The position numbers and the translations under genes are program-made. Below the pieces are notes generated by a model. It made no database searches. It had not been told where the DNA came from and was given only the letters and a program-made list of their open reading frames with translations. A DNA stretch of 64,000 nt from Janthinobacterium sp. PC23-8 (GTDB taxonomy: Bacteria; Pseudomonadota; Gammaproteobacteria; Burkholderiales; Burkholderiaceae_D). Numbering within the stretch: position 1 is the stretch's first letter; the number at the start of each line of letters is the position of its first letter. The stretch is taken from assembly GCF_002250505.1 (NCBI RefSeq), contig NZ_NJGY01000003.1, positions 87,977 to 151,976 of the forward strand, given 5' to 3'. Shown one piece after another: positions 1-64,000 of this stretch.

Positions 1-52
1 GCCACACGAGCTTTTCACTGGACGGGAGTTCAGACGTGTGCGCCTCCGATCT
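1..52 (+). other. Illumina sequencing adapter left at contig end (not genomic)
   Basis: Bases 21-52 match the TruSeq multiplexing adapter (core AGTTCAGACGTGTGC, ending in CCGATCT) at 29 of 32 positions, with mismatches at 24, 42 and 44. Bases 1-12 also resemble the stretch of the indexing primer before the index (9 of 12 matches), and 13-18 would fall at the index. The match uses my memory of the adapter sequence. Genomic sequence therefore begins at about base 53, and the mismatches suggest a low-quality consensus at a contig end. Confidence 0.9.
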
Positions 53-1617
53 GCGCTGCCGCCGTCGCGCGCGGTGGCCAGCGCCCCGAGCGCGGCGGCC
101 AGGCCCGGGTCTGTCCCCGTTTCGCCGGCCGGCAGCAGATCGTAGGCCGGAGTCGCCGCCCGTTCGAGCGCCTCGGCCAGCGCCTGCGCTTGCTGGCGCC
201 GCGCTTCCTGCGCTGTTAGGGGCGGCGCCAGCGTGGCCTGCTGCTGCGCCAGCTGTGCCTGGGCGGCGTCGCCACGGGCCTGCGCGGCGGCCGCGCTTTG
301 CCTGGCGTGCTGCAGCGTTGCGGCCAGGCAGAAGTCGCCTTCCGCCGCCAGCGCGGCCGTCAGCAGACCGGGTACGGCTTCGGCCGCGCGCGGCGGCACG
401 TGTCCCGGCGGCGGCCCGCCGTGGGCGGCCCAGAAGTCGGCATCCATTTCATCGAGCCGCCGCTGGCGCTGCGCCAGTTCGGCCGCCGCAGCCTGCCGGT
501 GCGCTGCGGCGCGCAGCGCCGCTTCCGGCGCCCCGCGCACAGGGCACAGCTGGTCTTCGTCGAACACATGCAGCGCCGCCGTGGCCGGCGCCAGGCGCAG
601 CGCCATGACCTCGTGATAGTGCGGCAGGCTTTTCGGCGTGCCGCAGTCTTCATACGCCAGCATCAGCGCGGCCACGTCGAGCGCATCGCTGTCGCCGATC
701 GGGGTCTGGCCGTGGTAGACCAGCACCCCAAGTTCGTATTCGGGCAGGAACCAGACGGTGTCCATGCGCAGCGCCACTTCGGTGGCGGCGGCGGCGCCGG
801 CCAGCTGGACAAACGCGCGCGCGCGCAGCTGCGGCAGGCAGCCTTCGATCAGCGGTTTGCTCGGATGCACATTGTGCAGGCAATAGGCTTCGCCGCCGCG
901 GAAGAACTGCTTGCACCACTGGTCGGACGGCGCCTGGTTGAACACGCTCCAGTCGATGTCGCGCGCAAAACCGGGCGCGTCGTGCTCGAGCCAGCGGCGG
1001 TCATAGGTGCCGAACTTGTCCTTGCGCGGCGCCCAGCCGGTCGGCAGCGGGCCAAAGCCGGCCGGCGCGGCGCGGCGCCAGTGGCCGGCGGCGGCGGCCG
1101 GGTATTCGATATTGGGCATGGCGCCACAGTTGACACCGGCCAGCGCGCCCAGCGGCGAGCCGGTATAGCCGCAGCCGTCGGGATTGCCCGGATGGCCGGC
1201 GCCGCCAAAGGCGCGCTGGTAGGTCAGCGGCATCACGGAGAACGGCGTGGGCCGCGACACGGCGTGCCAGGGCAGCAGGCCATAGCGCCAGTGGCGTTCG
1301 CCCGTCACGCGCAGCGTCTTGTCGATGCCGGCCACGCACAGGCGCACCGGCAGCACGGAACAAGGCTGGCCGCCAGGGCTGTGGGCGTTGCCCAGCATCA
1401 GCGCTTCGGCCTGCTGCTTGGGCATCGCTTCGTCGAGCGGCTGGCCCGGCGGCAGCGCCTTGAGCACCAGCGGCCATTGCTCGTTCTCGGCCAGGAAGCG
1501 GGGATTGCCGGCGCCGAGCCGGAAGAAGCCGAGCGCGGTGACGGCAAAGTGATGGCTGCCCTGGTACAGATAGGGCTTGTGCAGGACGCTCAGGCTCAAG
1601 GGTTTGACTATTTTCAT
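53..1617 (-). CDS. DUF2169 family type VI secretion accessory protein (3' end missing)
   Basis: About 521 codons are readable from an ATG at 1617 and the gene runs into the contig end without a stop. The N-terminus (MKIVKPLSLSVLHKPYLY) and the following mixed alpha/beta region match the DUF2169 family, whose members sit beside vgrG and are thought to help load or chaperone T6SS effectors. The part after roughly residue 330 is Ala/Gln-rich and probably helical, a common extension in this family. It starts 6 bp after the vgrG stop and so is the last visible gene of the T6SS operon. The effector it serves would be expected next, beyond the contig end. The family assignment is confident; the exact role is inferred from context. 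Confidence 0.8.
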
Positions 1618-1623
1618 CGCGTC

Positions 1624-4215
1624 TCAGATATAGATTTTGATCGCCGGCATGGTGACCGCCAGGCCGCTGATTTCGCACTTGACGGTGGCCGCTTCGAACG
1701 AGGCGCGCATGCCGAAGCCGCTCAGGTCGAGCGAGGTGATCGCGCCGCTCAGGTTGATCGTGCTGCTCGAACCGGTCACGTTGAGCGACTTGTTCAAGCC
1801 GCTGACGTTGGTCGTGGTCTGCTCGCCGTTGACGCTGAGCGAGGTGCTGACACCCGTGATGGCGACGCTGTCGCTCTTGCCCGTCAGGTTCGTCTGGGTA
1901 CTCGCGCCGGTCAGGTTGACGCTGTCGCTCACGCCGGTCAGCGCGGTGCTGTTGCTCACGCCCGTCACCGAGGCGTTGTTGCTCACGCCGGTAGCCGAGG
2001 AATTGTTGCTCTCGCCGGTGGCCGAGGAGTTGTTGCTGATGCCGGTGGCATTGGAGCTGTTGGCCACGCCGGTCAGCGAGGCGGCCGTGCTCATGCCGGT
2101 GACCGAGACATTGTTGGACATCCCCGTGGCCTGGGTGCTGCTGCTCACGCCCACCGCCTGGGTGCTGCTGGTGGTGCCGGTGATGTCGTGGCTGACGCTG
2201 TCGCCCATGGTCGAGGTATTGTTCTGGCTCGTCACATGGGAAATGCTGGTGCTGCTGCCAACCGTCGAATGGCTGTACGAGGTGTCGACCGTCGAGACGC
2301 TGGACGACACGCTGGCCTGCTGGCGGCTGAAGGTGGAGCCGAACGATTCGGAAGCGCTCAGCAGGTCGCTGACGCCGCCCAGGGCGCCGAACAGTTCCTG
2401 CAGGTTGCTGCTGCTGGCTGCGGCGACGCTGTCGGCGGCGGCAAAGCTGTAGCTGGCGCCCTGGGCGTAGCTGGTGTCGCGGTAGCGGCCGCTGCTGTAG
2501 GTCTTCTCGACGATGCCGACGGCGCGCGGCAGGTCGGCGCTGGAGGCCGTGCCGAAGCGCACGCTCTTGCCGTCGCCATAGCTGGTCGAATAATTGTTGC
2601 CCGTGCGCGAGCTGGCCACCCATGCTTCGGGCATGATGCAGGTGTTGCCGTTCGAGTGGATGATGCTCTGGATTTCAGGCAGTTCCGATTCGTCCTGGGC
2701 CCGGGCCACCACCACGGTGACGCCGATTTCCGGGGCGGTCTGCATCGATGGCGCCAGTTTGACCCAGACTGGCTCGCTGTCCTGGCCGGCGGTGGAGAAA
2801 ATCACGTACACGCCGATCGCATCGAGCCTGGCCTGGCCGTCGGTGAACTGGTTGTGCTGCGCGTCGTAGGGTGTCGCCGCCGCATAGTAGCGCCAGTCCG
2901 GCGGCACGGCGGCATCGGGTACGGCCACCACCCGCGCCAGCAGGCTGCCCTGCTGCGTTTCCTGCATCGAAAAGGCACTGATCAGTCCCTGCGCCCGGGT
3001 GGCCTGGAATTCGTTGGTGTAGCCGCCATCGAGGCTGGCCTGGTGCTTGACCTGGGTCAGCACGAAAGCCTGGCCCTCGAGCGTCGGGCGCACCAGTTGC
3101 GGATGGCTGTCGACAAGTTTGCTGCCGGTGACGCTGAACTGATGGCCGGCGCGAAAATGCGGGCAGTAGCTGCTGCCGCTAAATTGCGATGCGGCGCTGT
3201 CGAGCGCGTCGCCGGTGGCGCCGGCAAAGTGGCGCGCTTCCTCGACGCTGCCGCCGTACTGGTAGATCTTGTATTGCTGGAACGGCAGCTGGCCCGGATC
3301 GGCCACGCTCGACGCCGCATAGGTCTGGTACTGCGCCACGGCGTCGCTTTCCCAGGCCGCCTCCTGGCGCGCGAAGACGGTCTGCACGCCGCTGCTGGCC
3401 AGCGTCTGCTGATAGCTGAACTGTGAAATGACGTCGCTTTGCGCCAGGCCGGCTTCATCCTCGCCGGTGTAGGTGTAGCGCAGCGGCTGGCGCGAGGCCA
3501 GCGCCCAGGGATAGGCGGGCCGGTTGGCGAAGACCGCGCGGTGCTGGTTGCCGCCGTGGCTGAAAAAATAGTACAGGTGGGCCTTGCCCATCATGCGCTT
3601 GATGAAATCGAGGTCGCTTTCGCCTGCCTGCAGCCAGTCCTGGATGCGTGCCACGGCCGGGTTGTCGTCGCCCGACACGGCCTCCATGGTGTAGGCGATG
3701 CGGTGTTCGTCGAGGATGTCGCCGATGGCGTCGCGCACGTTCTTCTGCGCGTGGACGCGGTAGCGGTTGGTCAGCGCCAGCTTCGCCAGCGCCGGCTTCA
3801 TGGTGAGGCGGTAGACGCCATTCATTTCCAGCGCAAACGCGCTGACGATGCCATTGAACAACGCCAGCCCGGCGCCGCCGCCGGCGCCGCGGATGGCGCG
3901 CTGGAAGCGGTCCGACAACTCGGCCTGGCTGTCGCCGGACGGATACTGGATGCCGACCGTGACAGGGCGGCCGATAATGTCGTCAAACGTGAAGGCCACT
4001 TCGCGGTGGCGCACCGTATTGCCGTGCAGTTCGAGCTGGTATTCGAACGTTTCGGAAGCGCTTTCCTGTCCGCTGAAGCTGGTCAGGCGGAAGGTTTCGT
4101 CGCTGACGATGCGGTTGCCGCGCAAGAAAATCGCGCTGTGCAGGAACAGCGCGGGACGCGGATCGTCGATCGGCGCGACGGCGCTGGCGGCCAGTGGGTC
4201 GAGTCGCTGGTTCAT
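1624..4215 (-). CDS. vgrG: T6SS spike protein VgrG with long nonapeptide-repeat needle
   Basis: The 863-residue protein forms the trimeric tip of the T6SS tube. Residues about 20-420 are the gp27-like Vgr domain, starting from LFLHSAIFLRGN and including the LQAGESDLDFIKRMMG region. Residues about 425-510 are the OB-fold gp5-like part. Residues 560-640 are a Ser/Ala-rich link. Residues about 640-840 are 17 or more copies of a 9-residue unit of the form T-G-x-S-x-x-x-x-hydrophobic, followed by a short tip ending in IKIYI. No C-terminal enzyme domain is attached, so it probably carries effectors through a partner such as the DUF2169 protein downstream. It starts with ATG inside the last codons of tssG (4-bp ATGA overlap), indicating translational coupling. 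Identity as VgrG is secure. Confidence 0.93.
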   Translation of the reverse strand: MNQRLDPLAASAVAPIDDPRPALFLHSAIFLRGNRIVSDETFRLTSFSGQESASETFEYQLELHGNTVRHREVAFTFDDIIGRPVTVGIQYPSGDSQAELSDRFQRAIRGAGGGAGLALFNGIVSAFALEMNGVYRLTMKPALAKLALTNRYRVHAQKNVRDAIGDILDEHRIAYTMEAVSGDDNPAVARIQDWLQAGESDLDFIKRMMGKAHLYYFFSHGGNQHRAVFANRPAYPWALASRQPLRYTYTGEDEAGLAQSDVISQFSYQQTLASSGVQTVFARQEAAWESDAVAQYQTYAASSVADPGQLPFQQYKIYQYGGSVEEARHFAGATGDALDSAASQFSGSSYCPHFRAGHQFSVTGSKLVDSHPQLVRPTLEGQAFVLTQVKHQASLDGGYTNEFQATRAQGLISAFSMQETQQGSLLARVVAVPDAAVPPDWRYYAAATPYDAQHNQFTDGQARLDAIGVYVIFSTAGQDSEPVWVKLAPSMQTAPEIGVTVVVARAQDESELPEIQSIIHSNGNTCIMPEAWVASSRTGNNYSTSYGDGKSVRFGTASSADLPRAVGIVEKTYSSGRYRDTSYAQGASYSFAAADSVAAASSSNLQELFGALGGVSDLLSASESFGSTFSRQQASVSSSVSTVDTSYSHSTVGSSTSISHVTSQNNTSTMGDSVSHDITGTTSSTQAVGVSSSTQATGMSNNVSVTGMSTAASLTGVANSSNATGISNNSSATGESNNSSATGVSNNASVTGVSNSTALTGVSDSVNLTGASTQTNLTGKSDSVAITGVSTSLSVNGEQTTTNVSGLNKSLNVTGSSSTINLSGAITSLDLSGFGMRASFEAATVKCEISGLAVTMPAIKIYI
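1696..2298 (-). repeat. 27-bp coding repeats encoding the VgrG nonapeptide needle
   Basis: A 9-codon unit repeats through VgrG residues about 640-840. The clearest copies are TGISNNSSA, TGESNNSSA, TGVSNNASV, TGVSNSTAL, TGVSDSVNL, TGASTQTNL and TGKSDSVAI. Each has an x-T-G step followed by Ser/Asn/Thr and ends in a small hydrophobic residue. This is like the VxGxxxxx octapeptide of the phage T4 gp5 needle but one residue longer. It probably forms a trimeric beta-prism. Confidence 0.85.
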
Positions 4216-5273
4216 CGCGCAGCCACGCTGTCGCCGTGGGCGGGGATCAGATAGTGGACGCGGCGCTGCCGGTGCGTGCGCGCGCCGCGCAGCCAGGCTG
4301 TCTGTCCCAGGCGCCAGCCGGGGCGGCCCGGCGCGGCGGCCGGCAGCGCCGGCGCCGGAATGCCGTCGTCATCGATCTGCAGTTCGATTTCGCAATCGAC
4401 CTGGCGGTCGAGCAGCAGGTGCACCATCGCCACCAGCGCGGCGAAGTCGGCGCCTGCCTGCCGCCGTTCCTGCTGCCGCGCGCGCAGCTCGGCCAGGTTT
4501 GGCGGCAGCAAACGGCACAGGCGCGCGTAGCTGACGCCGGCGATCACCAGGCGCACGCGCGCCTGCTGGTCCCACACGCGCCGGCCCAGCACGGCATCCT
4601 GGCCCAGCTGGTGGCGCTGTTGTCCCAGCCGGTTCTGGTCGTCCCCTTCGAGGGTATGCCAGGCGCCGAGCATGGGAATCAGGCTGACCTGCGCACCGAG
4701 AAAGCACGACAGCACCCGCGTTACCGTCGAGGCGCTGCGGCGGCTGTTGGCGAGCAGGCCGGCCAGCGCCAGCCAGGCGCGCGGCGGCAAGGGCAACTGG
4801 CGGCGCAGGTCGTGCGAGCCGACGCCCATCAGCGATGCCAGCACATGCGCATGTCCCGTATGTTCCGGCGGCAGGGTATTGAGGGCGATTTTCTGCGCCG
4901 CCTTCAGTTCGAAGCGCAGCGTGTTGAGGCGCTGGTTGAAGATGTTCAGGAAGTCGGCCATGGCCGGCGCGCGCGCCCGTTCCAGGTCGCGCACCCATTC
5001 CGTGAACGGCTCCGGCAGCGGCCCGAGGATGCTGGCGACGCAGTAGTTGGCCGTGCCGATTTCGACCACGCCGCCCTGGCGCGCATTGAGGCTGGAGAAT
5101 TCGCGCGCCGGAAACGCGGCCGACAGGTCGGCGCGGAAACGCAGCGTTGGCGCCGGCGCGCTGGCGCTGGCGCGCGTGAGCAGGCGCATCAACTGGAAGA
5201 TGTTGACCTGGTCGTGCCCCTCGAACATGAGCTCTTTCAGATTACCGGCTTGGCGCCCGCTTGCGATGGCCAT
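4212..5273 (-). CDS. tssG: T6SS baseplate subunit TssG
   Basis: The 353-residue protein belongs to the TssG (ImpH/VasB) family, a wedge component of the T6SS baseplate that binds TssF, TssE and TssK. Supporting stretches are the N-terminal GRQAGNLKELMFEG, the FQLMRLL helix typical of the family, and the central LPPEHTGHAHVLASLMG and WLALAGLLANSRRSAS segments. The chosen ATG gives a 37-bp overlap with the end of tssF. A later ATG at 5228 would remove the overlap but would lose the family-typical start. The stop overlaps vgrG by 4 bp. Length is usual for the family. Confidence 0.88.
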   Translation of the reverse strand: MAIASGRQAGNLKELMFEGHDQVNIFQLMRLLTRASASAPAPTLRFRADLSAAFPAREFSSLNARQGGVVEIGTANYCVASILGPLPEPFTEWVRDLERARAPAMADFLNIFNQRLNTLRFELKAAQKIALNTLPPEHTGHAHVLASLMGVGSHDLRRQLPLPPRAWLALAGLLANSRRSASTVTRVLSCFLGAQVSLIPMLGAWHTLEGDDQNRLGQQRHQLGQDAVLGRRVWDQQARVRLVIAGVSYARLCRLLPPNLAELRARQQERRQAGADFAALVAMVHLLLDRQVDCEIELQIDDDGIPAPALPAAAPGRPGWRLGQTAWLRGARTHRQRRVHYLIPAHGDSVAAR

Positions 5274-7087
5274 CGATTCTGTGGTCCTTTGATATCCTGG
5301 GTTTCGAGATTGACTTCAACGAGGGTGTTGACGGTCGCGTACAGACAGAAAAAATGCCGCAAGATGGCGCAGAACAGCACCGGGCTGGCGTGGCCGTCGC
5401 GGAACTTGCCGCGGTCCATGTCCAGCGTCAGGCCGGTGCCGCGCACGAAGCCGCGCCAGCCGCCATGCTTGCGCACCTGGCGCGTGATGGTGCGGCAGCG
5501 CATGTGCGTGATGGCATCGATCTGCTGGTGGCCAGCGGCCATGTTGGCGCCCACGTGCATGCGCAGGATGTCCTTGAGTGCGTTGAGCGCGCCCGGATCG
5601 TCCGCCAGCGACAGATGGTTGAGCGCCAGCTGCGACACCAGCTTCCACGGCCGCTCGCCGATCTGCGGCGGCGTCTGGTGGGGCGTGGGCTTGCTCAGCA
5701 CGCGCATCGAGGCCACCGGCCCCGGGCCTTCGAGCTGCAGCGGGCTGCCGTTGACGAGCTGCTCCGGCAGGCGGCGGTTGGTGCACAGGGCCACGCCACC
5801 GACCACTTCGTCGCGCAGCTGGCACAGGTCGAAACGCGCATCGAGAAAGGACAGGCGCAATTCGGTGCCGGCGATATGCTCGCCGTGGCTCTGGCGGCGC
5901 CGCGCCACGTAGAAATAATCCTGCTCGCTGAGCTTTTGCACGTCATCCATCGCAAAATAGGGGGCGATCGGACGCGGCGAGCCGGACGGCGTGATCGACT
6001 CGAGTTTTTCGATCGAATAAATCTCGCAGTAGCGGTGGTTCGCCAGGTCGCCCATCACGTGGTACTCGTACTGCGTGTGGTCGAGCATGATCGGGTCGAT
6101 GCGCTGCGAATACAGGTTAATCAGCGGCACGCAGTTCAGCCGCAGTACTTCCGCCGCAAAGGTCTGCGCCGTGTCGAATGGCGCGTCAAACGCGAACAGC
6201 AGATCGGTATAGTCGGCGGCGGCGCTGAAATCGTGGCGTTCGAGGCCGCTCACTTCAAAAAACAGGAATTTTTGCGGAAAGCAGAAATATTCCTGCAGCA
6301 GGCGCAAGGCGGGATGCGTGTGCAGGTTCGATGGCAGCGCCGCTTCGTCGTCGCGTTCGCCCAGCCAGCGCAGGCAGTCCGCCGGCAGCACGGTCGAGAC
6401 CGTCTCCAGGCCGTCGGCCGGCGCCGTTTGCACCACCACCCCGGTCAGGCGCAAGGCCAGCATCTCGTACAGCGTCCATGCGCCCGGCTCGCTGCTGTCG
6501 ATATAAAAGCGCAGGCGGCGCGGACCTTGACCCTGGGTCGTCAGCGGCAGGCCGACCTGGCTGCGCACGCGCACGCGCACGATGGCCTGGGTGCGCTTGC
6601 CGTCCTTGCCGATGATGTCGTGGGCGGCGCCCGATTCAAGCTCGATGCGCTCGACCGTCAACGGCAGCAGCGGCGTGGCGTAGCAGGTGCGAAAGCGGCA
6701 GCTGACCCTGCGGCCGCTGGCGCCGACGGCTGGCGCTGCGATGTAGGCGCCGCGCTTGAGCAGCTGTTCCTTGTTGCCGTCGGGCTTGACGGTGATGTCG
6801 GCCACCAGCATCGACGGTACCGGCGCTTCCAGGTGCGGATACAGGAAAGCCAGCAGCGCATTGGGCAGATCGGCCTTGTCCTGCTCGATCTGGTGCCGCA
6901 GCCGGCCGGCCAGGAAGGCGAACGACTGCATCAGCAATTCGACCTGCGGGTCGCCGGCGGCGCGCGCGTTCAGGCCCAGTTCGCCCGCCAGGTGCGGATA
7001 CTGGCGGGCGAACGCCATGCCCTCGCTGCGCAGCGATGACAGTTCTTCCTGGAAGTAATCCTTGAGGGTGGCGTTAATCGGCAGCAT
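5237..7087 (-). CDS. tssF: T6SS baseplate subunit TssF
   Basis: The 616-residue protein is TssF (ImpG/VasA), the large baseplate wedge subunit. The start MLPINATLKDYFQEELSSLR, the motif FARQYPHLAGELGL and the stretch LMQSFAFLAGRLRHQIEQD are near-diagnostic for the family. Length is normal. It begins 20 bp after the tssE stop and overlaps tssG at its end, the order tssE-tssF-tssG being the usual one. It is cytoplasmic and assembles on the membrane complex before sheath growth. No oddity was seen. Confidence 0.93.
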   Translation of the reverse strand: MLPINATLKDYFQEELSSLRSEGMAFARQYPHLAGELGLNARAAGDPQVELLMQSFAFLAGRLRHQIEQDKADLPNALLAFLYPHLEAPVPSMLVADITVKPDGNKEQLLKRGAYIAAPAVGASGRRVSCRFRTCYATPLLPLTVERIELESGAAHDIIGKDGKRTQAIVRVRVRSQVGLPLTTQGQGPRRLRFYIDSSEPGAWTLYEMLALRLTGVVVQTAPADGLETVSTVLPADCLRWLGERDDEAALPSNLHTHPALRLLQEYFCFPQKFLFFEVSGLERHDFSAAADYTDLLFAFDAPFDTAQTFAAEVLRLNCVPLINLYSQRIDPIMLDHTQYEYHVMGDLANHRYCEIYSIEKLESITPSGSPRPIAPYFAMDDVQKLSEQDYFYVARRRQSHGEHIAGTELRLSFLDARFDLCQLRDEVVGGVALCTNRRLPEQLVNGSPLQLEGPGPVASMRVLSKPTPHQTPPQIGERPWKLVSQLALNHLSLADDPGALNALKDILRMHVGANMAAGHQQIDAITHMRCRTITRQVRKHGGWRGFVRGTGLTLDMDRGKFRDGHASPVLFCAILRHFFCLYATVNTLVEVNLETQDIKGPQNRWPSQAGAKPVI

Positions 7088-7107
7088 GGGCGCGGCGCTC
7101 TGTTTCT

Positions 7108-7491
7108 TTAGTAAGCAGGCAAATCAAAGGTGAAGCTTTCCGGCGTGCTGGCGTCAGACAGCATGCCGCTCACTACCAGCCGGTATGGCGCGAGCGGCAG
7201 GCCGGTGCTTTGCAGCCGTACTTGCGGCGCCAGCAGGCGCGGCTCGTAGCGGCGCACCAGCCGTTCCAGGCGTGCGCCATAGCGTTCCAGTTCGCTCTTG
7301 CCGAAGGTGCTCAGTTCGACCACGTTGGGCATGCCGAATTCGAGCAAGCTCAGCTGGTCTCCCGTCTCGACCACGCGCGCGCCGATGATGCGCTGGATCT
7401 GCATCGCGATGGCCGTGCGCAGGTCGAACGGTGGCGGCCGTCCGGACAGGGGCGGCGTCGCATGGGCCAGGCGTTCAAGCAGGAAGAGCAT
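7108..7491 (-). CDS. tssE: T6SS baseplate subunit TssE (gp25-like)
   Basis: I annotate 127 residues from ATG 7491 (MLFLLERLAHATPP), preceded by a weak GGAA ribosome site. The protein is a gp25/TssE-type baseplate component linking the sheath to the wedge. LFLLERL, the central NVVELSTFGKSELERY and the C-terminal LVVSGML pattern support the family. It is at the short end for TssE, and an alternative non-ATG start a few codons upstream is possible. An in-frame ATG at 7665 would overlap hcp by about 100 bp and adds residues unlike the family, so I reject it. It lies between hcp and tssF, the usual place. Confidence 0.8.
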   Translation of the reverse strand: MLFLLERLAHATPPLSGRPPPFDLRTAIAMQIQRIIGARVVETGDQLSLLEFGMPNVVELSTFGKSELERYGARLERLVRRYEPRLLAPQVRLQSTGLPLAPYRLVVSGMLSDASTPESFTFDLPAY

Positions 7492-7531
7492 GGTCGATTC
7501 CAGTACAAAAAGGGTGGTGCGGGCCGCCGCA

Positions 7532-7551
7532 GCCGCCCGTTGCCGGGCGGC
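7532..7551 (-). promoter_or_regulatory. Perfect stem-loop just after hcp (intercistronic)
   Basis: An 8-bp perfect GC stem (GCCGCCCG / CGGGCGGC) closes a GCAA tetraloop on the hcp-tssE transcript. It begins 12 nt after the hcp stop codon. No U-run follows directly; the nearest is CUUUUUG about 20 nt further on. It resembles the 3' stabilising or partly terminating hairpins found after genes whose product is needed in excess, as Hcp is. The function is inferred. Confidence 0.6.
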
Positions 7552-7562
7552 CTGGCGTGCGG

Positions 7563-8129
7563 TCAGTCCGTGAACTGTCCGATCGGCCGGTTGCGGGCGA
7601 TACTCCAGCCCGTCGCCAGGTTGCCGGCCGTCGTCAGGTCGGCTTTCTGCACCGTGTAGGTCCACAGGATTTCCGTGAAGTTCAGCTTGAACTGCTCGGT
7701 CGGCATGTCGTCCGGATGGGTTTGCAGCTGGATCTCGCTGATGATGGCGTCGCGCAGCGAAATGGTCAGGATGTTGGCGGTCTTGTCACCCGAGTTGCGC
7801 GCGATGTACAGCTTGGTCGGCTTGTCCTTGCCCTTGCCCAGTGGTTCGGCGCGCAGGCAATATTCGTAGAACTTGACCGAGGTCTTGTCGACGTATTTGC
7901 TGAGCGTGAATTCCGTGATGATGGGCCGGCCCGAGGTCCGCGCGGAATTGCTGACGTCGGTGGTAATCTGCTGCTTCATGCCCTGGTGCATGGACACCAG
8001 TTCGATGCACTGGCCCAGGTCGAGCACGGAATCGCGCCAGGTGTTGTCGATCAGGCTGCCGCCGTTGTCCCAGCTGTTGGCGCCGCCGAACACTTCCGGA
8101 TTGCCTGGCTGTAGAAGAATCAAATCCAT
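7563..8129 (-). CDS. hcp: T6SS tube protein Hcp
   Basis: The 188-residue protein is Hcp (TssD), which stacks as hexameric rings to form the inner tube that is expelled with VgrG. The segments LVSMHQGMKQQI, PIITEFTLSKYVDKTS, and TEQFKLNFTEILWTYTVQ fit the family; the last is the conserved late strand pair. A strong GGAG ribosome site sits 7 nt before the ATG. The protein is slightly longer than typical (about 160-175), mainly at its N-terminus. It lies between the sheath gene (52-bp gap) and tssE, as in many T6SS clusters. Because Hcp is used in large amounts, the hairpin directly after its stop is of interest. Confidence 0.93.
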   Translation of the reverse strand: MDLILLQPGNPEVFGGANSWDNGGSLIDNTWRDSVLDLGQCIELVSMHQGMKQQITTDVSNSARTSGRPIITEFTLSKYVDKTSVKFYEYCLRAEPLGKGKDKPTKLYIARNSGDKTANILTISLRDAIISEIQLQTHPDDMPTEQFKLNFTEILWTYTVQKADLTTAGNLATGWSIARNRPIGQFTD

Positions 8130-8181
8130 GGTAAAGCTCCAAAAAATTGTCGATGAGGGAAGAGCACTGCCGCTTGCGCGC

Positions 8182-10857
8182 TTATTTGGGCACGTCCGCC
8201 ACCAGACGGATCGACGTGGTCAACTCTTCGAGCTGAAAATGCGGCTTCAGGAAGACCGTCGCACGGTACACGCCGGGTTCGCCCGGCACGTCGGTCACCG
8301 CCACCTTGGCCGAACGCAGCGGATACGATGATTTCACTTCATGCGTGGCGTTATCGTCGAGCAGGACATAATTGGAAATCCACGTATTGAGGTAGCTTTC
8401 GACATTGGCACGCGTGAGCGCGCTGCCGATCTTCTCGCGCATGATGACCTTGATGTAATGGGCGAAGCGAGAGGCCGCCAGCATGTAGGGCAGCATGGCC
8501 GAGATGCGGGCATTGGCATTGGCGTCATCGGAAAAGTATTTTTTCGGCAGATTGGTGGTCTGGCCACCGAAAAAGGCCGCCTTGGCCGTGCCCTTGCAGT
8601 GGCACAGGGAAATAAAGCCCAGGTCGTTCAGTTCCTTCTCGCGCCGGTCGGTGATCGACACTTCCGTCGGGCAGAACAGTTCGGTGCTGCCGGCGTCGGA
8701 CGTGTAGGTATAGCGCGGCAGGCCTTCGACCAGGCCGCCGCCCTCGACGCCGCGGATAGCCGCCGTCCAGTTATACAGCGAGAACGCATTGGTAATGCGT
8801 TCGGCCAGCAGGTAGGCTGGATTTCCCCACAAGAAGTTCTCATTGTCGGGCGATGGATAATAGGCGGTGCCGTCGGCGCTGGTGGGCTTGGACGGCGGTG
8901 GCGGCGGACCGACGTTTTCGTTGAAATTGAGGCCCTCGCACTCGATGGTGTTGCGCTTGTCCGGCGTGCCGTAGGGCAGGCGCAGCAATGCCCGTGGCAG
9001 GACCAGCGTCACGTAGCGCGCGTCCTCCATGTCGCGAAATTCGCGCCAGCCGCCAAAATCGTCGCTTTCGAAGATTTTCTTCAGGTCGCGTGGCTTGCCC
9101 AGTTCGGCAAAGCTGCTCAGGTTGAACAGATCCTTCGAGGCCTGGGCGATGAACGGCGCATGCGCCGCCGCCGCCACTTCCGAGATCTTCTTGAGAAACT
9201 CGATATCGTCGCCGGCGCGGCCGATTTCATAGTCGCCGATCAGCAAGCTGTACGGCAGGCCGCCGAAGGTGCCGTATTCGTCTTCGTAGATCTTCTTGAA
9301 CAGCGCGCTCTGGTCGAACTCGACCGCCTTCTGCATGTCTTTCAGCAGTTCGGCCTTGCTGGCGTTGAGCACGCGCAGGCGCAGCATGGTGCTCGTTTCC
9401 GTGTTGAAGACCAGGTAGTGCAGGCCGCGCCAGGTCGCTTCCATTTTCTTGAAGCTGCTGCTGTGCATGATGTCCGACAGGGCGGTGCTCAGCAGGCCGT
9501 CGATCTCGGCGACCAGTTCGTCGATGACGGCGGCGGCGCCCTTGAGGCGGGCCGCGATGACCTTGTTGCGCGTGTCTGCCTGGGGGCTGCCGATGGCGAT
9601 GCGCAGCCGGTCGACGAAGGAATTGACGGCCAGGATGCTGCGCGCCGTGTCGGTCTGGATCAGCGGCAGGATGGCCTGCGTCGCCAGCACCAGGTCGTCT
9701 GCCGTGGCAGGGGCGGCAGGGGTGGCCAGCAGGTAGTTATAGAGTTTGAGCGTGGCCATATAGGTCGGTTCCTCGCCCGCCGCGCTGTCCGTCAGGCCCA
9801 GCAGCAGCAGCGGCAGGCGCCAGATCTTGTCGCCTTCCGCATCGCCTGCGGGGGTCTTGAGGGCCACGAGCAGGTCCGCATCGCTTTTTGCCTTGTCCAG
9901 CCGGACGGTGGCGGCGGCGCCATCGGCAAAACCGAGCAGCACCAGCTGTTTGTCGAGCGGCGCTGCCGGCGCCGCTGCCGCCGCTGCCGCTGCCGCCGCC
10001 TTGGCTTCCGGCGTGGCGTTCTCGTCGTCACCGGTCACCGTACCGGCTGCCGCGTCGCCAGCCTTGCCCGGCCCGCTCGCCGCCTTCGCCTTGCCGCGCA
10101 GCATTTTCAAGCGTTCGATGGCCTTGTTGCGGTTTTCTTCCGTGTCTGGCGCGGCCAGGGCATTGGCCAGCACCAGTGCGCCGGGTCTGGCGGCAGGCAC
10201 GTCGGCTTCCTTGCCGCTCGCGCCCAGCAGGCGCCACGCTTGCAGCTCTGGCAGCAGCGCGGCGTCGCTGTCCTGCAAGGCGTCGTGCAGGGTGAACAGG
10301 CGGGTGACCAGCGCCGGCGCATCTTTTTCCGCCAGCGGCGCCGAATGGGTCGTAAGGATCGCCAGGTGGCGCGCCTGGTCGGCGGCGCTGGTGCCTTGCG
10401 TCATGGCGTCGAGGTGTTTGGCCACCATGTCGTCCGACTCCGCCTTGGCCTGCAGTGTACGGATCTGGCCGCGCGCCAGGTACAGTTGCGACAGCGACGG
10501 CATGGCCTGCACGATATTGAGCGGTTCGAAATCCTCGATCGAGCGGAAGGTCAGCGCCTTGTCGCCGTCCTGCGGCAGCTCGGCCCAGCGCCTGATCGCG
10601 TTGCCGGAAAAAGCGGCACGCGGCGCGATGGTGCCCATCAGGTCATTGAAATTGTCGCGGTCGATATTGCACATGGCGCGCTGTTTCAAGCCAGTGTAAT
10701 TCGCAGGGTCTTCACGGTCGCCTTTTAAATCCGCAAAAACACCGACGATAAAAGGCAGCTCCTTTTTTTCGATTGCATTACCGATTTCGACGTCATAAGT
10801 AATCTTTACCCGTGGCGGTCTTACCCGCAAGAGTTTCTTTTGTATGCTTTCAGTCAT
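8182..10857 (-). CDS. tssBC: Fused T6SS sheath protein TssB-TssC
   Basis: One 891-residue chain carries both sheath subunits. Residues about 1-150 are TssB (VipA/ImpB), with RPPRVKITYDVEIG, ELPFIVGVFADLKGD and LTFRSIEDFEPLNIV. Residues about 450-891 are TssC (VipB/ImpC), with TWRGLHYLVFNTET, EEYG-like YEDEYGTFGG, AAAAHAPFIAQAS, RLPYG, RGVEGGGLVEGLP, CPTEVSITDRRE and the C-terminal handshake region. They are joined by about 300 residues not found in separate subunits, including an Ala-run and a helical block. TssB and TssC are normally two genes. The long joining segment argues against a simple lost stop codon. The ATG has a GAGG site 8 nt upstream and follows a sigma-54 promoter. It is the first gene of the structural operon. 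Confidence 0.92.
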   Translation of the reverse strand: MTESIQKKLLRVRPPRVKITYDVEIGNAIEKKELPFIVGVFADLKGDREDPANYTGLKQRAMCNIDRDNFNDLMGTIAPRAAFSGNAIRRWAELPQDGDKALTFRSIEDFEPLNIVQAMPSLSQLYLARGQIRTLQAKAESDDMVAKHLDAMTQGTSAADQARHLAILTTHSAPLAEKDAPALVTRLFTLHDALQDSDAALLPELQAWRLLGASGKEADVPAARPGALVLANALAAPDTEENRNKAIERLKMLRGKAKAASGPGKAGDAAAGTVTGDDENATPEAKAAAAAAAAAAPAAPLDKQLVLLGFADGAAATVRLDKAKSDADLLVALKTPAGDAEGDKIWRLPLLLLGLTDSAAGEEPTYMATLKLYNYLLATPAAPATADDLVLATQAILPLIQTDTARSILAVNSFVDRLRIAIGSPQADTRNKVIAARLKGAAAVIDELVAEIDGLLSTALSDIMHSSSFKKMEATWRGLHYLVFNTETSTMLRLRVLNASKAELLKDMQKAVEFDQSALFKKIYEDEYGTFGGLPYSLLIGDYEIGRAGDDIEFLKKISEVAAAAHAPFIAQASKDLFNLSSFAELGKPRDLKKIFESDDFGGWREFRDMEDARYVTLVLPRALLRLPYGTPDKRNTIECEGLNFNENVGPPPPPSKPTSADGTAYYPSPDNENFLWGNPAYLLAERITNAFSLYNWTAAIRGVEGGGLVEGLPRYTYTSDAGSTELFCPTEVSITDRREKELNDLGFISLCHCKGTAKAAFFGGQTTNLPKKYFSDDANANARISAMLPYMLAASRFAHYIKVIMREKIGSALTRANVESYLNTWISNYVLLDDNATHEVKSSYPLRSAKVAVTDVPGEPGVYRATVFLKPHFQLEELTTSIRLVADVPK

Positions 10858-10974
10858 TTATTTCGCCTCGCTAAGGAATCGAATTCAAGAATCAGGTTTA
10901 TCGACGGTATTTGCAGGGGCCTGCGGTGACAGCAATCAAGCACGCGTCAGGACTCCGGCATCGCCTGCTGTTAA

Positions 10975-10990
10975 TGCAATACGCGTGCCA
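10975..10990 (-). promoter_or_regulatory. Sigma-54 (-24/-12) promoter of the T6SS operon
   Basis: On the minus strand the site reads TGGCACGCGTATTGCA. This equals the RpoN consensus TGGCACG-N4-TTGCA with the GG and GC dinucleotides 12 bp apart. Transcription would begin near 10964, giving an approximately 107-nt leader before the tssB-tssC ATG. The sigma-54 activator gene lies 0.7 kb upstream. Confidence 0.88.
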
Positions 10991-11110
10991 CGTTATTGAT
11001 CTACGCTAAGTAGTTGATTTGACAGGAGACAATACAGGCTGCCGGGGCGGTGCCTGGGTCATTCCTCACCCAGCTTGGGCTGTTGCAGATGGCGCGCCAT
11101 GGCGCGATGT

Positions 11111-11202
11111 TGGGGCAGGGTGGAAAAATACCGGCATGGGTGGTTTTTTGCCCCCTGCCCGAGCCCGGCCATGCACGTGTAGCGCCGCGCTCAGGCAGGG
11201 GG
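11111..11202. promoter_or_regulatory. Three-armed inverted repeat, candidate activator (UAS) sites
   Basis: The motif GGGCAGGG occurs directly at 11113-11120, inverted as CCCTGCCC at about 11153-11160, and again as GGCAGGGGG at about 11194-11202. The middle arm can pair with either outer arm. The arms lie about 150-240 bp upstream of the predicted sigma-54 start site, the normal range for enhancer sites of sigma-54 activators. They might instead be mutually exclusive RNA hairpins in the 3' end of the upstream small gene. Confidence 0.45.
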
Positions 11203-11206
11203 GGCG

Positions 11207-11470
11207 TCAGGTGCTGATGGCACAGCGCGGCGAGCGCCAGACCAGGCGCGAGCCCACCCGCAATACTTCAAGCTGGTCGGCGGCGACCAGCAATTCCAGC
11301 GCCGCGAGCGTGACCTCGGCGCCGGGCCGGCAGGCCGCTGGCGCGCCGGGGCAGGCAGTCCAGTCGACCCACCACTGATCGATTCCCTCGGCCGTGTCGG
11401 CCGCGTTCGGATGCTCGGCGAGGTGCCGCCTGATCGAGGCAGTGGCAAAATCGAGCAGTTGTTGATCCAT
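11207..11470 (-). CDS. Small winged-helix-like protein of the T6SS locus
   Basis: The 87-residue protein has an N-terminal helical part (IRRHLAEHPNAADTAEGIDQWWV) and a C-terminal helix-plus-hairpin (LAALELLVAADQLEVLRVGSRLVWR) resembling a winged-helix fold. No catalytic motif was seen. A good GGGAG ribosome site precedes the ATG. It lies between the sigma-54 activator and the sheath operon, on the same strand. Small proteins of this look are found beside activators in other clusters as far as I recall, but I cannot name the family. A regulatory role is inferred from fold and place only. An AT-rich patch at about 11540-11580 upstream may hold its promoter. Confidence 0.7.
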   Translation of the reverse strand: MDQQLLDFATASIRRHLAEHPNAADTAEGIDQWWVDWTACPGAPAACRPGAEVTLAALELLVAADQLEVLRVGSRLVWRSPRCAIST

Positions 11471-11617
11471 TCATGTCTCCCTGGCGGGATCGCCGGGGCG
11501 CAGGGCGGTTTACCCGGACGTGACCGCGAAAATCCAGCCTGTATAGCCGATTGTATTTTGGTTCAATATACAATAAAAGCGCGGCGAGACCGTGTTTGCC
11601 TTGCAATCGTCCTGGTG

Positions 11618-12604
11618 TCAGCCCTCGGGTGTTGCCGTGCTGGCGATTTTTTCCTCCACGCCGTACTTGCGCGCCAGTTTGCCGAAGGCGCTTCTTTCCT
11701 GCCCCGCCAGGCGCGCTGCCTGCGACAGGTTGCCGTCGGACTGTTTCAGCGTGTCCTGCACGTAGCGCCGTTCGAAGTCGCTGATGGCACGCGCCTTGGC
11801 ACTCTTGAAGTCTTGCAGCAAGGGCAGCACCGCTGCCGTCGCCAGCGCGGCGCCCAGCTGGGTTTCGCCGTCCTCGCACAGGAGGAATTGGCGGTGAACC
11901 ACGTTTTCCAGTTCGCGTACATTGCCGGGCCAGTCGTGCTGGCGGATCAATGCAATCAGATTTGGATGCAGGCTCTTGCGGGCCATCCGGTACTGGTCGC
12001 TGAAGCGCTCGGCGAAAACCTGCGCCAGTTCCAGCGCATCGTCCTGGCGCTCGCGTAGCGGCGGCATGCGCAGCACCAGTACATTGAGGCGGTACAGCAG
12101 GTCGCGGCGGAACTGGCGTGCATCGACCAGCTTTTCCAGGCTGGCATTGCTGGCGACGACGATGCGCACGTCGGCCTGGCGGGTGACGCCACTGCCGACG
12201 CGGCGGTAGGTTTTGTCTTGCAGAAAACGTAACAGCGCCGCCTGCGCTTTCATGCTGAGGGAATCAACTTCGTCGAGGAACAGGGTGCCGCCGTCGGCTT
12301 CGCTGACCAGCCCCGGCGATGCCGATTTGGCATCCGTGAACGCGCCCCGTTCGTGACCGAACAGTTCGCTTTCGATCAAGCTTTCAGGCAGTCCGCCGCA
12401 ATTGACCGGGATAAAGGCCTGCCCGCTGCGCTTGCCCAGATAATGCAAGGCGCGTGCCGCGACTTCTTTTCCGGTGCCGGTCTCGCCTTCGATCAGCACG
12501 GTGGCGTCGACGCGGGAAAATTTATGAATCAGGGTGCAGCTTTGGGTGAATTGGGGAGAAGAACCGAGCAAATTCAATTGCGTTAAGGTCCTGTTGGCAT
12601 TCAT
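11618..12604 (-). CDS. Sigma-54-dependent transcriptional activator (VasH-like)
   Basis: The 328-residue protein has an AAA+ sigma-54-activating domain at residues about 12-235 and a C-terminal Fis-type helix-turn-helix (about 275-315, SDGNLSQAARLAGQERSAFGKLARK). Walker A is GETGTGKE and Walker B is GGTLFLDEVD; the arginine-finger region is FRRDLLYRLNVLVLRMPPLRER. The sigma-54-contacting loop reads GAFTDA rather than GAFTGA. There is no N-terminal receiver, GAF or PAS sensor domain, so activity is probably set by its amount or by a partner. It should drive the sigma-54 promoter upstream of tssB-tssC. A GAGG ribosome site precedes the ATG. Confidence 0.9.
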   Translation of the reverse strand: MNANRTLTQLNLLGSSPQFTQSCTLIHKFSRVDATVLIEGETGTGKEVAARALHYLGKRSGQAFIPVNCGGLPESLIESELFGHERGAFTDAKSASPGLVSEADGGTLFLDEVDSLSMKAQAALLRFLQDKTYRRVGSGVTRQADVRIVVASNASLEKLVDARQFRRDLLYRLNVLVLRMPPLRERQDDALELAQVFAERFSDQYRMARKSLHPNLIALIRQHDWPGNVRELENVVHRQFLLCEDGETQLGAALATAAVLPLLQDFKSAKARAISDFERRYVQDTLKQSDGNLSQAARLAGQERSAFGKLARKYGVEEKIASTATPEG

Positions 12605-12909
12605 CGACGATATCCTCTGATTTTAAAAGACGGGCAGTTTTTTAATGTTCAGCTAATCGATCAGCGGGAGCGAAATCACGACGGCATTGTCAAATCTGGC
12701 CATGAGATCGAGAAACTGGTGAGTATCTGTGAGATTGGCTAAAAGTTAATGATATTTATACCGCATACAATGGTGCTTGTCGATTTTTTTTAAAAATAAA
12801 ACGCGTCGCTGGAGTGCTTGCGGGTGTTGGCGCGTACATGGACGAGGCTGATTTCTCGGCTCGTCCATGCAGGATCAGGTGATGCTGAGAGAGGCAGGCA
12901 GGGCTGGCT
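12605..12909. other. Intergenic region with a 10-bp perfect hairpin
   Basis: No gene was seen in these 305 bp. The part near 12725-12810 is AT-rich and likely holds the promoter of the sigma-54 activator. A perfect stem (CATGGACGAG / CTCGTCCATG, 12837-12846 and 12860-12869) lies 41 bp after the TonB-receptor stop. It could end that transcript, although no U-run follows on the minus strand. Confidence 0.4.
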
Positions 12910-15402
12910 TCAGAACTGGTAACGCAGGTTCAGCGAGGCATTGCGGCCCTGGCCGACCATGCCCGAATACCACCAGTCCGATACCGAGGCCGTGTATTTT
13001 TTATCCAGCAGATTGCCCACGTTGAGGGTGGCCGACAGTTTGTTGTTGATGTCGTAGCGCGCCATCAGGCTGGCCACGGCGTAGCTTTTCTGCTCCCAGC
13101 GCAGGGTGCGTTCGATCTGCCATGCTTCGATAGTCGAATAGACGGTGCTTTGCCAGTTGACGCCGCCGCCCACGGTCAGGCGCTGGAGGTCGCCCGGCAG
13201 GCGGTAGGTGGTCCACAGTTTCACCAGATGGCGCGGGAAGGTGGTCTGGATCGCCTTGCCGGTGTTGTTTTTGGTGGCGCTGTAGGACCACGACGCCGCC
13301 ACATTCCAGTCGCGCGTGAGCGCTCCGCTCGCTTCCACGTCCAGGCCCTCGGTTTTGGCGCCCTTGACGGTGCGGTAGGCCGCATCCGTGGTGCCGGGCA
13401 CCGTGTAACCGGGGTCCGATTCCGACAGGTTTTTCTGGCGGATCTGGTACCAGGCCAGCGCCGTATTGAACTGGCCATCGAGCCATGCGCTCTTGATACC
13501 CGCCTCGAACGTCTTGCCTTCGCGCGGCGCCAGCAAGGCGCCGTTGCGGTCCTGCGCGGCCTGCGGCTGGTAGATGGTGGAGTAGCTGGCGTAGGCCGCA
13601 TGCGCATTGTTGATCTCGTAGACCAGGCCGCCGTAGGGCGTGACCACGCTGCTTTCCCTGGCCGGCGTCTCGCTGTGGTAGCCGATGGTGGGCGCGTCGG
13701 TGACATAGTTTTCGTTGTAGCGCATCACCTTCGCGCCGGCGATCAATTTCAGCTGCTCCGACAAGGCGAAGCGGCCGGCCGCGTAGGCGCTGGCCTGGCG
13801 GCGCGTGCTGTCATAGGTCACATAGCGCTCGCCGTAGACGGGTGCCACCTTGCGCTTCCAGCGGTATAAATTGGCCGGCGTGCCCTGCACGTTCCAGTCG
13901 AAGCTGCCGTCGGTCACGCTCTGGAACTGGTGGTAATCCATGCCCAGCACCAGTTCATGCTGGCGACCGAACAGGGTCACGGGGCCGCTGACCTTGACGT
14001 CGGCGCTGTTGACCTTCAGGTGGTAATTGCGCGCATTGGCTTTCAGCTCCAGGCCGTCGCCTGTCGCCTGGTCGGCAAAGGTGTCGCTTACGCCCAGATA
14101 CACCGAGCGTTCGTCCTGCGACGAGGTCAGGTGGTTGGCGGCGAGCTTCAGGGTCCATTCATTGCCCAACTGGTGCTCGAGCGCGGCAAAGACATCGGTC
14201 GAATTGCTGTCGAAGCGATTCGACGGCGCGGCCGGATTGAAGGAGCGCGGCAGGTCGGTCATCTGGCCGTTGCTGTAAAAGATGGGAAAGCCCAGATACG
14301 ACATCGACCCTTTCGAGCGGTTGCGCTGGTGCGTCAGGCCCGCCGTCAGCAAGGTGCCGGGCGCCAGGTCCGCTTCGAGCACGCCGTAAATCACTTTCTT
14401 GTTGCGGTGGTAGTCATCGATGGCGCTGTCGCCATCTTCCACCACGGCCACCGCCCGGCCGCGCAAGGCGCCGGCGGCATTGAGCGAACCACCGGCGTCG
14501 AGCATGGCGCGCTTGTCGTGCCAGGAGCCGACGCCGCCTTCCGCCTTGACCTGGGTCTGCGCGGTCGGTTTTTTGCGCACCATATTGATGGCGCCCGAAG
14601 CGTCGCCGGCGCCCGTGATCAGGCCCGAGGCGCCGCGCAGCACTTCGATGCGGTCATACAGGGCCATGTCGGCCAGGCTTTGCGCGGGCACGGCATTGAG
14701 GCCCAGGTTTTCCGAATGGGTGCTGACGCCGTCGAGCTGGTAATTGGTGATCGAATAACCGCGCGAGGTAAAACCGGTGCGCTCGCTGCCCAGGGCAAAC
14801 AGGGTGACGCCCGGCGTTTGCGCCATCGCCTGGGCGATCGTGGTCAAGCCCTGGTCTTCCATGCGCTGTCTGGTGATCACGCTGACCGATTGCGGTGTCT
14901 CCTTGATGGTCAAGCCCAGCGGCGTGGCGGTGGGGCTGCCTGCTGTCGAGACATACGAGCCGCTGCCTTCGGTCACGTCTTGCTGCGCCGAGACCGACAC
15001 TTCCGGCATGGTCGACAGCGATTGTTTTTCTGCGCCAGGTTCAAACGCGCGCAGCGCATAGCTGCCGGCGCTGCTGCGTTCGGCCTTCAGGCCGGTACCG
15101 GCCAGTACGCCGTTCAAGGCGGACTGCACGTCGCGGCGGCCCCTTAAGCCTGTCGTGGTTTTGCCCTGGGTCTGTTCGGGCGTAAAGCTGAGGATCACGC
15201 CGCACTGGCTGGCCACCTGGCGCAGTGCGGCGGCCAGGTCGCCGGCCGGCACCTTGAAGTCGTGCACGGCCTGCTGCGTGCTGGCGTCCACACCCTGCGC
15301 CTGCACGGTGGAGGGTTGGAACAACAGCAGGGCGGCGCCGAACAGGGCGAACTCGATGGCGTGCGCCATCGGCGTGCGTTTGGAAGCGATAAAGGAGTAC
15401 AT
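12910..15402 (-). CDS. TonB-dependent ferric-siderophore receptor with STN signalling domain
   Basis: The 830-residue outer-membrane receptor has a signal peptide (residues 1-36, ending in VQAQG) and an STN signalling domain (about 48-120, DFKVPAGDLAAALRQVASQCGV). A plug domain (about 165-275) contains ETPQSVSVITRQRMEDQG and YDRIEVLRGASGLI. A 22-strand barrel follows, ending in the typical NLRYQF with terminal Phe. The STN domain talks to a FecR-type anti-sigma factor, which is encoded just upstream. It resembles FpvA/FhuE-type ferric-siderophore receptors; the ligand cannot be told from sequence. It starts with ATG after an AAGGT site. The gap to fecR is 98 bp and no Fur box was seen in it, so expression probably depends on the FecI-like sigma factor. 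Confidence 0.92.
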   Translation of the reverse strand: MYSFIASKRTPMAHAIEFALFGAALLLFQPSTVQAQGVDASTQQAVHDFKVPAGDLAAALRQVASQCGVILSFTPEQTQGKTTTGLRGRRDVQSALNGVLAGTGLKAERSSAGSYALRAFEPGAEKQSLSTMPEVSVSAQQDVTEGSGSYVSTAGSPTATPLGLTIKETPQSVSVITRQRMEDQGLTTIAQAMAQTPGVTLFALGSERTGFTSRGYSITNYQLDGVSTHSENLGLNAVPAQSLADMALYDRIEVLRGASGLITGAGDASGAINMVRKKPTAQTQVKAEGGVGSWHDKRAMLDAGGSLNAAGALRGRAVAVVEDGDSAIDDYHRNKKVIYGVLEADLAPGTLLTAGLTHQRNRSKGSMSYLGFPIFYSNGQMTDLPRSFNPAAPSNRFDSNSTDVFAALEHQLGNEWTLKLAANHLTSSQDERSVYLGVSDTFADQATGDGLELKANARNYHLKVNSADVKVSGPVTLFGRQHELVLGMDYHQFQSVTDGSFDWNVQGTPANLYRWKRKVAPVYGERYVTYDSTRRQASAYAAGRFALSEQLKLIAGAKVMRYNENYVTDAPTIGYHSETPARESSVVTPYGGLVYEINNAHAAYASYSTIYQPQAAQDRNGALLAPREGKTFEAGIKSAWLDGQFNTALAWYQIRQKNLSESDPGYTVPGTTDAAYRTVKGAKTEGLDVEASGALTRDWNVAASWSYSATKNNTGKAIQTTFPRHLVKLWTTYRLPGDLQRLTVGGGVNWQSTVYSTIEAWQIERTLRWEQKSYAVASLMARYDINNKLSATLNVGNLLDKKYTASVSDWWYSGMVGQGRNASLNLRYQF

Positions 15403-15500
15403 GGTTACCTTGTGATTGAGTCGTCGAATGCCTTGCCTGTACTGGTCACGAGAGAATCGAAAACGGGTAATCTTTTTTTGAAATGCGGCGAAAATAAAGC

Positions 15501-16490
15501 CTAACGCCGGCTTGTTGGCTGCACCCGCACCCAGAATCGCGTGCGAAAGTGGATCTCGACCGGCAGCGAATGGGGCAGCGACAGCAGCACCGCCTGCGTG
15601 TCCTGCAGCGGAAACACGCCGGAAATGCGCAGGCCGGCCACCGTCTCGTCGCAGCCGAGCAGGCCGTGGCGGTAGCGGCCCAGCTGGCGCAGGAACTCGG
15701 ACAGCAGCATGCCGTCGGCCAGCAGCAGCCCCTGGCGCCAGCCCCAGATATCGGGTGAGACGGCGTGCGCGGCCCCGATGCGCCGCGCCGTCATGCTGGC
15801 GCCCTGGCCGGCCTGGATCAGCTGATGGGCGCCGCCCTCGCGCGAGCGCAAGCGCACCGCGCCCTGTTCCACGGCAACGACGGTGTGCGCCTCTTTCTGG
15901 CGCACCGAATAGCGCGTGCCGAGCGCCTGGGCCTGGCCGTGCGTGGTTTCGACCAGGAAGGGACGGTAGGGGCGGCCTGCCTCCTTCGCGGTGGTGATGA
16001 ACACTTCGCCCTTGACCAGTTCCAGGCGCCGCTCGCTGGCGCTGAAATGCACATTGACGGCGCTGTCGGCATTCAGGTGCAGATTGCTGCCGTCGGCCAG
16101 CCGCAGTTCGCGGCGCTGGCCTATGCTCGTGGACAGGTCGGCCAACGCCGAGCGCGCGCCCTGGCTGCGCAGGCCCAGCGTGCCGGTGGCGCCAGACGCC
16201 GCCAGCACCATGGCCAGCTTGAGCGCTTGCCGGCGCGTCGCCGGGCGCCGCGCCAGGGCCTTGCGGCCGGCCTGCGCGTCGAGTTGCCGGAAACCCGCGC
16301 TGACGTGTTCGATATGGGTCCAGGCCCGTTCATGGTCGGGATGCTGGGCGCGCCAGCTGGCCCAGGCCTGTTGTTCGGCCTTTGTCGCCTGGCCGCTCAT
16401 CAGGGTGGTCAGCCATTCGGCGGCCTGCATGGCGATCTTCAGGTCGATCGGCTGGCCGCCCGCATAGACCTGATGGGACGTCTTGAGCAC
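15501..16490 (-). CDS. FecR-like anti-sigma factor (iron signalling)
   Basis: The 329-residue protein starts at GTG 16490, one base after the sigma-factor stop. An earlier in-frame ATG (16586) lies wholly inside the sigma gene and adds a non-family stretch. The N-terminal cytoplasmic domain (QAAEWLTTLMSGQATKAEQQ, then WASWRAQHPDHERAW) is the usual sigma-binding part. A membrane segment follows at about residues 92-110 (LKLAMVLAASGATGTLGL). The FecR periplasmic beta domain (about 135-300) contains LADGSNLHLNADSAV and FLVETTHGQAQALGTRYSV. It should relay siderophore binding from the TonB receptor to the FecI-like sigma factor. Confidence 0.88.
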   Translation of the reverse strand: MLKTSHQVYAGGQPIDLKIAMQAAEWLTTLMSGQATKAEQQAWASWRAQHPDHERAWTHIEHVSAGFRQLDAQAGRKALARRPATRRQALKLAMVLAASGATGTLGLRSQGARSALADLSTSIGQRRELRLADGSNLHLNADSAVNVHFSASERRLELVKGEVFITTAKEAGRPYRPFLVETTHGQAQALGTRYSVRQKEAHTVVAVEQGAVRLRSREGGAHQLIQAGQGASMTARRIGAAHAVSPDIWGWRQGLLLADGMLLSEFLRQLGRYRHGLLGCDETVAGLRISGVFPLQDTQAVLLSLPHSLPVEIHFRTRFWVRVQPTSRR

Positions 16491-16491
16491 G

Positions 16492-17010
16492 TCAGGACGC
16501 CGCAAAATCGGGCACGGCAAAAAAGCACAGCAGATTGGCCTTGGCCAGGTATTTCTTGACCGAGTGCGTGCTGGTGGCAAGTTCAACAGCGATCTCGGCG
16601 TAGCTCAGGCCTTCCAGGTGCGCCATCAGGAAGGCCGACCTGGCTTTTGCCGGCAGCTTGCCCAGCGCGCGGTCGATCAGCTGCAGCGATTCAAGCACGA
16701 TGCTCATGCTTTCCGGCGACGGTGCGCTGGCCTGCGGCAGGTGCAGCAGGGCGTCGACATACGCGCGCTCCAGCTCCTCGCGCCGGCAATGGTTGGCCAG
16801 CAGGCGCCTGGCGATGGTGGCGAGAAAAGGGCGGGGCCGGACGATGTCGTCATGGCTGCGCGCGACCAGCACCTTGATGAAGGTATCCTGCGCCAGGTCG
16901 CCCGCCAGTCCGGCGTCGTGCAGACGGCGCTTGAGCCAGCGCAGCAGCCAGCCGTGGTGCTCGCGGTACAGCGTCTGGAAGTCGGACTGCGAAGGATGGG
17001 CGGACAGCAT
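16492..17010 (-). CDS. FecI-like ECF sigma factor
   Basis: The 172-residue protein contains sigma region 2 (about residues 10-75, YREHHGWLLRWLKRRL then DLAQDTFIKVLV) and region 4 (about 108-160, ALGKLPAKARSAFLMAHLEGLSYAEIAVEL). It is the ECF type that switches on TonB-receptor genes when iron-siderophore is sensed. A Fur-like palindrome lies 17 bp before the ATG, so iron shuts off the whole unit. The order sigma, anti-sigma, receptor on one strand is the classical iron-starvation layout. Confidence 0.9.
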   Translation of the reverse strand: MLSAHPSQSDFQTLYREHHGWLLRWLKRRLHDAGLAGDLAQDTFIKVLVARSHDDIVRPRPFLATIARRLLANHCRREELERAYVDALLHLPQASAPSPESMSIVLESLQLIDRALGKLPAKARSAFLMAHLEGLSYAEIAVELATSTHSVKKYLAKANLLCFFAVPDFAAS

Positions 17011-17026
17011 GGCGCAGCGCGATCTA

Positions 17027-17045
17027 AATGAGAATTGTTCTCATT
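17027..17045. promoter_or_regulatory. Fur box upstream of the FecI-like sigma gene
   Basis: A perfect 8-bp inverted repeat around a 3-bp centre, AATGAGAA-TTG-TTCTCATT, resembles the 19-bp Fur operator (alternating A/T-rich GATAAT units). It ends 17 bp from the sigma-factor ATG, where Fur would block the promoter. It could also act on the divergent gene at 17183. Confidence 0.82.
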
Positions 17046-17182
17046 GTAGCGCAGCGGCCTGCGCCAGGCAATCGACAGCCGCACCGCGTTGTGCAAACGC
17101 CACTGGCGTGGCAACCCATATTTAATTGATGGCAAGCCTCGATGTGCGAAAATGGCCGCTGACGATGTTTGCGGAGCAAAAA

Positions 17183-17857
17183 ATGATGTGGTTGGTAGGC
17201 GGTATCCTGTTGGTCCTGATCGCCGCATTTCTGTGGATGGCCTTTTTTCACCGCGTGCAGGCGATGTCGCGCCAGGCGCAATTGCTGAACTGGCTCGAGA
17301 TCGGCCGCGTCTCCAATCCCGCTGGCGGCAAGGATATCCTGCTGGCCCGGAACGAACGTAATTCCAAGATCGACTGGCGCACCGGCGAAGTGTGGCTGGT
17401 CAATCCCAAGGTCGCCGAGTCATTCGCCGATTACCTGGCCGTCGAGCGCTGGCTGGCGCTGCACGATACGCCGCTGCCGGAACCCGAGTTGGTGCCGGCG
17501 CCGGCAGCGCAGCCCTTGCCGGAAGAGGACGAGGTGGTGGAAGTGCTTGCGCCGGCAGACGATGGCTTGCCGGCGTTCCGGCAACAGGTCGAGGACTGCC
17601 TGGCCAGGGCCGAGGGCGGCCAGGACCTGGTCGACACCAGGCAGGCTTTCGAAGCCGGCAGCCCGGAGTTTCTCGAAGCGGGAACCCAGTTGTGCACGGC
17701 CGCGCTCGAGTGCCACGTGCCGCCGATGATGGTCGCCACCTTTTATATCAGCGCCTTTGCCGCGCTGTCCGACGCGGCCGGCGAAGACAAGCTGGACCGG
17801 GTCACGGCCAGCCTGCAGGCGGCAGCGAAACAGATACGGATGATGCAGCAGGGGTAA
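17183..17857 (+). CDS. Single-pass membrane protein of unknown function
   Basis: I annotate 224 residues from ATG 17183, which has a GGAG site 7 nt upstream; earlier in-frame starts at 17126 and 17129 lack one. One membrane helix (about residues 2-22, MWLVGGILLVLIAAFLWMAF) is followed by a soluble part. That part has a Pro/Ala/Glu linker (about 95-125) and a helical C-terminal domain (about 128-220) with Cys residues in EDCLARAE, TQLCTAALECHVPP. I do not recognise the family. It is divergent from the sigma gene, with the Fur box between them, and ends at a bidirectional terminator. Confidence 0.75.
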   Translation: MMWLVGGILLVLIAAFLWMAFFHRVQAMSRQAQLLNWLEIGRVSNPAGGKDILLARNERNSKIDWRTGEVWLVNPKVAESFADYLAVERWLALHDTPLPEPELVPAPAAQPLPEEDEVVEVLAPADDGLPAFRQQVEDCLARAEGGQDLVDTRQAFEAGSPEFLEAGTQLCTAALECHVPPMMVATFYISAFAALSDAAGEDKLDRVTASLQAAAKQIRMMQQG

Positions 17858-17880
17858 GCGCACAGCAGGGGCCGGAATGC

Positions 17881-17911
17881 AAAAAAGGCTGATCGCGCGA
17901 TCAGCCTTTTT
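17881..17911. terminator. Bidirectional intrinsic terminator
   Basis: A 9-bp perfect stem (GGCTGATCG / CGATCAGCC) with a 2-base loop is flanked by A6 on the left and T5 on the right. It can end the gene at 17183-17857 on the plus strand and the tRNA transcript on the minus strand. Confidence 0.85.
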
Positions 17912-17915
17912 CAAT

Positions 17916-17996
17916 ATTGGTTGCGGGGACAGGATTTGAACCTGTGACCTTCGGGTTATGAGCCCGACGAGCTGCCAGACTGCTCCACCCCGCAGC
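17916..17996. repeat. 81-bp direct repeat, left copy (tRNA-fMet)
   Basis: This block is identical base for base to 37237-37317 and in the same orientation. It covers the whole tRNA plus 2 bp on each side. Beyond a 2-bp difference a further AATTATA is shared, which is the tRNA -10 box read on the other strand. The two copies are 19.3 kb apart and enclose the giant-gene region. Confidence 0.9.
17918..17994 (-). tRNA. tRNA-fMet (CAT), copy 1
   Basis: The 77-nt initiator tRNA has an encoded CCA end, anticodon CAT in the loop CTCATAA, three consecutive G:C pairs in the anticodon stem (GGG/CCC) and A at position 11. The first pair reads T1:A72 instead of the C1xA72 mismatch usual in E. coli. A TATAAT box lies about 8 nt upstream with a plausible TTTACG -35 at 18-bp spacing. 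A terminator follows. Confidence 0.95.
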
Positions 17997-18294
17997 AGAA
18001 TTATATACCAGATTATTGCGGGGCGTAAAGGGAGGATGTGACTGGAAGCGGATTGGAGGAGGTATGGATACAGCGATAGTATGTATGCGGGCTGGCCTCG
18101 CCAAAGCAAGTATGCATACATTCTTGTAAATGCTGACTCCCATAACCGGCGCACTGCAAGGTGGCCGACGAGGCTTGCCCACTGTTCGCACTGCGAGCAG
18201 TGGGCGCCTTGCCGCGCATCCGGTTCTGTTCTTTATGACTTTACAATAATTTCCTGATGATTACTTCACTATAATATGCGGCAAAGTGAATTTT
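17995..18294. other. 300-bp spacer between tRNA-fMet and giant gene B
   Basis: No gene was seen. The spacer holds the tRNA promoter at its left end and an 8-bp stem (GCCCACTG / CAGTGGGC, 18177-18184 and 18198-18205) that may form a hairpin after the giant-gene transcript. Its right end (about 18235-18294) is AT-rich. Confidence 0.5.
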
Positions 18295-21200
18295 TTACCC
18301 AAAGTGAAATGATTGATCTGTCAGGCGATTGTCTTCCAGGCACTCCGGAATCCATGTCGACTGGGTCGATAAGTCCGTTTTGATCACGGAATAACCGAGT
18401 GCGTCGTCGCCAGCGTCGCTTGCTTCGTAGACAGACCAAACGAACAGGGCGCGTTTGCATAGACGGGAAGTGGGGGGCTCGCTGGCGGCTGCCGGTGGCG
18501 CGTCCAGCATGCACGTGTACATGCGTTCGGGCTGTGGCAGGCTGGCGTGTAGCACGCAAGCCGAGCGACCGGGGGCGATATCGATCAGCGAATACAAGGC
18601 GTCGGGCATCGGCAGCGAGGAAACCTTATCGATCGGGATCGCCAGGCGCGCCGGCGGCATCGCAACGTTGGCCAACAATTCCAGCAGGAGCGTGTCGCCG
18701 GGCGCCAGCCCGGTCCGGCCGCTCGACGCGCCGAGCAGCGACGGCAGCGGCAGCGCATAGGAAGTTGCCGCGTTCATGCCGATGCTGGCGTGGCGCTCGC
18801 TGGCCGGTTCGCCGACCACGAACAGCAATGCTTCTTCCACGCTGGCGTCGACGCCATGGCGGCGTACGCGGGCCGACAATGTCAGGCCGGGCGGCGCGGT
18901 GGACGCGGTCGCCGAAGGCATCGAGACCGTGGCGCGGATGACCAGGGATTCGGACGGCGTGGCGCCCGCGCGATCGGCCCATAGCGTGATCTCTGCGCGC
19001 TGGTCATCCGCGCAACTGACGACGCTGATGCCACGGGCGCTGCTGAGCGCCGCGTCATAGGCCGGATCGGCGAACAGGACGGTGATGCGGCGCACCGGCA
19101 TCGGGTAGCCCTCGCCAGCAAACGGCGGAAACGCCAGCGCGGCGCGCCGCAGCCCGGCGCTTTCCAGTGTCGGTTTTCCAGGATCGGGGGCAGTCCAGCC
19201 CTGCGAACAATAGCTCACCTCGAGTACACAGGCATGTGGATCGGCCAAATAGGGCGTGCCTGGCGCCGGCAGCAACAACAGTCGGTTTCCCGGGGCGGGA
19301 ATGGCATGCGCCTCCTGCGCGGCGGTTGGGGCGACGGCAAAGCTGACCAGCTCGACGGACCCGCCGGCATGGCGGATTCTGGCGCGCGCCTTGCTGGTGA
19401 AGGTCTGGAAGACGAAATCGGCCGGCGCGGCGTGCGCGATGCCGGCGCGGTTGAACACGAAGCACGTGAGCGTGGTCGCGCCGCTCCACAACGGGCGCTG
19501 GCCGGCCGCAGGCGTGGCCATGCCGTCCGGCAGCGGATTGCCGAGGAAGACGTACCAGGCGGACAGGCCATCGGCCTGCGGGTCGTCGAAAATCAATTCC
19601 CAGGCACCGTCAATGACGGTGCATGAGGTCTCGGGTTTGCCGTAGAAACCGACGGTGCGGCGCCACTGCTCCGGGCCGCCCGCGTTCGGTGGCAGCGCGG
19701 CGGGCCGAGGCAAGCGCATGCTGCGTGTTTCGGCTGGGCCGGCCAGCGCGCTGGCGGCCCAGTCATCGGCCAGCGATAGCAGCACGCGCCCGCCGCGCTC
19801 GGCCAGCGTGCCCGCGCGTTCGCCGACGTCGATGCAGTCAAGCAGCGGCGGCAGGCAGGACTGCCAGTAACTCTCGGGCGGCAGTGCAGGCTCCATGCGC
19901 AGCAGGGCCGCGCGTACGCCCGCTTCACCGGGTGCGACCGGCAAGACGCTGGTGGCGGCGTCAACTTCGCGCGGCGCGGTGTCTTCGTCTGCTTCATCGC
20001 TGATTTCAAAGACACTGCGTTCCCATTCATCCAACCAGACCGTGGGTCTGGCTGTCGATGCGGCGCCGACTGCTGGAGCGCTGATCGCGGCGCGTGCGCC
20101 TGCCAGGCGAGGCGGGCGGATGCGTCCAACAATGGCGGCCAAGCCGTCGGCGCCGGCCTGGAATGGTTGACGTGCCTCCATGTCGATCGCCATCGCGCGT
20201 TTCAGTCCGGTCAGTGCTGCCGGTTCGGGCCAAGTGCGGCGGCCGTCAGTGCGGGCCAGCTTGATGGGGCGCAATGGGCGCGTGTGTCGGGTCAGCGGCT
20301 CGTGGCCCGGCGCCGGCGGCACGACCAGTGCGAATTTGACCCGCCCGCCATGCAGTCTGCGGCGGATCAGCGCCGCCGGCGCGTTCACTTGCGTCAGCGC
20401 CCATGCCCAGCGCTCGCGGTCGCTGCCGGCCGCGAAGGTGGGCGTCAGCGCCATTGCCCGCAGGTGGTGCGCACCGGCGATGATCATGTCGAGGTCTATG
20501 GACCGCAGGGCGGCATCGGCATTGGCGGCAGCTGGGTCGACGACGTGCGGCGCCGCCGTCACGACGGTGCGCACATCGATGTTAAATGGCGCGCTGCCCG
20601 TCAGACGTACCAGTACGCTGTGCACCTCGACCGGCCGCTCGGTCGCGGCGCTGATGGCCAAGTCTGCGACGGCGCGCGCTGCCACCCCGTCCGTCGTCGG
20701 TTTGCCGAGCCGTTGATGCAGCAGGGCCAGCATGACCGAGGCGCGCGGAAACGGATGTGGCCACGGTTCTGGAAAAACGCTGTCGCCCGGTCGTTGTAGT
20801 TGTTCGACGTGCCATCCCAGCTCGCCGCCGTCGCCGTTCCACCCAGCCATCAATGCCTGGCCCGACAGCGCGTGGGCCGGCAGCGCGTCGCATGCGTGGC
20901 GCACCGTTAAGGCGACCGGCAGACTCATCAAGCCACCTGCGGCCAGAGCGGTGTCCGCATCGAGGCGCACGGGCGTCGGCAGCAGGTCGTGGCGCGACAT
21001 CCTGAAAGGCGGTGGGTGCACGACGGTCAATGCTGCGGTCAGCGTCGGCGCGGCACCGCCGTCGCCAAGCGCGCCGATGAATGGCAGATGCAGCGACAGA
21101 TAGCCGGCGCCGTGGCCGGCGTCGGGCGCCTCGTCGATGCGGTACAACACGCTCATTCCGCCCAATACGATCCAGTCCCCGCCATTCGCCGTCGCCAGCG

Positions 21201-24200
21201 CTTCAAACACATGCGGCACGAAGACGCCGGCGAAGGCTGCACCGACCTTGCGCACGCCCGCATACGGAAAGGCGGCATGCGCGTTGCTTTTGTTGCCGAG
21301 GTAGGAAGGCGTGAAGCTGTATTGCTGCGCCTTGTCGTTGACGGCTTGCGCCAGCGTGGGCGCGGCCCACAATTGCAGCGCTTGCAAGCAATGTATTTTC
21401 CGCACGGCCCCGTCCGGCCAGGTCAGCGTGTGGGTCGCTTCTACCAGCCAGCTAACGGCCGGCAGCGCCTGGTCGACCGCAGGTATCACGCCGGCTGGCG
21501 AGCGGGCCGCCAGTTGCACACCGGCGATACGATGATCGGACAGCGCAAAGATGACATCGTGGCATACCCGATAATCGACATCGAACCGGACGTCAGTGCC
21601 ATCGCTCTCCGGGGCCAGCGCCGGGAGCGTCAGATCGGGCCATGGGATCAGGCAGGCAAGCGCCAGGTCGCCGTCGAAACGCAATGCGTCGTACGCGCCG
21701 GTGGCGTCGGTGGTGAGCTGGTGCGACACGCACAGAGCGCCGATGTCGAACATCAGTTCCAGATAGCAAGCGCCGATGCGCCAGTCCTCGCCCAGCGCCA
21801 GGGTCAGGGCGCCGCCCGTAAACGTGGCGTCGGCATGCGCAAAGACCGTCACCGCGCTGGTCGGCGCTTCGCCGTCCCATGCGATGCTCAGGCCGCGCCG
21901 CGAGGTGTCCGGCAGCGTGGTGCCGGCGGGTAGCGCGTTGCCAAACCAGTTCAGCAACGTGCGCACGCGGTGTTCGGCGTCCTTGCCCTGCCAGGTTTCG
22001 TCTAACGTGAGCGCTACGGCGTCGCGCAGCGTGGCGGCAACATTGATGGCGACTACGCGCCTGGCGCGCAGATCGACTGTCAGCGCTTGCAGCGCCATGC
22101 ACATCGCGGGCGCATCGGGAGGCGGCCCGGACAGCGTGGCGAGCGTCTCACCAGGCGCCAAATCGAGCGCCACCGTCAGCGGCGCGCCGAAACAGCGCGC
22201 ATCAAGTGCGATCGCGGTCGGGCTGAGCCGGCCCGTCGGGGCGTCGTAGGCAAGCGCCGCCGACAGCCAGGGTACGCCGTCGAGTACGCCGATCCCGTCC
22301 TCGACGGGCGCCAGCTTCCAGGCGCAGCGGCCTCCCGGCACGGTGACGGCGTGCAGCGCCAATCCCGCGCCATCGGCGAGCAGCGTGAGTTCCACGCGGT
22401 TGCGGGCGTCGTCGTTGTACCCTGCCTGGCCCAGCGTCAGCGTCCCCTCCAGCACGACGCGGCTGACCCGGTCGGCGATATCGTCGTATTCCACGCTGGT
22501 CAGCGCCGCCGGCGAGAACCACAGCAATGCGCTCACTGGCCAGGCCTCGGTGCTCGCCGCGCCACTGGCGGCCAGCACCCAGCTCCAGCTGCGCGCCAGC
22601 GGCGCCAGCCTGGGCTCGTGCGGTTCGTCGGCACGCCACACGCGCTGGCCGTCGGCCTGGCGCAGCGGCAGATCGGTCAGTGCCAGCGTCCAGGTGACGT
22701 CGGTGTCGTGCAGCGGAGCGATCGGCAACGGTGTCGCCGTGCTGAACAGGCATACCGGATCGTTGGCGGTGCCGCCTTCGATCCGCATCGGGCGCAGCGC
22801 CGGCCCTTGTGCGGGCAGCGTGCCCCACCCGACACCGCGGCCATCGATGACCGTGCCGTCCGTATCGCGCTCGGCGATACTCCAGCCGGCCAGCGCTGGA
22901 ACGCCGGCGCCGCTGGCGATGGCTACCGTGGTGTCGTCATCGATCACCAGATGGCCCGACGGTCCGCTGAGCAGCGCATTGCCGCAGGCATCCCAACGCC
23001 ATGCCGGCGTTGTCTGGCTGAGCTGGACACTGCCCAGACTGAACGGTTTTATGCTGACCGCGAGATCGACGTGCGCGCTGGCGCCCCAATGGCGCGGTGC
23101 GAGCAGGTGGCTGGTGACGACGGGTACGTCGGTTTGCGGTGCCGCTGGCGCGAACATGATGCTTTGCTGCGCCTGTACGGCCAGCCGCGCGTCATGGTGT
23201 TGCGCGACCATGGTGGCGAGGGCCCGACGCGTGACGGCGGTCGGGTAGCCTGGTCCCGCTGCATCGGTCTGAGGCGGAGCGCGGCCGGAGACCGGACCTG
23301 GCACCTCGGCCAGTGCCAGCGCCTCGTCGCCGATCGGCAGGCTGTAGCTGCCACCGGCCAGGTAAAGATCGGGGCGCAGCGGTCGCAGCGTGATGCCCGG
23401 CAAGGAGAGCACGACAAGATCGCGTGCCGCCGGATCGGTGCCGGCCGGCGCCACGGTGAATTGTCCTGTAGCCTGGTGCAGCAAAGTGGGCGCGAACGTG
23501 GCGACGCCCGAGAGCTGCAGCTCGGTGGTGGCGCCGTCGAACGGTGTCAGGCCGCGGCTCGCGTGCGGGCGCGGCGATCGCAGATCTGCGCGCGTGCCCG
23601 GCATGGCCGTGATCGCCGGCATGCTGGTGTGGCGGCACCAGATCCGCTGCGTGGCTGGTCCGGCGTCCGGCGCGAGCAACGCCGGGCGGATGGTCAGCAG
23701 TATGCCGTCGGCCAAGGATGGCCGTCGCGATGCGCGCTGGCTTTCTCCCGGTGCGGCTGCGTCCCAGCCGGCGCCGAAGGCCGGCGCGTGCAATGCCAGG
23801 CCGTCGCACATAAATGGCGCCGTGGCCGCGTCGGCGACATCGACGTTGCGCAGCACGAGGTCGAACATGCCATCGGGCCGGTCGTCGAATCGTGGCAGCG
23901 CGTCGTGCTGGTCGGGCGCGCGGTTGGACAGCCACGCCAGGCCGCGCAACTCGATCGCCATGGCGTCAAGCTTGATCTCCACTGCGGCGAGGGACGGCGT
24001 GGCGGTGGCGGCGATGGTCCAGGACAGCCAATAGCGTTCCGGCGCGTCCAGGCGCACGCTCCATGGCGCCTCATTGGGGACAGCTACGCTGGCATGCAAT
24101 TGCTGGCGCCGCGTGCCGATCAGCACACTGCCGCTGGCGTGTCGCGCGCGCACGCTGCGGGCCATCGATGGCGGCGTGGCGGCCGACGCGCTGAACGGCA

Positions 24201-25350
24201 ATTCAAGCCATCCCTGTGCGGTTTTCATGAAGCCGATCGGCGGCGCGCCGGCTTCGGGCGTGGTCAGGGCCGCCAGTTGCGACGCCACCTGGGCTGGCGC
24301 ATGGCTCAGGTGCAGGGCGCCGGGAAAGCTGATCGATTCGCGGGCCGGCTCGCCGCCCAGGTAGCGGTAATGGATGTCGCCCGCCGGCTCGCCATCCCAG
24401 GCGGTAATCGTCAGCGTGGTGCCGTGACGGACGATGCGGCTGTCAGAGGGCGTCAGGCGCAGTACCTGTTCCGGGCCGAGCATCTGGCTTTCGGTGGGCT
24501 GGTCGGCCATCGTCGCTGTCAACAGGCCGCGCGGCAAAATCATGCTGGTCCAATCGGGTGCGAGCTTGCCGTTCGCATTTTCGACAGGCCATGCCAGCGC
24601 CGGCAGCACCGTGCCGACCTCGAACAGCAGGCGCGCCCAGGCATTGTGGCGCGTATCGTCCGCATGGCGTTGCAGGCTGCGCCAGACGGCTTGCCAGCGC
24701 GCTGTGGCGATGGCGTCCTGGCGCTCCGGCAGCAGGGTCAACGACAGCAGCCTATCCTGTGCGGTCAGTCGCACGCGCGTGTCGATGTCGTCGCTGTTGT
24801 CCGGCGGCGTGATGGCCATCGTGCAAACCAGCCCATGCCGGTCGAGTTCGACGCTGCTGCCGGGCACCATACCCGGCAGCAGCGCGACGAGATTCGCCGG
24901 CTCCTCGATCGTCAGGCAGCCCTCCGCCAGGCGATAGGCCGGCACGTTGATTTCATCGCGCAGCGCTTCTTCCGCCGGCCGGTCTGGTTGCTCGGCGAGC
25001 GGGGCGAGCCAGACACGCTGTTCGTCCTGCAAGCTGATCGTGACATGATGGCCGCACACGTCCAGAGCAAAATCCGCGCCATCCTGCGACGAGCGGACGA
25101 ACAGTTCGATCAGCAGCGGGTCGGCAAACGACCGGCTGTGGCCGCCGTCCGCCACCGGCTGCATGGCGTTGCGCAACCACAGCGCGCGCAGACTTTGGCT
25201 GCCTGGCGTGGCGCCGTCGCTGGCTCCTGGATTGTCGGGAACGCGTTGACTACTGGCGTCGAGCCGCCATATCCGGCTGTCGGCGTCGGCCTGGCTGGAG
25301 ATGCTGACGCGGCGCAGGCTGGTCCAGGAAGCGGCGGGTGCTGTGGCCAT
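18295..25350 (-). CDS. Giant protein B (2351 aa), unknown function
   Basis: A single unbroken frame of 2351 codons starts at an ATG with an AAGGA site 6 nt upstream, 28 bp after the stop of giant gene A. I recognise no family. There is no signal peptide, lipobox, membrane helix, Walker motif or RHS/YD repeat. The chain reads as alternating hydrophobic beta-strands with Pro/Ala/Thr-rich turns (for example LTISLRD-like LVVLSLPGITLRPLRPDLYLAGG), with scattered Trp and Cys. A Pro/Ala/Arg-rich link near residues 1720-1800 separates a more compact C-terminal part. Style and composition match giant A, so the two probably act together. Codon use and GC look like the neighbours. Frame intactness over 7 kb argues for selection. 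Confidence 0.85.
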   Translation of the reverse strand: MATAPAASWTSLRRVSISSQADADSRIWRLDASSQRVPDNPGASDGATPGSQSLRALWLRNAMQPVADGGHSRSFADPLLIELFVRSSQDGADFALDVCGHHVTISLQDEQRVWLAPLAEQPDRPAEEALRDEINVPAYRLAEGCLTIEEPANLVALLPGMVPGSSVELDRHGLVCTMAITPPDNSDDIDTRVRLTAQDRLLSLTLLPERQDAIATARWQAVWRSLQRHADDTRHNAWARLLFEVGTVLPALAWPVENANGKLAPDWTSMILPRGLLTATMADQPTESQMLGPEQVLRLTPSDSRIVRHGTTLTITAWDGEPAGDIHYRYLGGEPARESISFPGALHLSHAPAQVASQLAALTTPEAGAPPIGFMKTAQGWLELPFSASAATPPSMARSVRARHASGSVLIGTRRQQLHASVAVPNEAPWSVRLDAPERYWLSWTIAATATPSLAAVEIKLDAMAIELRGLAWLSNRAPDQHDALPRFDDRPDGMFDLVLRNVDVADAATAPFMCDGLALHAPAFGAGWDAAAPGESQRASRRPSLADGILLTIRPALLAPDAGPATQRIWCRHTSMPAITAMPGTRADLRSPRPHASRGLTPFDGATTELQLSGVATFAPTLLHQATGQFTVAPAGTDPAARDLVVLSLPGITLRPLRPDLYLAGGSYSLPIGDEALALAEVPGPVSGRAPPQTDAAGPGYPTAVTRRALATMVAQHHDARLAVQAQQSIMFAPAAPQTDVPVVTSHLLAPRHWGASAHVDLAVSIKPFSLGSVQLSQTTPAWRWDACGNALLSGPSGHLVIDDDTTVAIASGAGVPALAGWSIAERDTDGTVIDGRGVGWGTLPAQGPALRPMRIEGGTANDPVCLFSTATPLPIAPLHDTDVTWTLALTDLPLRQADGQRVWRADEPHEPRLAPLARSWSWVLAASGAASTEAWPVSALLWFSPAALTSVEYDDIADRVSRVVLEGTLTLGQAGYNDDARNRVELTLLADGAGLALHAVTVPGGRCAWKLAPVEDGIGVLDGVPWLSAALAYDAPTGRLSPTAIALDARCFGAPLTVALDLAPGETLATLSGPPPDAPAMCMALQALTVDLRARRVVAINVAATLRDAVALTLDETWQGKDAEHRVRTLLNWFGNALPAGTTLPDTSRRGLSIAWDGEAPTSAVTVFAHADATFTGGALTLALGEDWRIGACYLELMFDIGALCVSHQLTTDATGAYDALRFDGDLALACLIPWPDLTLPALAPESDGTDVRFDVDYRVCHDVIFALSDHRIAGVQLAARSPAGVIPAVDQALPAVSWLVEATHTLTWPDGAVRKIHCLQALQLWAAPTLAQAVNDKAQQYSFTPSYLGNKSNAHAAFPYAGVRKVGAAFAGVFVPHVFEALATANGGDWIVLGGMSVLYRIDEAPDAGHGAGYLSLHLPFIGALGDGGAAPTLTAALTVVHPPPFRMSRHDLLPTPVRLDADTALAAGGLMSLPVALTVRHACDALPAHALSGQALMAGWNGDGGELGWHVEQLQRPGDSVFPEPWPHPFPRASVMLALLHQRLGKPTTDGVAARAVADLAISAATERPVEVHSVLVRLTGSAPFNIDVRTVVTAAPHVVDPAAANADAALRSIDLDMIIAGAHHLRAMALTPTFAAGSDRERWAWALTQVNAPAALIRRRLHGGRVKFALVVPPAPGHEPLTRHTRPLRPIKLARTDGRRTWPEPAALTGLKRAMAIDMEARQPFQAGADGLAAIVGRIRPPRLAGARAAISAPAVGAASTARPTVWLDEWERSVFEISDEADEDTAPREVDAATSVLPVAPGEAGVRAALLRMEPALPPESYWQSCLPPLLDCIDVGERAGTLAERGGRVLLSLADDWAASALAGPAETRSMRLPRPAALPPNAGGPEQWRRTVGFYGKPETSCTVIDGAWELIFDDPQADGLSAWYVFLGNPLPDGMATPAAGQRPLWSGATTLTCFVFNRAGIAHAAPADFVFQTFTSKARARIRHAGGSVELVSFAVAPTAAQEAHAIPAPGNRLLLLPAPGTPYLADPHACVLEVSYCSQGWTAPDPGKPTLESAGLRRAALAFPPFAGEGYPMPVRRITVLFADPAYDAALSSARGISVVSCADDQRAEITLWADRAGATPSESLVIRATVSMPSATASTAPPGLTLSARVRRHGVDASVEEALLFVVGEPASERHASIGMNAATSYALPLPSLLGASSGRTGLAPGDTLLLELLANVAMPPARLAIPIDKVSSLPMPDALYSLIDIAPGRSACVLHASLPQPERMYTCMLDAPPAAASEPPTSRLCKRALFVWSVYEASDAGDDALGYSVIKTDLSTQSTWIPECLEDNRLTDQSFHFG

Positions 25351-25378
25351 GGTAATTCCTTCGCTTTCAGATGATGTT

Positions 25379-28300
25379 TTATGTCAAGGTGATCGGCGGC
25401 AGTGACAGCGGCACCGCGTCGCCGCGCGTGGCGCGCAGACGAATGCACATGCCGCCCAGCGCGCGCTCGCGCTGGCGTTGCCTGAGCGCGGTGAGATAGC
25501 CTTGCAACACCGGATCAGCGTGCGCCTGTTGCATTGCCTGCTGGAACTCCACATCCGTCATCAATTCCGATATCAGCATGCACGGCGATGGCGCATTGTC
25601 GTCGGTCGCCGGACTTAGCGTCAGTGGTGCACCGCAGGCGGGCAGCGGCGCGCCGCTCCACACCGGTAACGTGGCGCGGTGCGCGATGCTGCCGGGCCAC
25701 GGCCAGTGATGTGCCGCGATCTGCGTCAGGGCCGGCGTATAGAAAGCGGCGATCATGTCCGTCAGTCCGGTCGATGAGGCGAACAACTGCGCGACCCACG
25801 CCTGTAATGCTGCGGCCAGCGCGTCCCATGCTGGCTCGTCGACAGGCTGGGTGAACGCGAGCGTTTGCCACTCCCCGAACACGGGGAAGACCGTGCGCAG
25901 GCACTCGAGTGCCGCACGCATCGGCTCGCCGACGACGGCCAGGACGTTCCAGAGTTGCGGTACGCCGAAAACCAAAGTATCGGGGACGGCGGCGCCGCCC
26001 AGTTTCTTCAGCAAGACCTCGATCCAGTGGCCGTTCCAGCCGCCGGGTACGCGCAGATGGTCGTTACGCAGGTAGTCGGCGCCTGCCAGCGCCGCGCGCA
26101 ACGTGGCGAGGCCATCGTTCGTCAGTGGCAGCACGGCGCTGTACGGCGCCAGGGTGATTCGCAACGGATAGTTGCCAGTGCTGTCTGGCGTCAGCGAGCA
26201 GTCGCAGGCGACGCTCCAGTCGCCGGCCAGTTGCAGCACCTGATAGACTGCTTGCGGTTCGGCGTCGGCGGCGCAAGAGCGCTGCGGCGCGCGCGCGATG
26301 CGCGCCAGCGGCATGATCGTTTTGCGTGGCCGCAGCGGCGTTTTTGCGCCTTCCAGAGCGAGGTCATAGACCACCAGTGGATCGGGAAGGTTGGCGAGCG
26401 GCCCGGCCCAGTGCTCTGCGGTACGCTCGTCGGTGGTGTCGCGGTTGCGCAGCGCGCCCATCGTCAGCGCGATGCAATGGGCGCGCGCCGCCGCCGGGGT
26501 GCGCTCGACGACGTCGAGCCGGATGTCCGGCTGGTCATGATACCGGGTCCACGGATGCCCCGCGACCAGTGTCAGCTTGCCGTCGTCAATGCTGACCAGG
26601 CGTACGGGTGCATCGCTCAGGCGCGCGGTCGTCACCTCCGACACCGCGCGACCGGCGGCCACCGAGACGGCGATGGTGTGCAGGTACCAGTGCGGCAGGT
26701 GGCTGAGCATGCGCGTTTTCGAACGCACCGGCAGCGCGATACCCTGGCCTCGCAGATATCGCAGCACCGTGTCGACACCGGTCGGCGCGGCATCGTTGCC
26801 GAAAGGGGCCGCAATGCGCCTGGGCGGCTCGGCGAGGGCATCGGCCTGGCCGGCGCGCAGGCACCAGTCGACATCGCTGACCTGTAACAGGTGGCTGGAG
26901 CGGCTGCCGGCGAAGGAGAGTCGCCGCGCCACGCCGGTATTGGCTTTTGACAGGCGCAGCTCGGGATGGTCGGGCAGTACCGCGACCAGTTGCGCGCCGT
27001 CCTGCTTGCCCAGCCGGATGAACCCCTCGGCGCGTAGCTGCTGCGCGTCGTACGCTGGCGGGCTGGCCGCCGACGTCGCGTCTTGCTCGCGTTCGTAGAC
27101 GGGCGGGTCGTCGTCCTTCCACCACCAGACGGTGTCGCCGATGCGCCCGGCCGGCACCACAGCCGGTGGCGTGAGTGGCGCGGTGCGCCGCAGCGTGCAT
27201 TTGGCGTGGGCCGGCATGCCGACGACGGCGTCGGTCGAGAACGCCATGTGCGCCGCACGCCGCGTTGTGAAGACATCGCCATGGCCGGCCGCCGTCAGCA
27301 GCTTTTCATAACGCCATTGTGGCAGGATGCTCCATTCGCGGCGGTGCGCATAGCCGTCCGCCTCCATCATGTTCAACGACAAGCAGCCGTCGGCATCCTG
27401 CGCCAGCCGCACCGGTTCTCCCCGGTCCGGCGCCGCCCAGGCCAATTGCGGCCAGTCGATGTCGATCCCGCAGTCGGGCGCATAGTCGAAGAAGCGTGCG
27501 GTCCAGCCGGCCCACTGTTGGGCCAGCAGCGCCTTGGCGGCGGGATCAGTGGCCAGGTTGGGCAGGCGCAGCGCACGCGCGACCGTTGTCAGGAATTTGG
27601 CGACGCTCGCTTGCAAAGGCGCATCGAAGTCGGTGCGCTCAGGCGTCAACCAGCCGTTCCAGGTCGGAAATTGGCCGAAGGCGTCGACTCCGAGCAGATT
27701 GTCGGGATCATCCTGCGCCGGTGTCATGGCGATGCCGGGAAGGTTGTCCGCTAAGCCGGGCACATCGGTTCCCAGGCTCGGCGCGCGCAAGACGACGGTG
27801 TGCCCGATCCGCTTGGTTTTTGCCGTCTCGGCGACCAGCACGTCGTTCAGTGATTGATGGTCCAGAGAATAGATGAGGCCCGACTCGATCACCTTGGCGA
27901 CGCAGCCGGGTTGGTGGGTGCTGGATGCTTCTCCCGCCGAGATGCGCCGGACACGGTATGCGAGGTGTTTGATGATGGCCGGACGCAGCGAGATGCGCAG
28001 CATCGCCAGCGCCGGCGCGGCGCCGGTGCCGTCGCCGGCATCGTCGCGGGCGTCGAAGCGCAGGCGCCGCGTCAACCCGTCCGGTTGCAGCAGCACTTCA
28101 ACAAACAGCCGCCGCATGATCTGCTTTTTCAAGGTCGCGTCGGTGGCGGCCAGTTCCGGATACAGGCCGGCTGCACTCACGTCCCGCAGGGCCGCATCCA
28201 GCTGGTGCTGAAGTTGCAAGGCATCGATAAAACTGTCGCGTTCCGTATCGAACAGGCGCACCGTTACGCCCAGGCCGAGGCGATCAAGGATGGCCCACCC

Positions 28301-31300
28301 GCGCGGATCGGCGCCGGGATCGGCTGCGCTCAACAGATCCTCCAGGGTGCGCGCGTCGAGCACTGGCGCGGGCCGACGGTCCAGCTCGTACAGCTGGCGC
28401 GCGCCGGCGTCGGCGCCCGGCCGGCGCATGCGCGCCAGCACCGCCTCGATCATCGGATGCAGTTCGCGATCGAACGGCATCGGCACCACCAGCGGCGCCA
28501 GCGCGAAGGGCTTGTCGCTGCCGTCGGCGCCGGTGTAGGTCCAGCCAGGCGTCAACTGGAAGGCCCAGCCGGTATGCCCGGCGTCGGTCGGCGGCACCCA
28601 GCGCAAGCCTCGCAATGCGGTGCGCAGGTCCCTGGCCAGCGACGTCGTGTCCGTGACGCTGCCGCTATCGTTGCGCAAGGTCTTCGGGCCTTGATACGTC
28701 AACCATGCGGTCCCGGCGTCCAGCGTCCATGTCGCTTGGCAGCCGGCCCCGGAGGCGCAGGTGAACGCGATATCGTTGACGGCGATGTCGTCCTGGAGCA
28801 TCGCCAGCACGATACGGTCGGGCGGGCCGTTTACGAGCAAGCCCATGATCAGCTCGGAACTGGGTTCGGGCAGCAATTCCACGCGCAGCAACGGCGCCGG
28901 CCAGTCGAGATAGGATTCGGCGTCCGAATACCAGGTACCGCCGGCCACGCGCTTGGCCCGGTCGCTCGGATAGTGCGCCTGCCATTTGCGCGGATCGCCC
29001 ACCGCTGCCGGTGTCAGGGCCGCCTGATCGGGCGCGAGCAGACTGGCCGACAGCAGCGCGACGGCGTCCGGGCGACCAGGCGCGTCGCGGTCACGCATGA
29101 AAATTTCGAAACCGGCGCGCAGGCGGTAGCGCGCCGCCGTCGTCGCGTCCAGTCCGGACGGGAGCACGTTCCAGCGCAATGTGGTCAGCGCCGCGAACGC
29201 CGGGTCGGGCACATTGTCGCCAGGTTGCGGGCCGGGCGTGAACTGGCAGCGTGGCGGCAGATCGAGCCGGGCGGCCCGCCCGCCCTGTGCCGACAGGTCT
29301 TGCCAGACGACGGCGGCGAGCACCGGGTCGTCCGGTTGCGGCAGGCGTACCAGTTCCAGCGCATCGACGCGGCTCAGACGGCGCGCGGCGCCGTCGGCGC
29401 GGACGATGGCCACCGTCAACTCGAACGGCAGCAGCACCGAGTTGGCGACGTCGCGCTCGTTGTCGCGCCATACCGCCTGGACGTACAACCGGAACGCGCG
29501 GGGCGTCGTGGTGTCGCGCAGGGCATGCATCAGCTCGCCGAGGCGGGCAGGATTGCCCAGCTTGTCCAGTTCCGCCGTCTCGTCGCCGTTGCCATGAGGG
29601 AACGACAGGCGCTCGCCGACCGCAAAATCGACAGTCAGGTCGCCGGCCTGCACGGTGCGCTCGGCCGCCAGGCCGGCGCCCAGCGGGCGGGCGCTTTCGC
29701 CGTCGGCGCCATAAAAGCCTGCGGGGACGATCGCCTCGCCGCGCAGCACCACGCGCCAGAAGCGCTGGTGGCGGCCGGCATGGCTGTCGTCAGGCTGGTC
29801 GCCCGCTTCGATGCGCGCTTCAAGCTTGATGGCCTGTGTGGCAGGGTCGATCACCAGCACGGCGATGGCGCGTTTGATCGGCACCACGACCGGCTGGCCG
29901 CGGCGTTCGATGATGAAGTCGCTGCAAGGGACGCCGCGCGTGCCGCTGACGCACACTGGCACCACGCTGTAGCGCACGACGACATCAAAGGCCGGATTCG
30001 ATAGCGCGGCACGCTCGGCCGGGCTGATGTCGGCAAATTCATCGGTGTACTGCCATGGATTGCGCTGCACGACGCGCCGTGCCGCGCCGCCGGCGGGCGC
30101 GTTGTCGTACACCAGCAGGTCGGCGCGCTTGGCAGTGATGGGCGCGGCGTCGGGGCCTGGCTTGCCGTCGATCTCCAGCCAGCGCGTCACTTCGTAGTGC
30201 TGGACATAGTGTTCTGGTTCGATCTGGCTGGCCGGCCAGACCAGGTCCCAGTCCAGATGCACCTTGTTGTCTTCGAACGCGACGCGGATGGCGTCGAAGC
30301 GCGGCGTCCGATAAGCGAAGGTGCGCTCCGGAGGGTTGAATATCCGGCATGTGACGGGTTGCGACAACTGCTCAAGGATACGTTTGCGCAGGCGCGCGCC
30401 GTCGCAGCACGCGAGCATGGCGCGCGGCACCAGCAGCGTCAGGCCTAGGCGGGCGATGTGGGCTCGCGGCGGCACCACCCCGTCGGCGCCCAGCTGGAAC
30501 AAGTCGGAGATGAAGGCTTGCAGCAGAAAGTCGCGCGATTCGTGGCAGCGGCGGTCAGCTGGCGTGACTGCGATCAGCGCCTGGTTGTAGGCGCGCTCCT
30601 GGCTGGCGTAGCTGGCCTGCTCGCCGACGGGTGCCTGCCTGGCCACAGCGCCGGGCACGCCCATCGCGGCCCGCGCCAACGGTTCGCGGTAGCGCTTCTG
30701 CGCGCTAGTGTCGACATCGGCGAGTCTGGCGGCGTGGGTGCGAAAAGCGCTGAAGAACAGCCCGCTCAGCTGCGCCAGGCCGGTATGGTCGGCCGGCACG
30801 CCCGGTTGCGCGGCGCCGCCGTTCGGGGCGGTCGACGCGGCAAACGGCAACGTGGCCTTCCATTCGACGCGGGTGGGCAGCACGGTTTCGCCAGTGGCCG
30901 AGCGTTGCTCCTGCCAGCGGTTGTCGGAGAAAATGTAGAACGCATGCGCGGCGGCGTCGGCGAGCAGCGTGATTTCATGATCCGGCCCGGCGTCAACCGG
31001 AGCCACGCCGCCGGCGGGCGGCTCAGGCGGCGCTGCGTAGAACGATCCGCGTTGTGCCGCCGCGTCGGCGGCGGGCGCCGCCTCGAGCGGCAGGAAGCTC
31101 AGGTAGACCCAGTCGGTGGTGTTGACCATGTGTCCCGGCGGCAGTGCGGCGGGAACGACCGTGAGCGCCGTGAGGACGATATGGAAGTCGCCTTCGGCGA
31201 TGTCGACGCTGGTATCGTGGTCGTTCCTGGGCGCGATATCGGCGGGCAGCGGATCCTCGTGTGGCTGCGCGGCGGCCGGGCCATTGTTGTCGGGTACGCC

Positions 31301-34300
31301 CGGTGGCGGCGCGGTGACGGCGTGGCGCGCTTCCAGGCGCTCGCGGCCCGCGTCGGCGGCGGCCTGGTTGCGGGCGTCCTGTTGCGGCAGCGATGGCGTG
31401 GTGGCCGGCAGGTCGAGTGTCAGGCCCAGATCCATGAAGCGGCCGACCCGCTGGGCGGCCTGGTCGACTACGCCGGGAGAGATGCCCAGGCCGACTCCGA
31501 CGCTGAGCGTGCAACCGAAGATCGACACGACCAGCTGGGCGCGCATGCGCGCGCCCATGCTGGCGTCGCCGAGCAATGCCATTTCGCCCACCACCGAAAT
31601 TTGCAGTGTCATCGCGAACGCGATGTGGATGGTGATTTTGCATAGCCATGCGTCGATCTCCAGCCAGGCGCAGATGCGGAACTGAATGTTGACGTTCAGC
31701 GCATACAGGGCGTAGTAGAGCGAATTGGCGACCCTGCGCGCGTCGAGGTAGCCGATCAGACGCGCGGCGATGGTCGCCAGCACCGACGCGCTGACGGCGA
31801 CGCCGACACAGCCGGCGTCGAGCCGGCCTTCGAGCGCGAAATCGAGTTGGCCTTCCAGGTTCAAGGCGGCCAGCACTGCGTCGTCGCAGACCCGGAAGAT
31901 CGCGCCGCCGGCCACGCTCAGATGCACGCCGGCGATGTTCTTGCTCCATCGGATGCGGTTCGGCCACCCGAACTCCGCGTGCAACAGGCCGGGTCGCATA
32001 TAGATGATGGCCTCGTAGTCGATATCGGTGAGGGCGCTGCAGAACTCGGCCGGCAGGCCCAGGCGCGGGCCGACCTCGGCGCCGCGATTGCTTTTGAGTC
32101 GCGCCAGGAATTCACAACGCGACGCCGATAGCAGCACGTAGCCGTACATCGCCTGCTTGCCGCTCAGTGGGTTCTGACCAACCTGGCGGCCCTTGTCCCA
32201 GTCGCGGTAGTTGTACCCCAGCCACAGTGTGGCCTTCATGAAAAAGCTGTCCTCGCGCAGCGCCGCCACCGCTTCAAGGATAAAGACGTTGGGCAGATAT
32301 TCCTCCTCGTCGGGTTTCCAGGACAGCGGCTCGGCTTGCGACGATGCGCTGCTCATGGTCAGCAGGATGCGCGCGGCGACGGTCAGCTTCATGTCGTTGG
32401 CGTCGGTCGGCAAGGTCCAGTGCGCCAGCTTGGACAATTCACCCGATGAGAGCCCCAGCGTGTCAAGCGATTTGATCAGTGCGGGCAGGCTGTCGGCGGC
32501 GTCGATCGCGACAAATTCGACCAGCGTGAAGCCGTAGCCCATGCCCAGCCCAGCCTCGCGCAGGTAGATCGGTACGGGGCCGACCTGGAAATAGTAACTG
32601 AGGTGCTGCGCTTCGAGGAACACGAACCATGCCCGCACCGGACCGCGCGCCGCTGTGGCCTGCACTTCGACAAAACCAAACGCGGCGGCGACGGCCGGCA
32701 GGCCCTGAATCGCCACCCGACCTTGTCCCATGAAGCCCTTGGCGGCAATCGCCGGCACTTTGCTCACGCTTTGCAGCAAGGCGTTGCCAACGCTGCCGTC
32801 GACGGCCACCACCAGGCCATCGATTTCGACACTGGCGCCGAAGCGCAGTGCCACGCCCAGTCCTTCGCAACGCAGGCGCGGCAGCCACTGGCCGGCGGCC
32901 GGCACGGCCAGGTGCAACAGATGACAGTCGATCTCCGCGCTGACCACGTCGCCCGCTTCGGCAAAAAAGATCTGGCCGCCAACCAGCAGTGCTGGCGGAT
33001 GGTCGTCGAATAGCTGGTCATGCGGCATGAAGCCGATGCAGCGCACCTGGAATCGGAACAGTTCGAATACCCTGGCCTCGAGCGGCGTGTCGAGCGCGAC
33101 GATGAACGACAGGTTCAGTCGTTCCAGCGCGCGTCGTACCACTTCGGAGGCGCCGGCGATCGGACAATCGGTGAAGCGCAATTCGAGGCCGGCCAGTTTG
33201 CCCAGCAGGCTGCCGGATAACTCGGCTGCTTGCGGCTTGAATGTGGCCCCGCCGCTGACAAAGGCGCAAAAGTGCAGGTTGCCAGCGTCCTCGAAGACGC
33301 GCACCGACACGGCGCTGAGCGTCAGCATGAAATGGGTGTTCTCGCAGCGCACAGGCTGATCCTTGCGCGCCAGTTCCATGCTGCCGTCGAGCAGTCCGAT
33401 CGTGCCGTCCGTGCGTGCGCCAAAGGCCAGATGCAGGGCCACATCCACATTGCCGAGCAACGCCGGTGGCAACTGACCGGTGGCGTCCAGGTTGAAATCG
33501 GTGATGCGCCCGCCGCTGACGGCGATCCTGGCGGCCTGGAAAGTGAACTCGACGTCCAGCCCATTGAGCTTGATGGTGCTCGGCCCGTCGAGCACGGCCT
33601 CAAGATCGATGCCTGCGTTGTGCATGACGAACCGACCGACCCGAAAGTCGAGCGGCGGACCATCGCCGCTCAGCTGCGAAAATGCCAGCCGCAGCTGCCA
33701 GCCGTCGCCGAGCATCAGGCGGGTATCGCCGCCGCGCAGGTCGAGTACCAGCCGGTCGCCCGGCGTGGCTCCGGGTACCTGCAAGAAGGTCGCCTGCATG
33801 CCGAGCAGGTCGAAGCTGTGGTCCGGGTTGAATCCGAGCGCGCCGGCCTTGACGTTGAGGGTCAGGCTGCGTGCAGCCAGTTCCAGCACCAAGGTGGACT
33901 TGATGGCGGTGTCGAGCACTTTCACGGTGACGCCGGCCTCGGTGCTGAAGACGCCATGCTCAAGCGTGATTTGCCGGTCCGTGATCTGATCGATCTGCAT
34001 GTATTGTTTCAGTTGGCCGACAAGCCCCTGGACGCCAGTGCCCGGGGCCTGGTTCCTGGGGGCCGCCAGGAATGGCAGGATGCGATGCCCGATGTCGGAG
34101 AAGGATGGAAATGTCGCGCGCACCGCTGCCACGCCGGACAGCTCGACCAGCTGGCAAGGCGCGAACGTCACAGACGCCTGGCCGAGTGCCGGCAAAGGGT
34201 CGTGCAGCGCCTGCAGGAACACCGGTTCGCCGTTGCGGATGCCAAATGGGATCACGCTCAGGCGCGCTGCGGTGCCGGCCGGCGCGGTCGTTTGCGCGAC

Positions 34301-36013
34301 GCCGATGGTAATCAATCGGTCGGTATCGGCGCTGCTTGTGGATTGCTGTTGGTCAATGGCGCTGGCCGCGTGCTCGACATCGCCGCCGCCGAACCACAAG
34401 TCGGTTCCCAGCGTGAGTATGTCGACGCCAGCGCCGGCGCCGACGGTGGCGATCAGATATGCGTCGCGCGCGCCGGCGCGCAGGTCGAACAGCAGCGCCA
34501 GATCGGCCCCGGCCGGCGTGCGCAGGAAGCAGGCGGACGTGTCGAACACGACGTCGCTGGTGTTGTTGACACTGCGACACATGCACACCAGTACCTGCTG
34601 CAACGCGGCGCTGCGGCTGTCCAGTACCAGCGTGATGTCGAGCGCGGTCAGCGCGTCCCTGCCGCTGCGCAGCAGCGTGCACAGCGCGCGCAGTCCGGCC
34701 GCGACGACAGCGGCCAGGCCGGTGGCGCCGCTCGCGATGGCTGCCAGCAATTCGCCGACGATGTCTGCCAGCGGTGCCATGTCGGGCACCTGGGTGAACG
34801 GCAAGCGCAGTGACACGCTGGCCGGCAATGCGGCGTTTTTCAGCAAGCCGCCAAGCAATTGCATCGGCGTGGGCGCCAACAGCGTCACGCTCGTCTGCAC
34901 AGGGATAGGTTCGCCATGGAAGGTAACGTGATCGACAAAATTGTCGTTCTCGAACGGTTGGACGATGTCGACGGTGATGAGATGGTCGGGTGCGCTGGCC
35001 GGCGCCATGCTGCACGTGTAGCGCAGGGCGCCGTGCACCATCAGAGTTGGGGTGGTCGTCAGCTCAAGGCGCAGTTCGCCTGCGCCTCGTTGATAGCCAA
35101 TGCCGGTGAGCGGCGCCGACAGCGGGGTCTGGTTGGGGGCTGCTTCCCATGTCAGTCGCAACGGGTCCGGCCACAGGCCGGTGATCGCCAGGGTGCCGTT
35201 CTCATACACCAGCGCGGGCGACCCGAGGTCGAATGACGCCGTGGCGTCGCTGACCTTGATCGCCGCGTCCGTGACCGTGATGGAGACCGTCACCGCGCCG
35301 GTGTCCGCGTGCAAGGTAACTGAAGAATGGATCGGGCCGTGGATCACGGTGAAGGGAATGCCGGGCACGGCAGGCAGGTGAAAGTCGAACGGTGCATCTG
35401 GGTTGCAAGCGGCCGTTTGCCAGTCGAAGCCGGCAAATTGCAGCGCGGGAAATTGAAAGCCGAGTTCGGGCAAGCGCAGTGCCATGGTCGGTATCGCGCC
35501 TTGCGCGTCGATGCGCATTTGCCAGGCCAGGCGCGCGCGCAAGGCCGAGCCAAGGATATTGGCGTCGCACTCGCCAGCGATGTCGAGTTGCATTTCCAAT
35601 GCCGCCGACGCCATCGATCCGCCAAGACAGGCGCCGATGTCGCACGTGACGCGAGCGACGATGGTTGCGACGCCAGCCGGGAAAATCGTGGCGCCGCAGA
35701 AACGCTGCTCTGCTTCGAGCACGAAGGCCGCATGCGATAGCGCGTTGACGGTGGCGCGCCAGACATCTTCGGTCAGCGAGTTGAATGCTTGCTGTTGCGT
35801 GCTGATCAGTTGTCGCAATTGCGCCAGCGTCATCAGGTGATCGTCGACCACCAGCATCGGATCGAGTGGAATCGGTGGTGCCAGAGTCAGACTGAGGGCC
35901 GTTTCGGGCGCTTGAGCGTAGCGGACGTGCAACCGCACGATCGTGTGATCGGCCCCAATGTCGGCCTCGAGGCTGGGCGACATGGTGTTCTGGTTCGAGG
36001 GAATGATGATCAC
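25379..36013 (-). CDS. Giant protein A (about 3544 aa), unknown; possible DUF6603-like core
   Basis: This is an intact frame of more than 3500 codons. I choose GTG 36013, which has GGAG 5 nt upstream; ATG 35983 (MSPSLEADIGADHT) is the main alternative, and an ATG at 36151 has no ribosome site. No signal peptide, membrane anchor or enzyme motif was seen. Residues about 1-1100 are long runs of amphipathic beta-strands (such as LNGLDVEFTFQAARIAVSGG). Residues about 1105-1515 (FGFVEVQATAARGPVRAWF, LGMGYGFTLVEFVAID, later GCTLSVGVGLGIS) recall DUF6603-type giant proteins, from memory only. A Pro/Ala linker follows at about 1541-1601. Residues about 1900-1950 look Fn3-like (VHLDWDLVWP, YEVTRWLEIDG). 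The last 1200 residues are unassigned. It is upstream of and probably co-transcribed with giant gene B. Confidence 0.85.
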   Translation of the reverse strand: MIIIPSNQNTMSPSLEADIGADHTIVRLHVRYAQAPETALSLTLAPPIPLDPMLVVDDHLMTLAQLRQLISTQQQAFNSLTEDVWRATVNALSHAAFVLEAEQRFCGATIFPAGVATIVARVTCDIGACLGGSMASAALEMQLDIAGECDANILGSALRARLAWQMRIDAQGAIPTMALRLPELGFQFPALQFAGFDWQTAACNPDAPFDFHLPAVPGIPFTVIHGPIHSSVTLHADTGAVTVSITVTDAAIKVSDATASFDLGSPALVYENGTLAITGLWPDPLRLTWEAAPNQTPLSAPLTGIGYQRGAGELRLELTTTPTLMVHGALRYTCSMAPASAPDHLITVDIVQPFENDNFVDHVTFHGEPIPVQTSVTLLAPTPMQLLGGLLKNAALPASVSLRLPFTQVPDMAPLADIVGELLAAIASGATGLAAVVAAGLRALCTLLRSGRDALTALDITLVLDSRSAALQQVLVCMCRSVNNTSDVVFDTSACFLRTPAGADLALLFDLRAGARDAYLIATVGAGAGVDILTLGTDLWFGGGDVEHAASAIDQQQSTSSADTDRLITIGVAQTTAPAGTAARLSVIPFGIRNGEPVFLQALHDPLPALGQASVTFAPCQLVELSGVAAVRATFPSFSDIGHRILPFLAAPRNQAPGTGVQGLVGQLKQYMQIDQITDRQITLEHGVFSTEAGVTVKVLDTAIKSTLVLELAARSLTLNVKAGALGFNPDHSFDLLGMQATFLQVPGATPGDRLVLDLRGGDTRLMLGDGWQLRLAFSQLSGDGPPLDFRVGRFVMHNAGIDLEAVLDGPSTIKLNGLDVEFTFQAARIAVSGGRITDFNLDATGQLPPALLGNVDVALHLAFGARTDGTIGLLDGSMELARKDQPVRCENTHFMLTLSAVSVRVFEDAGNLHFCAFVSGGATFKPQAAELSGSLLGKLAGLELRFTDCPIAGASEVVRRALERLNLSFIVALDTPLEARVFELFRFQVRCIGFMPHDQLFDDHPPALLVGGQIFFAEAGDVVSAEIDCHLLHLAVPAAGQWLPRLRCEGLGVALRFGASVEIDGLVVAVDGSVGNALLQSVSKVPAIAAKGFMGQGRVAIQGLPAVAAAFGFVEVQATAARGPVRAWFVFLEAQHLSYYFQVGPVPIYLREAGLGMGYGFTLVEFVAIDAADSLPALIKSLDTLGLSSGELSKLAHWTLPTDANDMKLTVAARILLTMSSASSQAEPLSWKPDEEEYLPNVFILEAVAALREDSFFMKATLWLGYNYRDWDKGRQVGQNPLSGKQAMYGYVLLSASRCEFLARLKSNRGAEVGPRLGLPAEFCSALTDIDYEAIIYMRPGLLHAEFGWPNRIRWSKNIAGVHLSVAGGAIFRVCDDAVLAALNLEGQLDFALEGRLDAGCVGVAVSASVLATIAARLIGYLDARRVANSLYYALYALNVNIQFRICAWLEIDAWLCKITIHIAFAMTLQISVVGEMALLGDASMGARMRAQLVVSIFGCTLSVGVGLGISPGVVDQAAQRVGRFMDLGLTLDLPATTPSLPQQDARNQAAADAGRERLEARHAVTAPPPGVPDNNGPAAAQPHEDPLPADIAPRNDHDTSVDIAEGDFHIVLTALTVVPAALPPGHMVNTTDWVYLSFLPLEAAPAADAAAQRGSFYAAPPEPPAGGVAPVDAGPDHEITLLADAAAHAFYIFSDNRWQEQRSATGETVLPTRVEWKATLPFAASTAPNGGAAQPGVPADHTGLAQLSGLFFSAFRTHAARLADVDTSAQKRYREPLARAAMGVPGAVARQAPVGEQASYASQERAYNQALIAVTPADRRCHESRDFLLQAFISDLFQLGADGVVPPRAHIARLGLTLLVPRAMLACCDGARLRKRILEQLSQPVTCRIFNPPERTFAYRTPRFDAIRVAFEDNKVHLDWDLVWPASQIEPEHYVQHYEVTRWLEIDGKPGPDAAPITAKRADLLVYDNAPAGGAARRVVQRNPWQYTDEFADISPAERAALSNPAFDVVVRYSVVPVCVSGTRGVPCSDFIIERRGQPVVVPIKRAIAVLVIDPATQAIKLEARIEAGDQPDDSHAGRHQRFWRVVLRGEAIVPAGFYGADGESARPLGAGLAAERTVQAGDLTVDFAVGERLSFPHGNGDETAELDKLGNPARLGELMHALRDTTTPRAFRLYVQAVWRDNERDVANSVLLPFELTVAIVRADGAARRLSRVDALELVRLPQPDDPVLAAVVWQDLSAQGGRAARLDLPPRCQFTPGPQPGDNVPDPAFAALTTLRWNVLPSGLDATTAARYRLRAGFEIFMRDRDAPGRPDAVALLSASLLAPDQAALTPAAVGDPRKWQAHYPSDRAKRVAGGTWYSDAESYLDWPAPLLRVELLPEPSSELIMGLLVNGPPDRIVLAMLQDDIAVNDIAFTCASGAGCQATWTLDAGTAWLTYQGPKTLRNDSGSVTDTTSLARDLRTALRGLRWVPPTDAGHTGWAFQLTPGWTYTGADGSDKPFALAPLVVPMPFDRELHPMIEAVLARMRRPGADAGARQLYELDRRPAPVLDARTLEDLLSAADPGADPRGWAILDRLGLGVTVRLFDTERDSFIDALQLQHQLDAALRDVSAAGLYPELAATDATLKKQIMRRLFVEVLLQPDGLTRRLRFDARDDAGDGTGAAPALAMLRISLRPAIIKHLAYRVRRISAGEASSTHQPGCVAKVIESGLIYSLDHQSLNDVLVAETAKTKRIGHTVVLRAPSLGTDVPGLADNLPGIAMTPAQDDPDNLLGVDAFGQFPTWNGWLTPERTDFDAPLQASVAKFLTTVARALRLPNLATDPAAKALLAQQWAGWTARFFDYAPDCGIDIDWPQLAWAAPDRGEPVRLAQDADGCLSLNMMEADGYAHRREWSILPQWRYEKLLTAAGHGDVFTTRRAAHMAFSTDAVVGMPAHAKCTLRRTAPLTPPAVVPAGRIGDTVWWWKDDDPPVYEREQDATSAASPPAYDAQQLRAEGFIRLGKQDGAQLVAVLPDHPELRLSKANTGVARRLSFAGSRSSHLLQVSDVDWCLRAGQADALAEPPRRIAAPFGNDAAPTGVDTVLRYLRGQGIALPVRSKTRMLSHLPHWYLHTIAVSVAAGRAVSEVTTARLSDAPVRLVSIDDGKLTLVAGHPWTRYHDQPDIRLDVVERTPAAARAHCIALTMGALRNRDTTDERTAEHWAGPLANLPDPLVVYDLALEGAKTPLRPRKTIMPLARIARAPQRSCAADAEPQAVYQVLQLAGDWSVACDCSLTPDSTGNYPLRITLAPYSAVLPLTNDGLATLRAALAGADYLRNDHLRVPGGWNGHWIEVLLKKLGGAAVPDTLVFGVPQLWNVLAVVGEPMRAALECLRTVFPVFGEWQTLAFTQPVDEPAWDALAAALQAWVAQLFASSTGLTDMIAAFYTPALTQIAAHHWPWPGSIAHRATLPVWSGAPLPACGAPLTLSPATDDNAPSPCMLISELMTDVEFQQAMQQAHADPVLQGYLTALRQRQRERALGGMCIRLRATRGDAVPLSLPPITLT

Positions 36014-36271
36014 GACGGCTCCATGACAGTCGGTGCGGCAGCGTGACATGGCACGCGAGGTCGCGACCATGCGGAATGGAAAACAGGAAAATCGGGCATG
36101 CCGATTGCGAACCAAAGCGTTACGAGACCCATCCGTTGGCGCAAAAATCATTATTACTTTTTTAATGGATGTGATGGATTATTTAACTATTTTCTTTGAT
36201 AAAAATCAGCCTATGCGGTGATCTGTCCAGTAATCTTGAAACCTTATCTCTGTAAAGAGGGGAGCGAGAAT
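36014..36271. promoter_or_regulatory. AT-rich divergent promoter region
   Basis: This 258-bp gap separates giant gene A (minus) and the amidase gene (plus). Bases about 36137-36215 are strikingly AT-rich compared with the surrounding DNA and should contain both divergent promoters. I see no clean -35/-10 pair or operator. Confidence 0.4.
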
Positions 36272-36739
36272 ATGGCCATTTCATTTGACGCGCTGCGCGA
36301 TCACTACCCGACCGATCCGAAAGCGGAACTGTTCGAGCGGATGGGCGGACAATGGCCTGCGCTGGTCGATGACCCGCTTTACGCGAACACGTGTTGCGTG
36401 CGCTTGTCGATCGCCCTCAAAGGCGCTGGCGTGGGCATTCCGGCGCAATACAAGGAAGCCATCGAAGGCGATGGCACCGCCATCGTGCTCAAGGTCAAGA
36501 CGATGGGCGAGTTGGTCACTGCGCTGCTCGGCAAGCCATATTGGGGTATGAGCAAGAATCCGGGGCAGCCGGTCGGCGCTGGCACAATACCGGCGCGCGC
36601 CGGCATTCTGGTCTATCACGTGGCGTGGAATGACGCGACCGGTCATTTTGATTTGTGGACCGGCAACGATTTCGTTGGCAACGGCAATTTTGGTGGCATC
36701 GCCGACGGCTTCAGTCTGGCATTCTGGAGTCTGGTGTAA
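36272..36739 (+). CDS. Tae4-like peptidoglycan amidase (T6SS effector family)
   Basis: The 155-residue protein fits the Tae4 family, NlpC/P60-like amidases that cut the D-Glu to mDAP bond in peptidoglycan and are delivered by T6SS. The catalytic cysteine motif is NTCCVRLSIAL (Cys41), the mid region IVLKVKTMGELVTALLGKP matches the family, and the histidine motif is GHFDLWTG (His125), with Asp133 as a candidate third residue. It ends LAFWSLV as family members do. It has no signal peptide, as expected for a T6SS cargo. The ATG follows a GGGGAG site. It is divergent from giant gene A and inside the tRNA-fMet bracket. No typical Tai4 immunity gene (small, with signal peptide) follows. Confidence 0.82.
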   Translation: MAISFDALRDHYPTDPKAELFERMGGQWPALVDDPLYANTCCVRLSIALKGAGVGIPAQYKEAIEGDGTAIVLKVKTMGELVTALLGKPYWGMSKNPGQPVGAGTIPARAGILVYHVAWNDATGHFDLWTGNDFVGNGNFGGIADGFSLAFWSLV

Positions 36740-36788
36740 CGGCAACGCCGGCGTACGTCATCTCATCGTTTTGAATCGGAGAAACAGC

Positions 36789-37037
36789 ATGGCATCGCAT
36801 ACGTTCGTCAATCGCGACCACGAATTCGTCCAGGTCAATCTGGTGTCGGGCAGCTTGAGCAAGAAGTTCGGCCTGTCGCGTGGTGAAAGCGAAACCGTGC
36901 CGACAGATCAGCCGGTGCAATACGCCTGGGCGCCCGAGAACGACGTGATACTGGAATCGGAATTCGCCACGTTTGCGACAACGACCGACGACAGGACGAT
37001 CACATTCGGCGATCCGCCTGGCCGGGTCATGCGCTAG
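36789..37037 (+). CDS. 82-residue protein of unknown function next to the amidase
   Basis: The ATG has a GGAG site 8 nt upstream, 49 bp after the amidase stop. The sequence (starting MASHTFVNRDHEFVQVNL) looks beta-rich and acidic/Thr-rich in its second half. It has no signal peptide or membrane helix and no family that I recognise. Place and size would suit an immunity protein, but peptidoglycan amidases act in the periplasm and their immunity proteins are normally exported. It could be a cargo adaptor or a second small effector. The assignment as a real gene rests on its ribosome site and context. Confidence 0.6.
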   Translation: MASHTFVNRDHEFVQVNLVSGSLSKKFGLSRGESETVPTDQPVQYAWAPENDVILESEFATFATTTDDRTITFGDPPGRVMR

Positions 37038-37195
37038 CCCGGATATTTCACCAGTCTTCAAACCGATGGGCTGAAGCGTGCTGGTAGCGGGCACTGCGCG
37101 CTGTGGGGTCGCTTTTTGAACGAGCACCTGACACCAAAGGATCGCCTTGGACTGCCAAGTAGTCTCCTGCTGTCGACTGCAAGGGCGCAGATACG

Positions 37196-37230
37196 AAAAA
37201 ACCGCTGACCCTCTTGCGAGAAATCAACGG
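37196..37230 (-). terminator. Intrinsic terminator of tRNA-fMet copy 2
   Basis: On the minus strand, CCGTTGA pairs with TCAGCGG (one G:T pair) across a 15-nt loop and is followed directly by six T. It lies 9 nt after the tRNA CCA end. Confidence 0.8.
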
Positions 37231-37236
37231 CTTCGA

Positions 37237-37317
37237 ATTGGTTGCGGGGACAGGATTTGAACCTGTGACCTTCGGGTTATGAGCCCGACGAGCTGCCAGA
37301 CTGCTCCACCCCGCAGC
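37237..37317. repeat. 81-bp direct repeat, right copy (tRNA-fMet)
   Basis: This block is identical to 17916-17996. Recombination between the copies would remove 19.3 kb, including both giant genes, the amidase and the 82-residue gene, while leaving one intact tRNA. Confidence 0.9.
37239..37315 (-). tRNA. tRNA-fMet (CAT), copy 2
   Basis: It is identical to copy 1 over all 77 nt, including T1:A72 and the encoded CCA. Its own promoter is clear: TTGCGC, 17-bp spacer, TATAAT, about 7 nt before the tRNA. The different upstream sequence shows that the two copies do not share a promoter beyond the -10 box. Confidence 0.95.
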
Positions 37318-37372
37318 GCAATTATAGCGGGGTTTGCTGCATTGCGCAATGGCTGCCCGGCTTACTCCTCCA

Positions 37373-38551
37373 TTACGCAGCCGCCAGGCGCCACAGCGAG
37401 GTGATTTCCTTCGAGCGCGCCGCATGCAGGCTGTCGGTCGCATCCTGGGCGCGCGGGTGGGTAGGGGCTACGTCATGGCGGTCAATGACTTTGAGACCGG
37501 CGCCCGTTATCCACTCCAGCAGCTGCGCGCGCGGGCGCAGGCCCAGGTGTTCGGCCAGGTCGGACAGGATCAGCCAGCCTTCGCCGCCCGGCTCCAGATG
37601 GTCGGCCAGGCCGGCCAGGAAGCCTCGCAGCATGCGGCTGTCGGGGTCGTAGACGGCGTATTCGATGGGCGAGCTGGGGCGTGCCGGCAGCCATGGGGGG
37701 TTACACACCACCAGCGGCGCACGCCCAGGCGGGAACAGATCGGCCTGCACCACCTCGACTTTGTCGATCAGGTCCAGGCGCGCCAGGTTTTCGCGGGCGC
37801 AGGACAGGGCGCGCGGGTCCTGGTCGGTGGCGACGATGCGCTTGACGCCGCGGTTCGCCAGCACGGCCGCCAGTACGCCGGTGCCGGTACCGATATCGAA
37901 GGCCAGACTGGCCCGCGGCGGCAGCGGCGCGTCGGCCACCAGGCCCACGTATTCGCTGCGGATCGGCGCGAACACGCCGTAGTGCGGGTGGATGCGCTGG
38001 CCCAGGGCCGGCAGTTCCACGCCGGTGCGGCGCCATTCGTGGGCGCCGATCAGGCCCAGCAGTTCGCGCAGCGAGGCGACGAACGGCGTTTCGCCACGGC
38101 CATAGGCTTCATTGCAGGCCAGTTTTACGTCCGGCGCGCGCCGCAGTGCAATTGTGTAGTCGGCGTCGAACGGCAACAGCAGCATGGCCAGGGTGCGGGC
38201 GCGCTGCGACTGGGCCTGGCGGTGCAGGTGGAATGCTTCGGTGGCGCTCGGCTCGGGTTTCGCCAGCCTGGCGGCCACGGCTTTCTTGCTGGGCTTGTCG
38301 TGCTTGTGGTCGGCGCGCCGCGCCAGCGCTTGCAAGAGCTGGCGTGCGTTCTGGAAGTCGCCGCGCCACAGCATGGCCGTGCCTTCGCAGGCGAGGCGAT
38401 AGGCCTGGTCTGCCGTCGTGCGGTCGTCGGCGATGACGACGCGTTTCGGCGGCGGCATGCCGCTTTCCGAGCGCCAGCGGGCCGATTGTTCGACGCCGTT
38501 TTCGCTCCAGTGGATCTGCGGATGAACGGTGGAAGTAGGGGTGTCAGGCAT
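37373..38551 (-). CDS. Class I SAM-dependent methyltransferase (HemK/RlmG-like)
   Basis: I annotate 392 residues from ATG 38551 (MPDTPTSTVHPQIHW); an in-frame ATG 33 bp upstream is possible. Residues about 225-330 hold the methyltransferase core: motif I FDIGTGTGVLAAVLA, the acidic end of strand 2 (ATDQDPRAL) and the catalytic loop NPPWLP, which marks N-methylation of an amide or base (PrmC/HemK, RlmG). The N-terminal 200 residues are a separate helical domain. The exact substrate cannot be told; protein glutamine or rRNA guanine are likeliest. It stands alone and its end lies near the tRNA promoter. Confidence 0.82.
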   Translation of the reverse strand: MPDTPTSTVHPQIHWSENGVEQSARWRSESGMPPPKRVVIADDRTTADQAYRLACEGTAMLWRGDFQNARQLLQALARRADHKHDKPSKKAVAARLAKPEPSATEAFHLHRQAQSQRARTLAMLLLPFDADYTIALRRAPDVKLACNEAYGRGETPFVASLRELLGLIGAHEWRRTGVELPALGQRIHPHYGVFAPIRSEYVGLVADAPLPPRASLAFDIGTGTGVLAAVLANRGVKRIVATDQDPRALSCARENLARLDLIDKVEVVQADLFPPGRAPLVVCNPPWLPARPSSPIEYAVYDPDSRMLRGFLAGLADHLEPGGEGWLILSDLAEHLGLRPRAQLLEWITGAGLKVIDRHDVAPTHPRAQDATDSLHAARSKEITSLWRLAAA

Positions 38552-38626
38552 GGGATTCAATCGAAAGAAGGTGGCGCGCGGCATGGTCGCCTGCGCAGGC
38601 CGTCTTCCATTATACGTCCCGGCAGC

Positions 38627-39517
38627 TTACTGCGATGGCGTTGGTTTGCCGCCGTAGGCGTCGGCGACGGCCCGCGCGCGCGCCTGCGCTTCCGGTGTCG
38701 GCTCCGGCTTGGCTGGCGGCACGGCGTCGGCCGGCAGTGCCAAAGGCTGGGCCGCTTCATCAAGCGTTTTCGGCGGCTGCAGCAAATTGAGCAAGCGCAG
38801 GTTCAAGCTGCCCACTTCGTCGCCAGCCTTGGACGTGGTCTGGTTGGCGCTGTCCTGGCCGGCATTGTAGATGCTGCTTTGCAGCTGCTGGCCCAGCATC
38901 TTGAACAGGTCGCCGAGGCTGCCGGCAAAGTTCATCGACGGCAGTTGCAGGGTCGGCAGGTCGCCGTCTTCGCCTGTGTCGGTGTCCTGATCCTGAGCTT
39001 GGTTGCTGGTTTCATGGGCCGCGCTGGCGCTGATCTTCGATTCGTACTGCACTTCCAGTTCAAAATCGAAGCTCTGGCCGTCGGCGGTGGTAATCGTGCC
39101 CTTGCCGAGAAAGTGGGCATTTTCCGCCAGGCTGAAGGCGGCCGCATTGCGCGTGCCGCCGGCGCCGGAACTGCTGGACGCCTGTGCCGCATAGCCGGAG
39201 GAGGCCGACAGGTCGATGGAGTCAAAACTGATGGCCGCGCCGTCGCCAAACAGTTGGCGCGCCATATTGCCGAGGAAATCCTGGGCCACGTCAACGGTGG
39301 CGTTGCCCAGGGCGTCGGTGCGCTGCGCCAGCCCCTGCGCCGACAGGTCGAGACCCTTTTTCGACAGGGCCACCACATCTTGCGAGGTGCGCCGCATCAG
39401 GGCGTCGGCGGCGCCCGAGGCGTTGCCGCCGGTTCTGGCCGGCTGCTGGCCGGCAAGCGTGCTCGCGCCGGTCTGGCGCGCGCCGAGGGCGGGAAGCTGG
39501 GGCAGGGTAGTGGCCAT
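38627..39517 (-). CDS. DUF5610-type hypothetical protein
   Basis: The protein has 296 residues from ATG 39517 (MATTLPQLPALGARQ); a TTG four codons earlier is an alternative. Residues about 60-185 contain GNATVDVAQDFLGNMARQLFGDG, ISFDSIDLSAS and the stretch HFLGKGTITTADGQSFDFELEVQYES, which I know from DUF5610-type proteins of Oxalobacteraceae and relatives. The ends are low complexity (Ala/Gln/Pro). There is no signal peptide. The function is unknown; the family has some resemblance to flagellar or surface-structure proteins, but nothing here proves that. Confidence 0.75.
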   Translation of the reverse strand: MATTLPQLPALGARQTGASTLAGQQPARTGGNASGAADALMRRTSQDVVALSKKGLDLSAQGLAQRTDALGNATVDVAQDFLGNMARQLFGDGAAISFDSIDLSASSGYAAQASSSSGAGGTRNAAAFSLAENAHFLGKGTITTADGQSFDFELEVQYESKISASAAHETSNQAQDQDTDTGEDGDLPTLQLPSMNFAGSLGDLFKMLGQQLQSSIYNAGQDSANQTTSKAGDEVGSLNLRLLNLLQPPKTLDEAAQPLALPADAVPPAKPEPTPEAQARARAVADAYGGKPTPSQ

Positions 39518-39623
39518 GGTGTTGTCCAAATCAACGTTGTATCGGAATTAACGGCAGGCCGCGCAGATTCTTTAACGGCTGGTTTGTAACAGGGATCGGT
39601 GGTGAAGGATCAGTGGTGAAGAA

Positions 39624-39833
39624 TCAGTGGTGATGCGACCAACTGCCGTCGGCCGACGCCAGGTAGGACTTGACGGCGTCGGCCTGGCCGGTGGCGTGGC
39701 GTTTCAGCTCGCCGCACTGGCAGATGCCCTGGTAAGGCTGGATATGCGAGCAGGCCGATACTTTTTGCAGGTAGACCTGCATGGCTTTCTGGCATTTGAC
39801 GCATTTGAAGGTAAGGCTGCGGGCGGCTTTCAT
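39624..39833 (-). CDS. Small cysteine-rich protein (zinc-ribbon-like)
   Basis: The 69-residue protein starts at an ATG with an AAGGA site. Cysteines occur as CVKC (residues 11-14), a single Cys28 (SACSH) and CQC (39-41), with a His-rich end, a pattern fitting a small zinc-binding fold. I do not recognise a named family. It stands alone between the DUF5610-type gene and the small gene at 40002. Confidence 0.65.
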   Translation of the reverse strand: MKAARSLTFKCVKCQKAMQVYLQKVSACSHIQPYQGICQCGELKRHATGQADAVKSYLASADGSWSHHH

Positions 39834-40001
39834 GGGGGTCCTTGTGTGATGGATCGGGGCGAAGGGCGCGATTTTAACGCAAGCGGCCCCGTTTTCGCGG
39901 GTGTTGCAACGGCGCCACGTGCAGCCTTGTGTGTGTCAACGCCCGGAACGCTGGCGCGTTCAATGGGAAGATAAGCCATCGGGGCTTTGAAAGGTCGCAT
40001 C

Positions 40002-40154
40002 ATGCAACAACGCATACTGGCAGACAAGGAACTCGTTAGACAGTGGTTGAAGGCGGAACTGGCGCAGCGCCGCCCGCCGCCCGCACCGGAACAGATACGG
40101 CGCGAACTGGGCTGGCATCTGCTGCAGATAAAAAAGGCCAGCGAGCCACGCTGA
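40002..40154 (+). CDS. 50-residue small protein, unknown
   Basis: A short frame from ATG 40002 to TGA 40154 encodes a mostly helical, basic peptide starting MQQRILADKELVRQWLK and ending IKKASEPR. A GAAAGG stretch 9 nt upstream could serve as ribosome site. It runs convergently to sbcC, 8 bp apart. The codon positions look protein-like (GC-rich third positions). No family was recognised. Confidence 0.5.
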   Translation: MQQRILADKELVRQWLKAELAQRRPPPAPEQIRRELGWHLLQIKKASEPR

Positions 40155-40162
40155 AGCCATCT

Positions 40163-43100
40163 TCAGCGCACGCTGACCACGCTTTTGCCGCCCGCGCCCG
40201 GCTGCACCAATATCCGGGTGGCGATGCGCTCCGTCATTTCCTGCACGTGCGAGATGACGCCCACCTTGCGGCCCATGGCCTGCAGGCCGTCGAGCGCATC
40301 CATGGCCACGCGCAGGGTTTCCGTATCCAGGCTGCCAAAGCCCTCGTCGATGAACAGCGACTCGACCCGCACGCGGTTCGACGACAGCGAGGCCAGGCCC
40401 AGCGCCAGCGCCAGCGACACCAGAAACGATTCGCCGCCCGACAGCGAGTGCACCGAGCGCAGCTCGCCGCCCATGTCCTGGTCGCGCACCATCAGGCCCA
40501 GCGAAGGATTGTCGAGATTAATGATACGTTCTAACTGATAGCGACGCGCCAGATGGTTCAGGTGAGCATTGGCGTAGCCGAGCAGCACTTCCAATGTGAA
40601 TTGATGAGCATAGTTACGGAATACTTTGCCAGTGGCTGACCCGATCAGGCTGTCGAGCGCGGCCCAACGACGGTAGATATTTTCCTGTTCCTCAATCTTG
40701 CCCAGGATCGCCTGCGCACTTTGCCGTTTCGCGTCGTCTTGAACAATAGTCAGGCGCAGTGCGGTAGCCTCCTGATTCACTTGTTTGCGCTCTGCCAGCA
40801 GCGCATCGAGCGCCGCCTGAAGGGTGGCCACGTCGGCCTCCAGCGCAGGCGGGGGATTGTCTTGGTGCAAGGTTTGCTGGCGCAGCCGTTCGGCCAGCAC
40901 CGTGCGCGCTTCGGCCAGCTGCTTGTCCAGCAACTGCAAGGCGTCGCGCTCGGCGCGTATGGTCTCCGGGGACAGGCTCAGGCGTTCGCGCAAGGTGACG
41001 CTATCTGCGGGCGCCTGTTCGGGGTGATCGTGCTGGAACTGGCGCAGCCAGTCTTCCAGCGCGTTGGCCGCAACGGTGGACTGCGCCATCAGGCTGTCCA
41101 GGCGCTGTGTGGCTTGCGCGCGCGCTTCGTCAAACCGCGTGCGCTGTTCGCTGGCCTGCTGCACTGCGGCCTGGCGCGCAGCCAGGTCGACCCTGGCCGA
41201 TTCGACCGCGTCGGCCAATGTGCGTTCCACCTCCAGCACAGGCTGGCCGTCCCATAACGACGCGCGTTCGGCCTGGGTGGCGATCAGCCTGGTGTCCAGC
41301 GCCCTGAAGGCGGTATCGGCGTCCTGCGCCGCCTGGCGCGCCTTGGCTGCGGCCGTGTCCAGCGCCGTCAGTTGCGCGGCCACCGTCACCAGCGCATGGC
41401 CGCGTTCGTCCTGGGCTGCTTGTTGTTTATTCCATTGCTGGCTTTCCAACTGGCGCGCGGCGCGGAAATCGGCCGGTCCCTGGCGCCAGCTGTCCTTCCA
41501 GTCCTCCGCGCCGTCGGCGTCGCCAAAAGCGCTGCCCAGTTGCGCCAGCAAGGCGTCAAGGTGGGCGCGCGCCGCCTGGCCCTTGTCGCTGGCCGCTGCC
41601 TGCTGCGCTTGCAACTGCGCCAGCCGCGCCTGCGCCTCCGATACCTGCGCCGTCAAGCGTGTCTGTTCCCTGGCCGCCTGTTCGCAGGCCGCTTGCGCCT
41701 GCTCGCGCCTGGCGCTGGCTTGCCGCAGCGAGCCTTCCTGTTCGGCCAGCGCCTGCATACCGGCGTGATTGGCGGCCAGCTGCTCGCTGAACCAGGCGCT
41801 GCGCAAGCTGTCTTCGGGCAGTTGCAGGCTGGCCGACTGCGTTTGCCATTGCGCGGCGAGGCTGGCAATCGCTGGCGGCAGCGTCTCAAGTTCCTGGGCC
41901 GCTGCCGCCTGCTCGCGCCGCAAGCCGTTCAACGCGGCCTGGTGCGCCGCCACCTGGCCGGTATTGGCCAGCGCCTGCGCGCGGCAGTCCCGCACCCCTC
42001 GCCGCAAGCTGGCCAGCATGGCCTGCAGCGCATGGTCGGTGTGCTGGTAGGGGTGGTCAAGCGCACCGCAGACCGGGCAGGGCGCGTCGTCCAGCAAAGT
42101 GGCGCGCAGCTGCTCGACGCTGGCCGCGCATGCCGCTTCCGCCCCTTTCAAGGCTTTTTCGGCCTGCGCCAGCGTGGCCTCGATGACCGGCGTGCTGGCC
42201 GCTTCCTGCGCCAGCGCCGCGTGTTCGGCATCGATGGCTTGCGCCAGCTGCGCCGCCTTGGCTTGCCGCTGCGCCAGTTGTTGCTGCTGGCGCGACAGCT
42301 CGGCCCAGGTCCTGTCGGCTGCCGTCAATATCCGGGCCTGCTGCTCCAGCTGCTGGCGCCGGCCCGGCAACTGCTCGCCGTCAAACGCTTGCACGGTGGC
42401 GATGGCGGCCGCCCGTTGTTCTTCCAGCGCGGCCGTCTTGTCGAGCGCCGCCGTCAGGGCGTCCTGCGCGGTGCGGGTGTCCAGTGTGGCCTGGCGCAGC
42501 AGCAGCGCCGCCTGCGCCAGGCTGGCGTCCAGCATATCGGCTTGCGATGCCGCCTGGCCGGCCTGGGCAAACAGCTGGTCCCATAACGTCCAGTCTTTCG
42601 CCAGCGCCTGCCAGTGCCGGTGGCTGGCCAGCCACTGCGATCCCGTTTGCTGCTGGGCGGTCAAGGCTTGCTGGTCCCGCTGCACGGCCAGTAGTTGTGC
42701 GCGCGCCGCATCGTTGACGGCATCGGCCGCCTGCGCTGCGTCTTTCGCCTGGCGGTGGGCCGGCAGTTGCGCAGCGATGCCGGCGTCGAGCGCCTTGGCC
42801 TGGTTCAGTTGCGGCGCCGCCGCGCGCTGCGCCGCTACCTGCGCGTGCAAGCGGGTTGACGCCTGCAGGGCAAGCAGCGCCAGCTGTTCCTGGCTGGCCA
42901 GCGCGTGCTGCACCTGCTGGCGTGCCGTGGCCAGCGCCACGCTGGCCGCCTCGCTGTCGCTGGCGAGCCGCGCCACGTCAAGCAGCAGCGGGCGGGCCGG
43001 TTGCAGCAGGTCCCACTGGGCCAGCGCGGCGCGGCGCCCCCCGGCGGCATCATGCGCGACACTGGCCGCGCCCAGTGCGTCGTTGGCATCGTTGGCCTGG

Positions 43101-43918
43101 GTTTGTAATCGCTGCGCATCAAGGTGCCAGCGCTGTTGCTGTTCCAGCACAGCCTTGCGCAATTCCAGCTGCTGCAGCACGGCTTCGGCTGCGCTGCTTT
43201 GCTGTTCCACCAGCGCCCGTTCTTCGCCGGGCAGCGGGCGCTGGTCGGCCAGCTTGTCGCTAAGGCGCTCCAATACCTGCTTTTCCAGCTTGGCGCGCTC
43301 GAAAGCGCGGATCGAAATATCGGAATAGATGCTGCTGCCGGTCAGCGTTTCCAGCAGTTCGCCGCGCTCGTTGTCCTCCGTTTTCAGAAAGGTGGAAAAC
43401 TCGTTCTGCGCCAGCAGCACGGCGCGCGTAAATTGGTCGAACGACAGGCCGATGCGCTGTTCGATCGCTTCCTTGACTTCCGTCTTGGTGCCGCCGATGG
43501 CCTGCAGCGCGGGCAGTTGGTGCAATTGCATGACTGTCGCCTGCAGCGCGCCTTCGGCCCTGGTGCGCGAGCGGCGCACGCTCCAGCGCGCGCGGTAGCG
43601 GTGGCCGTCATTGCCGACGAAATCGACTTGCGCATGGCCTTCCGGCGTGCCGCGGCGCAGCAGGGTGCGCGTGTCCTGGGCGTTGACGGTTTCCTTGCCG
43701 ACATCGGGCAGGGCATTGCGCCCGGCCACTTTCAGCAGGCGCGGGGTGGCGTCGTACAGGGCCAGGCACAGCGCGTCGAGCAGCGTGCTTTTGCCCGCGC
43801 CGGTGGGGCCGCTGATGGCGAACAGACCGGCGGACGCCAACGGTTCCTGTTCGAAGTCGACCATGAATTCGCCGGCCAGCGAGGCCAGGTTCTTGCCGCT
43901 GATAGTGAGGATTTTCAT
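40163..43918 (-). CDS. sbcC: Exonuclease subunit SbcC
   Basis: The 1251-residue SMC-like ATPase works with SbcD to cut DNA hairpins and process double-strand ends. Walker A is GPTGAGKST (residue about 38), the zinc hook CPVCG is near residue 614 at the centre of two long Gln/Ala-rich coiled coils, and the ABC signature LSGGESFLVSLALALGLASL with Walker B LFIDEGFGSLD is near residues 1159-1200. The start MKILTISGKNLASLAGEF is the family start. It is 13 bp downstream of sbcD. The protein is somewhat longer than E. coli SbcC (1048), the extra length being coiled coil. Confidence 0.95.
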   Translation of the reverse strand: MKILTISGKNLASLAGEFMVDFEQEPLASAGLFAISGPTGAGKSTLLDALCLALYDATPRLLKVAGRNALPDVGKETVNAQDTRTLLRRGTPEGHAQVDFVGNDGHRYRARWSVRRSRTRAEGALQATVMQLHQLPALQAIGGTKTEVKEAIEQRIGLSFDQFTRAVLLAQNEFSTFLKTEDNERGELLETLTGSSIYSDISIRAFERAKLEKQVLERLSDKLADQRPLPGEERALVEQQSSAAEAVLQQLELRKAVLEQQQRWHLDAQRLQTQANDANDALGAASVAHDAAGGRRAALAQWDLLQPARPLLLDVARLASDSEAASVALATARQQVQHALASQEQLALLALQASTRLHAQVAAQRAAAPQLNQAKALDAGIAAQLPAHRQAKDAAQAADAVNDAARAQLLAVQRDQQALTAQQQTGSQWLASHRHWQALAKDWTLWDQLFAQAGQAASQADMLDASLAQAALLLRQATLDTRTAQDALTAALDKTAALEEQRAAAIATVQAFDGEQLPGRRQQLEQQARILTAADRTWAELSRQQQQLAQRQAKAAQLAQAIDAEHAALAQEAASTPVIEATLAQAEKALKGAEAACAASVEQLRATLLDDAPCPVCGALDHPYQHTDHALQAMLASLRRGVRDCRAQALANTGQVAAHQAALNGLRREQAAAAQELETLPPAIASLAAQWQTQSASLQLPEDSLRSAWFSEQLAANHAGMQALAEQEGSLRQASARREQAQAACEQAAREQTRLTAQVSEAQARLAQLQAQQAAASDKGQAARAHLDALLAQLGSAFGDADGAEDWKDSWRQGPADFRAARQLESQQWNKQQAAQDERGHALVTVAAQLTALDTAAAKARQAAQDADTAFRALDTRLIATQAERASLWDGQPVLEVERTLADAVESARVDLAARQAAVQQASEQRTRFDEARAQATQRLDSLMAQSTVAANALEDWLRQFQHDHPEQAPADSVTLRERLSLSPETIRAERDALQLLDKQLAEARTVLAERLRQQTLHQDNPPPALEADVATLQAALDALLAERKQVNQEATALRLTIVQDDAKRQSAQAILGKIEEQENIYRRWAALDSLIGSATGKVFRNYAHQFTLEVLLGYANAHLNHLARRYQLERIINLDNPSLGLMVRDQDMGGELRSVHSLSGGESFLVSLALALGLASLSSNRVRVESLFIDEGFGSLDTETLRVAMDALDGLQAMGRKVGVISHVQEMTERIATRILVQPGAGGKSVVSVR

Positions 43919-43931
43919 GTTGCTTGAGGAT

Positions 43932-45164
43932 TCAGATTTGTGTGCCAGGCAGCAGCAGTTCCGCCAGTGCCGACAGTTGTTCGGGCGGCGCTTCCTTGCC
44001 GAATTTTTGCCGGTACAGGCGGCGGAAGATCTCGTCGGGCTGCAACTGCGCCAATTGGTCGAGCGTCATGCTCTCGATCTGCGTGCTGCGCGCCGCGCTT
44101 GACGTATCGATCTTGGCCAGGCGCACCGGCTTGCCGTCGAGCGCCGCTTCGATGCGCGCGCGCAGGCCAGGCTCGGGCGCCTCCAACCGCACGCGCACCT
44201 CCAGGAAGGGCTGCGCGTCGATAGCCGCGTCGGCAATGTCGAGTGCCGCCAACTGCGCCAGCACCTCGGCCACCGGCGCCGGTTTGTCGGGTATGCGCAA
44301 CAGCGGCACGGCGCGCGGAATGTCGATGGCGCGCACCGCTTGCAATTGTTCGCCGTCGATCTCGACGCACAGCACCTGGTGCCGGTAATGGACTTCGGCG
44401 AACGACAGCGGAATCGGGCTGCCGCAGTAGCGGATATGCGGCTGGCCGCCGACCGCCTGCGCCAGGTGCAGATGGCCCAGCGCGGCATAGGCGATGGCCG
44501 GGTCGAATATGCCCGAGGGCAGCATCTCGGTGCCGCCGATGACGATGCGCCGCTCGGAGTCATTCGACATTTCGCCGCCCACCATATGGCAGTGGCCCAT
44601 GGCGATAATGGCCTGGCCAGGTGCGCGCCGCGCCAGCGCCAGCCCGGTCAGTTGCTGGTACAGCAGGGCGATGCCGCCCAGATAGGCGTCTTGCGTGCTG
44701 CCTGGCGGCAGTTTCGGCACGTCGCCGGGGCGCAAAAAGGGCACGGCCAGGCACCACGCCGCCACCTGGCCATCGGCGCCCGTCAACGGCAGCAGCAGCC
44801 GTTCAAGGTCGATCTGGCCGTCTTCGCCGCGCAGGATGTGGCCGAGCATGTGGGTGCCGTAGTCGAACAGCAGCGGCGCCGGCGCCTCCAGGCGGCCGGC
44901 CGAATCGTGGTTGCCGGCGATAACGATTATCTGCAGGGCCGGCAGGCGCGTTCTGGCCTGCCGCAGGAAGCCGTACAACTGCCTTTGCGAGGCGGCCGAG
45001 GGATTGGCGTTGTCGAACACGTCGCCGGCCACCAGCAGCACGTCGATGCGTTCGGCCACCAGCGTGGCGAGCAGCCAGTCGAGGAAATGCTGGTGCTCGT
45101 AGCCCCGTTCATAATTGTGCAGGGTCTGGCCCAGGTGCCAGTCGGAAGTGTGCAGCAGGCGCAT
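43932..45164 (-). CDS. sbcD: Exonuclease subunit SbcD
   Basis: The 410-residue Mre11-type nuclease starts at the family-typical MRLLHTSDWHLGQ (ATG 45164); an in-frame ATG 13 codons upstream is not family-like. Metal-binding phosphoesterase motifs are visible as DWH (8-10), GDVFDNA (about 47), GNHD (about 84) and GHCHM (about 185), with GHLHLAQ near 225. It forms the SbcCD complex with the next gene. It starts 44 bp after the stop of the diguanylate-cyclase gene on the same strand, so the three may share a transcript. Confidence 0.95.
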   Translation of the reverse strand: MRLLHTSDWHLGQTLHNYERGYEHQHFLDWLLATLVAERIDVLLVAGDVFDNANPSAASQRQLYGFLRQARTRLPALQIIVIAGNHDSAGRLEAPAPLLFDYGTHMLGHILRGEDGQIDLERLLLPLTGADGQVAAWCLAVPFLRPGDVPKLPPGSTQDAYLGGIALLYQQLTGLALARRAPGQAIIAMGHCHMVGGEMSNDSERRIVIGGTEMLPSGIFDPAIAYAALGHLHLAQAVGGQPHIRYCGSPIPLSFAEVHYRHQVLCVEIDGEQLQAVRAIDIPRAVPLLRIPDKPAPVAEVLAQLAALDIADAAIDAQPFLEVRVRLEAPEPGLRARIEAALDGKPVRLAKIDTSSAARSTQIESMTLDQLAQLQPDEIFRRLYRQKFGKEAPPEQLSALAELLLPGTQI

Positions 45165-45208
45165 GGTGGAATCGGCGAGAAGACCAAAGCGCCAATATAC
45201 CATCCGTC

Positions 45209-48200
45209 CTAGGCTACCATGGCGGCGGCCCGGTAGGTATTGCGGCCATCCTGCTTGGCCTGGTACAGCAGCACGTCGGCCTGCTGCAGCAGGGCGGCCG
45301 GCGAGAGGTCTTCATCGCGGTAGAAAGCGACGCCGATGCTGGCCGAGATATGCACGGTGATGCCGTCGAGCTCGAATGGCAGCTGCATGGCGTGGACGAT
45401 ACTGGCGGCCAGCACGGCCGCGTCCTCGGGCCGGCTGATGCTCTCCATGATGATGGTGAATTCGTCGCCGCCCAGGCGGGCGATGATGTCGGTGGCGCGC
45501 ATGGTCTGCGTCAGGCGCTGGGCAAAGGCGCGCAGCAAGGCGTCGCCGGTGCCGTGGCCGTGGGTGTCGTTGACGGGCTTGAAGCGGTCGATGTCCATGT
45601 ACATCACCGCCATCAGCCGCCCGTGCTTGCGGCTGGCGTGCATGGCGTCGGCGAGTTTTTGCACAAAGCCGGCGCGGTTTGACAGCCCCGTCAGCGCGTC
45701 GACCTGGGCCAGTTGCAGCAGCCGCTGTTTTTCGCGTTTTTGCACGGTGATATCCTGGCGCATCACGTGAAAGCCCACCACCTGCGGATGGTCTTCGCCG
45801 ATCTGCGGGATATAGAGTACTTCCATGCAGCGCTCCAGGCCTTCCTTGATGTCTTCCTCTTCAAAGCTCAGCGTTTCGCTGGCCAGCACGCGCGCAATAT
45901 ACGGCGCCACCTTGCCGTAGCGCACGGCGCCCACATTGTCGCGCACGCTGCGCCCCAGCGCCGGCAGGCCCGTCAGGCCGAACTCGCGCTCGTAGGCCAG
46001 GTTCAGGAAGCGGTAGGTTTCGTCGGCGTCGATGTAGGCGATCATGGCCGGCAGGGCGTCGGCGATGGTACGCAGGCGCGCTTCGCTTTCGCGCAGCGCC
46101 ACTTCGGATTCGCGCAGGAAGGTGATGTCGTCCAGGCTGCCCACATAGCCCTCGATGCCGCCGTCGACCATGATGGGGGCGATCTTCATCGACACCCACA
46201 CCAGCCTGCCGTCGCGGTGCAGCCAGCGCAAGGTGGACTGGAATGGCGTCTGGCTGCGCCGCAGCTGGGCCAAAGCGGCGTGCATCAGGGCGAAATCGTC
46301 GGGGTGCAGGGCGCTGGTCCAGCCGGCGCCCAGGGCCGAGGCGCGCGGCTGGCCGGTGATCGCTTCAAAAGTACGGTTGACATAGGTGCAGCGGCGCTCG
46401 CGGTCCAGCCGTACCAGCCCGAGTGGCGAGGCGTCGTTGACGGCCGCCAGCTCGGCCTGGTTCTGGCGCAGCGCCAGTTCCTGCTGGCGGCGCTGCGAGA
46501 TGTCTTCGGCAATGCCGAGGATATGCTCGACCTGGCCGCGCTCGTCGAACACCGGTACGGACACGGCGCGCAGGTGGCGCACGCTGCCGTCCTGCAGGCG
46601 CAGCGGCTTTTCCTGGTGGTCGATCACGCCGCGTTCGGCCAGGATGGCGCGGTCGTCCTCGTCGTCGTGCAGGCCGAAGCCCGATGGAAAAGCGGCGCTG
46701 TCGGTCTTGCCGATGATGTTCGCCGCCGCGTAGCCGGTGATGTCTTCGGCGGCCTTGTTCCACACTTCCATCTGGCCAAAGTTCTCAGGCCGCGCGCTTT
46801 TTACATACACCAGCACGGGCAGGTGATCAATCAGCGATTGCAGGAAGCTGCGGTTGTCCTGCAGCGCCAGTTCATCGCGCTTGCGCGCACTGATGTCGCG
46901 CGAGGTCACTGCCACGCCGTCGCTGATCGGCACGATCTGGTGGCGCACCCAGCGCGTGCCGCCATGCGGCAAGGCCAGTTCGAATTCGTCTTCCAGCGGC
47001 TGGCCGGACTCCATCACCAGCACGAAGCGCGGGAAGAAGCGCGCGTCGCGCAGCACCGGCGCGAGCGGCAGCGCCCGCTGGCCCAGCAGTTCGGCGCGCG
47101 GCTTGCCCAGCACGTCGGCGGCGCGTTCGTTGACGTCGGCGAAAATGAAGTCTTCGGGCGCCATGCCCGGCGCCGGACGCCAGGCCTTGAGCAGCATCAC
47201 CGAGTCCAGGCTGCCCTGGTGCGCCGCGCGCAGCAGCGCCTGGGCGTCCTTGGCCTGGCGGATGCTGCGCCGCAGCCGCCGGCCCTGGCGCATCAGCAGC
47301 GCAATGAAGGCGATGATCAGCAGGCTGGCGGCCAGCAGCACGCCGATATACACGCGGCGCCGGTGTTCGAAAGAGGCCAGCGCCGCAGCGCGGCTCACGC
47401 CAACCACCGCCAGCAGCGGATAACGGCCCAGGTCGCGGTAGCTGTAGATGCGCGGGGTGGCGTCCAGCGGTGGCGTCACTTCCGCTTCCTCGGGCGCACG
47501 CGTGGGCGGGCCCGGCATGCGAAAGTCGAGCTTCTCGCTGATGATCAGCTGTTCGCCGATGCGTCCGACCGAATCGCCGCTGTCGCGCGCGACCAGCAGC
47601 AACGCGCCGTGTTCGTCGAGGTTCAGGCGGTCGTAGTCATCGACAAAGTAAGTGGGGTCGACCAGGATCACGATGGCGCCCGCAAAGCGGCCTTGCGCAT
47701 CGTTCAGGCGGCGCGCCGAGCGTATCATCCACTTCTTGCTGGCCGCGTCGAGCACGGGCGTATCGACCAGGGCAATATCGCCGGGCGTGGTGGCCAGGGT
47801 GCGAAAGAAAAGCTGGTCGCCCAGGTTGGCGGACGCATGGCCGTTGGCGCTGTCGACGATATTGCCGGTGGCGTCGGTGACGGCGACCGGCAGTTCGAGC
47901 TTCGATGGCAGCACGCTGTCGAGCAGACCCTGGGGGCGCGTGAACTGCGCCAGCGACAGGCGCGCGCCGCTCGCTTCATGGCGCAGCTTGAACAGCTGGG
48001 TGGCGTGATCGGTCTGGCGCAGGATAATGCTGGTATGGTCGGCCAGGGTGCGCGCCAGCGACTGGCTGGCCGCCACCGCGTCGCGGGTGGCGGCGGCGCG
48101 TTCCTGGCCCACCTGGTAGACCAGACCGCCCCACAGTGCGAGCAGCAGCGGCAGCGCGAACAGCGGAAGCGGGCTGATGCTACAGACCCGGCGGGCCAGT

Positions 48201-48244
48201 CGTTGCAGGTTTTTTGTCATTGTCGGCTTGCGCGCGAGAGTCAT
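45209..48244 (-). CDS. Membrane sensor diguanylate cyclase (Cache, four PAS, GGDEF)
   Basis: The 1011-residue protein makes the second messenger cyclic di-GMP in response to an external signal. It has a first membrane helix (about residues 28-46), a periplasmic double-Cache domain (about 47-285) and a second helix (about 295-318, VYIGVLLAASLLIIAFIALLM). Four PAS domains follow (about 340-450, 460-580, 590-705, 715-835), then a GGDEF domain (about 840-1005). The active site reads RLGGDEF near residue 924 and the inhibitory RxxD site (RATD) is present, so it should be active and product-inhibited. There is no EAL domain. A later start at codon 9 is possible. Confidence 0.9.
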   Translation of the reverse strand: MTLARKPTMTKNLQRLARRVCSISPLPLFALPLLLALWGGLVYQVGQERAAATRDAVAASQSLARTLADHTSIILRQTDHATQLFKLRHEASGARLSLAQFTRPQGLLDSVLPSKLELPVAVTDATGNIVDSANGHASANLGDQLFFRTLATTPGDIALVDTPVLDAASKKWMIRSARRLNDAQGRFAGAIVILVDPTYFVDDYDRLNLDEHGALLLVARDSGDSVGRIGEQLIISEKLDFRMPGPPTRAPEEAEVTPPLDATPRIYSYRDLGRYPLLAVVGVSRAAALASFEHRRRVYIGVLLAASLLIIAFIALLMRQGRRLRRSIRQAKDAQALLRAAHQGSLDSVMLLKAWRPAPGMAPEDFIFADVNERAADVLGKPRAELLGQRALPLAPVLRDARFFPRFVLVMESGQPLEDEFELALPHGGTRWVRHQIVPISDGVAVTSRDISARKRDELALQDNRSFLQSLIDHLPVLVYVKSARPENFGQMEVWNKAAEDITGYAAANIIGKTDSAAFPSGFGLHDDEDDRAILAERGVIDHQEKPLRLQDGSVRHLRAVSVPVFDERGQVEHILGIAEDISQRRQQELALRQNQAELAAVNDASPLGLVRLDRERRCTYVNRTFEAITGQPRASALGAGWTSALHPDDFALMHAALAQLRRSQTPFQSTLRWLHRDGRLVWVSMKIAPIMVDGGIEGYVGSLDDITFLRESEVALRESEARLRTIADALPAMIAYIDADETYRFLNLAYEREFGLTGLPALGRSVRDNVGAVRYGKVAPYIARVLASETLSFEEEDIKEGLERCMEVLYIPQIGEDHPQVVGFHVMRQDITVQKREKQRLLQLAQVDALTGLSNRAGFVQKLADAMHASRKHGRLMAVMYMDIDRFKPVNDTHGHGTGDALLRAFAQRLTQTMRATDIIARLGGDEFTIIMESISRPEDAAVLAASIVHAMQLPFELDGITVHISASIGVAFYRDEDLSPAALLQQADVLLYQAKQDGRNTYRAAAMVA

Positions 48245-48411
48245 GGAAAAGGGATGCGCGTAGACTTATTTTGCGCTAAATCAACGCGGCATGGCGAAAT
48301 TCAAGATAGATAAGTTGCTCTCTTGCAACATGGTGCTGCCGCTGGGGTCGGCCTGACTGGCGCTGGCGTTAAAATGGCGGCTTCTTACTTCCAACTTGAA
48401 AGTTGCTTGCC

Positions 48412-48783
48412 ATGCAGACTAAAAAGCCCGATGCGGCCCGGCTCGATAAAATCGTCGCCGAAGCGCGCCGCGCCGCCGATCAGCGCGAGAGCGGCTACCG
48501 TGAACGTTCGCTGAAAATGTATCCGTGGATCTGCGGGCGCTGCATGCGCGAATTCACGCGCGCCAACGTGCAGCAACTGACCGTGCACCACCGCGACCAC
48601 AACCATGATAACAACCCGCCCGACGGCAGCAATTGGGAGCTGCTGTGCCTGTATTGCCACGACAATGAACACTCGCGCTACCTGGAAGCGGACCGCGGCG
48701 CCGGCCTGCTGTCGGCCGAGGTGGCGCCGGCCACGCACAATCCGTTTGCGGCGCTGGCGGGGCTGATCAAGAAAAAGGACTGA
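48412..48783 (+). CDS. yajD: HNH nuclease family protein YajD
   Basis: The 123-residue protein strongly resembles E. coli YajD. SGYRERSLKMYPWICGRC, the CxxC zinc pair, LTVHHRDHNHDNNP and GSNWELLCLYCHDNEHSRY are the HNH core with four cysteine/histidine ligands, and THNPFAAL is the conserved end. Its cellular role is not known; the fold suggests a DNA- or RNA-cutting or -binding activity. The ATG at 48412 is preferred over a TTG 9 bp upstream. It is convergent with the lipoprotein gene and shares its terminator. Confidence 0.9.
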   Translation: MQTKKPDAARLDKIVAEARRAADQRESGYRERSLKMYPWICGRCMREFTRANVQQLTVHHRDHNHDNNPPDGSNWELLCLYCHDNEHSRYLEADRGAGLLSAEVAPATHNPFAALAGLIKKKD

Positions 48784-48789
48784 AGGATC

Positions 48790-48816
48790 GGCCGGCGCGT
48801 GGGCGCCGGCCCGTTT
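48790..48816. terminator. Hairpin between convergent genes (likely shared terminator)
   Basis: A perfect 9-bp GC stem (GGCCGGCGC / GCGCCGGCC) with a 4-base loop lies between the stops of yajD and the lipoprotein gene. CGTTTGC follows on the plus strand; there is no long U-run, so strength is uncertain. Confidence 0.55.
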
Positions 48817-48822
48817 GCATCG

Positions 48823-51800
48823 TTACAGCGACTTCAGGAACGCCAGCAAGGCGTCGCGCTCGGCTTTTGACAAGGCCTCGAAACGCTGGCGCGCCCTGGC
48901 GCCTTCGCCGCCATGCCACAGGATCGCTTCGGTCAGGCTGCGTGCGCGGCCGTCATGCAGGTAGCCCGTTTTGCCTTCCTTGCCCATCACTTTTTCCGTA
49001 TAGCCGATGCCCCACAAGGGAGCCGTGCGCCACATGGCCCCTTGCGCCTGGCCTTCGGTAAACTTGTCGGCCAGGCCGGGGCCCATGTCGTGCAGCAGCA
49101 GGTCGGTGTAGGGACGGATGGTCTGGTCGCGCAGTTCGGCAAACAGATGGCCGCTGCCCGTCTTCATTTCCGCCGTGTGGCAGGCAGCGCAGCGCATGCC
49201 CTGGAACAGTCTGGAGCCTGCTGCCACCTGCTGCGCATCGACCTGGTGCTCGTCGAGCGGCGCCACGCCCTTGGGGAAACCGCTGGCGATGCTGCGCTGG
49301 GCCGGTACGGCGACGAGCGCCAGGTAATGCGAAATCGACTGCAGGTCGGCTTCGGCAATGCCGGTCTGTTTGCCGCCGGCCGCGCACGCTTCAGGGCCGG
49401 CCATGCAGGCGCGGTTCGGGTAGACGGGGGAAGTGACCGCCATGTCGAGCAGCAGGGCTTCGGCCGCCTGCTGGCGCAAGGTGGCCTTGGCCGCCTTCCA
49501 GCCGAAGCGGCCCAGGCGCACGGCGCCGCTTTCCGGGTCGAACACGAAGTTCGCCTGGCCCTTGACGCCGTCGGCGTCGGGCGTGGAGCGCGTGCGCGCC
49601 AGGATGTCGCTTTCCGGCACGGCTTCCAGGAGGCCCGTGCCGATCATGGGCGGGGCGGCGCGCAGCGAGACGATGGCCGGCACCTGGCCTTCGAAAGCCA
49701 GGGTCGGTTTGCGCAATTGAACCTTGCTGCCGTCGGCCAGGGTGACCTGGCTGGTCTCGAAGCCACCGACGGCCACGCCATTGCCCCAGTTTTGCGGCGC
49801 GCCCGTGCTTGAAACCGCATTCATCTGGATCGCCGTGCCGTATTGCGGATGCGGCACCTGCTGGCCGTTTGCGTTCAGCGCGGCGACCCGCACGGCCATG
49901 GTGTCGAGGCGCTGGTTGATGGCGGCGGGCGCCGGGCTGCGGCCATTGTTGACGTGGCAGGCGATGCAGGCGGACTGGGTATAGCGCTGGCCCTGCAGGC
50001 CGACGGCTGGCGCGTAGCGGTCATTGCCGCCTTCATTGTGTTCGCCGCTGCGGAAATTGGTGTGCACCAGGCGCCTGCCTTCGACAAAGCGCTGCATGTT
50101 CTGCATGCCGATATGGTTGTGTGGCTGCTGGAACATGAACAGGGCGTTGTCCGAATAGTTATACGACACCGAACCGATGCCGCCGGAGAGCGTTTCGGCC
50201 GGCAATGGCACCGAGTTCAGGCGCGGCTGCACCCCATACCAGGGCCGCAGGCCGGCGCCCACCACATAGGTCCACTCATAGGAGTAGTAGCGGATGCCGC
50301 CGTCGTCGCCCTGGGCGGCCATCGCCTCTTTGGTGGAAAACATCGACGGCGACACTTCGATGATGTCGCCCGCCGTCAGGGCGCGCGCCTTGACGTCGAC
50401 GCCATTGGGCATGCCGTTGGCGTCCAGCCCACCGTGGCCCGGATAGTCCTTGATCAGGAGGGTGCAGGCGCCGTTGATGCCGTTGGCGGTAGTGAGCTTG
50501 CCGGCGGCCGGGTAGGCCAGCGGTTTGCACACCGGAACATTGCGGTCCACCAGTTCTCCGGGCGACATCCAGCCGTAGCCGGTCACGCCAGGGCGGTCGA
50601 AGCCGCGAAAGAAGGCCACGCCGCCCGATAAAAAGTCAACCGTGGTGTACTGGTTGACGATCAAAGTCGGTTTGACGACACCGGCTACCCGGCTGTTGTC
50701 GATGATCTCCACGCCCCAGGTGCGGTTCTTGAAGTACTGCGGTACGAAGGTGAGGTAATTGCCCGGTCCCTTGTCGACGGCCAGGCCGGTGACCGGATCG
50801 ACCGTCTCGTTCGGGCCATAGCCGGCCTCGTTCCATTCTTCGCCCCGTTCGCGGCCATGGCGGGCCAGGCCGCGCGCGCCGAAGCGCGTCACCAGGGTGC
50901 CGTCGGGTAGCGAGAACTGCAGCGTTTCCAGCGGTTCCTTGCTGGTGGGAAGCGGAACCAAGGCGCTGCCGTCAAACGGGAACTTCAGTGCCGAGGTGGC
51001 GGTGCCCGGCAGGGTGTTGTCGCTGCCGGGCGACTTGAACACTGCTTCGAGCAGCGAATAGCCATACTGGGTGGCGCGCGCCACGCCCTGCAGGCGCAGA
51101 TAGCGGGCGTTGACGCCCAGGTTGAAAAATTCCTCGGTACCGCCCTTGCCGTTGGTGACATAGCGCACCTGCGTCCAGCTGCTGCCATCGTTCGAGGTTT
51201 GCAAGGCGTACTCTTTGCCGTAGGCGTTTTCCCATTGCAGCTGCAGATAGCCGATGGCGGTGGGTGCGCCGAAGTCGAACTGTATCCAGGCGCCGTCTTC
51301 AAAGCTGCTGGCCCAGCGCGTGGCGCTCTTGCCGTCGATCGCCATGGCGGCCGGCATGCCCGGGTTTTCCAGCGGCGAAGAGGTGGCGGCGACAGGTTTG
51401 ATCAATACGCCCGGCTGGGTCGGGTCGGCGGGCACTACGGGGGGCGTGACCGGCGGCGCGCCCGGGACGGTGGCGGGCGTGCCCGAAAACGCCTGGATCT
51501 CGAAGATGGAATAGCCGTACTGGCCGGCGCGCTTGACGCCCTGCATGCGCAGATAGCGGCCCTGGCCCGACAGGCCCGTGAGGTCCTCGACGCCGCCGCT
51601 GCTGTTTTCCACGCTGCGGATGGTGGTCCAGTTGTTCAGGTCATTCGATACCTGCAGCAGGTAGCTGCTGGCATGGGCGTTTTCCCAGGAAATGCGCACG
51701 CGCGTGATCAAGGTCGACGTGCCGAAATCGAGCGTCAGGTTTTCAGCATCGGTAAAACCGCTGCCCCAGCGCGTGCCGTCGTTGCGGTCGATGGCGGCCG

Positions 51801-51996
51801 CCGCCGACAGGTCGCCCCGTTCGGCGGAACTGGCGCTCGCACCCACAGGCGTGAGCACGGTTTCCGACGACACTTGCGCGCTCAGCTGCGCGGTGGGGGG
51901 CGTTGCCGTTTGCTCGCCGCCGCCGCCGCAGGCAGACAGCGCCCATACCAGCGGCAGCAGTGGAACTGCGCGCAGGCGATACTGAAAAGGAGTCAT
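48823..51996 (-). CDS. Lipoprotein with two discoidin domains and a di-heme oxidoreductase domain
   Basis: The 1057-residue exported lipoprotein has lipobox LSAC in the first 25 residues. Two F5/8 type C (discoidin-like) carbohydrate-binding domains cover about residues 45-170 and 200-320, each with the WENAxxxxYxLQxSNDxxxWT pattern. The rest (about 340-1057) is a di-heme oxidoreductase of the DUF1111 type, with heme sites ACIACH (near 678) and CAACH (near 935) and the late segments TAPLWGIGYTEKV and YLHDGRARSLTEAILWHGGE. It probably sits on the outer membrane or in the periplasm and oxidises an unknown substrate bound to a sugar surface. An AAGGAAG site precedes the ATG. It stands alone. Confidence 0.88.
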   Translation of the reverse strand: MTPFQYRLRAVPLLPLVWALSACGGGGEQTATPPTAQLSAQVSSETVLTPVGASASSAERGDLSAAAAIDRNDGTRWGSGFTDAENLTLDFGTSTLITRVRISWENAHASSYLLQVSNDLNNWTTIRSVENSSGGVEDLTGLSGQGRYLRMQGVKRAGQYGYSIFEIQAFSGTPATVPGAPPVTPPVVPADPTQPGVLIKPVAATSSPLENPGMPAAMAIDGKSATRWASSFEDGAWIQFDFGAPTAIGYLQLQWENAYGKEYALQTSNDGSSWTQVRYVTNGKGGTEEFFNLGVNARYLRLQGVARATQYGYSLLEAVFKSPGSDNTLPGTATSALKFPFDGSALVPLPTSKEPLETLQFSLPDGTLVTRFGARGLARHGRERGEEWNEAGYGPNETVDPVTGLAVDKGPGNYLTFVPQYFKNRTWGVEIIDNSRVAGVVKPTLIVNQYTTVDFLSGGVAFFRGFDRPGVTGYGWMSPGELVDRNVPVCKPLAYPAAGKLTTANGINGACTLLIKDYPGHGGLDANGMPNGVDVKARALTAGDIIEVSPSMFSTKEAMAAQGDDGGIRYYSYEWTYVVGAGLRPWYGVQPRLNSVPLPAETLSGGIGSVSYNYSDNALFMFQQPHNHIGMQNMQRFVEGRRLVHTNFRSGEHNEGGNDRYAPAVGLQGQRYTQSACIACHVNNGRSPAPAAINQRLDTMAVRVAALNANGQQVPHPQYGTAIQMNAVSSTGAPQNWGNGVAVGGFETSQVTLADGSKVQLRKPTLAFEGQVPAIVSLRAAPPMIGTGLLEAVPESDILARTRSTPDADGVKGQANFVFDPESGAVRLGRFGWKAAKATLRQQAAEALLLDMAVTSPVYPNRACMAGPEACAAGGKQTGIAEADLQSISHYLALVAVPAQRSIASGFPKGVAPLDEHQVDAQQVAAGSRLFQGMRCAACHTAEMKTGSGHLFAELRDQTIRPYTDLLLHDMGPGLADKFTEGQAQGAMWRTAPLWGIGYTEKVMGKEGKTGYLHDGRARSLTEAILWHGGEGARARQRFEALSKAERDALLAFLKSL

Positions 51997-52304
51997 GACA
52001 CGCTTCCTTGATTATTATTTATAGTGGAGAAGGTTAGCCAGCAAGCACCAAAGCGCTGCTCGCACGACAGCGAGAACGTGTAGAAAATGATCATGGATGC
52101 CGGGGAATTTAATTTCCGTATGGAAATATTTACGCACATTATCGCAGCCGTCTGCCGCTGTCAAGCAGGCAATCAAACGCCCGGCGGGTGAGTCAACCAT
52201 GCGAACCGCGCATGAAAAATGCGGTATCTTTATAGCATGAACAAACCTATGGACAAACGCGACCGCCAGCATCGACGAGTCACCCCGCAGCGGAGGCGCG
52301 CCGC

Positions 52305-53294
52305 ATGACGTTGCCGCCAGCGCCAGCGACCCTGATCGACGCCAGCGGTGAGCCGCAATGCGGCCGGTATGCCGGCCTGGCCGACGCCTTTGACTGGGCG
52401 CGGCTGGCGCCGCCCCATGCGCGGGCAAGCCTGTGGCGGCTGTTCCACCACAAGCGCTGGCATCATGTGGCGCTGGCCACGCCCGAGCTGTTTTGCGCAG
52501 TGGCCATCATCGACCTGGGCTGGGCCAGCACCGCCTTTGCCTATGCTTTCGACCGCCGCAAGGGCAAATTCGTGGCGTCATTTTCGCGCGACGGCGTGCC
52601 GGGACTGTCAGCGAGCGTGGCGCCGCATGCCGCTGCCGGCAGCCGCTTTCGTTTCCTGTCGCAGGCCATCGACATCGAGGCGGCGCCCCAGCAGCGCTAC
52701 CGCTTGCGGCTCGCTTGCGGCCATTTCGGCATCGACGCCGAATTTGGCCCGCCGGTCTCGCCGATGTTGCTGGCCGTCGGTCCGGTGCCAGGCGGCAGCG
52801 TGCATGCGACGCAAAAGTCGGGCGGTCTGCCGCTGTGGGGCACGGTGCGCTGCGGCGCCATCGGCTACAGCCTCGACGACGGCGTGGCCAGCTTTGACTA
52901 TTCGAACGGCCTGTTGCCGCGCGAGACGGAATGGCGCTGGGCTTCGGCGCACGGGCTCGATATCGGTTTCAATCTGCAGGCCGGTTACTTTGGCGCCCAG
53001 GAAAACGCGCTGTGGCTCGACGGCCAGCTGTACCCGCTGGCGCGCGCCCATTTCGATTTCAATCCCGACAATCCCCTCTCGCCCTGGCATGTGTGGACCG
53101 ACGACGATTTGCTCGACCTGCATTTCAGGCCGGAAGGGGCGCGCCGCGCGGACCGCAATCTGTGGCTGGCGGCCAGCCGCCATATCCAGCCGATCGGCAC
53201 CTTCAGCGGCTGGGTGCGCGCCAGCGCGAACGCACCCAAGCGCATCGTGGCGCAGCTGGCGGGCGTGACGGAAAACCACCGCTCGCGCTGGTAG
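52305..53294 (+). CDS. DUF2804 family protein
   Basis: The 329-residue protein fits DUF2804, with FHHKRWHHVALATPELFCAVAIIDLGWA near residues 46-75, FDYSNGLLPRETEWRWASA near 197-215 and GFNLQAGYFGAQENALWLDG near 221-240. The predicted fold is beta-rich; members have been compared to lipid- or hydrolase-related proteins, but no enzyme activity is established to my knowledge. No signal peptide was seen. A GGAGG site precedes the ATG. It stands alone and is divergent from the lipoprotein gene. Confidence 0.85.
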   Translation: MTLPPAPATLIDASGEPQCGRYAGLADAFDWARLAPPHARASLWRLFHHKRWHHVALATPELFCAVAIIDLGWASTAFAYAFDRRKGKFVASFSRDGVPGLSASVAPHAAAGSRFRFLSQAIDIEAAPQQRYRLRLACGHFGIDAEFGPPVSPMLLAVGPVPGGSVHATQKSGGLPLWGTVRCGAIGYSLDDGVASFDYSNGLLPRETEWRWASAHGLDIGFNLQAGYFGAQENALWLDGQLYPLARAHFDFNPDNPLSPWHVWTDDDLLDLHFRPEGARRADRNLWLAASRHIQPIGTFSGWVRASANAPKRIVAQLAGVTENHRSRW

Positions 53295-53368
53295 CGCGCC
53301 GTGGTCACGCCGGCACTTTTTTGGCAAAACGCACCACAAGGTCAAGTTTTTTTGCCGGTGCATCCTAT

Positions 53369-53404
53369 ACACTGGCGCAGTCGCCGCTTATAACACTGGC
53401 GCAG
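53369..53404. repeat. Direct repeat in the leader region of the acetyltransferase gene
   Basis: ACACTGGCGCAG occurs at 53369-53380 and 53393-53404, 24 bp apart, each preceded by TAT(A) and followed by a similar GC-rich stretch. The pair ends 42 bp before the ATG of the Pat-type gene. It may be an operator with two direct half sites, or a local duplication. Confidence 0.5.
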
Positions 53405-53446
53405 CCGCTGCGGGCACATCGCAAGCACAGTCCATAAGGCCAGAGC

Positions 53447-56110
53447 ATGAGTATCCGTAATCTCGACAAGCTGTTCAAGCCGGCCTCGGTGGCCCTGGTC
53501 GGCGCTTCCCGGCGCGAACGCAGCCTGGGCGCCATCGCCCTGAACAATCTGCTGCAGGGGGGCTACCAGGGCGCCATCTACCCCGTCAATCCCAAGTACG
53601 ATCAGTTGCGCGAGCTGCGCTGCTATCACAAGGTGAGCCAGTTGCCCAAGGCGCCCGACCTGGCGATTATCTGCACGCCGCCGGCCACCTTGCCGGGATT
53701 GATACGCGATCTGGGCGCCATGGGTACGCGCGCGGCCATCGTCATGACGGCGGGGCTCGACAGCGCGGAACACGGCAAGCTGCGCCATCTGATGTTGAAA
53801 GCGGCGAAACCGCACCTGCTGCGCATCCTGGGGCCGAACAGCATGGGCCTTCTGGTGCCAAAAATCGGCCTGAACGCCAGTTTTACGCATCTGGGCGCGG
53901 CCACCGGCAAGATCGCCTTCGTGTCGCAATCGGGGGCGCTGGTGTCGGGCGTGCTGGACTGGGCGCACGCGCATGGCGTGGGCTTTTCCAAATTCATTTC
54001 GCTGGGCGGCAGCGCCGACATCGATTTCGGCGACCTGCTCGACTACCTGGCAGGCGACGTCGATACGGCCGCCATTTTGCTGTACATGGAAGATATACAC
54101 GCGGCCCGCAAATTCATGTCGGCCGCGCGCGCCGCCGCCCGCAGCAAACCGGTGATCGTGTTGAAAGCGGGGCGCGAAGCGGCAGGCGCGGCGATGGCGG
54201 CCTGGCATACGGGCGCGCTGGCAGGGTCGGACGCCGTGTACGACGCGGCGATTCGCCGCGCCGGCATGCTGCGCGTGTATTCGGCCGAGGAGCTGTTCGA
54301 TGCGGTCGAAACGCTCACGCATATCCGCGCCCAGCGCGGCGAACGGCTGGCGATCCTGTGCAACGGCGGCGGGCTGGGCGTGATGGCCACCGATGCGCTG
54401 GTGGGCAAGGGTGGCAAGCTGGCCGAACTGTCGCCCGAGACCGTGATCGCGCTGGAAAAGGCGCTGCCGCCCGGCTGGTCGCACGACAACCCGGTCGGCC
54501 TGGCCGGCGACGCGCCGGTGCAGCGCTATGTCGACGCGCTCAAGCCCTTGCTGTCCGAACCCGACGCGGACGCCATGCTGCTGCTGCATGCGCCGACGGC
54601 CATGGTCTCCTCGATCGAGATCGCCGAGGCCGTCACGCCGCTGATCAAGGCCACGTCGCGCACGGTGCTGTCGTGCATGCTCGGTGGCACCACGGTGTCG
54701 GCCGCGCGCCAGGTGTTCAGCCGCGCCGGCATCCCCACCTACGATACGCCTGAAAAAGCCGTGCATGGTTTCATGCAGATCGTGCAGTACCGGCGCAACC
54801 AGGACACCCTGATGGAGGTGCCGGCCCAGCTGCCGCTCTCTGGTGCGCCGCGCCGCGCGCGCGTGCGCGAAATCGTTGCGCTGGCGCTGGCCGCCGGCCA
54901 GACAGTGCTGGGCGAATGCCGCTCGAAAGAAATTCTGGCCGCCTATGGCATTCCGGTCGCCACCACGCGCATGGCGGCCGACGTGGAAGAGGCGCTGGCG
55001 GTGGCGTTTGAGATCGGCTACCCGGTGGCGCTGAAGATCCATTCACCCGATATCGCGCACAAATCGGACGTCGGCGGCGTGGCGCTCGATCTCGACAACC
55101 CGGCGATCCTGCGCACGGCCGCCGCCGCCATGGAAAAGCGCGTGCGCAAGATGCGGCCCGACGCGCTGATCGACGGCTTTACGGTACAGCAGATGGCGCG
55201 CCGGCCGCAGTCGCATGAACTGATCGTCGGCGTCACCACCGACAGCGCCTTCGGCCCCGTGATTCTGGTGGGGCAGGGCGGCATCTCGGTGGAAGTGACG
55301 GCCGACCATGCGATCGGCCTGCCGCCGCTGAACATGGTGCTGGCGCGCGACATGCTTTCGCGCACGCGGGTGTCGAAGCTGCTGGCTGGCTACCGCAACC
55401 AGCCGGCCGCCAATATCGACGCCATCTGCTACACGCTGATCCAGGTGGCCGAGCTGGTGGCCGATATCGGCGAGCTGGCCGAGCTCGATATCAACCCGCT
55501 GGTGGCCGACGCCGACGGCGTGATCGCGCTCGACGCGCGCATCCGTTTGCAGCCTGGCCAGAGCGCCGACCGGCTGGCGATCCGCCCGTATCCGCAGGAA
55601 CTGGAAGAAACAGTGACATGGATGGGCCAGTCCCTCTTGCTGCGTCCGATCCGTCCCGAAGACGCGCTGCAGCATATCGACCTGTTCAATGCGCTCGACC
55701 CGGACGACGTGCGGCTGCGCTTTTTTACCTCGATGCGCGAGCTGCCGCTGTCGCAGCTGGCGCGCCTGACGCAGATCGACTACGACCGCGCGATGGCCTT
55801 TATCGCCACCCACACGGGGCCGGACGGCCAGCCGGAAACCCTGGGCGTGGTGCGCGCCGTGGCCGATCCGGACAATATTACGGCCGACTTCGCGATCGCC
55901 GTGCGCTCAAAGCTCAAGGCGCAGGGCCTGGGCCATATCCTGTTTGAAAAACTGGTCGATTACTTCCGCAGCCGCGGCACGGAAGAACTGGTGGGCGAGG
56001 CGATGGCGCGCAACAAGGGCATGCAGCGGCTGGTGAAAAGCTTCGGCGGCACCGTCACGCCGTCGGAAGAGCCGGGCGTGGTGGATCTGCATATCCGTCT
56101 GCGCCAGTGA
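53447..56110 (+). CDS. Pat-type protein acetyltransferase (acyl-CoA synthetase-like plus GNAT)
   Basis: The 887-residue protein matches the YfiQ/PatZ class, which acetylates lysines of enzymes such as acetyl-CoA synthetase. Residues about 1-450 form the CoA-binding and ligase-like domains (KPASVALVGASRRERSLG, FVSQSGALVSGVLDWA, AAWHTGALAGSDAVYDAA). Residues about 480-710 form the ATP-grasp-like domain (GYPVALKIHSPDIAHKSDVGGVAL, VGVTTDSAFGPVILVGQGG, ELDINPLVAD). The C-terminal GNAT domain (about 720-887) includes LRPIRPEDALQHIDLF and LKAQGLGHILFEKLVDYFRSRG. The His of AAWHTG is the conserved phosphorylatable His position of ADP-forming ligases. Length is normal. An AAGG site precedes the ATG. 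Confidence 0.92.
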   Translation: MSIRNLDKLFKPASVALVGASRRERSLGAIALNNLLQGGYQGAIYPVNPKYDQLRELRCYHKVSQLPKAPDLAIICTPPATLPGLIRDLGAMGTRAAIVMTAGLDSAEHGKLRHLMLKAAKPHLLRILGPNSMGLLVPKIGLNASFTHLGAATGKIAFVSQSGALVSGVLDWAHAHGVGFSKFISLGGSADIDFGDLLDYLAGDVDTAAILLYMEDIHAARKFMSAARAAARSKPVIVLKAGREAAGAAMAAWHTGALAGSDAVYDAAIRRAGMLRVYSAEELFDAVETLTHIRAQRGERLAILCNGGGLGVMATDALVGKGGKLAELSPETVIALEKALPPGWSHDNPVGLAGDAPVQRYVDALKPLLSEPDADAMLLLHAPTAMVSSIEIAEAVTPLIKATSRTVLSCMLGGTTVSAARQVFSRAGIPTYDTPEKAVHGFMQIVQYRRNQDTLMEVPAQLPLSGAPRRARVREIVALALAAGQTVLGECRSKEILAAYGIPVATTRMAADVEEALAVAFEIGYPVALKIHSPDIAHKSDVGGVALDLDNPAILRTAAAAMEKRVRKMRPDALIDGFTVQQMARRPQSHELIVGVTTDSAFGPVILVGQGGISVEVTADHAIGLPPLNMVLARDMLSRTRVSKLLAGYRNQPAANIDAICYTLIQVAELVADIGELAELDINPLVADADGVIALDARIRLQPGQSADRLAIRPYPQELEETVTWMGQSLLLRPIRPEDALQHIDLFNALDPDDVRLRFFTSMRELPLSQLARLTQIDYDRAMAFIATHTGPDGQPETLGVVRAVADPDNITADFAIAVRSKLKAQGLGHILFEKLVDYFRSRGTEELVGEAMARNKGMQRLVKSFGGTVTPSEEPGVVDLHIRLRQ

Positions 56111-56215
56111 GTCCGTGCTGGTAGGGTTTGCGCAGGATCAATCCTGTCGCTGTCGGCAGTCTTTACACTCTCAACTTCACGTTTCCATCCTGGCCGCGTT
56201 TTTGGGAGTGAGTGC

Positions 56216-56872
56216 ATGCTTACAGCAACCTATACTTTGGTGTCCTTGTCGGTCGAGCAGGCCAGCATCCGCGTAAGCCTGCTGTCGTTTCAGCAGTATA
56301 TGCACGCGCTGTTGCGCCAGCAGCAACAGCTGTCCATGGCGCATCTGGACTACGCGTGCGACTGGCTCAAGCGCCTGTACCAGTGCGGCTACTGGCGCAA
56401 GGTCGACCAGTACCTGGTGCCGGCGATACGCCGGGCCACGCCGCACGCCGACGGCTTGCTGGAAGAATTGGGCAAGCTCAATCATGCGGCGCTGGAAAGC
56501 GTCAATCTGGTGCAGCTGCGCACCATGGCGGCCATCGACAGCGCCGAACGGCTGGGGTCGCAAGTGGAGCAGTTGGGTGCGGCCATCGACAGTTTTTGCG
56601 CCGCCCTGATGGCGCGCCTGGAAATGGAAGAGCGTGAATTGTTTGCCCTGGCGCGCCGGGTGATTGCCGGCGACGCCTGGTTTGCCATCGCCTACCAGTT
56701 CCTGGCCCACGATGCGCGCGTCGCCGAAAACCGCCACAACAAGGCGCGCGTGCTGCCGTTCGTGCAGAGCGCCGTCGTGTCCCACGCCAGCGTGCCGGCG
56801 CATGCGCCGGCAGTGGCCGCTAACTGCGCCGCCGCGGCTGGCACGCCTGGCCAGCATCACCACGTGGCATGA
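56216..56872 (+). CDS. All-helical, hemerythrin-like protein of unknown function
   Basis: The 218-residue protein is predicted to be a helical bundle. The segment FCAALMARLEMEERELFALARRVI (about residues 124-147) followed by AYQFLAHDARVAE resembles the third and fourth helices of hemerythrin-type domains. The usual metal-binding His before the Glu-Glu pair is replaced by Leu/Arg residues, so iron binding is doubtful. The N-terminus (SVEQASIRVSLLSFQQYMHALLRQQ) is not a signal peptide. A GGAG site precedes the ATG. The last 40 residues are Ala/His-rich. It could be an Rsd- or hemerythrin-related regulator; I cannot say which. Confidence 0.65.
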   Translation: MLTATYTLVSLSVEQASIRVSLLSFQQYMHALLRQQQQLSMAHLDYACDWLKRLYQCGYWRKVDQYLVPAIRRATPHADGLLEELGKLNHAALESVNLVQLRTMAAIDSAERLGSQVEQLGAAIDSFCAALMARLEMEERELFALARRVIAGDAWFAIAYQFLAHDARVAENRHNKARVLPFVQSAVVSHASVPAHAPAVAANCAAAAGTPGQHHHVA

Positions 56873-56912
56873 AGTCGCCGCTGGGGCCGGTTTGATGAAA
56901 AAATTTTAAGTT

Positions 56913-56950
56913 AATTATCTGTTAATTATCTGATAGTTATCTGTTAATTA
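56913..56950. repeat. Three tandem 11-bp repeats in an AT-rich gap
   Basis: The units are AATTATCTGTT (56913-56923), AATTATCTGAT (56924-56934) and AGTTATCTGTT (56935-56945), followed by AATTA. A weaker fourth copy lies at 56902-56912. One unit per DNA turn places each TTATCTG on the same face. They lie about 75-110 bp upstream of the DUF349 gene start, in an unusually AT-rich spacer. Confidence 0.8.
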
Positions 56951-57020
56951 CGCGATTGCTCTCTGATGCAATGCCCCTGGCTTTGTTATGATGGTGGTTT
57001 TGATCCACGCGAAACCCGTC

Positions 57021-59615
57021 ATGTTCGAATTTCTCTTCAAGCGTTCTGCCAGCAAGGTCAGCAAGGCTGGCAAAACCACCGCACCGGATCCTGTGGCGGC
57101 AGAGCAGGCCGCCGCCACGGCGCAGAGCGCTTCGCGCCGCGCCGAACAGCTGGCGCGCGCGCATGCCGTGGCCGGCGATGAGGCGGCCGCCTTTGACTTC
57201 ATTATTGGCAGCGAATTTGCCGAAGCCCGCCTGATCGCGGCCGAACATGTACACGCGCTGCCGCTGCTGGAAAAAGTCCACCAGGCGATGCGCAATACCG
57301 ACCGCCGCGTCGCCAAGCTGGTGCAGGGCCGCATCGACCTGATACGCCACCAGGGGGCCGAAGCGCAGCGCGCCCAGGCCAGCATCGCCACCGCGCAGCG
57401 CCTGCTGGACGATGAAAAACTCAGTCCCAACCAGGTCGCCGAGCTCGATCGTCAATGGCAGGTCATCAAGGCCACCCCAGAGCTGGCCGAACAGTTCACC
57501 GCCGCGCGCGCCGCCCTGGCGCAGCGCCTGGAAGCGCAAGTGGTGCTGCAGCGCGCCGTGATCGACGCCGTCGCTTGCGCGCGCAAGCTGGCCACCGGCG
57601 GCCAGTCGGCGCAGGAACTGGCGCAAGCGCTGGCAAGCCTCGACGCCGGGCACGCGCTGCACGGGCAGTCGCCCGAGCGCGCATCGCTGCCGAAACATCT
57701 GGCACTCGACTTTGCCCAGGCGCGCGAGCAGGCGCAAACAGCCTTGCAGGCGCTGCAGCAGCACCAGGCCGTGTTCGACGCGCGTCAGGCGGCATTGACC
57801 GAATGGCAGGCGCAGGACGCCGCCACGCTCGACGCGGACGCCATCAAGCGCGCCTGGCAAGCGCTGCCGCGCCTGCCAGAGTCGCCGCTGTCCGATACCT
57901 TGCAGCAGCAGTTCGACTCCTTGCTGGCCAGCGCACCGGCGCCGGCGGCCCCGGAAGCGGCGCCTGCCGCCGAACCTGCGCAATCGAGCTCAAACACGCG
58001 CAAAGCGCGCGCCGAAGCGGCGCCGGTCTCGAAAGAAAGCAGCGAGCAGTTCTTCAAGGCGCTCGACGCCATGGAAGCGGCGCTGGCCGAAGGCCTGCTG
58101 CATGTGGCCTCCGAGCACGACAAAACCCTGCGTGAGAGCAAGCATGGCCGCTTGACGCCGGCCCAGGCCGACCGCCTGGCCCATGTGCGCGCGCAGTTCA
58201 AGCAACTGGCCGACTGGGCGCGCTGGGGCGGCAACGTCTCGCGCGAGGAACTGGTCAAGGCGGCCGAGGAATTGCCGGCGCAAGAACTGCCGATGAGCGA
58301 ACTGGCACGCAAGGTCGGCAGCCTGCGCGAGCGCTGGAAGTCGCTCGATACCTTGTCCGGCCCGGCCCCCAAGTCGCTGTGGGAGCGGTTCGACGCCGCC
58401 TGCACGGTGGCCTACGCGCCGGCTGCCCAGCATTTCAGGCAGCTGGCCGACGAGCGCCACGGCAATGCCGCGAAGGCGCGGGAACTGATCGTTGAGGCGA
58501 CCGCCCTGGCTGCCGAGGAAAGCACCGACTGGAAACAGGTGGCTTCGAACTCGCAGCGGCTGCGCCAGGCCTGGACGCGCCTGGGCACCATCGACCGCAA
58601 GGACAAGAAACGCCTGGACGGTGAATTCGGCGCGGCGCTGGACGCCTTGTCGAAACCGCTCGATACCCAGCGCCAGATCGAAACGGCGCGCCGCGAGCAA
58701 TTGATCGTCGAAGTGGGCCTGCTGAAACCGTCCGAACGCAATACGGTTGACATGCTCAAGGCCTTGCAGGACAAATGGCAGGAACTGGCCAAGGCCTTGC
58801 CGCTGGAGCGCCGCGCCGAGCAGGCGCTGTGGCAGCGTTTCCGCGCCGCTTGTGACGACATCTTTGCGAAACGCAAGGAAACGGCGCATGCGGCCGACCA
58901 TGAGCGGCGCGAACACCTGCATGCGCGCGAGGCGCTGTGCGCGGCGCTGGAAACGGCTGTCGTGCCTGAAGGCGACGACAGGCAGCGCACGGCGGCCATC
59001 GCCACCTTGCTGCGCGAGACGCGCGCCGCCTGGAACGCCACCGGGCCCGTGCCGCGCGCCAGCGAAGCGAAGCTCGAGCAGCGCTACCAGGCCGCTGTCG
59101 CCTCGGTGCAGGCGCAGGCCGACGCCATCGTCCAGCGCGCCGGCGCGGCGCAGGCGAACGCCATGCGCGACAAGCTGCGCCTGGTGCAGGCACTGGAACT
59201 TGCGCTGGCCGACGGCGGCGCGCTCGATGCGCAGGTGTGGACCGAACGCTGGAGCACCTTGCCGCCGCTCGACGCGCAATACGAACGCAGCCTGCAGACG
59301 CGCTTTGCCGCCGCACTGGCCGCCATGGGCGAGCACAGCGCCGCCCATGTGGCCAGGCTGCAGGCGAACGTGCCGCGCCTGCTGGAAGAAGTGCTGCGTC
59401 TGGAAATCGTCGCCGGCGTCGACAGCGGCGCCGAGTTCGCGCGCGACCGCCTGAAGATGCAGGTCGACGTGCTGCAGTCGTCCCTGAAATTGGGCCAGAA
59501 GCCGCTCACGCAAGCGTCGCAGCTGATGCAGCTATGCGCGATCGCCGCGCTGACGGACGCGCGCACGGCCAGCCGCATCGAGGCGCTGCTGCGCCGCATC
59601 GGCGGTGGCGCATGA
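57021..59615 (+). CDS. DUF349 domain protein (long coiled coil)
   Basis: I annotate 864 residues from ATG 57021 (MFEFLFKRSASK); an ATG 33 bp upstream is weaker. The chain is almost all helix with repeated three-helix DUF349 units, seen in LRQAWTRLGTIDRKDKKRLDGEFGAALDAL, LQDKWQELAKALPLERRAEQALWQRFRAACDD and RAAWNATGPVPRASEAKLEQRYQAA. DUF349 proteins have been linked to envelope or polysaccharide phenotypes and to nucleic-acid-associated coiled coils in some bacteria; the role here is unknown. There is no signal peptide. Its stop overlaps the moaE start by 4 bp (ATGA), so the two are translationally coupled. Confidence 0.85.
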   Translation: MFEFLFKRSASKVSKAGKTTAPDPVAAEQAAATAQSASRRAEQLARAHAVAGDEAAAFDFIIGSEFAEARLIAAEHVHALPLLEKVHQAMRNTDRRVAKLVQGRIDLIRHQGAEAQRAQASIATAQRLLDDEKLSPNQVAELDRQWQVIKATPELAEQFTAARAALAQRLEAQVVLQRAVIDAVACARKLATGGQSAQELAQALASLDAGHALHGQSPERASLPKHLALDFAQAREQAQTALQALQQHQAVFDARQAALTEWQAQDAATLDADAIKRAWQALPRLPESPLSDTLQQQFDSLLASAPAPAAPEAAPAAEPAQSSSNTRKARAEAAPVSKESSEQFFKALDAMEAALAEGLLHVASEHDKTLRESKHGRLTPAQADRLAHVRAQFKQLADWARWGGNVSREELVKAAEELPAQELPMSELARKVGSLRERWKSLDTLSGPAPKSLWERFDAACTVAYAPAAQHFRQLADERHGNAAKARELIVEATALAAEESTDWKQVASNSQRLRQAWTRLGTIDRKDKKRLDGEFGAALDALSKPLDTQRQIETARREQLIVEVGLLKPSERNTVDMLKALQDKWQELAKALPLERRAEQALWQRFRAACDDIFAKRKETAHAADHERREHLHAREALCAALETAVVPEGDDRQRTAAIATLLRETRAAWNATGPVPRASEAKLEQRYQAAVASVQAQADAIVQRAGAAQANAMRDKLRLVQALELALADGGALDAQVWTERWSTLPPLDAQYERSLQTRFAAALAAMGEHSAAHVARLQANVPRLLEEVLRLEIVAGVDSGAEFARDRLKMQVDVLQSSLKLGQKPLTQASQLMQLCAIAALTDARTASRIEALLRRIGGGA

Positions 59616-60088
59616 CGACGACCACAGTCACGGTCAGCGTGCGCATCCAGGAAGCCGATTTTGACCTGAGCGAAGAAATCGCACAATTGCGCGCGCATGA
59701 CCCCAGAGTGGGCGCCGTGGTGGGCTTCGTGGGCACCGTGCGCGACATGAACGAAGGACTGGACGTGGCCTCGATGGAACTCGAACACTATCCGGGCATG
59801 ACCGAAAAGGCGATCGAGGCCATCGTCGCGCAGGCACAGGCACGCTGGCCGCTGGCCGGCGCCCTTGTGATTCACCGCGTCGGACCATTGCGGCCGCAGG
59901 AGCAGATCGTGCTGGTGGCGGTGGCGTCCGGCCACCGCGGCGAAGCCTTTGCCGCCTGCGAATTCATTATCGACTACCTGAAAACGGCTGCGCCGTTCTG
60001 GAAGAAGGAAGCGACGCCGGCGGGCGCGCGCTGGGTCGATGCGCGCGTGACGGACGAAACCGCGCTCGACAAATGGCGCACTGACTAG
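59612..60088 (+). CDS. moaE: Molybdopterin synthase catalytic subunit MoaE
   Basis: The 158-residue MoaE inserts two sulfurs into precursor Z using thiocarboxylated MoaD, making molybdopterin. Family marks are VGAVVGFVGTVRDMNEG, LELEHYPGMTE-like MELEHYPGMTEKAI, the RVGPLRPQEQIVLVAVASGHRGEAF strand, and the active-site lysine stretch FWKKEATPAGARWVDA. The ATG at 59612 overlaps the upstream stop. MoaD normally lies just before moaE, but a DUF349 gene occupies that place and no moaD was found in the window. clpB follows, as in related betaproteobacteria. Confidence 0.95.
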   Translation: MTTTTVTVSVRIQEADFDLSEEIAQLRAHDPRVGAVVGFVGTVRDMNEGLDVASMELEHYPGMTEKAIEAIVAQAQARWPLAGALVIHRVGPLRPQEQIVLVAVASGHRGEAFAACEFIIDYLKTAAPFWKKEATPAGARWVDARVTDETALDKWRTD

Positions 60089-60162
60089 ATTAGCCCACGC
60101 AGGTCAAGCTTCCCGCACATGGCGATGCGGCGCCACTGCATTATTTTCTTGCAATGTGTATG

Positions 60163-60190
60163 CTTGAAAAGGACCGCCACACCCCAATTT
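60163..60190 (+). promoter_or_regulatory. Heat-shock sigma-32 promoter of clpB
   Basis: CTTGAAA (60163-60169) and CCCCAATTT (60182-60190) are separated by 12 bp, close to the RpoH consensus CTTGAAA-N12/14-CCCCATNT. The site lies 36 bp before the clpB ATG, giving a short leader. Confidence 0.85.
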
Positions 60191-60225
60191 GATTCACAAC
60201 GAATTAACCGGGAGCACCTTTCATC

Positions 60226-62832
<2,607 letters not shown>

Positions 62833-62853
62833 TTTTCCTGTTGCCAGGCCGCG

Positions 62854-62886
62854 AGGGCGCGATCAGGGTAGACCTGAGCGCGCCCT
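62854..62886 (+). terminator. Likely clpB terminator hairpin
   Basis: AGGGCGCGATCAGG pairs with CCTGAGCGCGCCCT (one mismatch) across a 5-base loop, 21 bp after the clpB stop. TTGTTG follows, a weak U-tract. Confidence 0.6.
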
Positions 62887-62933
62887 TGTTGCTATCATCA
62901 ACAGTATTTTCTGATGACTCTGGAGGTTGGGAT

Positions 62934-64000
62934 ATGGCAAGCAAATGGCAGGCAGGACGACGCATGGTACTGGGCATGACGCTGGCGGCGGCCGTGCTGG
63001 CGGTGCCCGCGCATGCGCAGGAAGAAAAAGTCCTGAATATCTACAACTGGTCCGACTATATCGGCGACGAGACGATCAAGAATTTTGAGAAGGAAACCGG
63101 CATCAAGGTGCGCTACGACGTTTTCGACAATAACGAAATCCTCAACGCGAAACTGGTGGCCGGCAAGTCGGGCTATGACATCGTGGTGCCGACCGCCCAG
63201 TGGGCGCGGCTGCAGATCGACGCGGGCCTGCTGCGCAAGCTCGACAAGAGCAAGCTGAACAACATCGGCAACCTCGACGCCAACCTGCAGGCCAAGCTGG
63301 CCAGGATCGATCCGAACAATGATTACCTGGTCGACTGGCTGTGGGGCTACACCACGGTGGGCATCAACGTCAACAAGGTCAAGGCCGCGCTGGGCGCCAT
63401 GCCGATGCCGGAAAACGCCTGGGACCTGATTTTCGACCCCAAGTATGTGTCGAAGCTCAAATCGTGCGGCGTCTCCTTCCTCGATTCGCCGTCCGAAGTG
63501 CTGCCGGCCGCGCTGCAATACCTGAACAAGCCGGCGTATTCGAAAACGGCGGCCGACTACCAGGAAGCGGGCAAGGTGCTGCAGGCCATCCGTCCCTACG
63601 TGACCTTGTTCAGCTCGTCTGGCTATATCAATGACATGGCCAACGGTTCCGTCTGCGTGGCGCTGGGATGGTCGGGCGACATCAATATCGCGCGCCAGCG
63701 TGCCTTGGACGCCAGGAACGGCAATGTGATCCAGGTTCTGGTGCCGAAAACGGCGGCGCTGATGTTCGACACGATGGCGATTCCGGCCGACGCGCCGCAC
63801 CCGAACAATGCGCACGCCTTTATCAACTACATCCTGCGCCCGCAAGTGCATGCCAGCCTGAGCAACAAGGTGTTCTACGCCAACCCGAATGTGCCGAGCC
63901 TGAAATACGTGCGCAAGGACATCGCCGAGAACAAGGCCATCTTTTTGTCGGACGCCGACAAGCAGCGCATGGCCGCACCCGAGCCGATCACGGCCGATAT
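62934..64000 (+). CDS. Polyamine ABC transporter substrate-binding protein (3' end cut by window)
   Basis: 355 codons are visible from ATG 62934, which follows a GGAGG site. A signal peptide (about residues 1-28, ending in VPAHAQE) directs it to the periplasm. The mature part matches PotD/PotF-type spermidine/putrescine receptors: LNIYNWSDYIGDETIKNFEKETGIKV, YDIVVPTAQWARLQIDAGLL, WGYTTVGINVNK, and FINYILRPQVHASLSN. The polyamine-contacting Trp/Asp residues (NWSDYI) are present. Usually it feeds an ABC permease and ATPase encoded downstream, outside this window. Whether it prefers putrescine or spermidine is not clear from sequence. Confidence 0.93.
   Translation, partial: MASKWQAGRRMVLGMTLAAAVLAVPAHAQEEKVLNIYNWSDYIGDETIKNFEKETGIKVRYDVFDNNEILNAKLVAGKSGYDIVVPTAQWARLQIDAGLLRKLDKSKLNNIGNLDANLQAKLARIDPNNDYLVDWLWGYTTVGINVNKVKAALGAMPMPENAWDLIFDPKYVSKLKSCGVSFLDSPSEVLPAALQYLNKPAYSKTAADYQEAGKVLQAIRPYVTLFSSSGYINDMANGSVCVALGWSGDINIARQRALDARNGNVIQVLVPKTAALMFDTMAIPADAPHPNNAHAFINYILRPQVHASLSNKVFYANPNVPSLKYVRKDIAENKAIFLSDADKQRMAAPEPITAD

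What the first reader, a model, noticed from the sequence alone, without database searches (positions are those of the whole stretch)
18295..36013. Two adjacent giant genes encoding 2351- and about 3544-residue proteins of unknown function
Two unbroken frames on one strand, 28 bp apart, fill 17.7 kb. Neither has a signal peptide, membrane anchor, RHS repeat, adenylation/ketosynthase motif or adhesin repeat. Both read as very long beta-strand-rich amphipathic chains, similar in style, and giant A has a stretch recalling DUF6603-type proteins. Such a cost is kept only if useful. Possible roles, all inference: a cytoplasmic scaffold or tube-like lipid-handling pair, a giant toxin/immunity or contact-dependent factor released by lysis or by the T6SS, or an anti-phage structure. 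The nearby Tae4-like amidase could help release them through the wall.
Basis: partly seen in the sequence, partly recalled or inferred. Interest (0 to 1): 0.85.

Follow-up and report, generated by a model that had tools for sequence, protein, structure and literature searches.

The report
Giant gene pair with swappable enzymes
Two giant neighbouring genes of unknown family travel together through soil bacteria on plasmids and inserted DNA, often with a small enzyme, usually of a cell-wall-cutting type, that differs from copy to copy, which looks like an unrecognised bacterial weapon or release system.

Summary
The two giant frames are real: A 18295-25350 (2351 aa) and B 25379-36013 or 36151 (3544-3590 aa), both on the minus strand, B first. 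Neither matches Pfam, NCBIfam or PHROGs, nor, as family profiles, PDB sequences. They are a conserved pair. I found 27 distinct loci with B, nearly all proteobacterial. One copy is frame-broken and one is cut by a contig end. In the other 25 of 25, A follows B on the same strand; dN/dS in close pairs is 0.17-0.27. The pair is rare: 3 of 398 genomes in a phylum sample, own genome included.

In the window, the pair plus a divergent Tae4 amidase gene (PF14113) lie in a 19.2-kb insert between two identical tRNA-Met genes. Congeners have the two tRNAs close together.

The accessory enzyme varies. In 14 of 26 loci a nearby gene has a named domain: Tae4, Tse1-like, Tlde1, YkuD, M23, Amidase_6, C70 or glutaminase. 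Near-identical giants carry different enzymes, and C-terminal tails of A recur as standalone genes. The T6SS sheath gene was not found in 7 of 15 hosts.

Best reading (0.45): a mobile giant two-protein carrier for exchangeable wall-attacking effectors, not tied to T6SS. The mechanism is inference. A T10SS-like release role is the main rival.

The parts
25379..36013 (-). giant gene B (3544 aa from the GTG at 36013; up to 3590 aa from the ATG at 36151); conserved beta-rich core about aa 745-1625 of the 3590-aa numbering
   Evidence: open frame; 26 other loci; most conserved core; structure model
18295..25350 (-). giant gene A (2351 aa), 28 bp downstream of B; ends near the conserved family C-terminus and has no extra tail domain
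   Evidence: open frame; directly follows B in 25 of 25 assessable loci; C-terminus comparison
36272..36739 (+). Tae4-family peptidoglycan amidase (155 aa), divergent from B, no signal peptide by hydropathy
   Evidence: PF14113 E 1.6e-14, 54.5 bits against a cut-off of 27; hydropathy
36789..37037 (+). 82-aa ORF just downstream of the amidase; possible partner or immunity gene, unproven; no signal peptide by hydropathy
   Evidence: sequence; no Pfam or PHROGs match; hydropathy
17918..17994 (-). tRNA-Met (cat), left border of the insert
   Evidence: ARAGORN; identical to the right copy
37239..37315 (-). tRNA-Met (cat), right border of the insert
   Evidence: ARAGORN; congeners carry both copies close together

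Best explanation
The pair is the constant part of a mobile antagonism system. B and A would make a very large, beta-rich, non-Sec protein assembly that carries an enzyme, most often a peptidoglycan-attacking one, to another bacterium's envelope. The enzyme is the exchangeable part: encoded next door (Tae4 in the window), fused to a membrane anchor, or possibly as a C-terminal tail of A. Shown here: the pair, its conservation, mobility and rarity; the enzyme families and their exchange beside near-identical giants; that the Pfam-matched standalone proteins tested lack signal peptides by hydropathy; that 7 of 15 hosts gave no T6SS sheath match. Inferred: that A and B form one particle, that the enzyme rides on it, that it leaves the producer (by lysis, or through the accessory membrane proteins where present), and that the target is a competing bacterium.
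For: Pairing: A follows B in 25 of 25 assessable loci, spacing -41 to +28 bp in 23 of them. Purifying selection. Mobility: between two tRNA-Met genes here, on plasmids in 11 records, 8 of them typed conjugative, with a tyrosine-recombinase-like gene nearby in G245 (by eye). Enzymes: 14 of 26 non-broken loci have a nearby gene with a named domain at E 1e-3 or better: Tae4, Tse1-like, Tlde1, YkuD x4, M23, Amidase_6 x2 (and by 87% identity), C70 x3, glutaminase. Exchange: L007 and L008 have 97.5% identical B but M23 versus YkuD downstream; L005 and L021 share a membrane anchor (47% over 119 aa) joined to a Tse1-like amidase versus YkuD; the A tail of L009 is a separate gene in L013 (59%), and the A tail of L007 recurs both on A and as a separate gene in L013 (73% and 68%). 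None of 12 Pfam-matched standalone proteins (one of them DUF3238) has a signal-peptide-like start by my hydropathy cut-off; L018 is just under it. Sheath gene found in only 8 of 15 hosts.
Against: No immunity gene is identified; the 82-aa ORF matches nothing and has no signal peptide. No physical link between enzyme and giants is shown. The A tails of L007 and L009 match no Pfam family, and the P. rubra tail matches only a phage family of unknown function. In 4 of 26 loci (L004, L006, L013, G245) I found no such enzyme; in 5 more (L002, L017, L025, G318, G1420) the enzyme reading is by eye only, with no profile support; L010 is weak (CHAP/NlpC, E 0.018-0.094); L011 and L015 have only DUF3238. 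I chose which neighbours to scan by eye, so 14 of 26 is not an unbiased count. C70 and glutaminase (4 of the 14) are not wall enzymes as far as I recall. No structure shows a particle: the B model is middling (pLDDT 67) and the A model is unusable (47.7).
Confidence: 0.45

Rival explanations
1. Release system: the enzymes and membrane proteins open the producer's own wall, by lysis or local editing, so that the giants leave the cell, as in Type 10 secretion of Tc toxins or TtsA/YcbB-dependent typhoid toxin export. The giants themselves are the active product.
For: A giant product without signal peptide and an accompanying wall enzyme fit the T10SS pattern (passages of PMC10847048). A muramidase that needs L,D-transpeptidase-edited wall is a known export route (passages of PMC6996933), which would suit the YkuD cases. 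Multi-TM proteins lie beside the giants in several loci, and in L005 and L021 a TM anchor is fused to the enzyme.
Against: I found no holin-like gene and no spanin in the window insert. Several enzyme families are known as attack effectors of T6SS (Tae4, Tse1, Tlde1; listings and abstract starts). C70 and glutaminase are, as I recall, not wall-opening enzymes. Exchange of enzymes beside near-identical giants is not expected of a fixed release step.
Confidence: 0.25
2. Envelope conduit or lipid-handling pair: B is a long amphipathic beta groove or sheet that binds lipids (LptD-, AsmA- or ApoB-like in shape), and the wall enzyme makes room for it.
For: B core: 14.4% of positions start a 10-residue window that is strongly amphipathic as beta, against 4.0 +/- 1.3% in shuffles. 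Foldseek's best PDB matches are mostly LptD and ApoB-100 (E about 1e-5 to 1e-4). VIA-align: ApoB-100 Z 14.1, rmsd 7.1 A over 262 residues; LptDE Z 10.6, rmsd 5.5 A over 246.
Against: TM-scores are about 0.1, and porins score nearly as well (Z 10-13), so this may be only long antiparallel strands. No signal peptide in A or B. Patchy occurrence on mobile DNA and enzyme exchange are odd for envelope upkeep.
Confidence: 0.15
3. Anti-phage or inter-element defence: the giants are a cytoplasmic structure, and the enzyme kills the infected cell.
For: Patchy and mobile. Some loci lie near defence-type genes: ubiquitin-like cassette and Avs1c in L003, mad8/HerA-like and HmaC-like genes in L010 and L013, AbiE genes in L005 and L048.
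Against: Defence genes share the same mobile hot spots, so closeness proves little. Of 7 proteins scanned in PADLOC only the L010 and L013 genes matched, and both lie about 2.8 kb upstream of B; one of the 7 was a wrong-strand frame of the window. A, B and the Tae4 were not scanned in PADLOC. Pfam shows no nuclease or sensor domain in A or B.
Confidence: 0.08
4. T6SS cargo: the giants, or just the Tae4, are delivered by the host's T6SS, part of which lies in the same window.
For: Tae4, Tse1 and Tlde1 are T6SS effector families. The host has 3 sheath (VipB) genes, one in this window.
Against: 7 of 15 hosts gave no VipB match, including G318 (rated 100% complete) and G1418, which appears to be the same genome as G594 (rated 100% complete). 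The Tlde1-like enzyme of L016 lies in one of the 7 (G1415, a draft). None of A, B, Tae4 and the 82-aa ORF matches a VgrG, Hcp or PAAR family.
Confidence: 0.07

Closest known systems
Polymorphic toxin systems (PMC3482391)
   Same: Constant large part; variable C-terminal tail domains that also occur as standalone genes; NlpC-type wall enzymes are known toxin domains there (passages).
   Different: No known trafficking domain or secretion system recognised in the giants; two constant giant proteins; no immunity gene found; the variable enzyme is usually a separate gene.
Type 10 secretion (holin/endolysin/spanin) of Tc toxins in Yersinia entomophaga (PMC10847048)
   Same: Very large protein without signal peptide, a wall enzyme, sometimes a multi-TM protein nearby.
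   Different: Giants have no Pfam match, so none to Tc subunits; the enzyme is not one conserved endolysin but several unrelated families; no spanins noticed; no holin found in the window insert.
T6SS peptidoglycan effectors Tae4, Tse1/Tae1, Tlde1
   Same: Three of the accessory enzymes belong to or resemble these families.
   Different: They sit beside a giant pair, and the T6SS sheath gene was not detected in 7 of 15 hosts.
DUF6603 (PF20248)
   Same: One B homologue gives a weak match (E 0.011).
   Different: Weak in one member, absent from the window proteins, and of unknown function itself.
LptD / ApoB-100 / repeating beta-groove lipid proteins
   Same: Long amphipathic antiparallel strands in the B core model.
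   Different: No sequence relation found; TM-score about 0.1; no signal peptide.

Membership tests
DUF6603 (PF20248) | profile match above the gathering score (27 bits) | tested here: not met
   no match in window A or B; 1 of 9 B-family members at E 0.011; 0 of 50 family genomes with PF20248, but the control also rang nowhere, so that search is uninformative
Polymorphic toxin system | C-terminal domains exchanged with standalone cassettes | tested here: inconclusive
   met in relatives (L007, L008, L009, L013); the window A has no extra tail, and whether the tails are toxins is unknown
Polymorphic toxin system | adjacent immunity gene | tested here: inconclusive
   82-aa ORF after Tae4: no family match, no signal peptide by hydropathy
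Polymorphic toxin system | known trafficking or repeat domain (RHS, filamentous haemagglutinin, PAAR and so on) | tested here: not met
   no Pfam or NCBIfam domain in A or B beyond one noise listing
Tae4 amidase family (the accessory gene) | PF14113 above cut-off | tested here: met
   54.5 bits against 27, E 1.6e-14
T6SS-dependent system | T6SS sheath present in every host | tested here: not met
   VipB found in 8 of 15 hosts; some of the other 7 are drafts or MAGs
Type 10 secretion system | holin-like multi-TM protein beside the endolysin | tested here: not met
   window insert: no TM stretch in A, Tae4 or the 82-aa ORF; B has four hydrophobic stretches, three in its beta core; relatives vary
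Type 10 secretion system | secretion of the cargo depends on the enzyme | not testable with these tools
   needs an experiment
Repeating beta-groove / LptD-like lipid carrier | continuous hydrophobic groove or barrel in the structure | tested here: inconclusive
   AlphaFold pLDDT 67 overall, about 80-90 in much of model residues 870-1140; matches weak and shared with porins

The most novel reading that the evidence does not exclude
A and B are a previously undescribed class of mobile toxin carrier: two giant beta-rich proteins that assemble without Sec or T6SS and bring interchangeable, mostly wall-attacking enzymes to competing bacteria, spread by plasmids and tRNA-site inserts.
Probability: 0.3. 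Interest if true: 0.92.

Novelty: categorically new. Interest (0 to 1): 0.75.

Why it matters
A bacterium that keeps 17.7 kb of coding DNA for two proteins of no known family pays a high price. Finding the same pair, in the same order, in distant proteobacteria with an exchangeable enzyme turns two hypothetical proteins into a testable system. If it is a carrier, it adds a delivery route beside T6SS, contractile injection and Tc complexes. If it is a release device, it shows an unusually variable T10SS-like step. Either way it gives a starting function for a set of giant hypothetical proteins on rhizobial and other plasmids.

Tried and rejected
Single-protein search of genome contigs with A: nothing; of plasmids with A: one record; B and the aligned B family reached more. 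Phage records: no match to B. A and B as duplicates of each other: no BLASTP support (best E 0.29). PF20248 search of genomes: no signal even in controls, so uninformative. T6SS as the general route: not supported. The Foldseek viral library gave only weak matches to tail-fibre-like and unnamed proteins (TM about 0.1); I draw nothing from them. The structure of A (aa 340-1010) came out at pLDDT 47.7 and was not searched. PDB sequence searches of the P. rubra tail, the L025 293-aa gene, the L002 and L017 genes and the L012 amidase gave no useful match, so for L002, L017, L025, G318 and the P. rubra tail the enzyme reading rests on motifs seen by eye. Searches scanned a wrong-strand frame for the window amidase (no hit); one search used the right one. 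The alignment used the wrong L013 stretch and was discarded; the L013 tail comparison rests. A control for the enzyme link is small: 122 annotated genes in three 50-kb stretches of three of the same plasmids held no product that I read as a wall hydrolase, L,D-transpeptidase or papain-like protease, while each of these plasmids has one annotated within the two genes downstream of A. The three were chosen because they had such an annotation, so the comparison is not blind. No description of the system was found in print: search listings for DUF6603 (0 papers), giant genes and lipid bridges only; the library is partial.

Full report
What is there. The window carries two very long open frames on the minus strand: A at 18295-25350 (2351 aa) and B at 25379-36013 (3544 aa from a GTG) or to 36151 (3590 aa from an ATG). 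B comes first and A starts 28 bp after its stop. Neither has a match in Pfam or NCBIfam (the only listing, DUF4376 at E 0.7, is noise), in PHROGs, or, as family profiles, in PDB sequences (one listing at E 0.23). Upstream of B and divergent from it lies a Tae4-family amidase at 36272-36739 on the plus strand (PF14113, E 1.6e-14), followed by an 82-aa ORF at 36789-37037 with no match.

The insert. Two identical tRNA-Met genes flank the block at 17918-17994 and 37239-37315. All 40 genomes of the genus gave a match to the right flank; the 11 best congener loci were fetched. Of these 11, 9 show both tRNA copies within the stretch held, 134-144 bp apart in 7 and about 660-675 bp apart in 2, with left-flank similarity (72-77%) beside the first copy; L027 ends at a contig edge, and the second copy of L031 lies about 1.5 kb away. 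From the coordinates, G296 and G250 have about 5-6 kb between two copies, so the gap may be an insertion hot spot. The B-core profile found no match in the 20 same-genus genomes that the output lists. The 19.2-kb gap in the window holds A, B, Tae4 and the 82-aa ORF; I saw no integrase in it.

A conserved pair. Tblastn found B relatives in 11 plasmid records. A profile found 13 genome loci, of which L014 is the same record as L007; L022 is a fragment whose genome (G1420) has an intact copy on another contig. One IMG/VR contig and two further genomes, G245 and G318, bring the total to 27 distinct loci including the window. All but the IMG/VR contig are assigned to proteobacteria. One copy (L047, Neorhizobium) is broken by frame changes in both genes, or badly sequenced, and one (L020) ends inside B at the contig end. 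In the other 25 of 25, A follows B on the same strand, at -41 to +28 bp in 23 and at 246 and 289 bp in two, where start choice is uncertain. A is split into two frames in L003 and L008. Close pairs have dN/dS 0.17-0.27 (five comparisons of B, four of A). The pair is rare: 2 of 294 genomes of the own family, 3 of 398 in a phylum sample, 2 of 397 in the order of G594 and 1 of 399 in the own order, own genome included where it belongs. Eight of the 11 plasmids are typed conjugative.

The changing enzyme. I looked at the nearest ORFs on both sides of the 26 non-broken pairs (L011 and L020 could be seen on one side only) and scanned those that looked promising; that choice was by eye. In 14 of 26 a gene within about 1.3 kb of the pair has a named domain at E 1e-3 or better: Tae4 in the window; a membrane-anchored Tse1-like amidase in L005 (PDB E 7e-20 to Tse1; Pfam only CHAP 0.012); Tlde1 in L016 (3.7e-6, under its cut-off); YkuD in L008, L009, L020 and L021 (L008 under its cut-off); M23 in L007; Amidase_6 in L012 and by 87% identity in L019; C70 papain-like in L003, L048 and L049; glutaminase in L018. 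L010 is weak (NlpC, PDB 0.018, Pfam 0.094). L011 and L015 carry DUF3238 (L015 just under its cut-off). L002, L017, L025, G318 and the P. rubra tail look like enzymes to me but have no profile support for it. L004, L006, L013 and G245 have none that I found. None of the 12 Pfam-matched standalone proteins tested (DUF3238 of L011 included; L019 and L015 not tested) has a signal-peptide-like start by my hydropathy cut-off; L018 is just under it.

Exchange. The B proteins of L007 and L008 are 97.5% identical, and a two-TM protein after A is 97% identical, but the enzyme gene after it is M23 in one and YkuD in the other. L005 and L021 share a membrane anchor (47% over 119 aa) fused to a Tse1-like amidase in one and YkuD in the other. 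Most A proteins end soon after a conserved motif, but L007, L008 and L013 have about 140 extra residues, L009 about 110, and G1420 about 215. The L009 tail is a separate gene in L013 (59%), and the L007-type tail recurs as a separate gene in L013 (68%). The close relative L004 has no tail. This recalls the recombination of C-terminal domains with standalone cassettes that marks polymorphic toxins (passages of PMC3482391), though no immunity gene is recognised and the tails are unidentified.

Shape. Strong beta amphipathicity occurs in 14.4% of windows of the B core against 4.0 +/- 1.3% in shuffles (z 8.3), and more weakly in A (z 2.6). An AlphaFold model of B residues 420-1619 of the 3590-aa numbering (13 sequences, pLDDT 67, about 80-90 in much of model residues 870-1140) is mostly beta with strands up to about 24 residues. 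Foldseek and VIA-align point to LptD and ApoB-100, with low TM-scores and with porins close behind. That fits an amphipathic sheet or groove but proves neither lipid binding nor a barrel. A residues 340-1010 gave an unusable model.

Reading. The T6SS sheath gene is found in 8 of 15 hosts; the other 7 include one genome rated 100% complete (G318) and one that appears to equal another so rated (G1418, G594). T6SS is thus unlikely to be the common carrier. The best single reading is a mobile carrier with exchangeable, mostly wall-attacking cargo. The main rival is a release system in which the enzymes open the producer's own wall, as in T10SS (passages of PMC10847048) or with L,D-transpeptidase editing (passages of PMC6996933). 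Enzyme exchange and the presence of non-wall enzymes favour cargo; the multi-TM proteins and lack of immunity genes favour release. A published survey (one section read, PMC12419801) describes other proteins, some large and with wall enzymes, that lack immunity genes as presumed weapons against unrelated organisms, so absence of immunity does not exclude a weapon. I found no description of this pair in the searches named under Tried and rejected.

Noticed in passing
window 8182-12604: Type VI secretion genes to the left of the insert: a VipA-VipB fusion (8182-10857, minus) and a sigma-54 activator (11618-12604). The host has two more VipB genes elsewhere.
   Followed up: partly
window 12910-16586: TonB receptor with STN domain and a FecR gene, which together look like a cell-surface signalling set, near the tRNA site.
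   Followed up: no
window 45209-48244: 1011-aa protein with a C-terminal GGDEF diguanylate cyclase domain.
   Followed up: no
tRNA-Met pair 17918-17994 / 37239-37315 and congeners G296, G250, G306: The gap between the two tRNA-Met copies varies from about 0.14 to 6 kb in congeners by match coordinates: perhaps an insertion hot spot with other cargo worth listing.
   Followed up: partly
L012:7156-8991, L019, L015, L006 (split), L022: A divergent roughly 620-aa protein with several TM stretches and an N-terminal VWGET motif, no Pfam match, sits upstream of B in L006, L012, L015 and L019 and upstream of the B fragment in L022.
   Followed up: partly
L013 extended by L051 (joined coordinates 29281-29976): Downstream gene with a strongly lysine-rich, histone-like start fused to the same domain as the A tail.
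   Followed up: partly
L055:414-1208 (Pseudomonas rubra A tail): C-terminal tail of A matches phrog_3108, a phage family of unknown function (E 7e-12).
   Followed up: no
L025 with L058 (IMG/VR contig): The pair lies beside genes that read like phage tail genes (by eye), so a prophage may carry it.
   Followed up: no
L022 / G1420: Pseudomonas rubra has an intact B and A on one contig and broken pieces of a second B on another.
   Followed up: partly
L038 / L039 (G245): Pair in a neighbourhood with a tyrosine-recombinase-like gene and patatin-like, HNH and ATPase genes (by eye); L019 also has a patatin gene.
   Followed up: no
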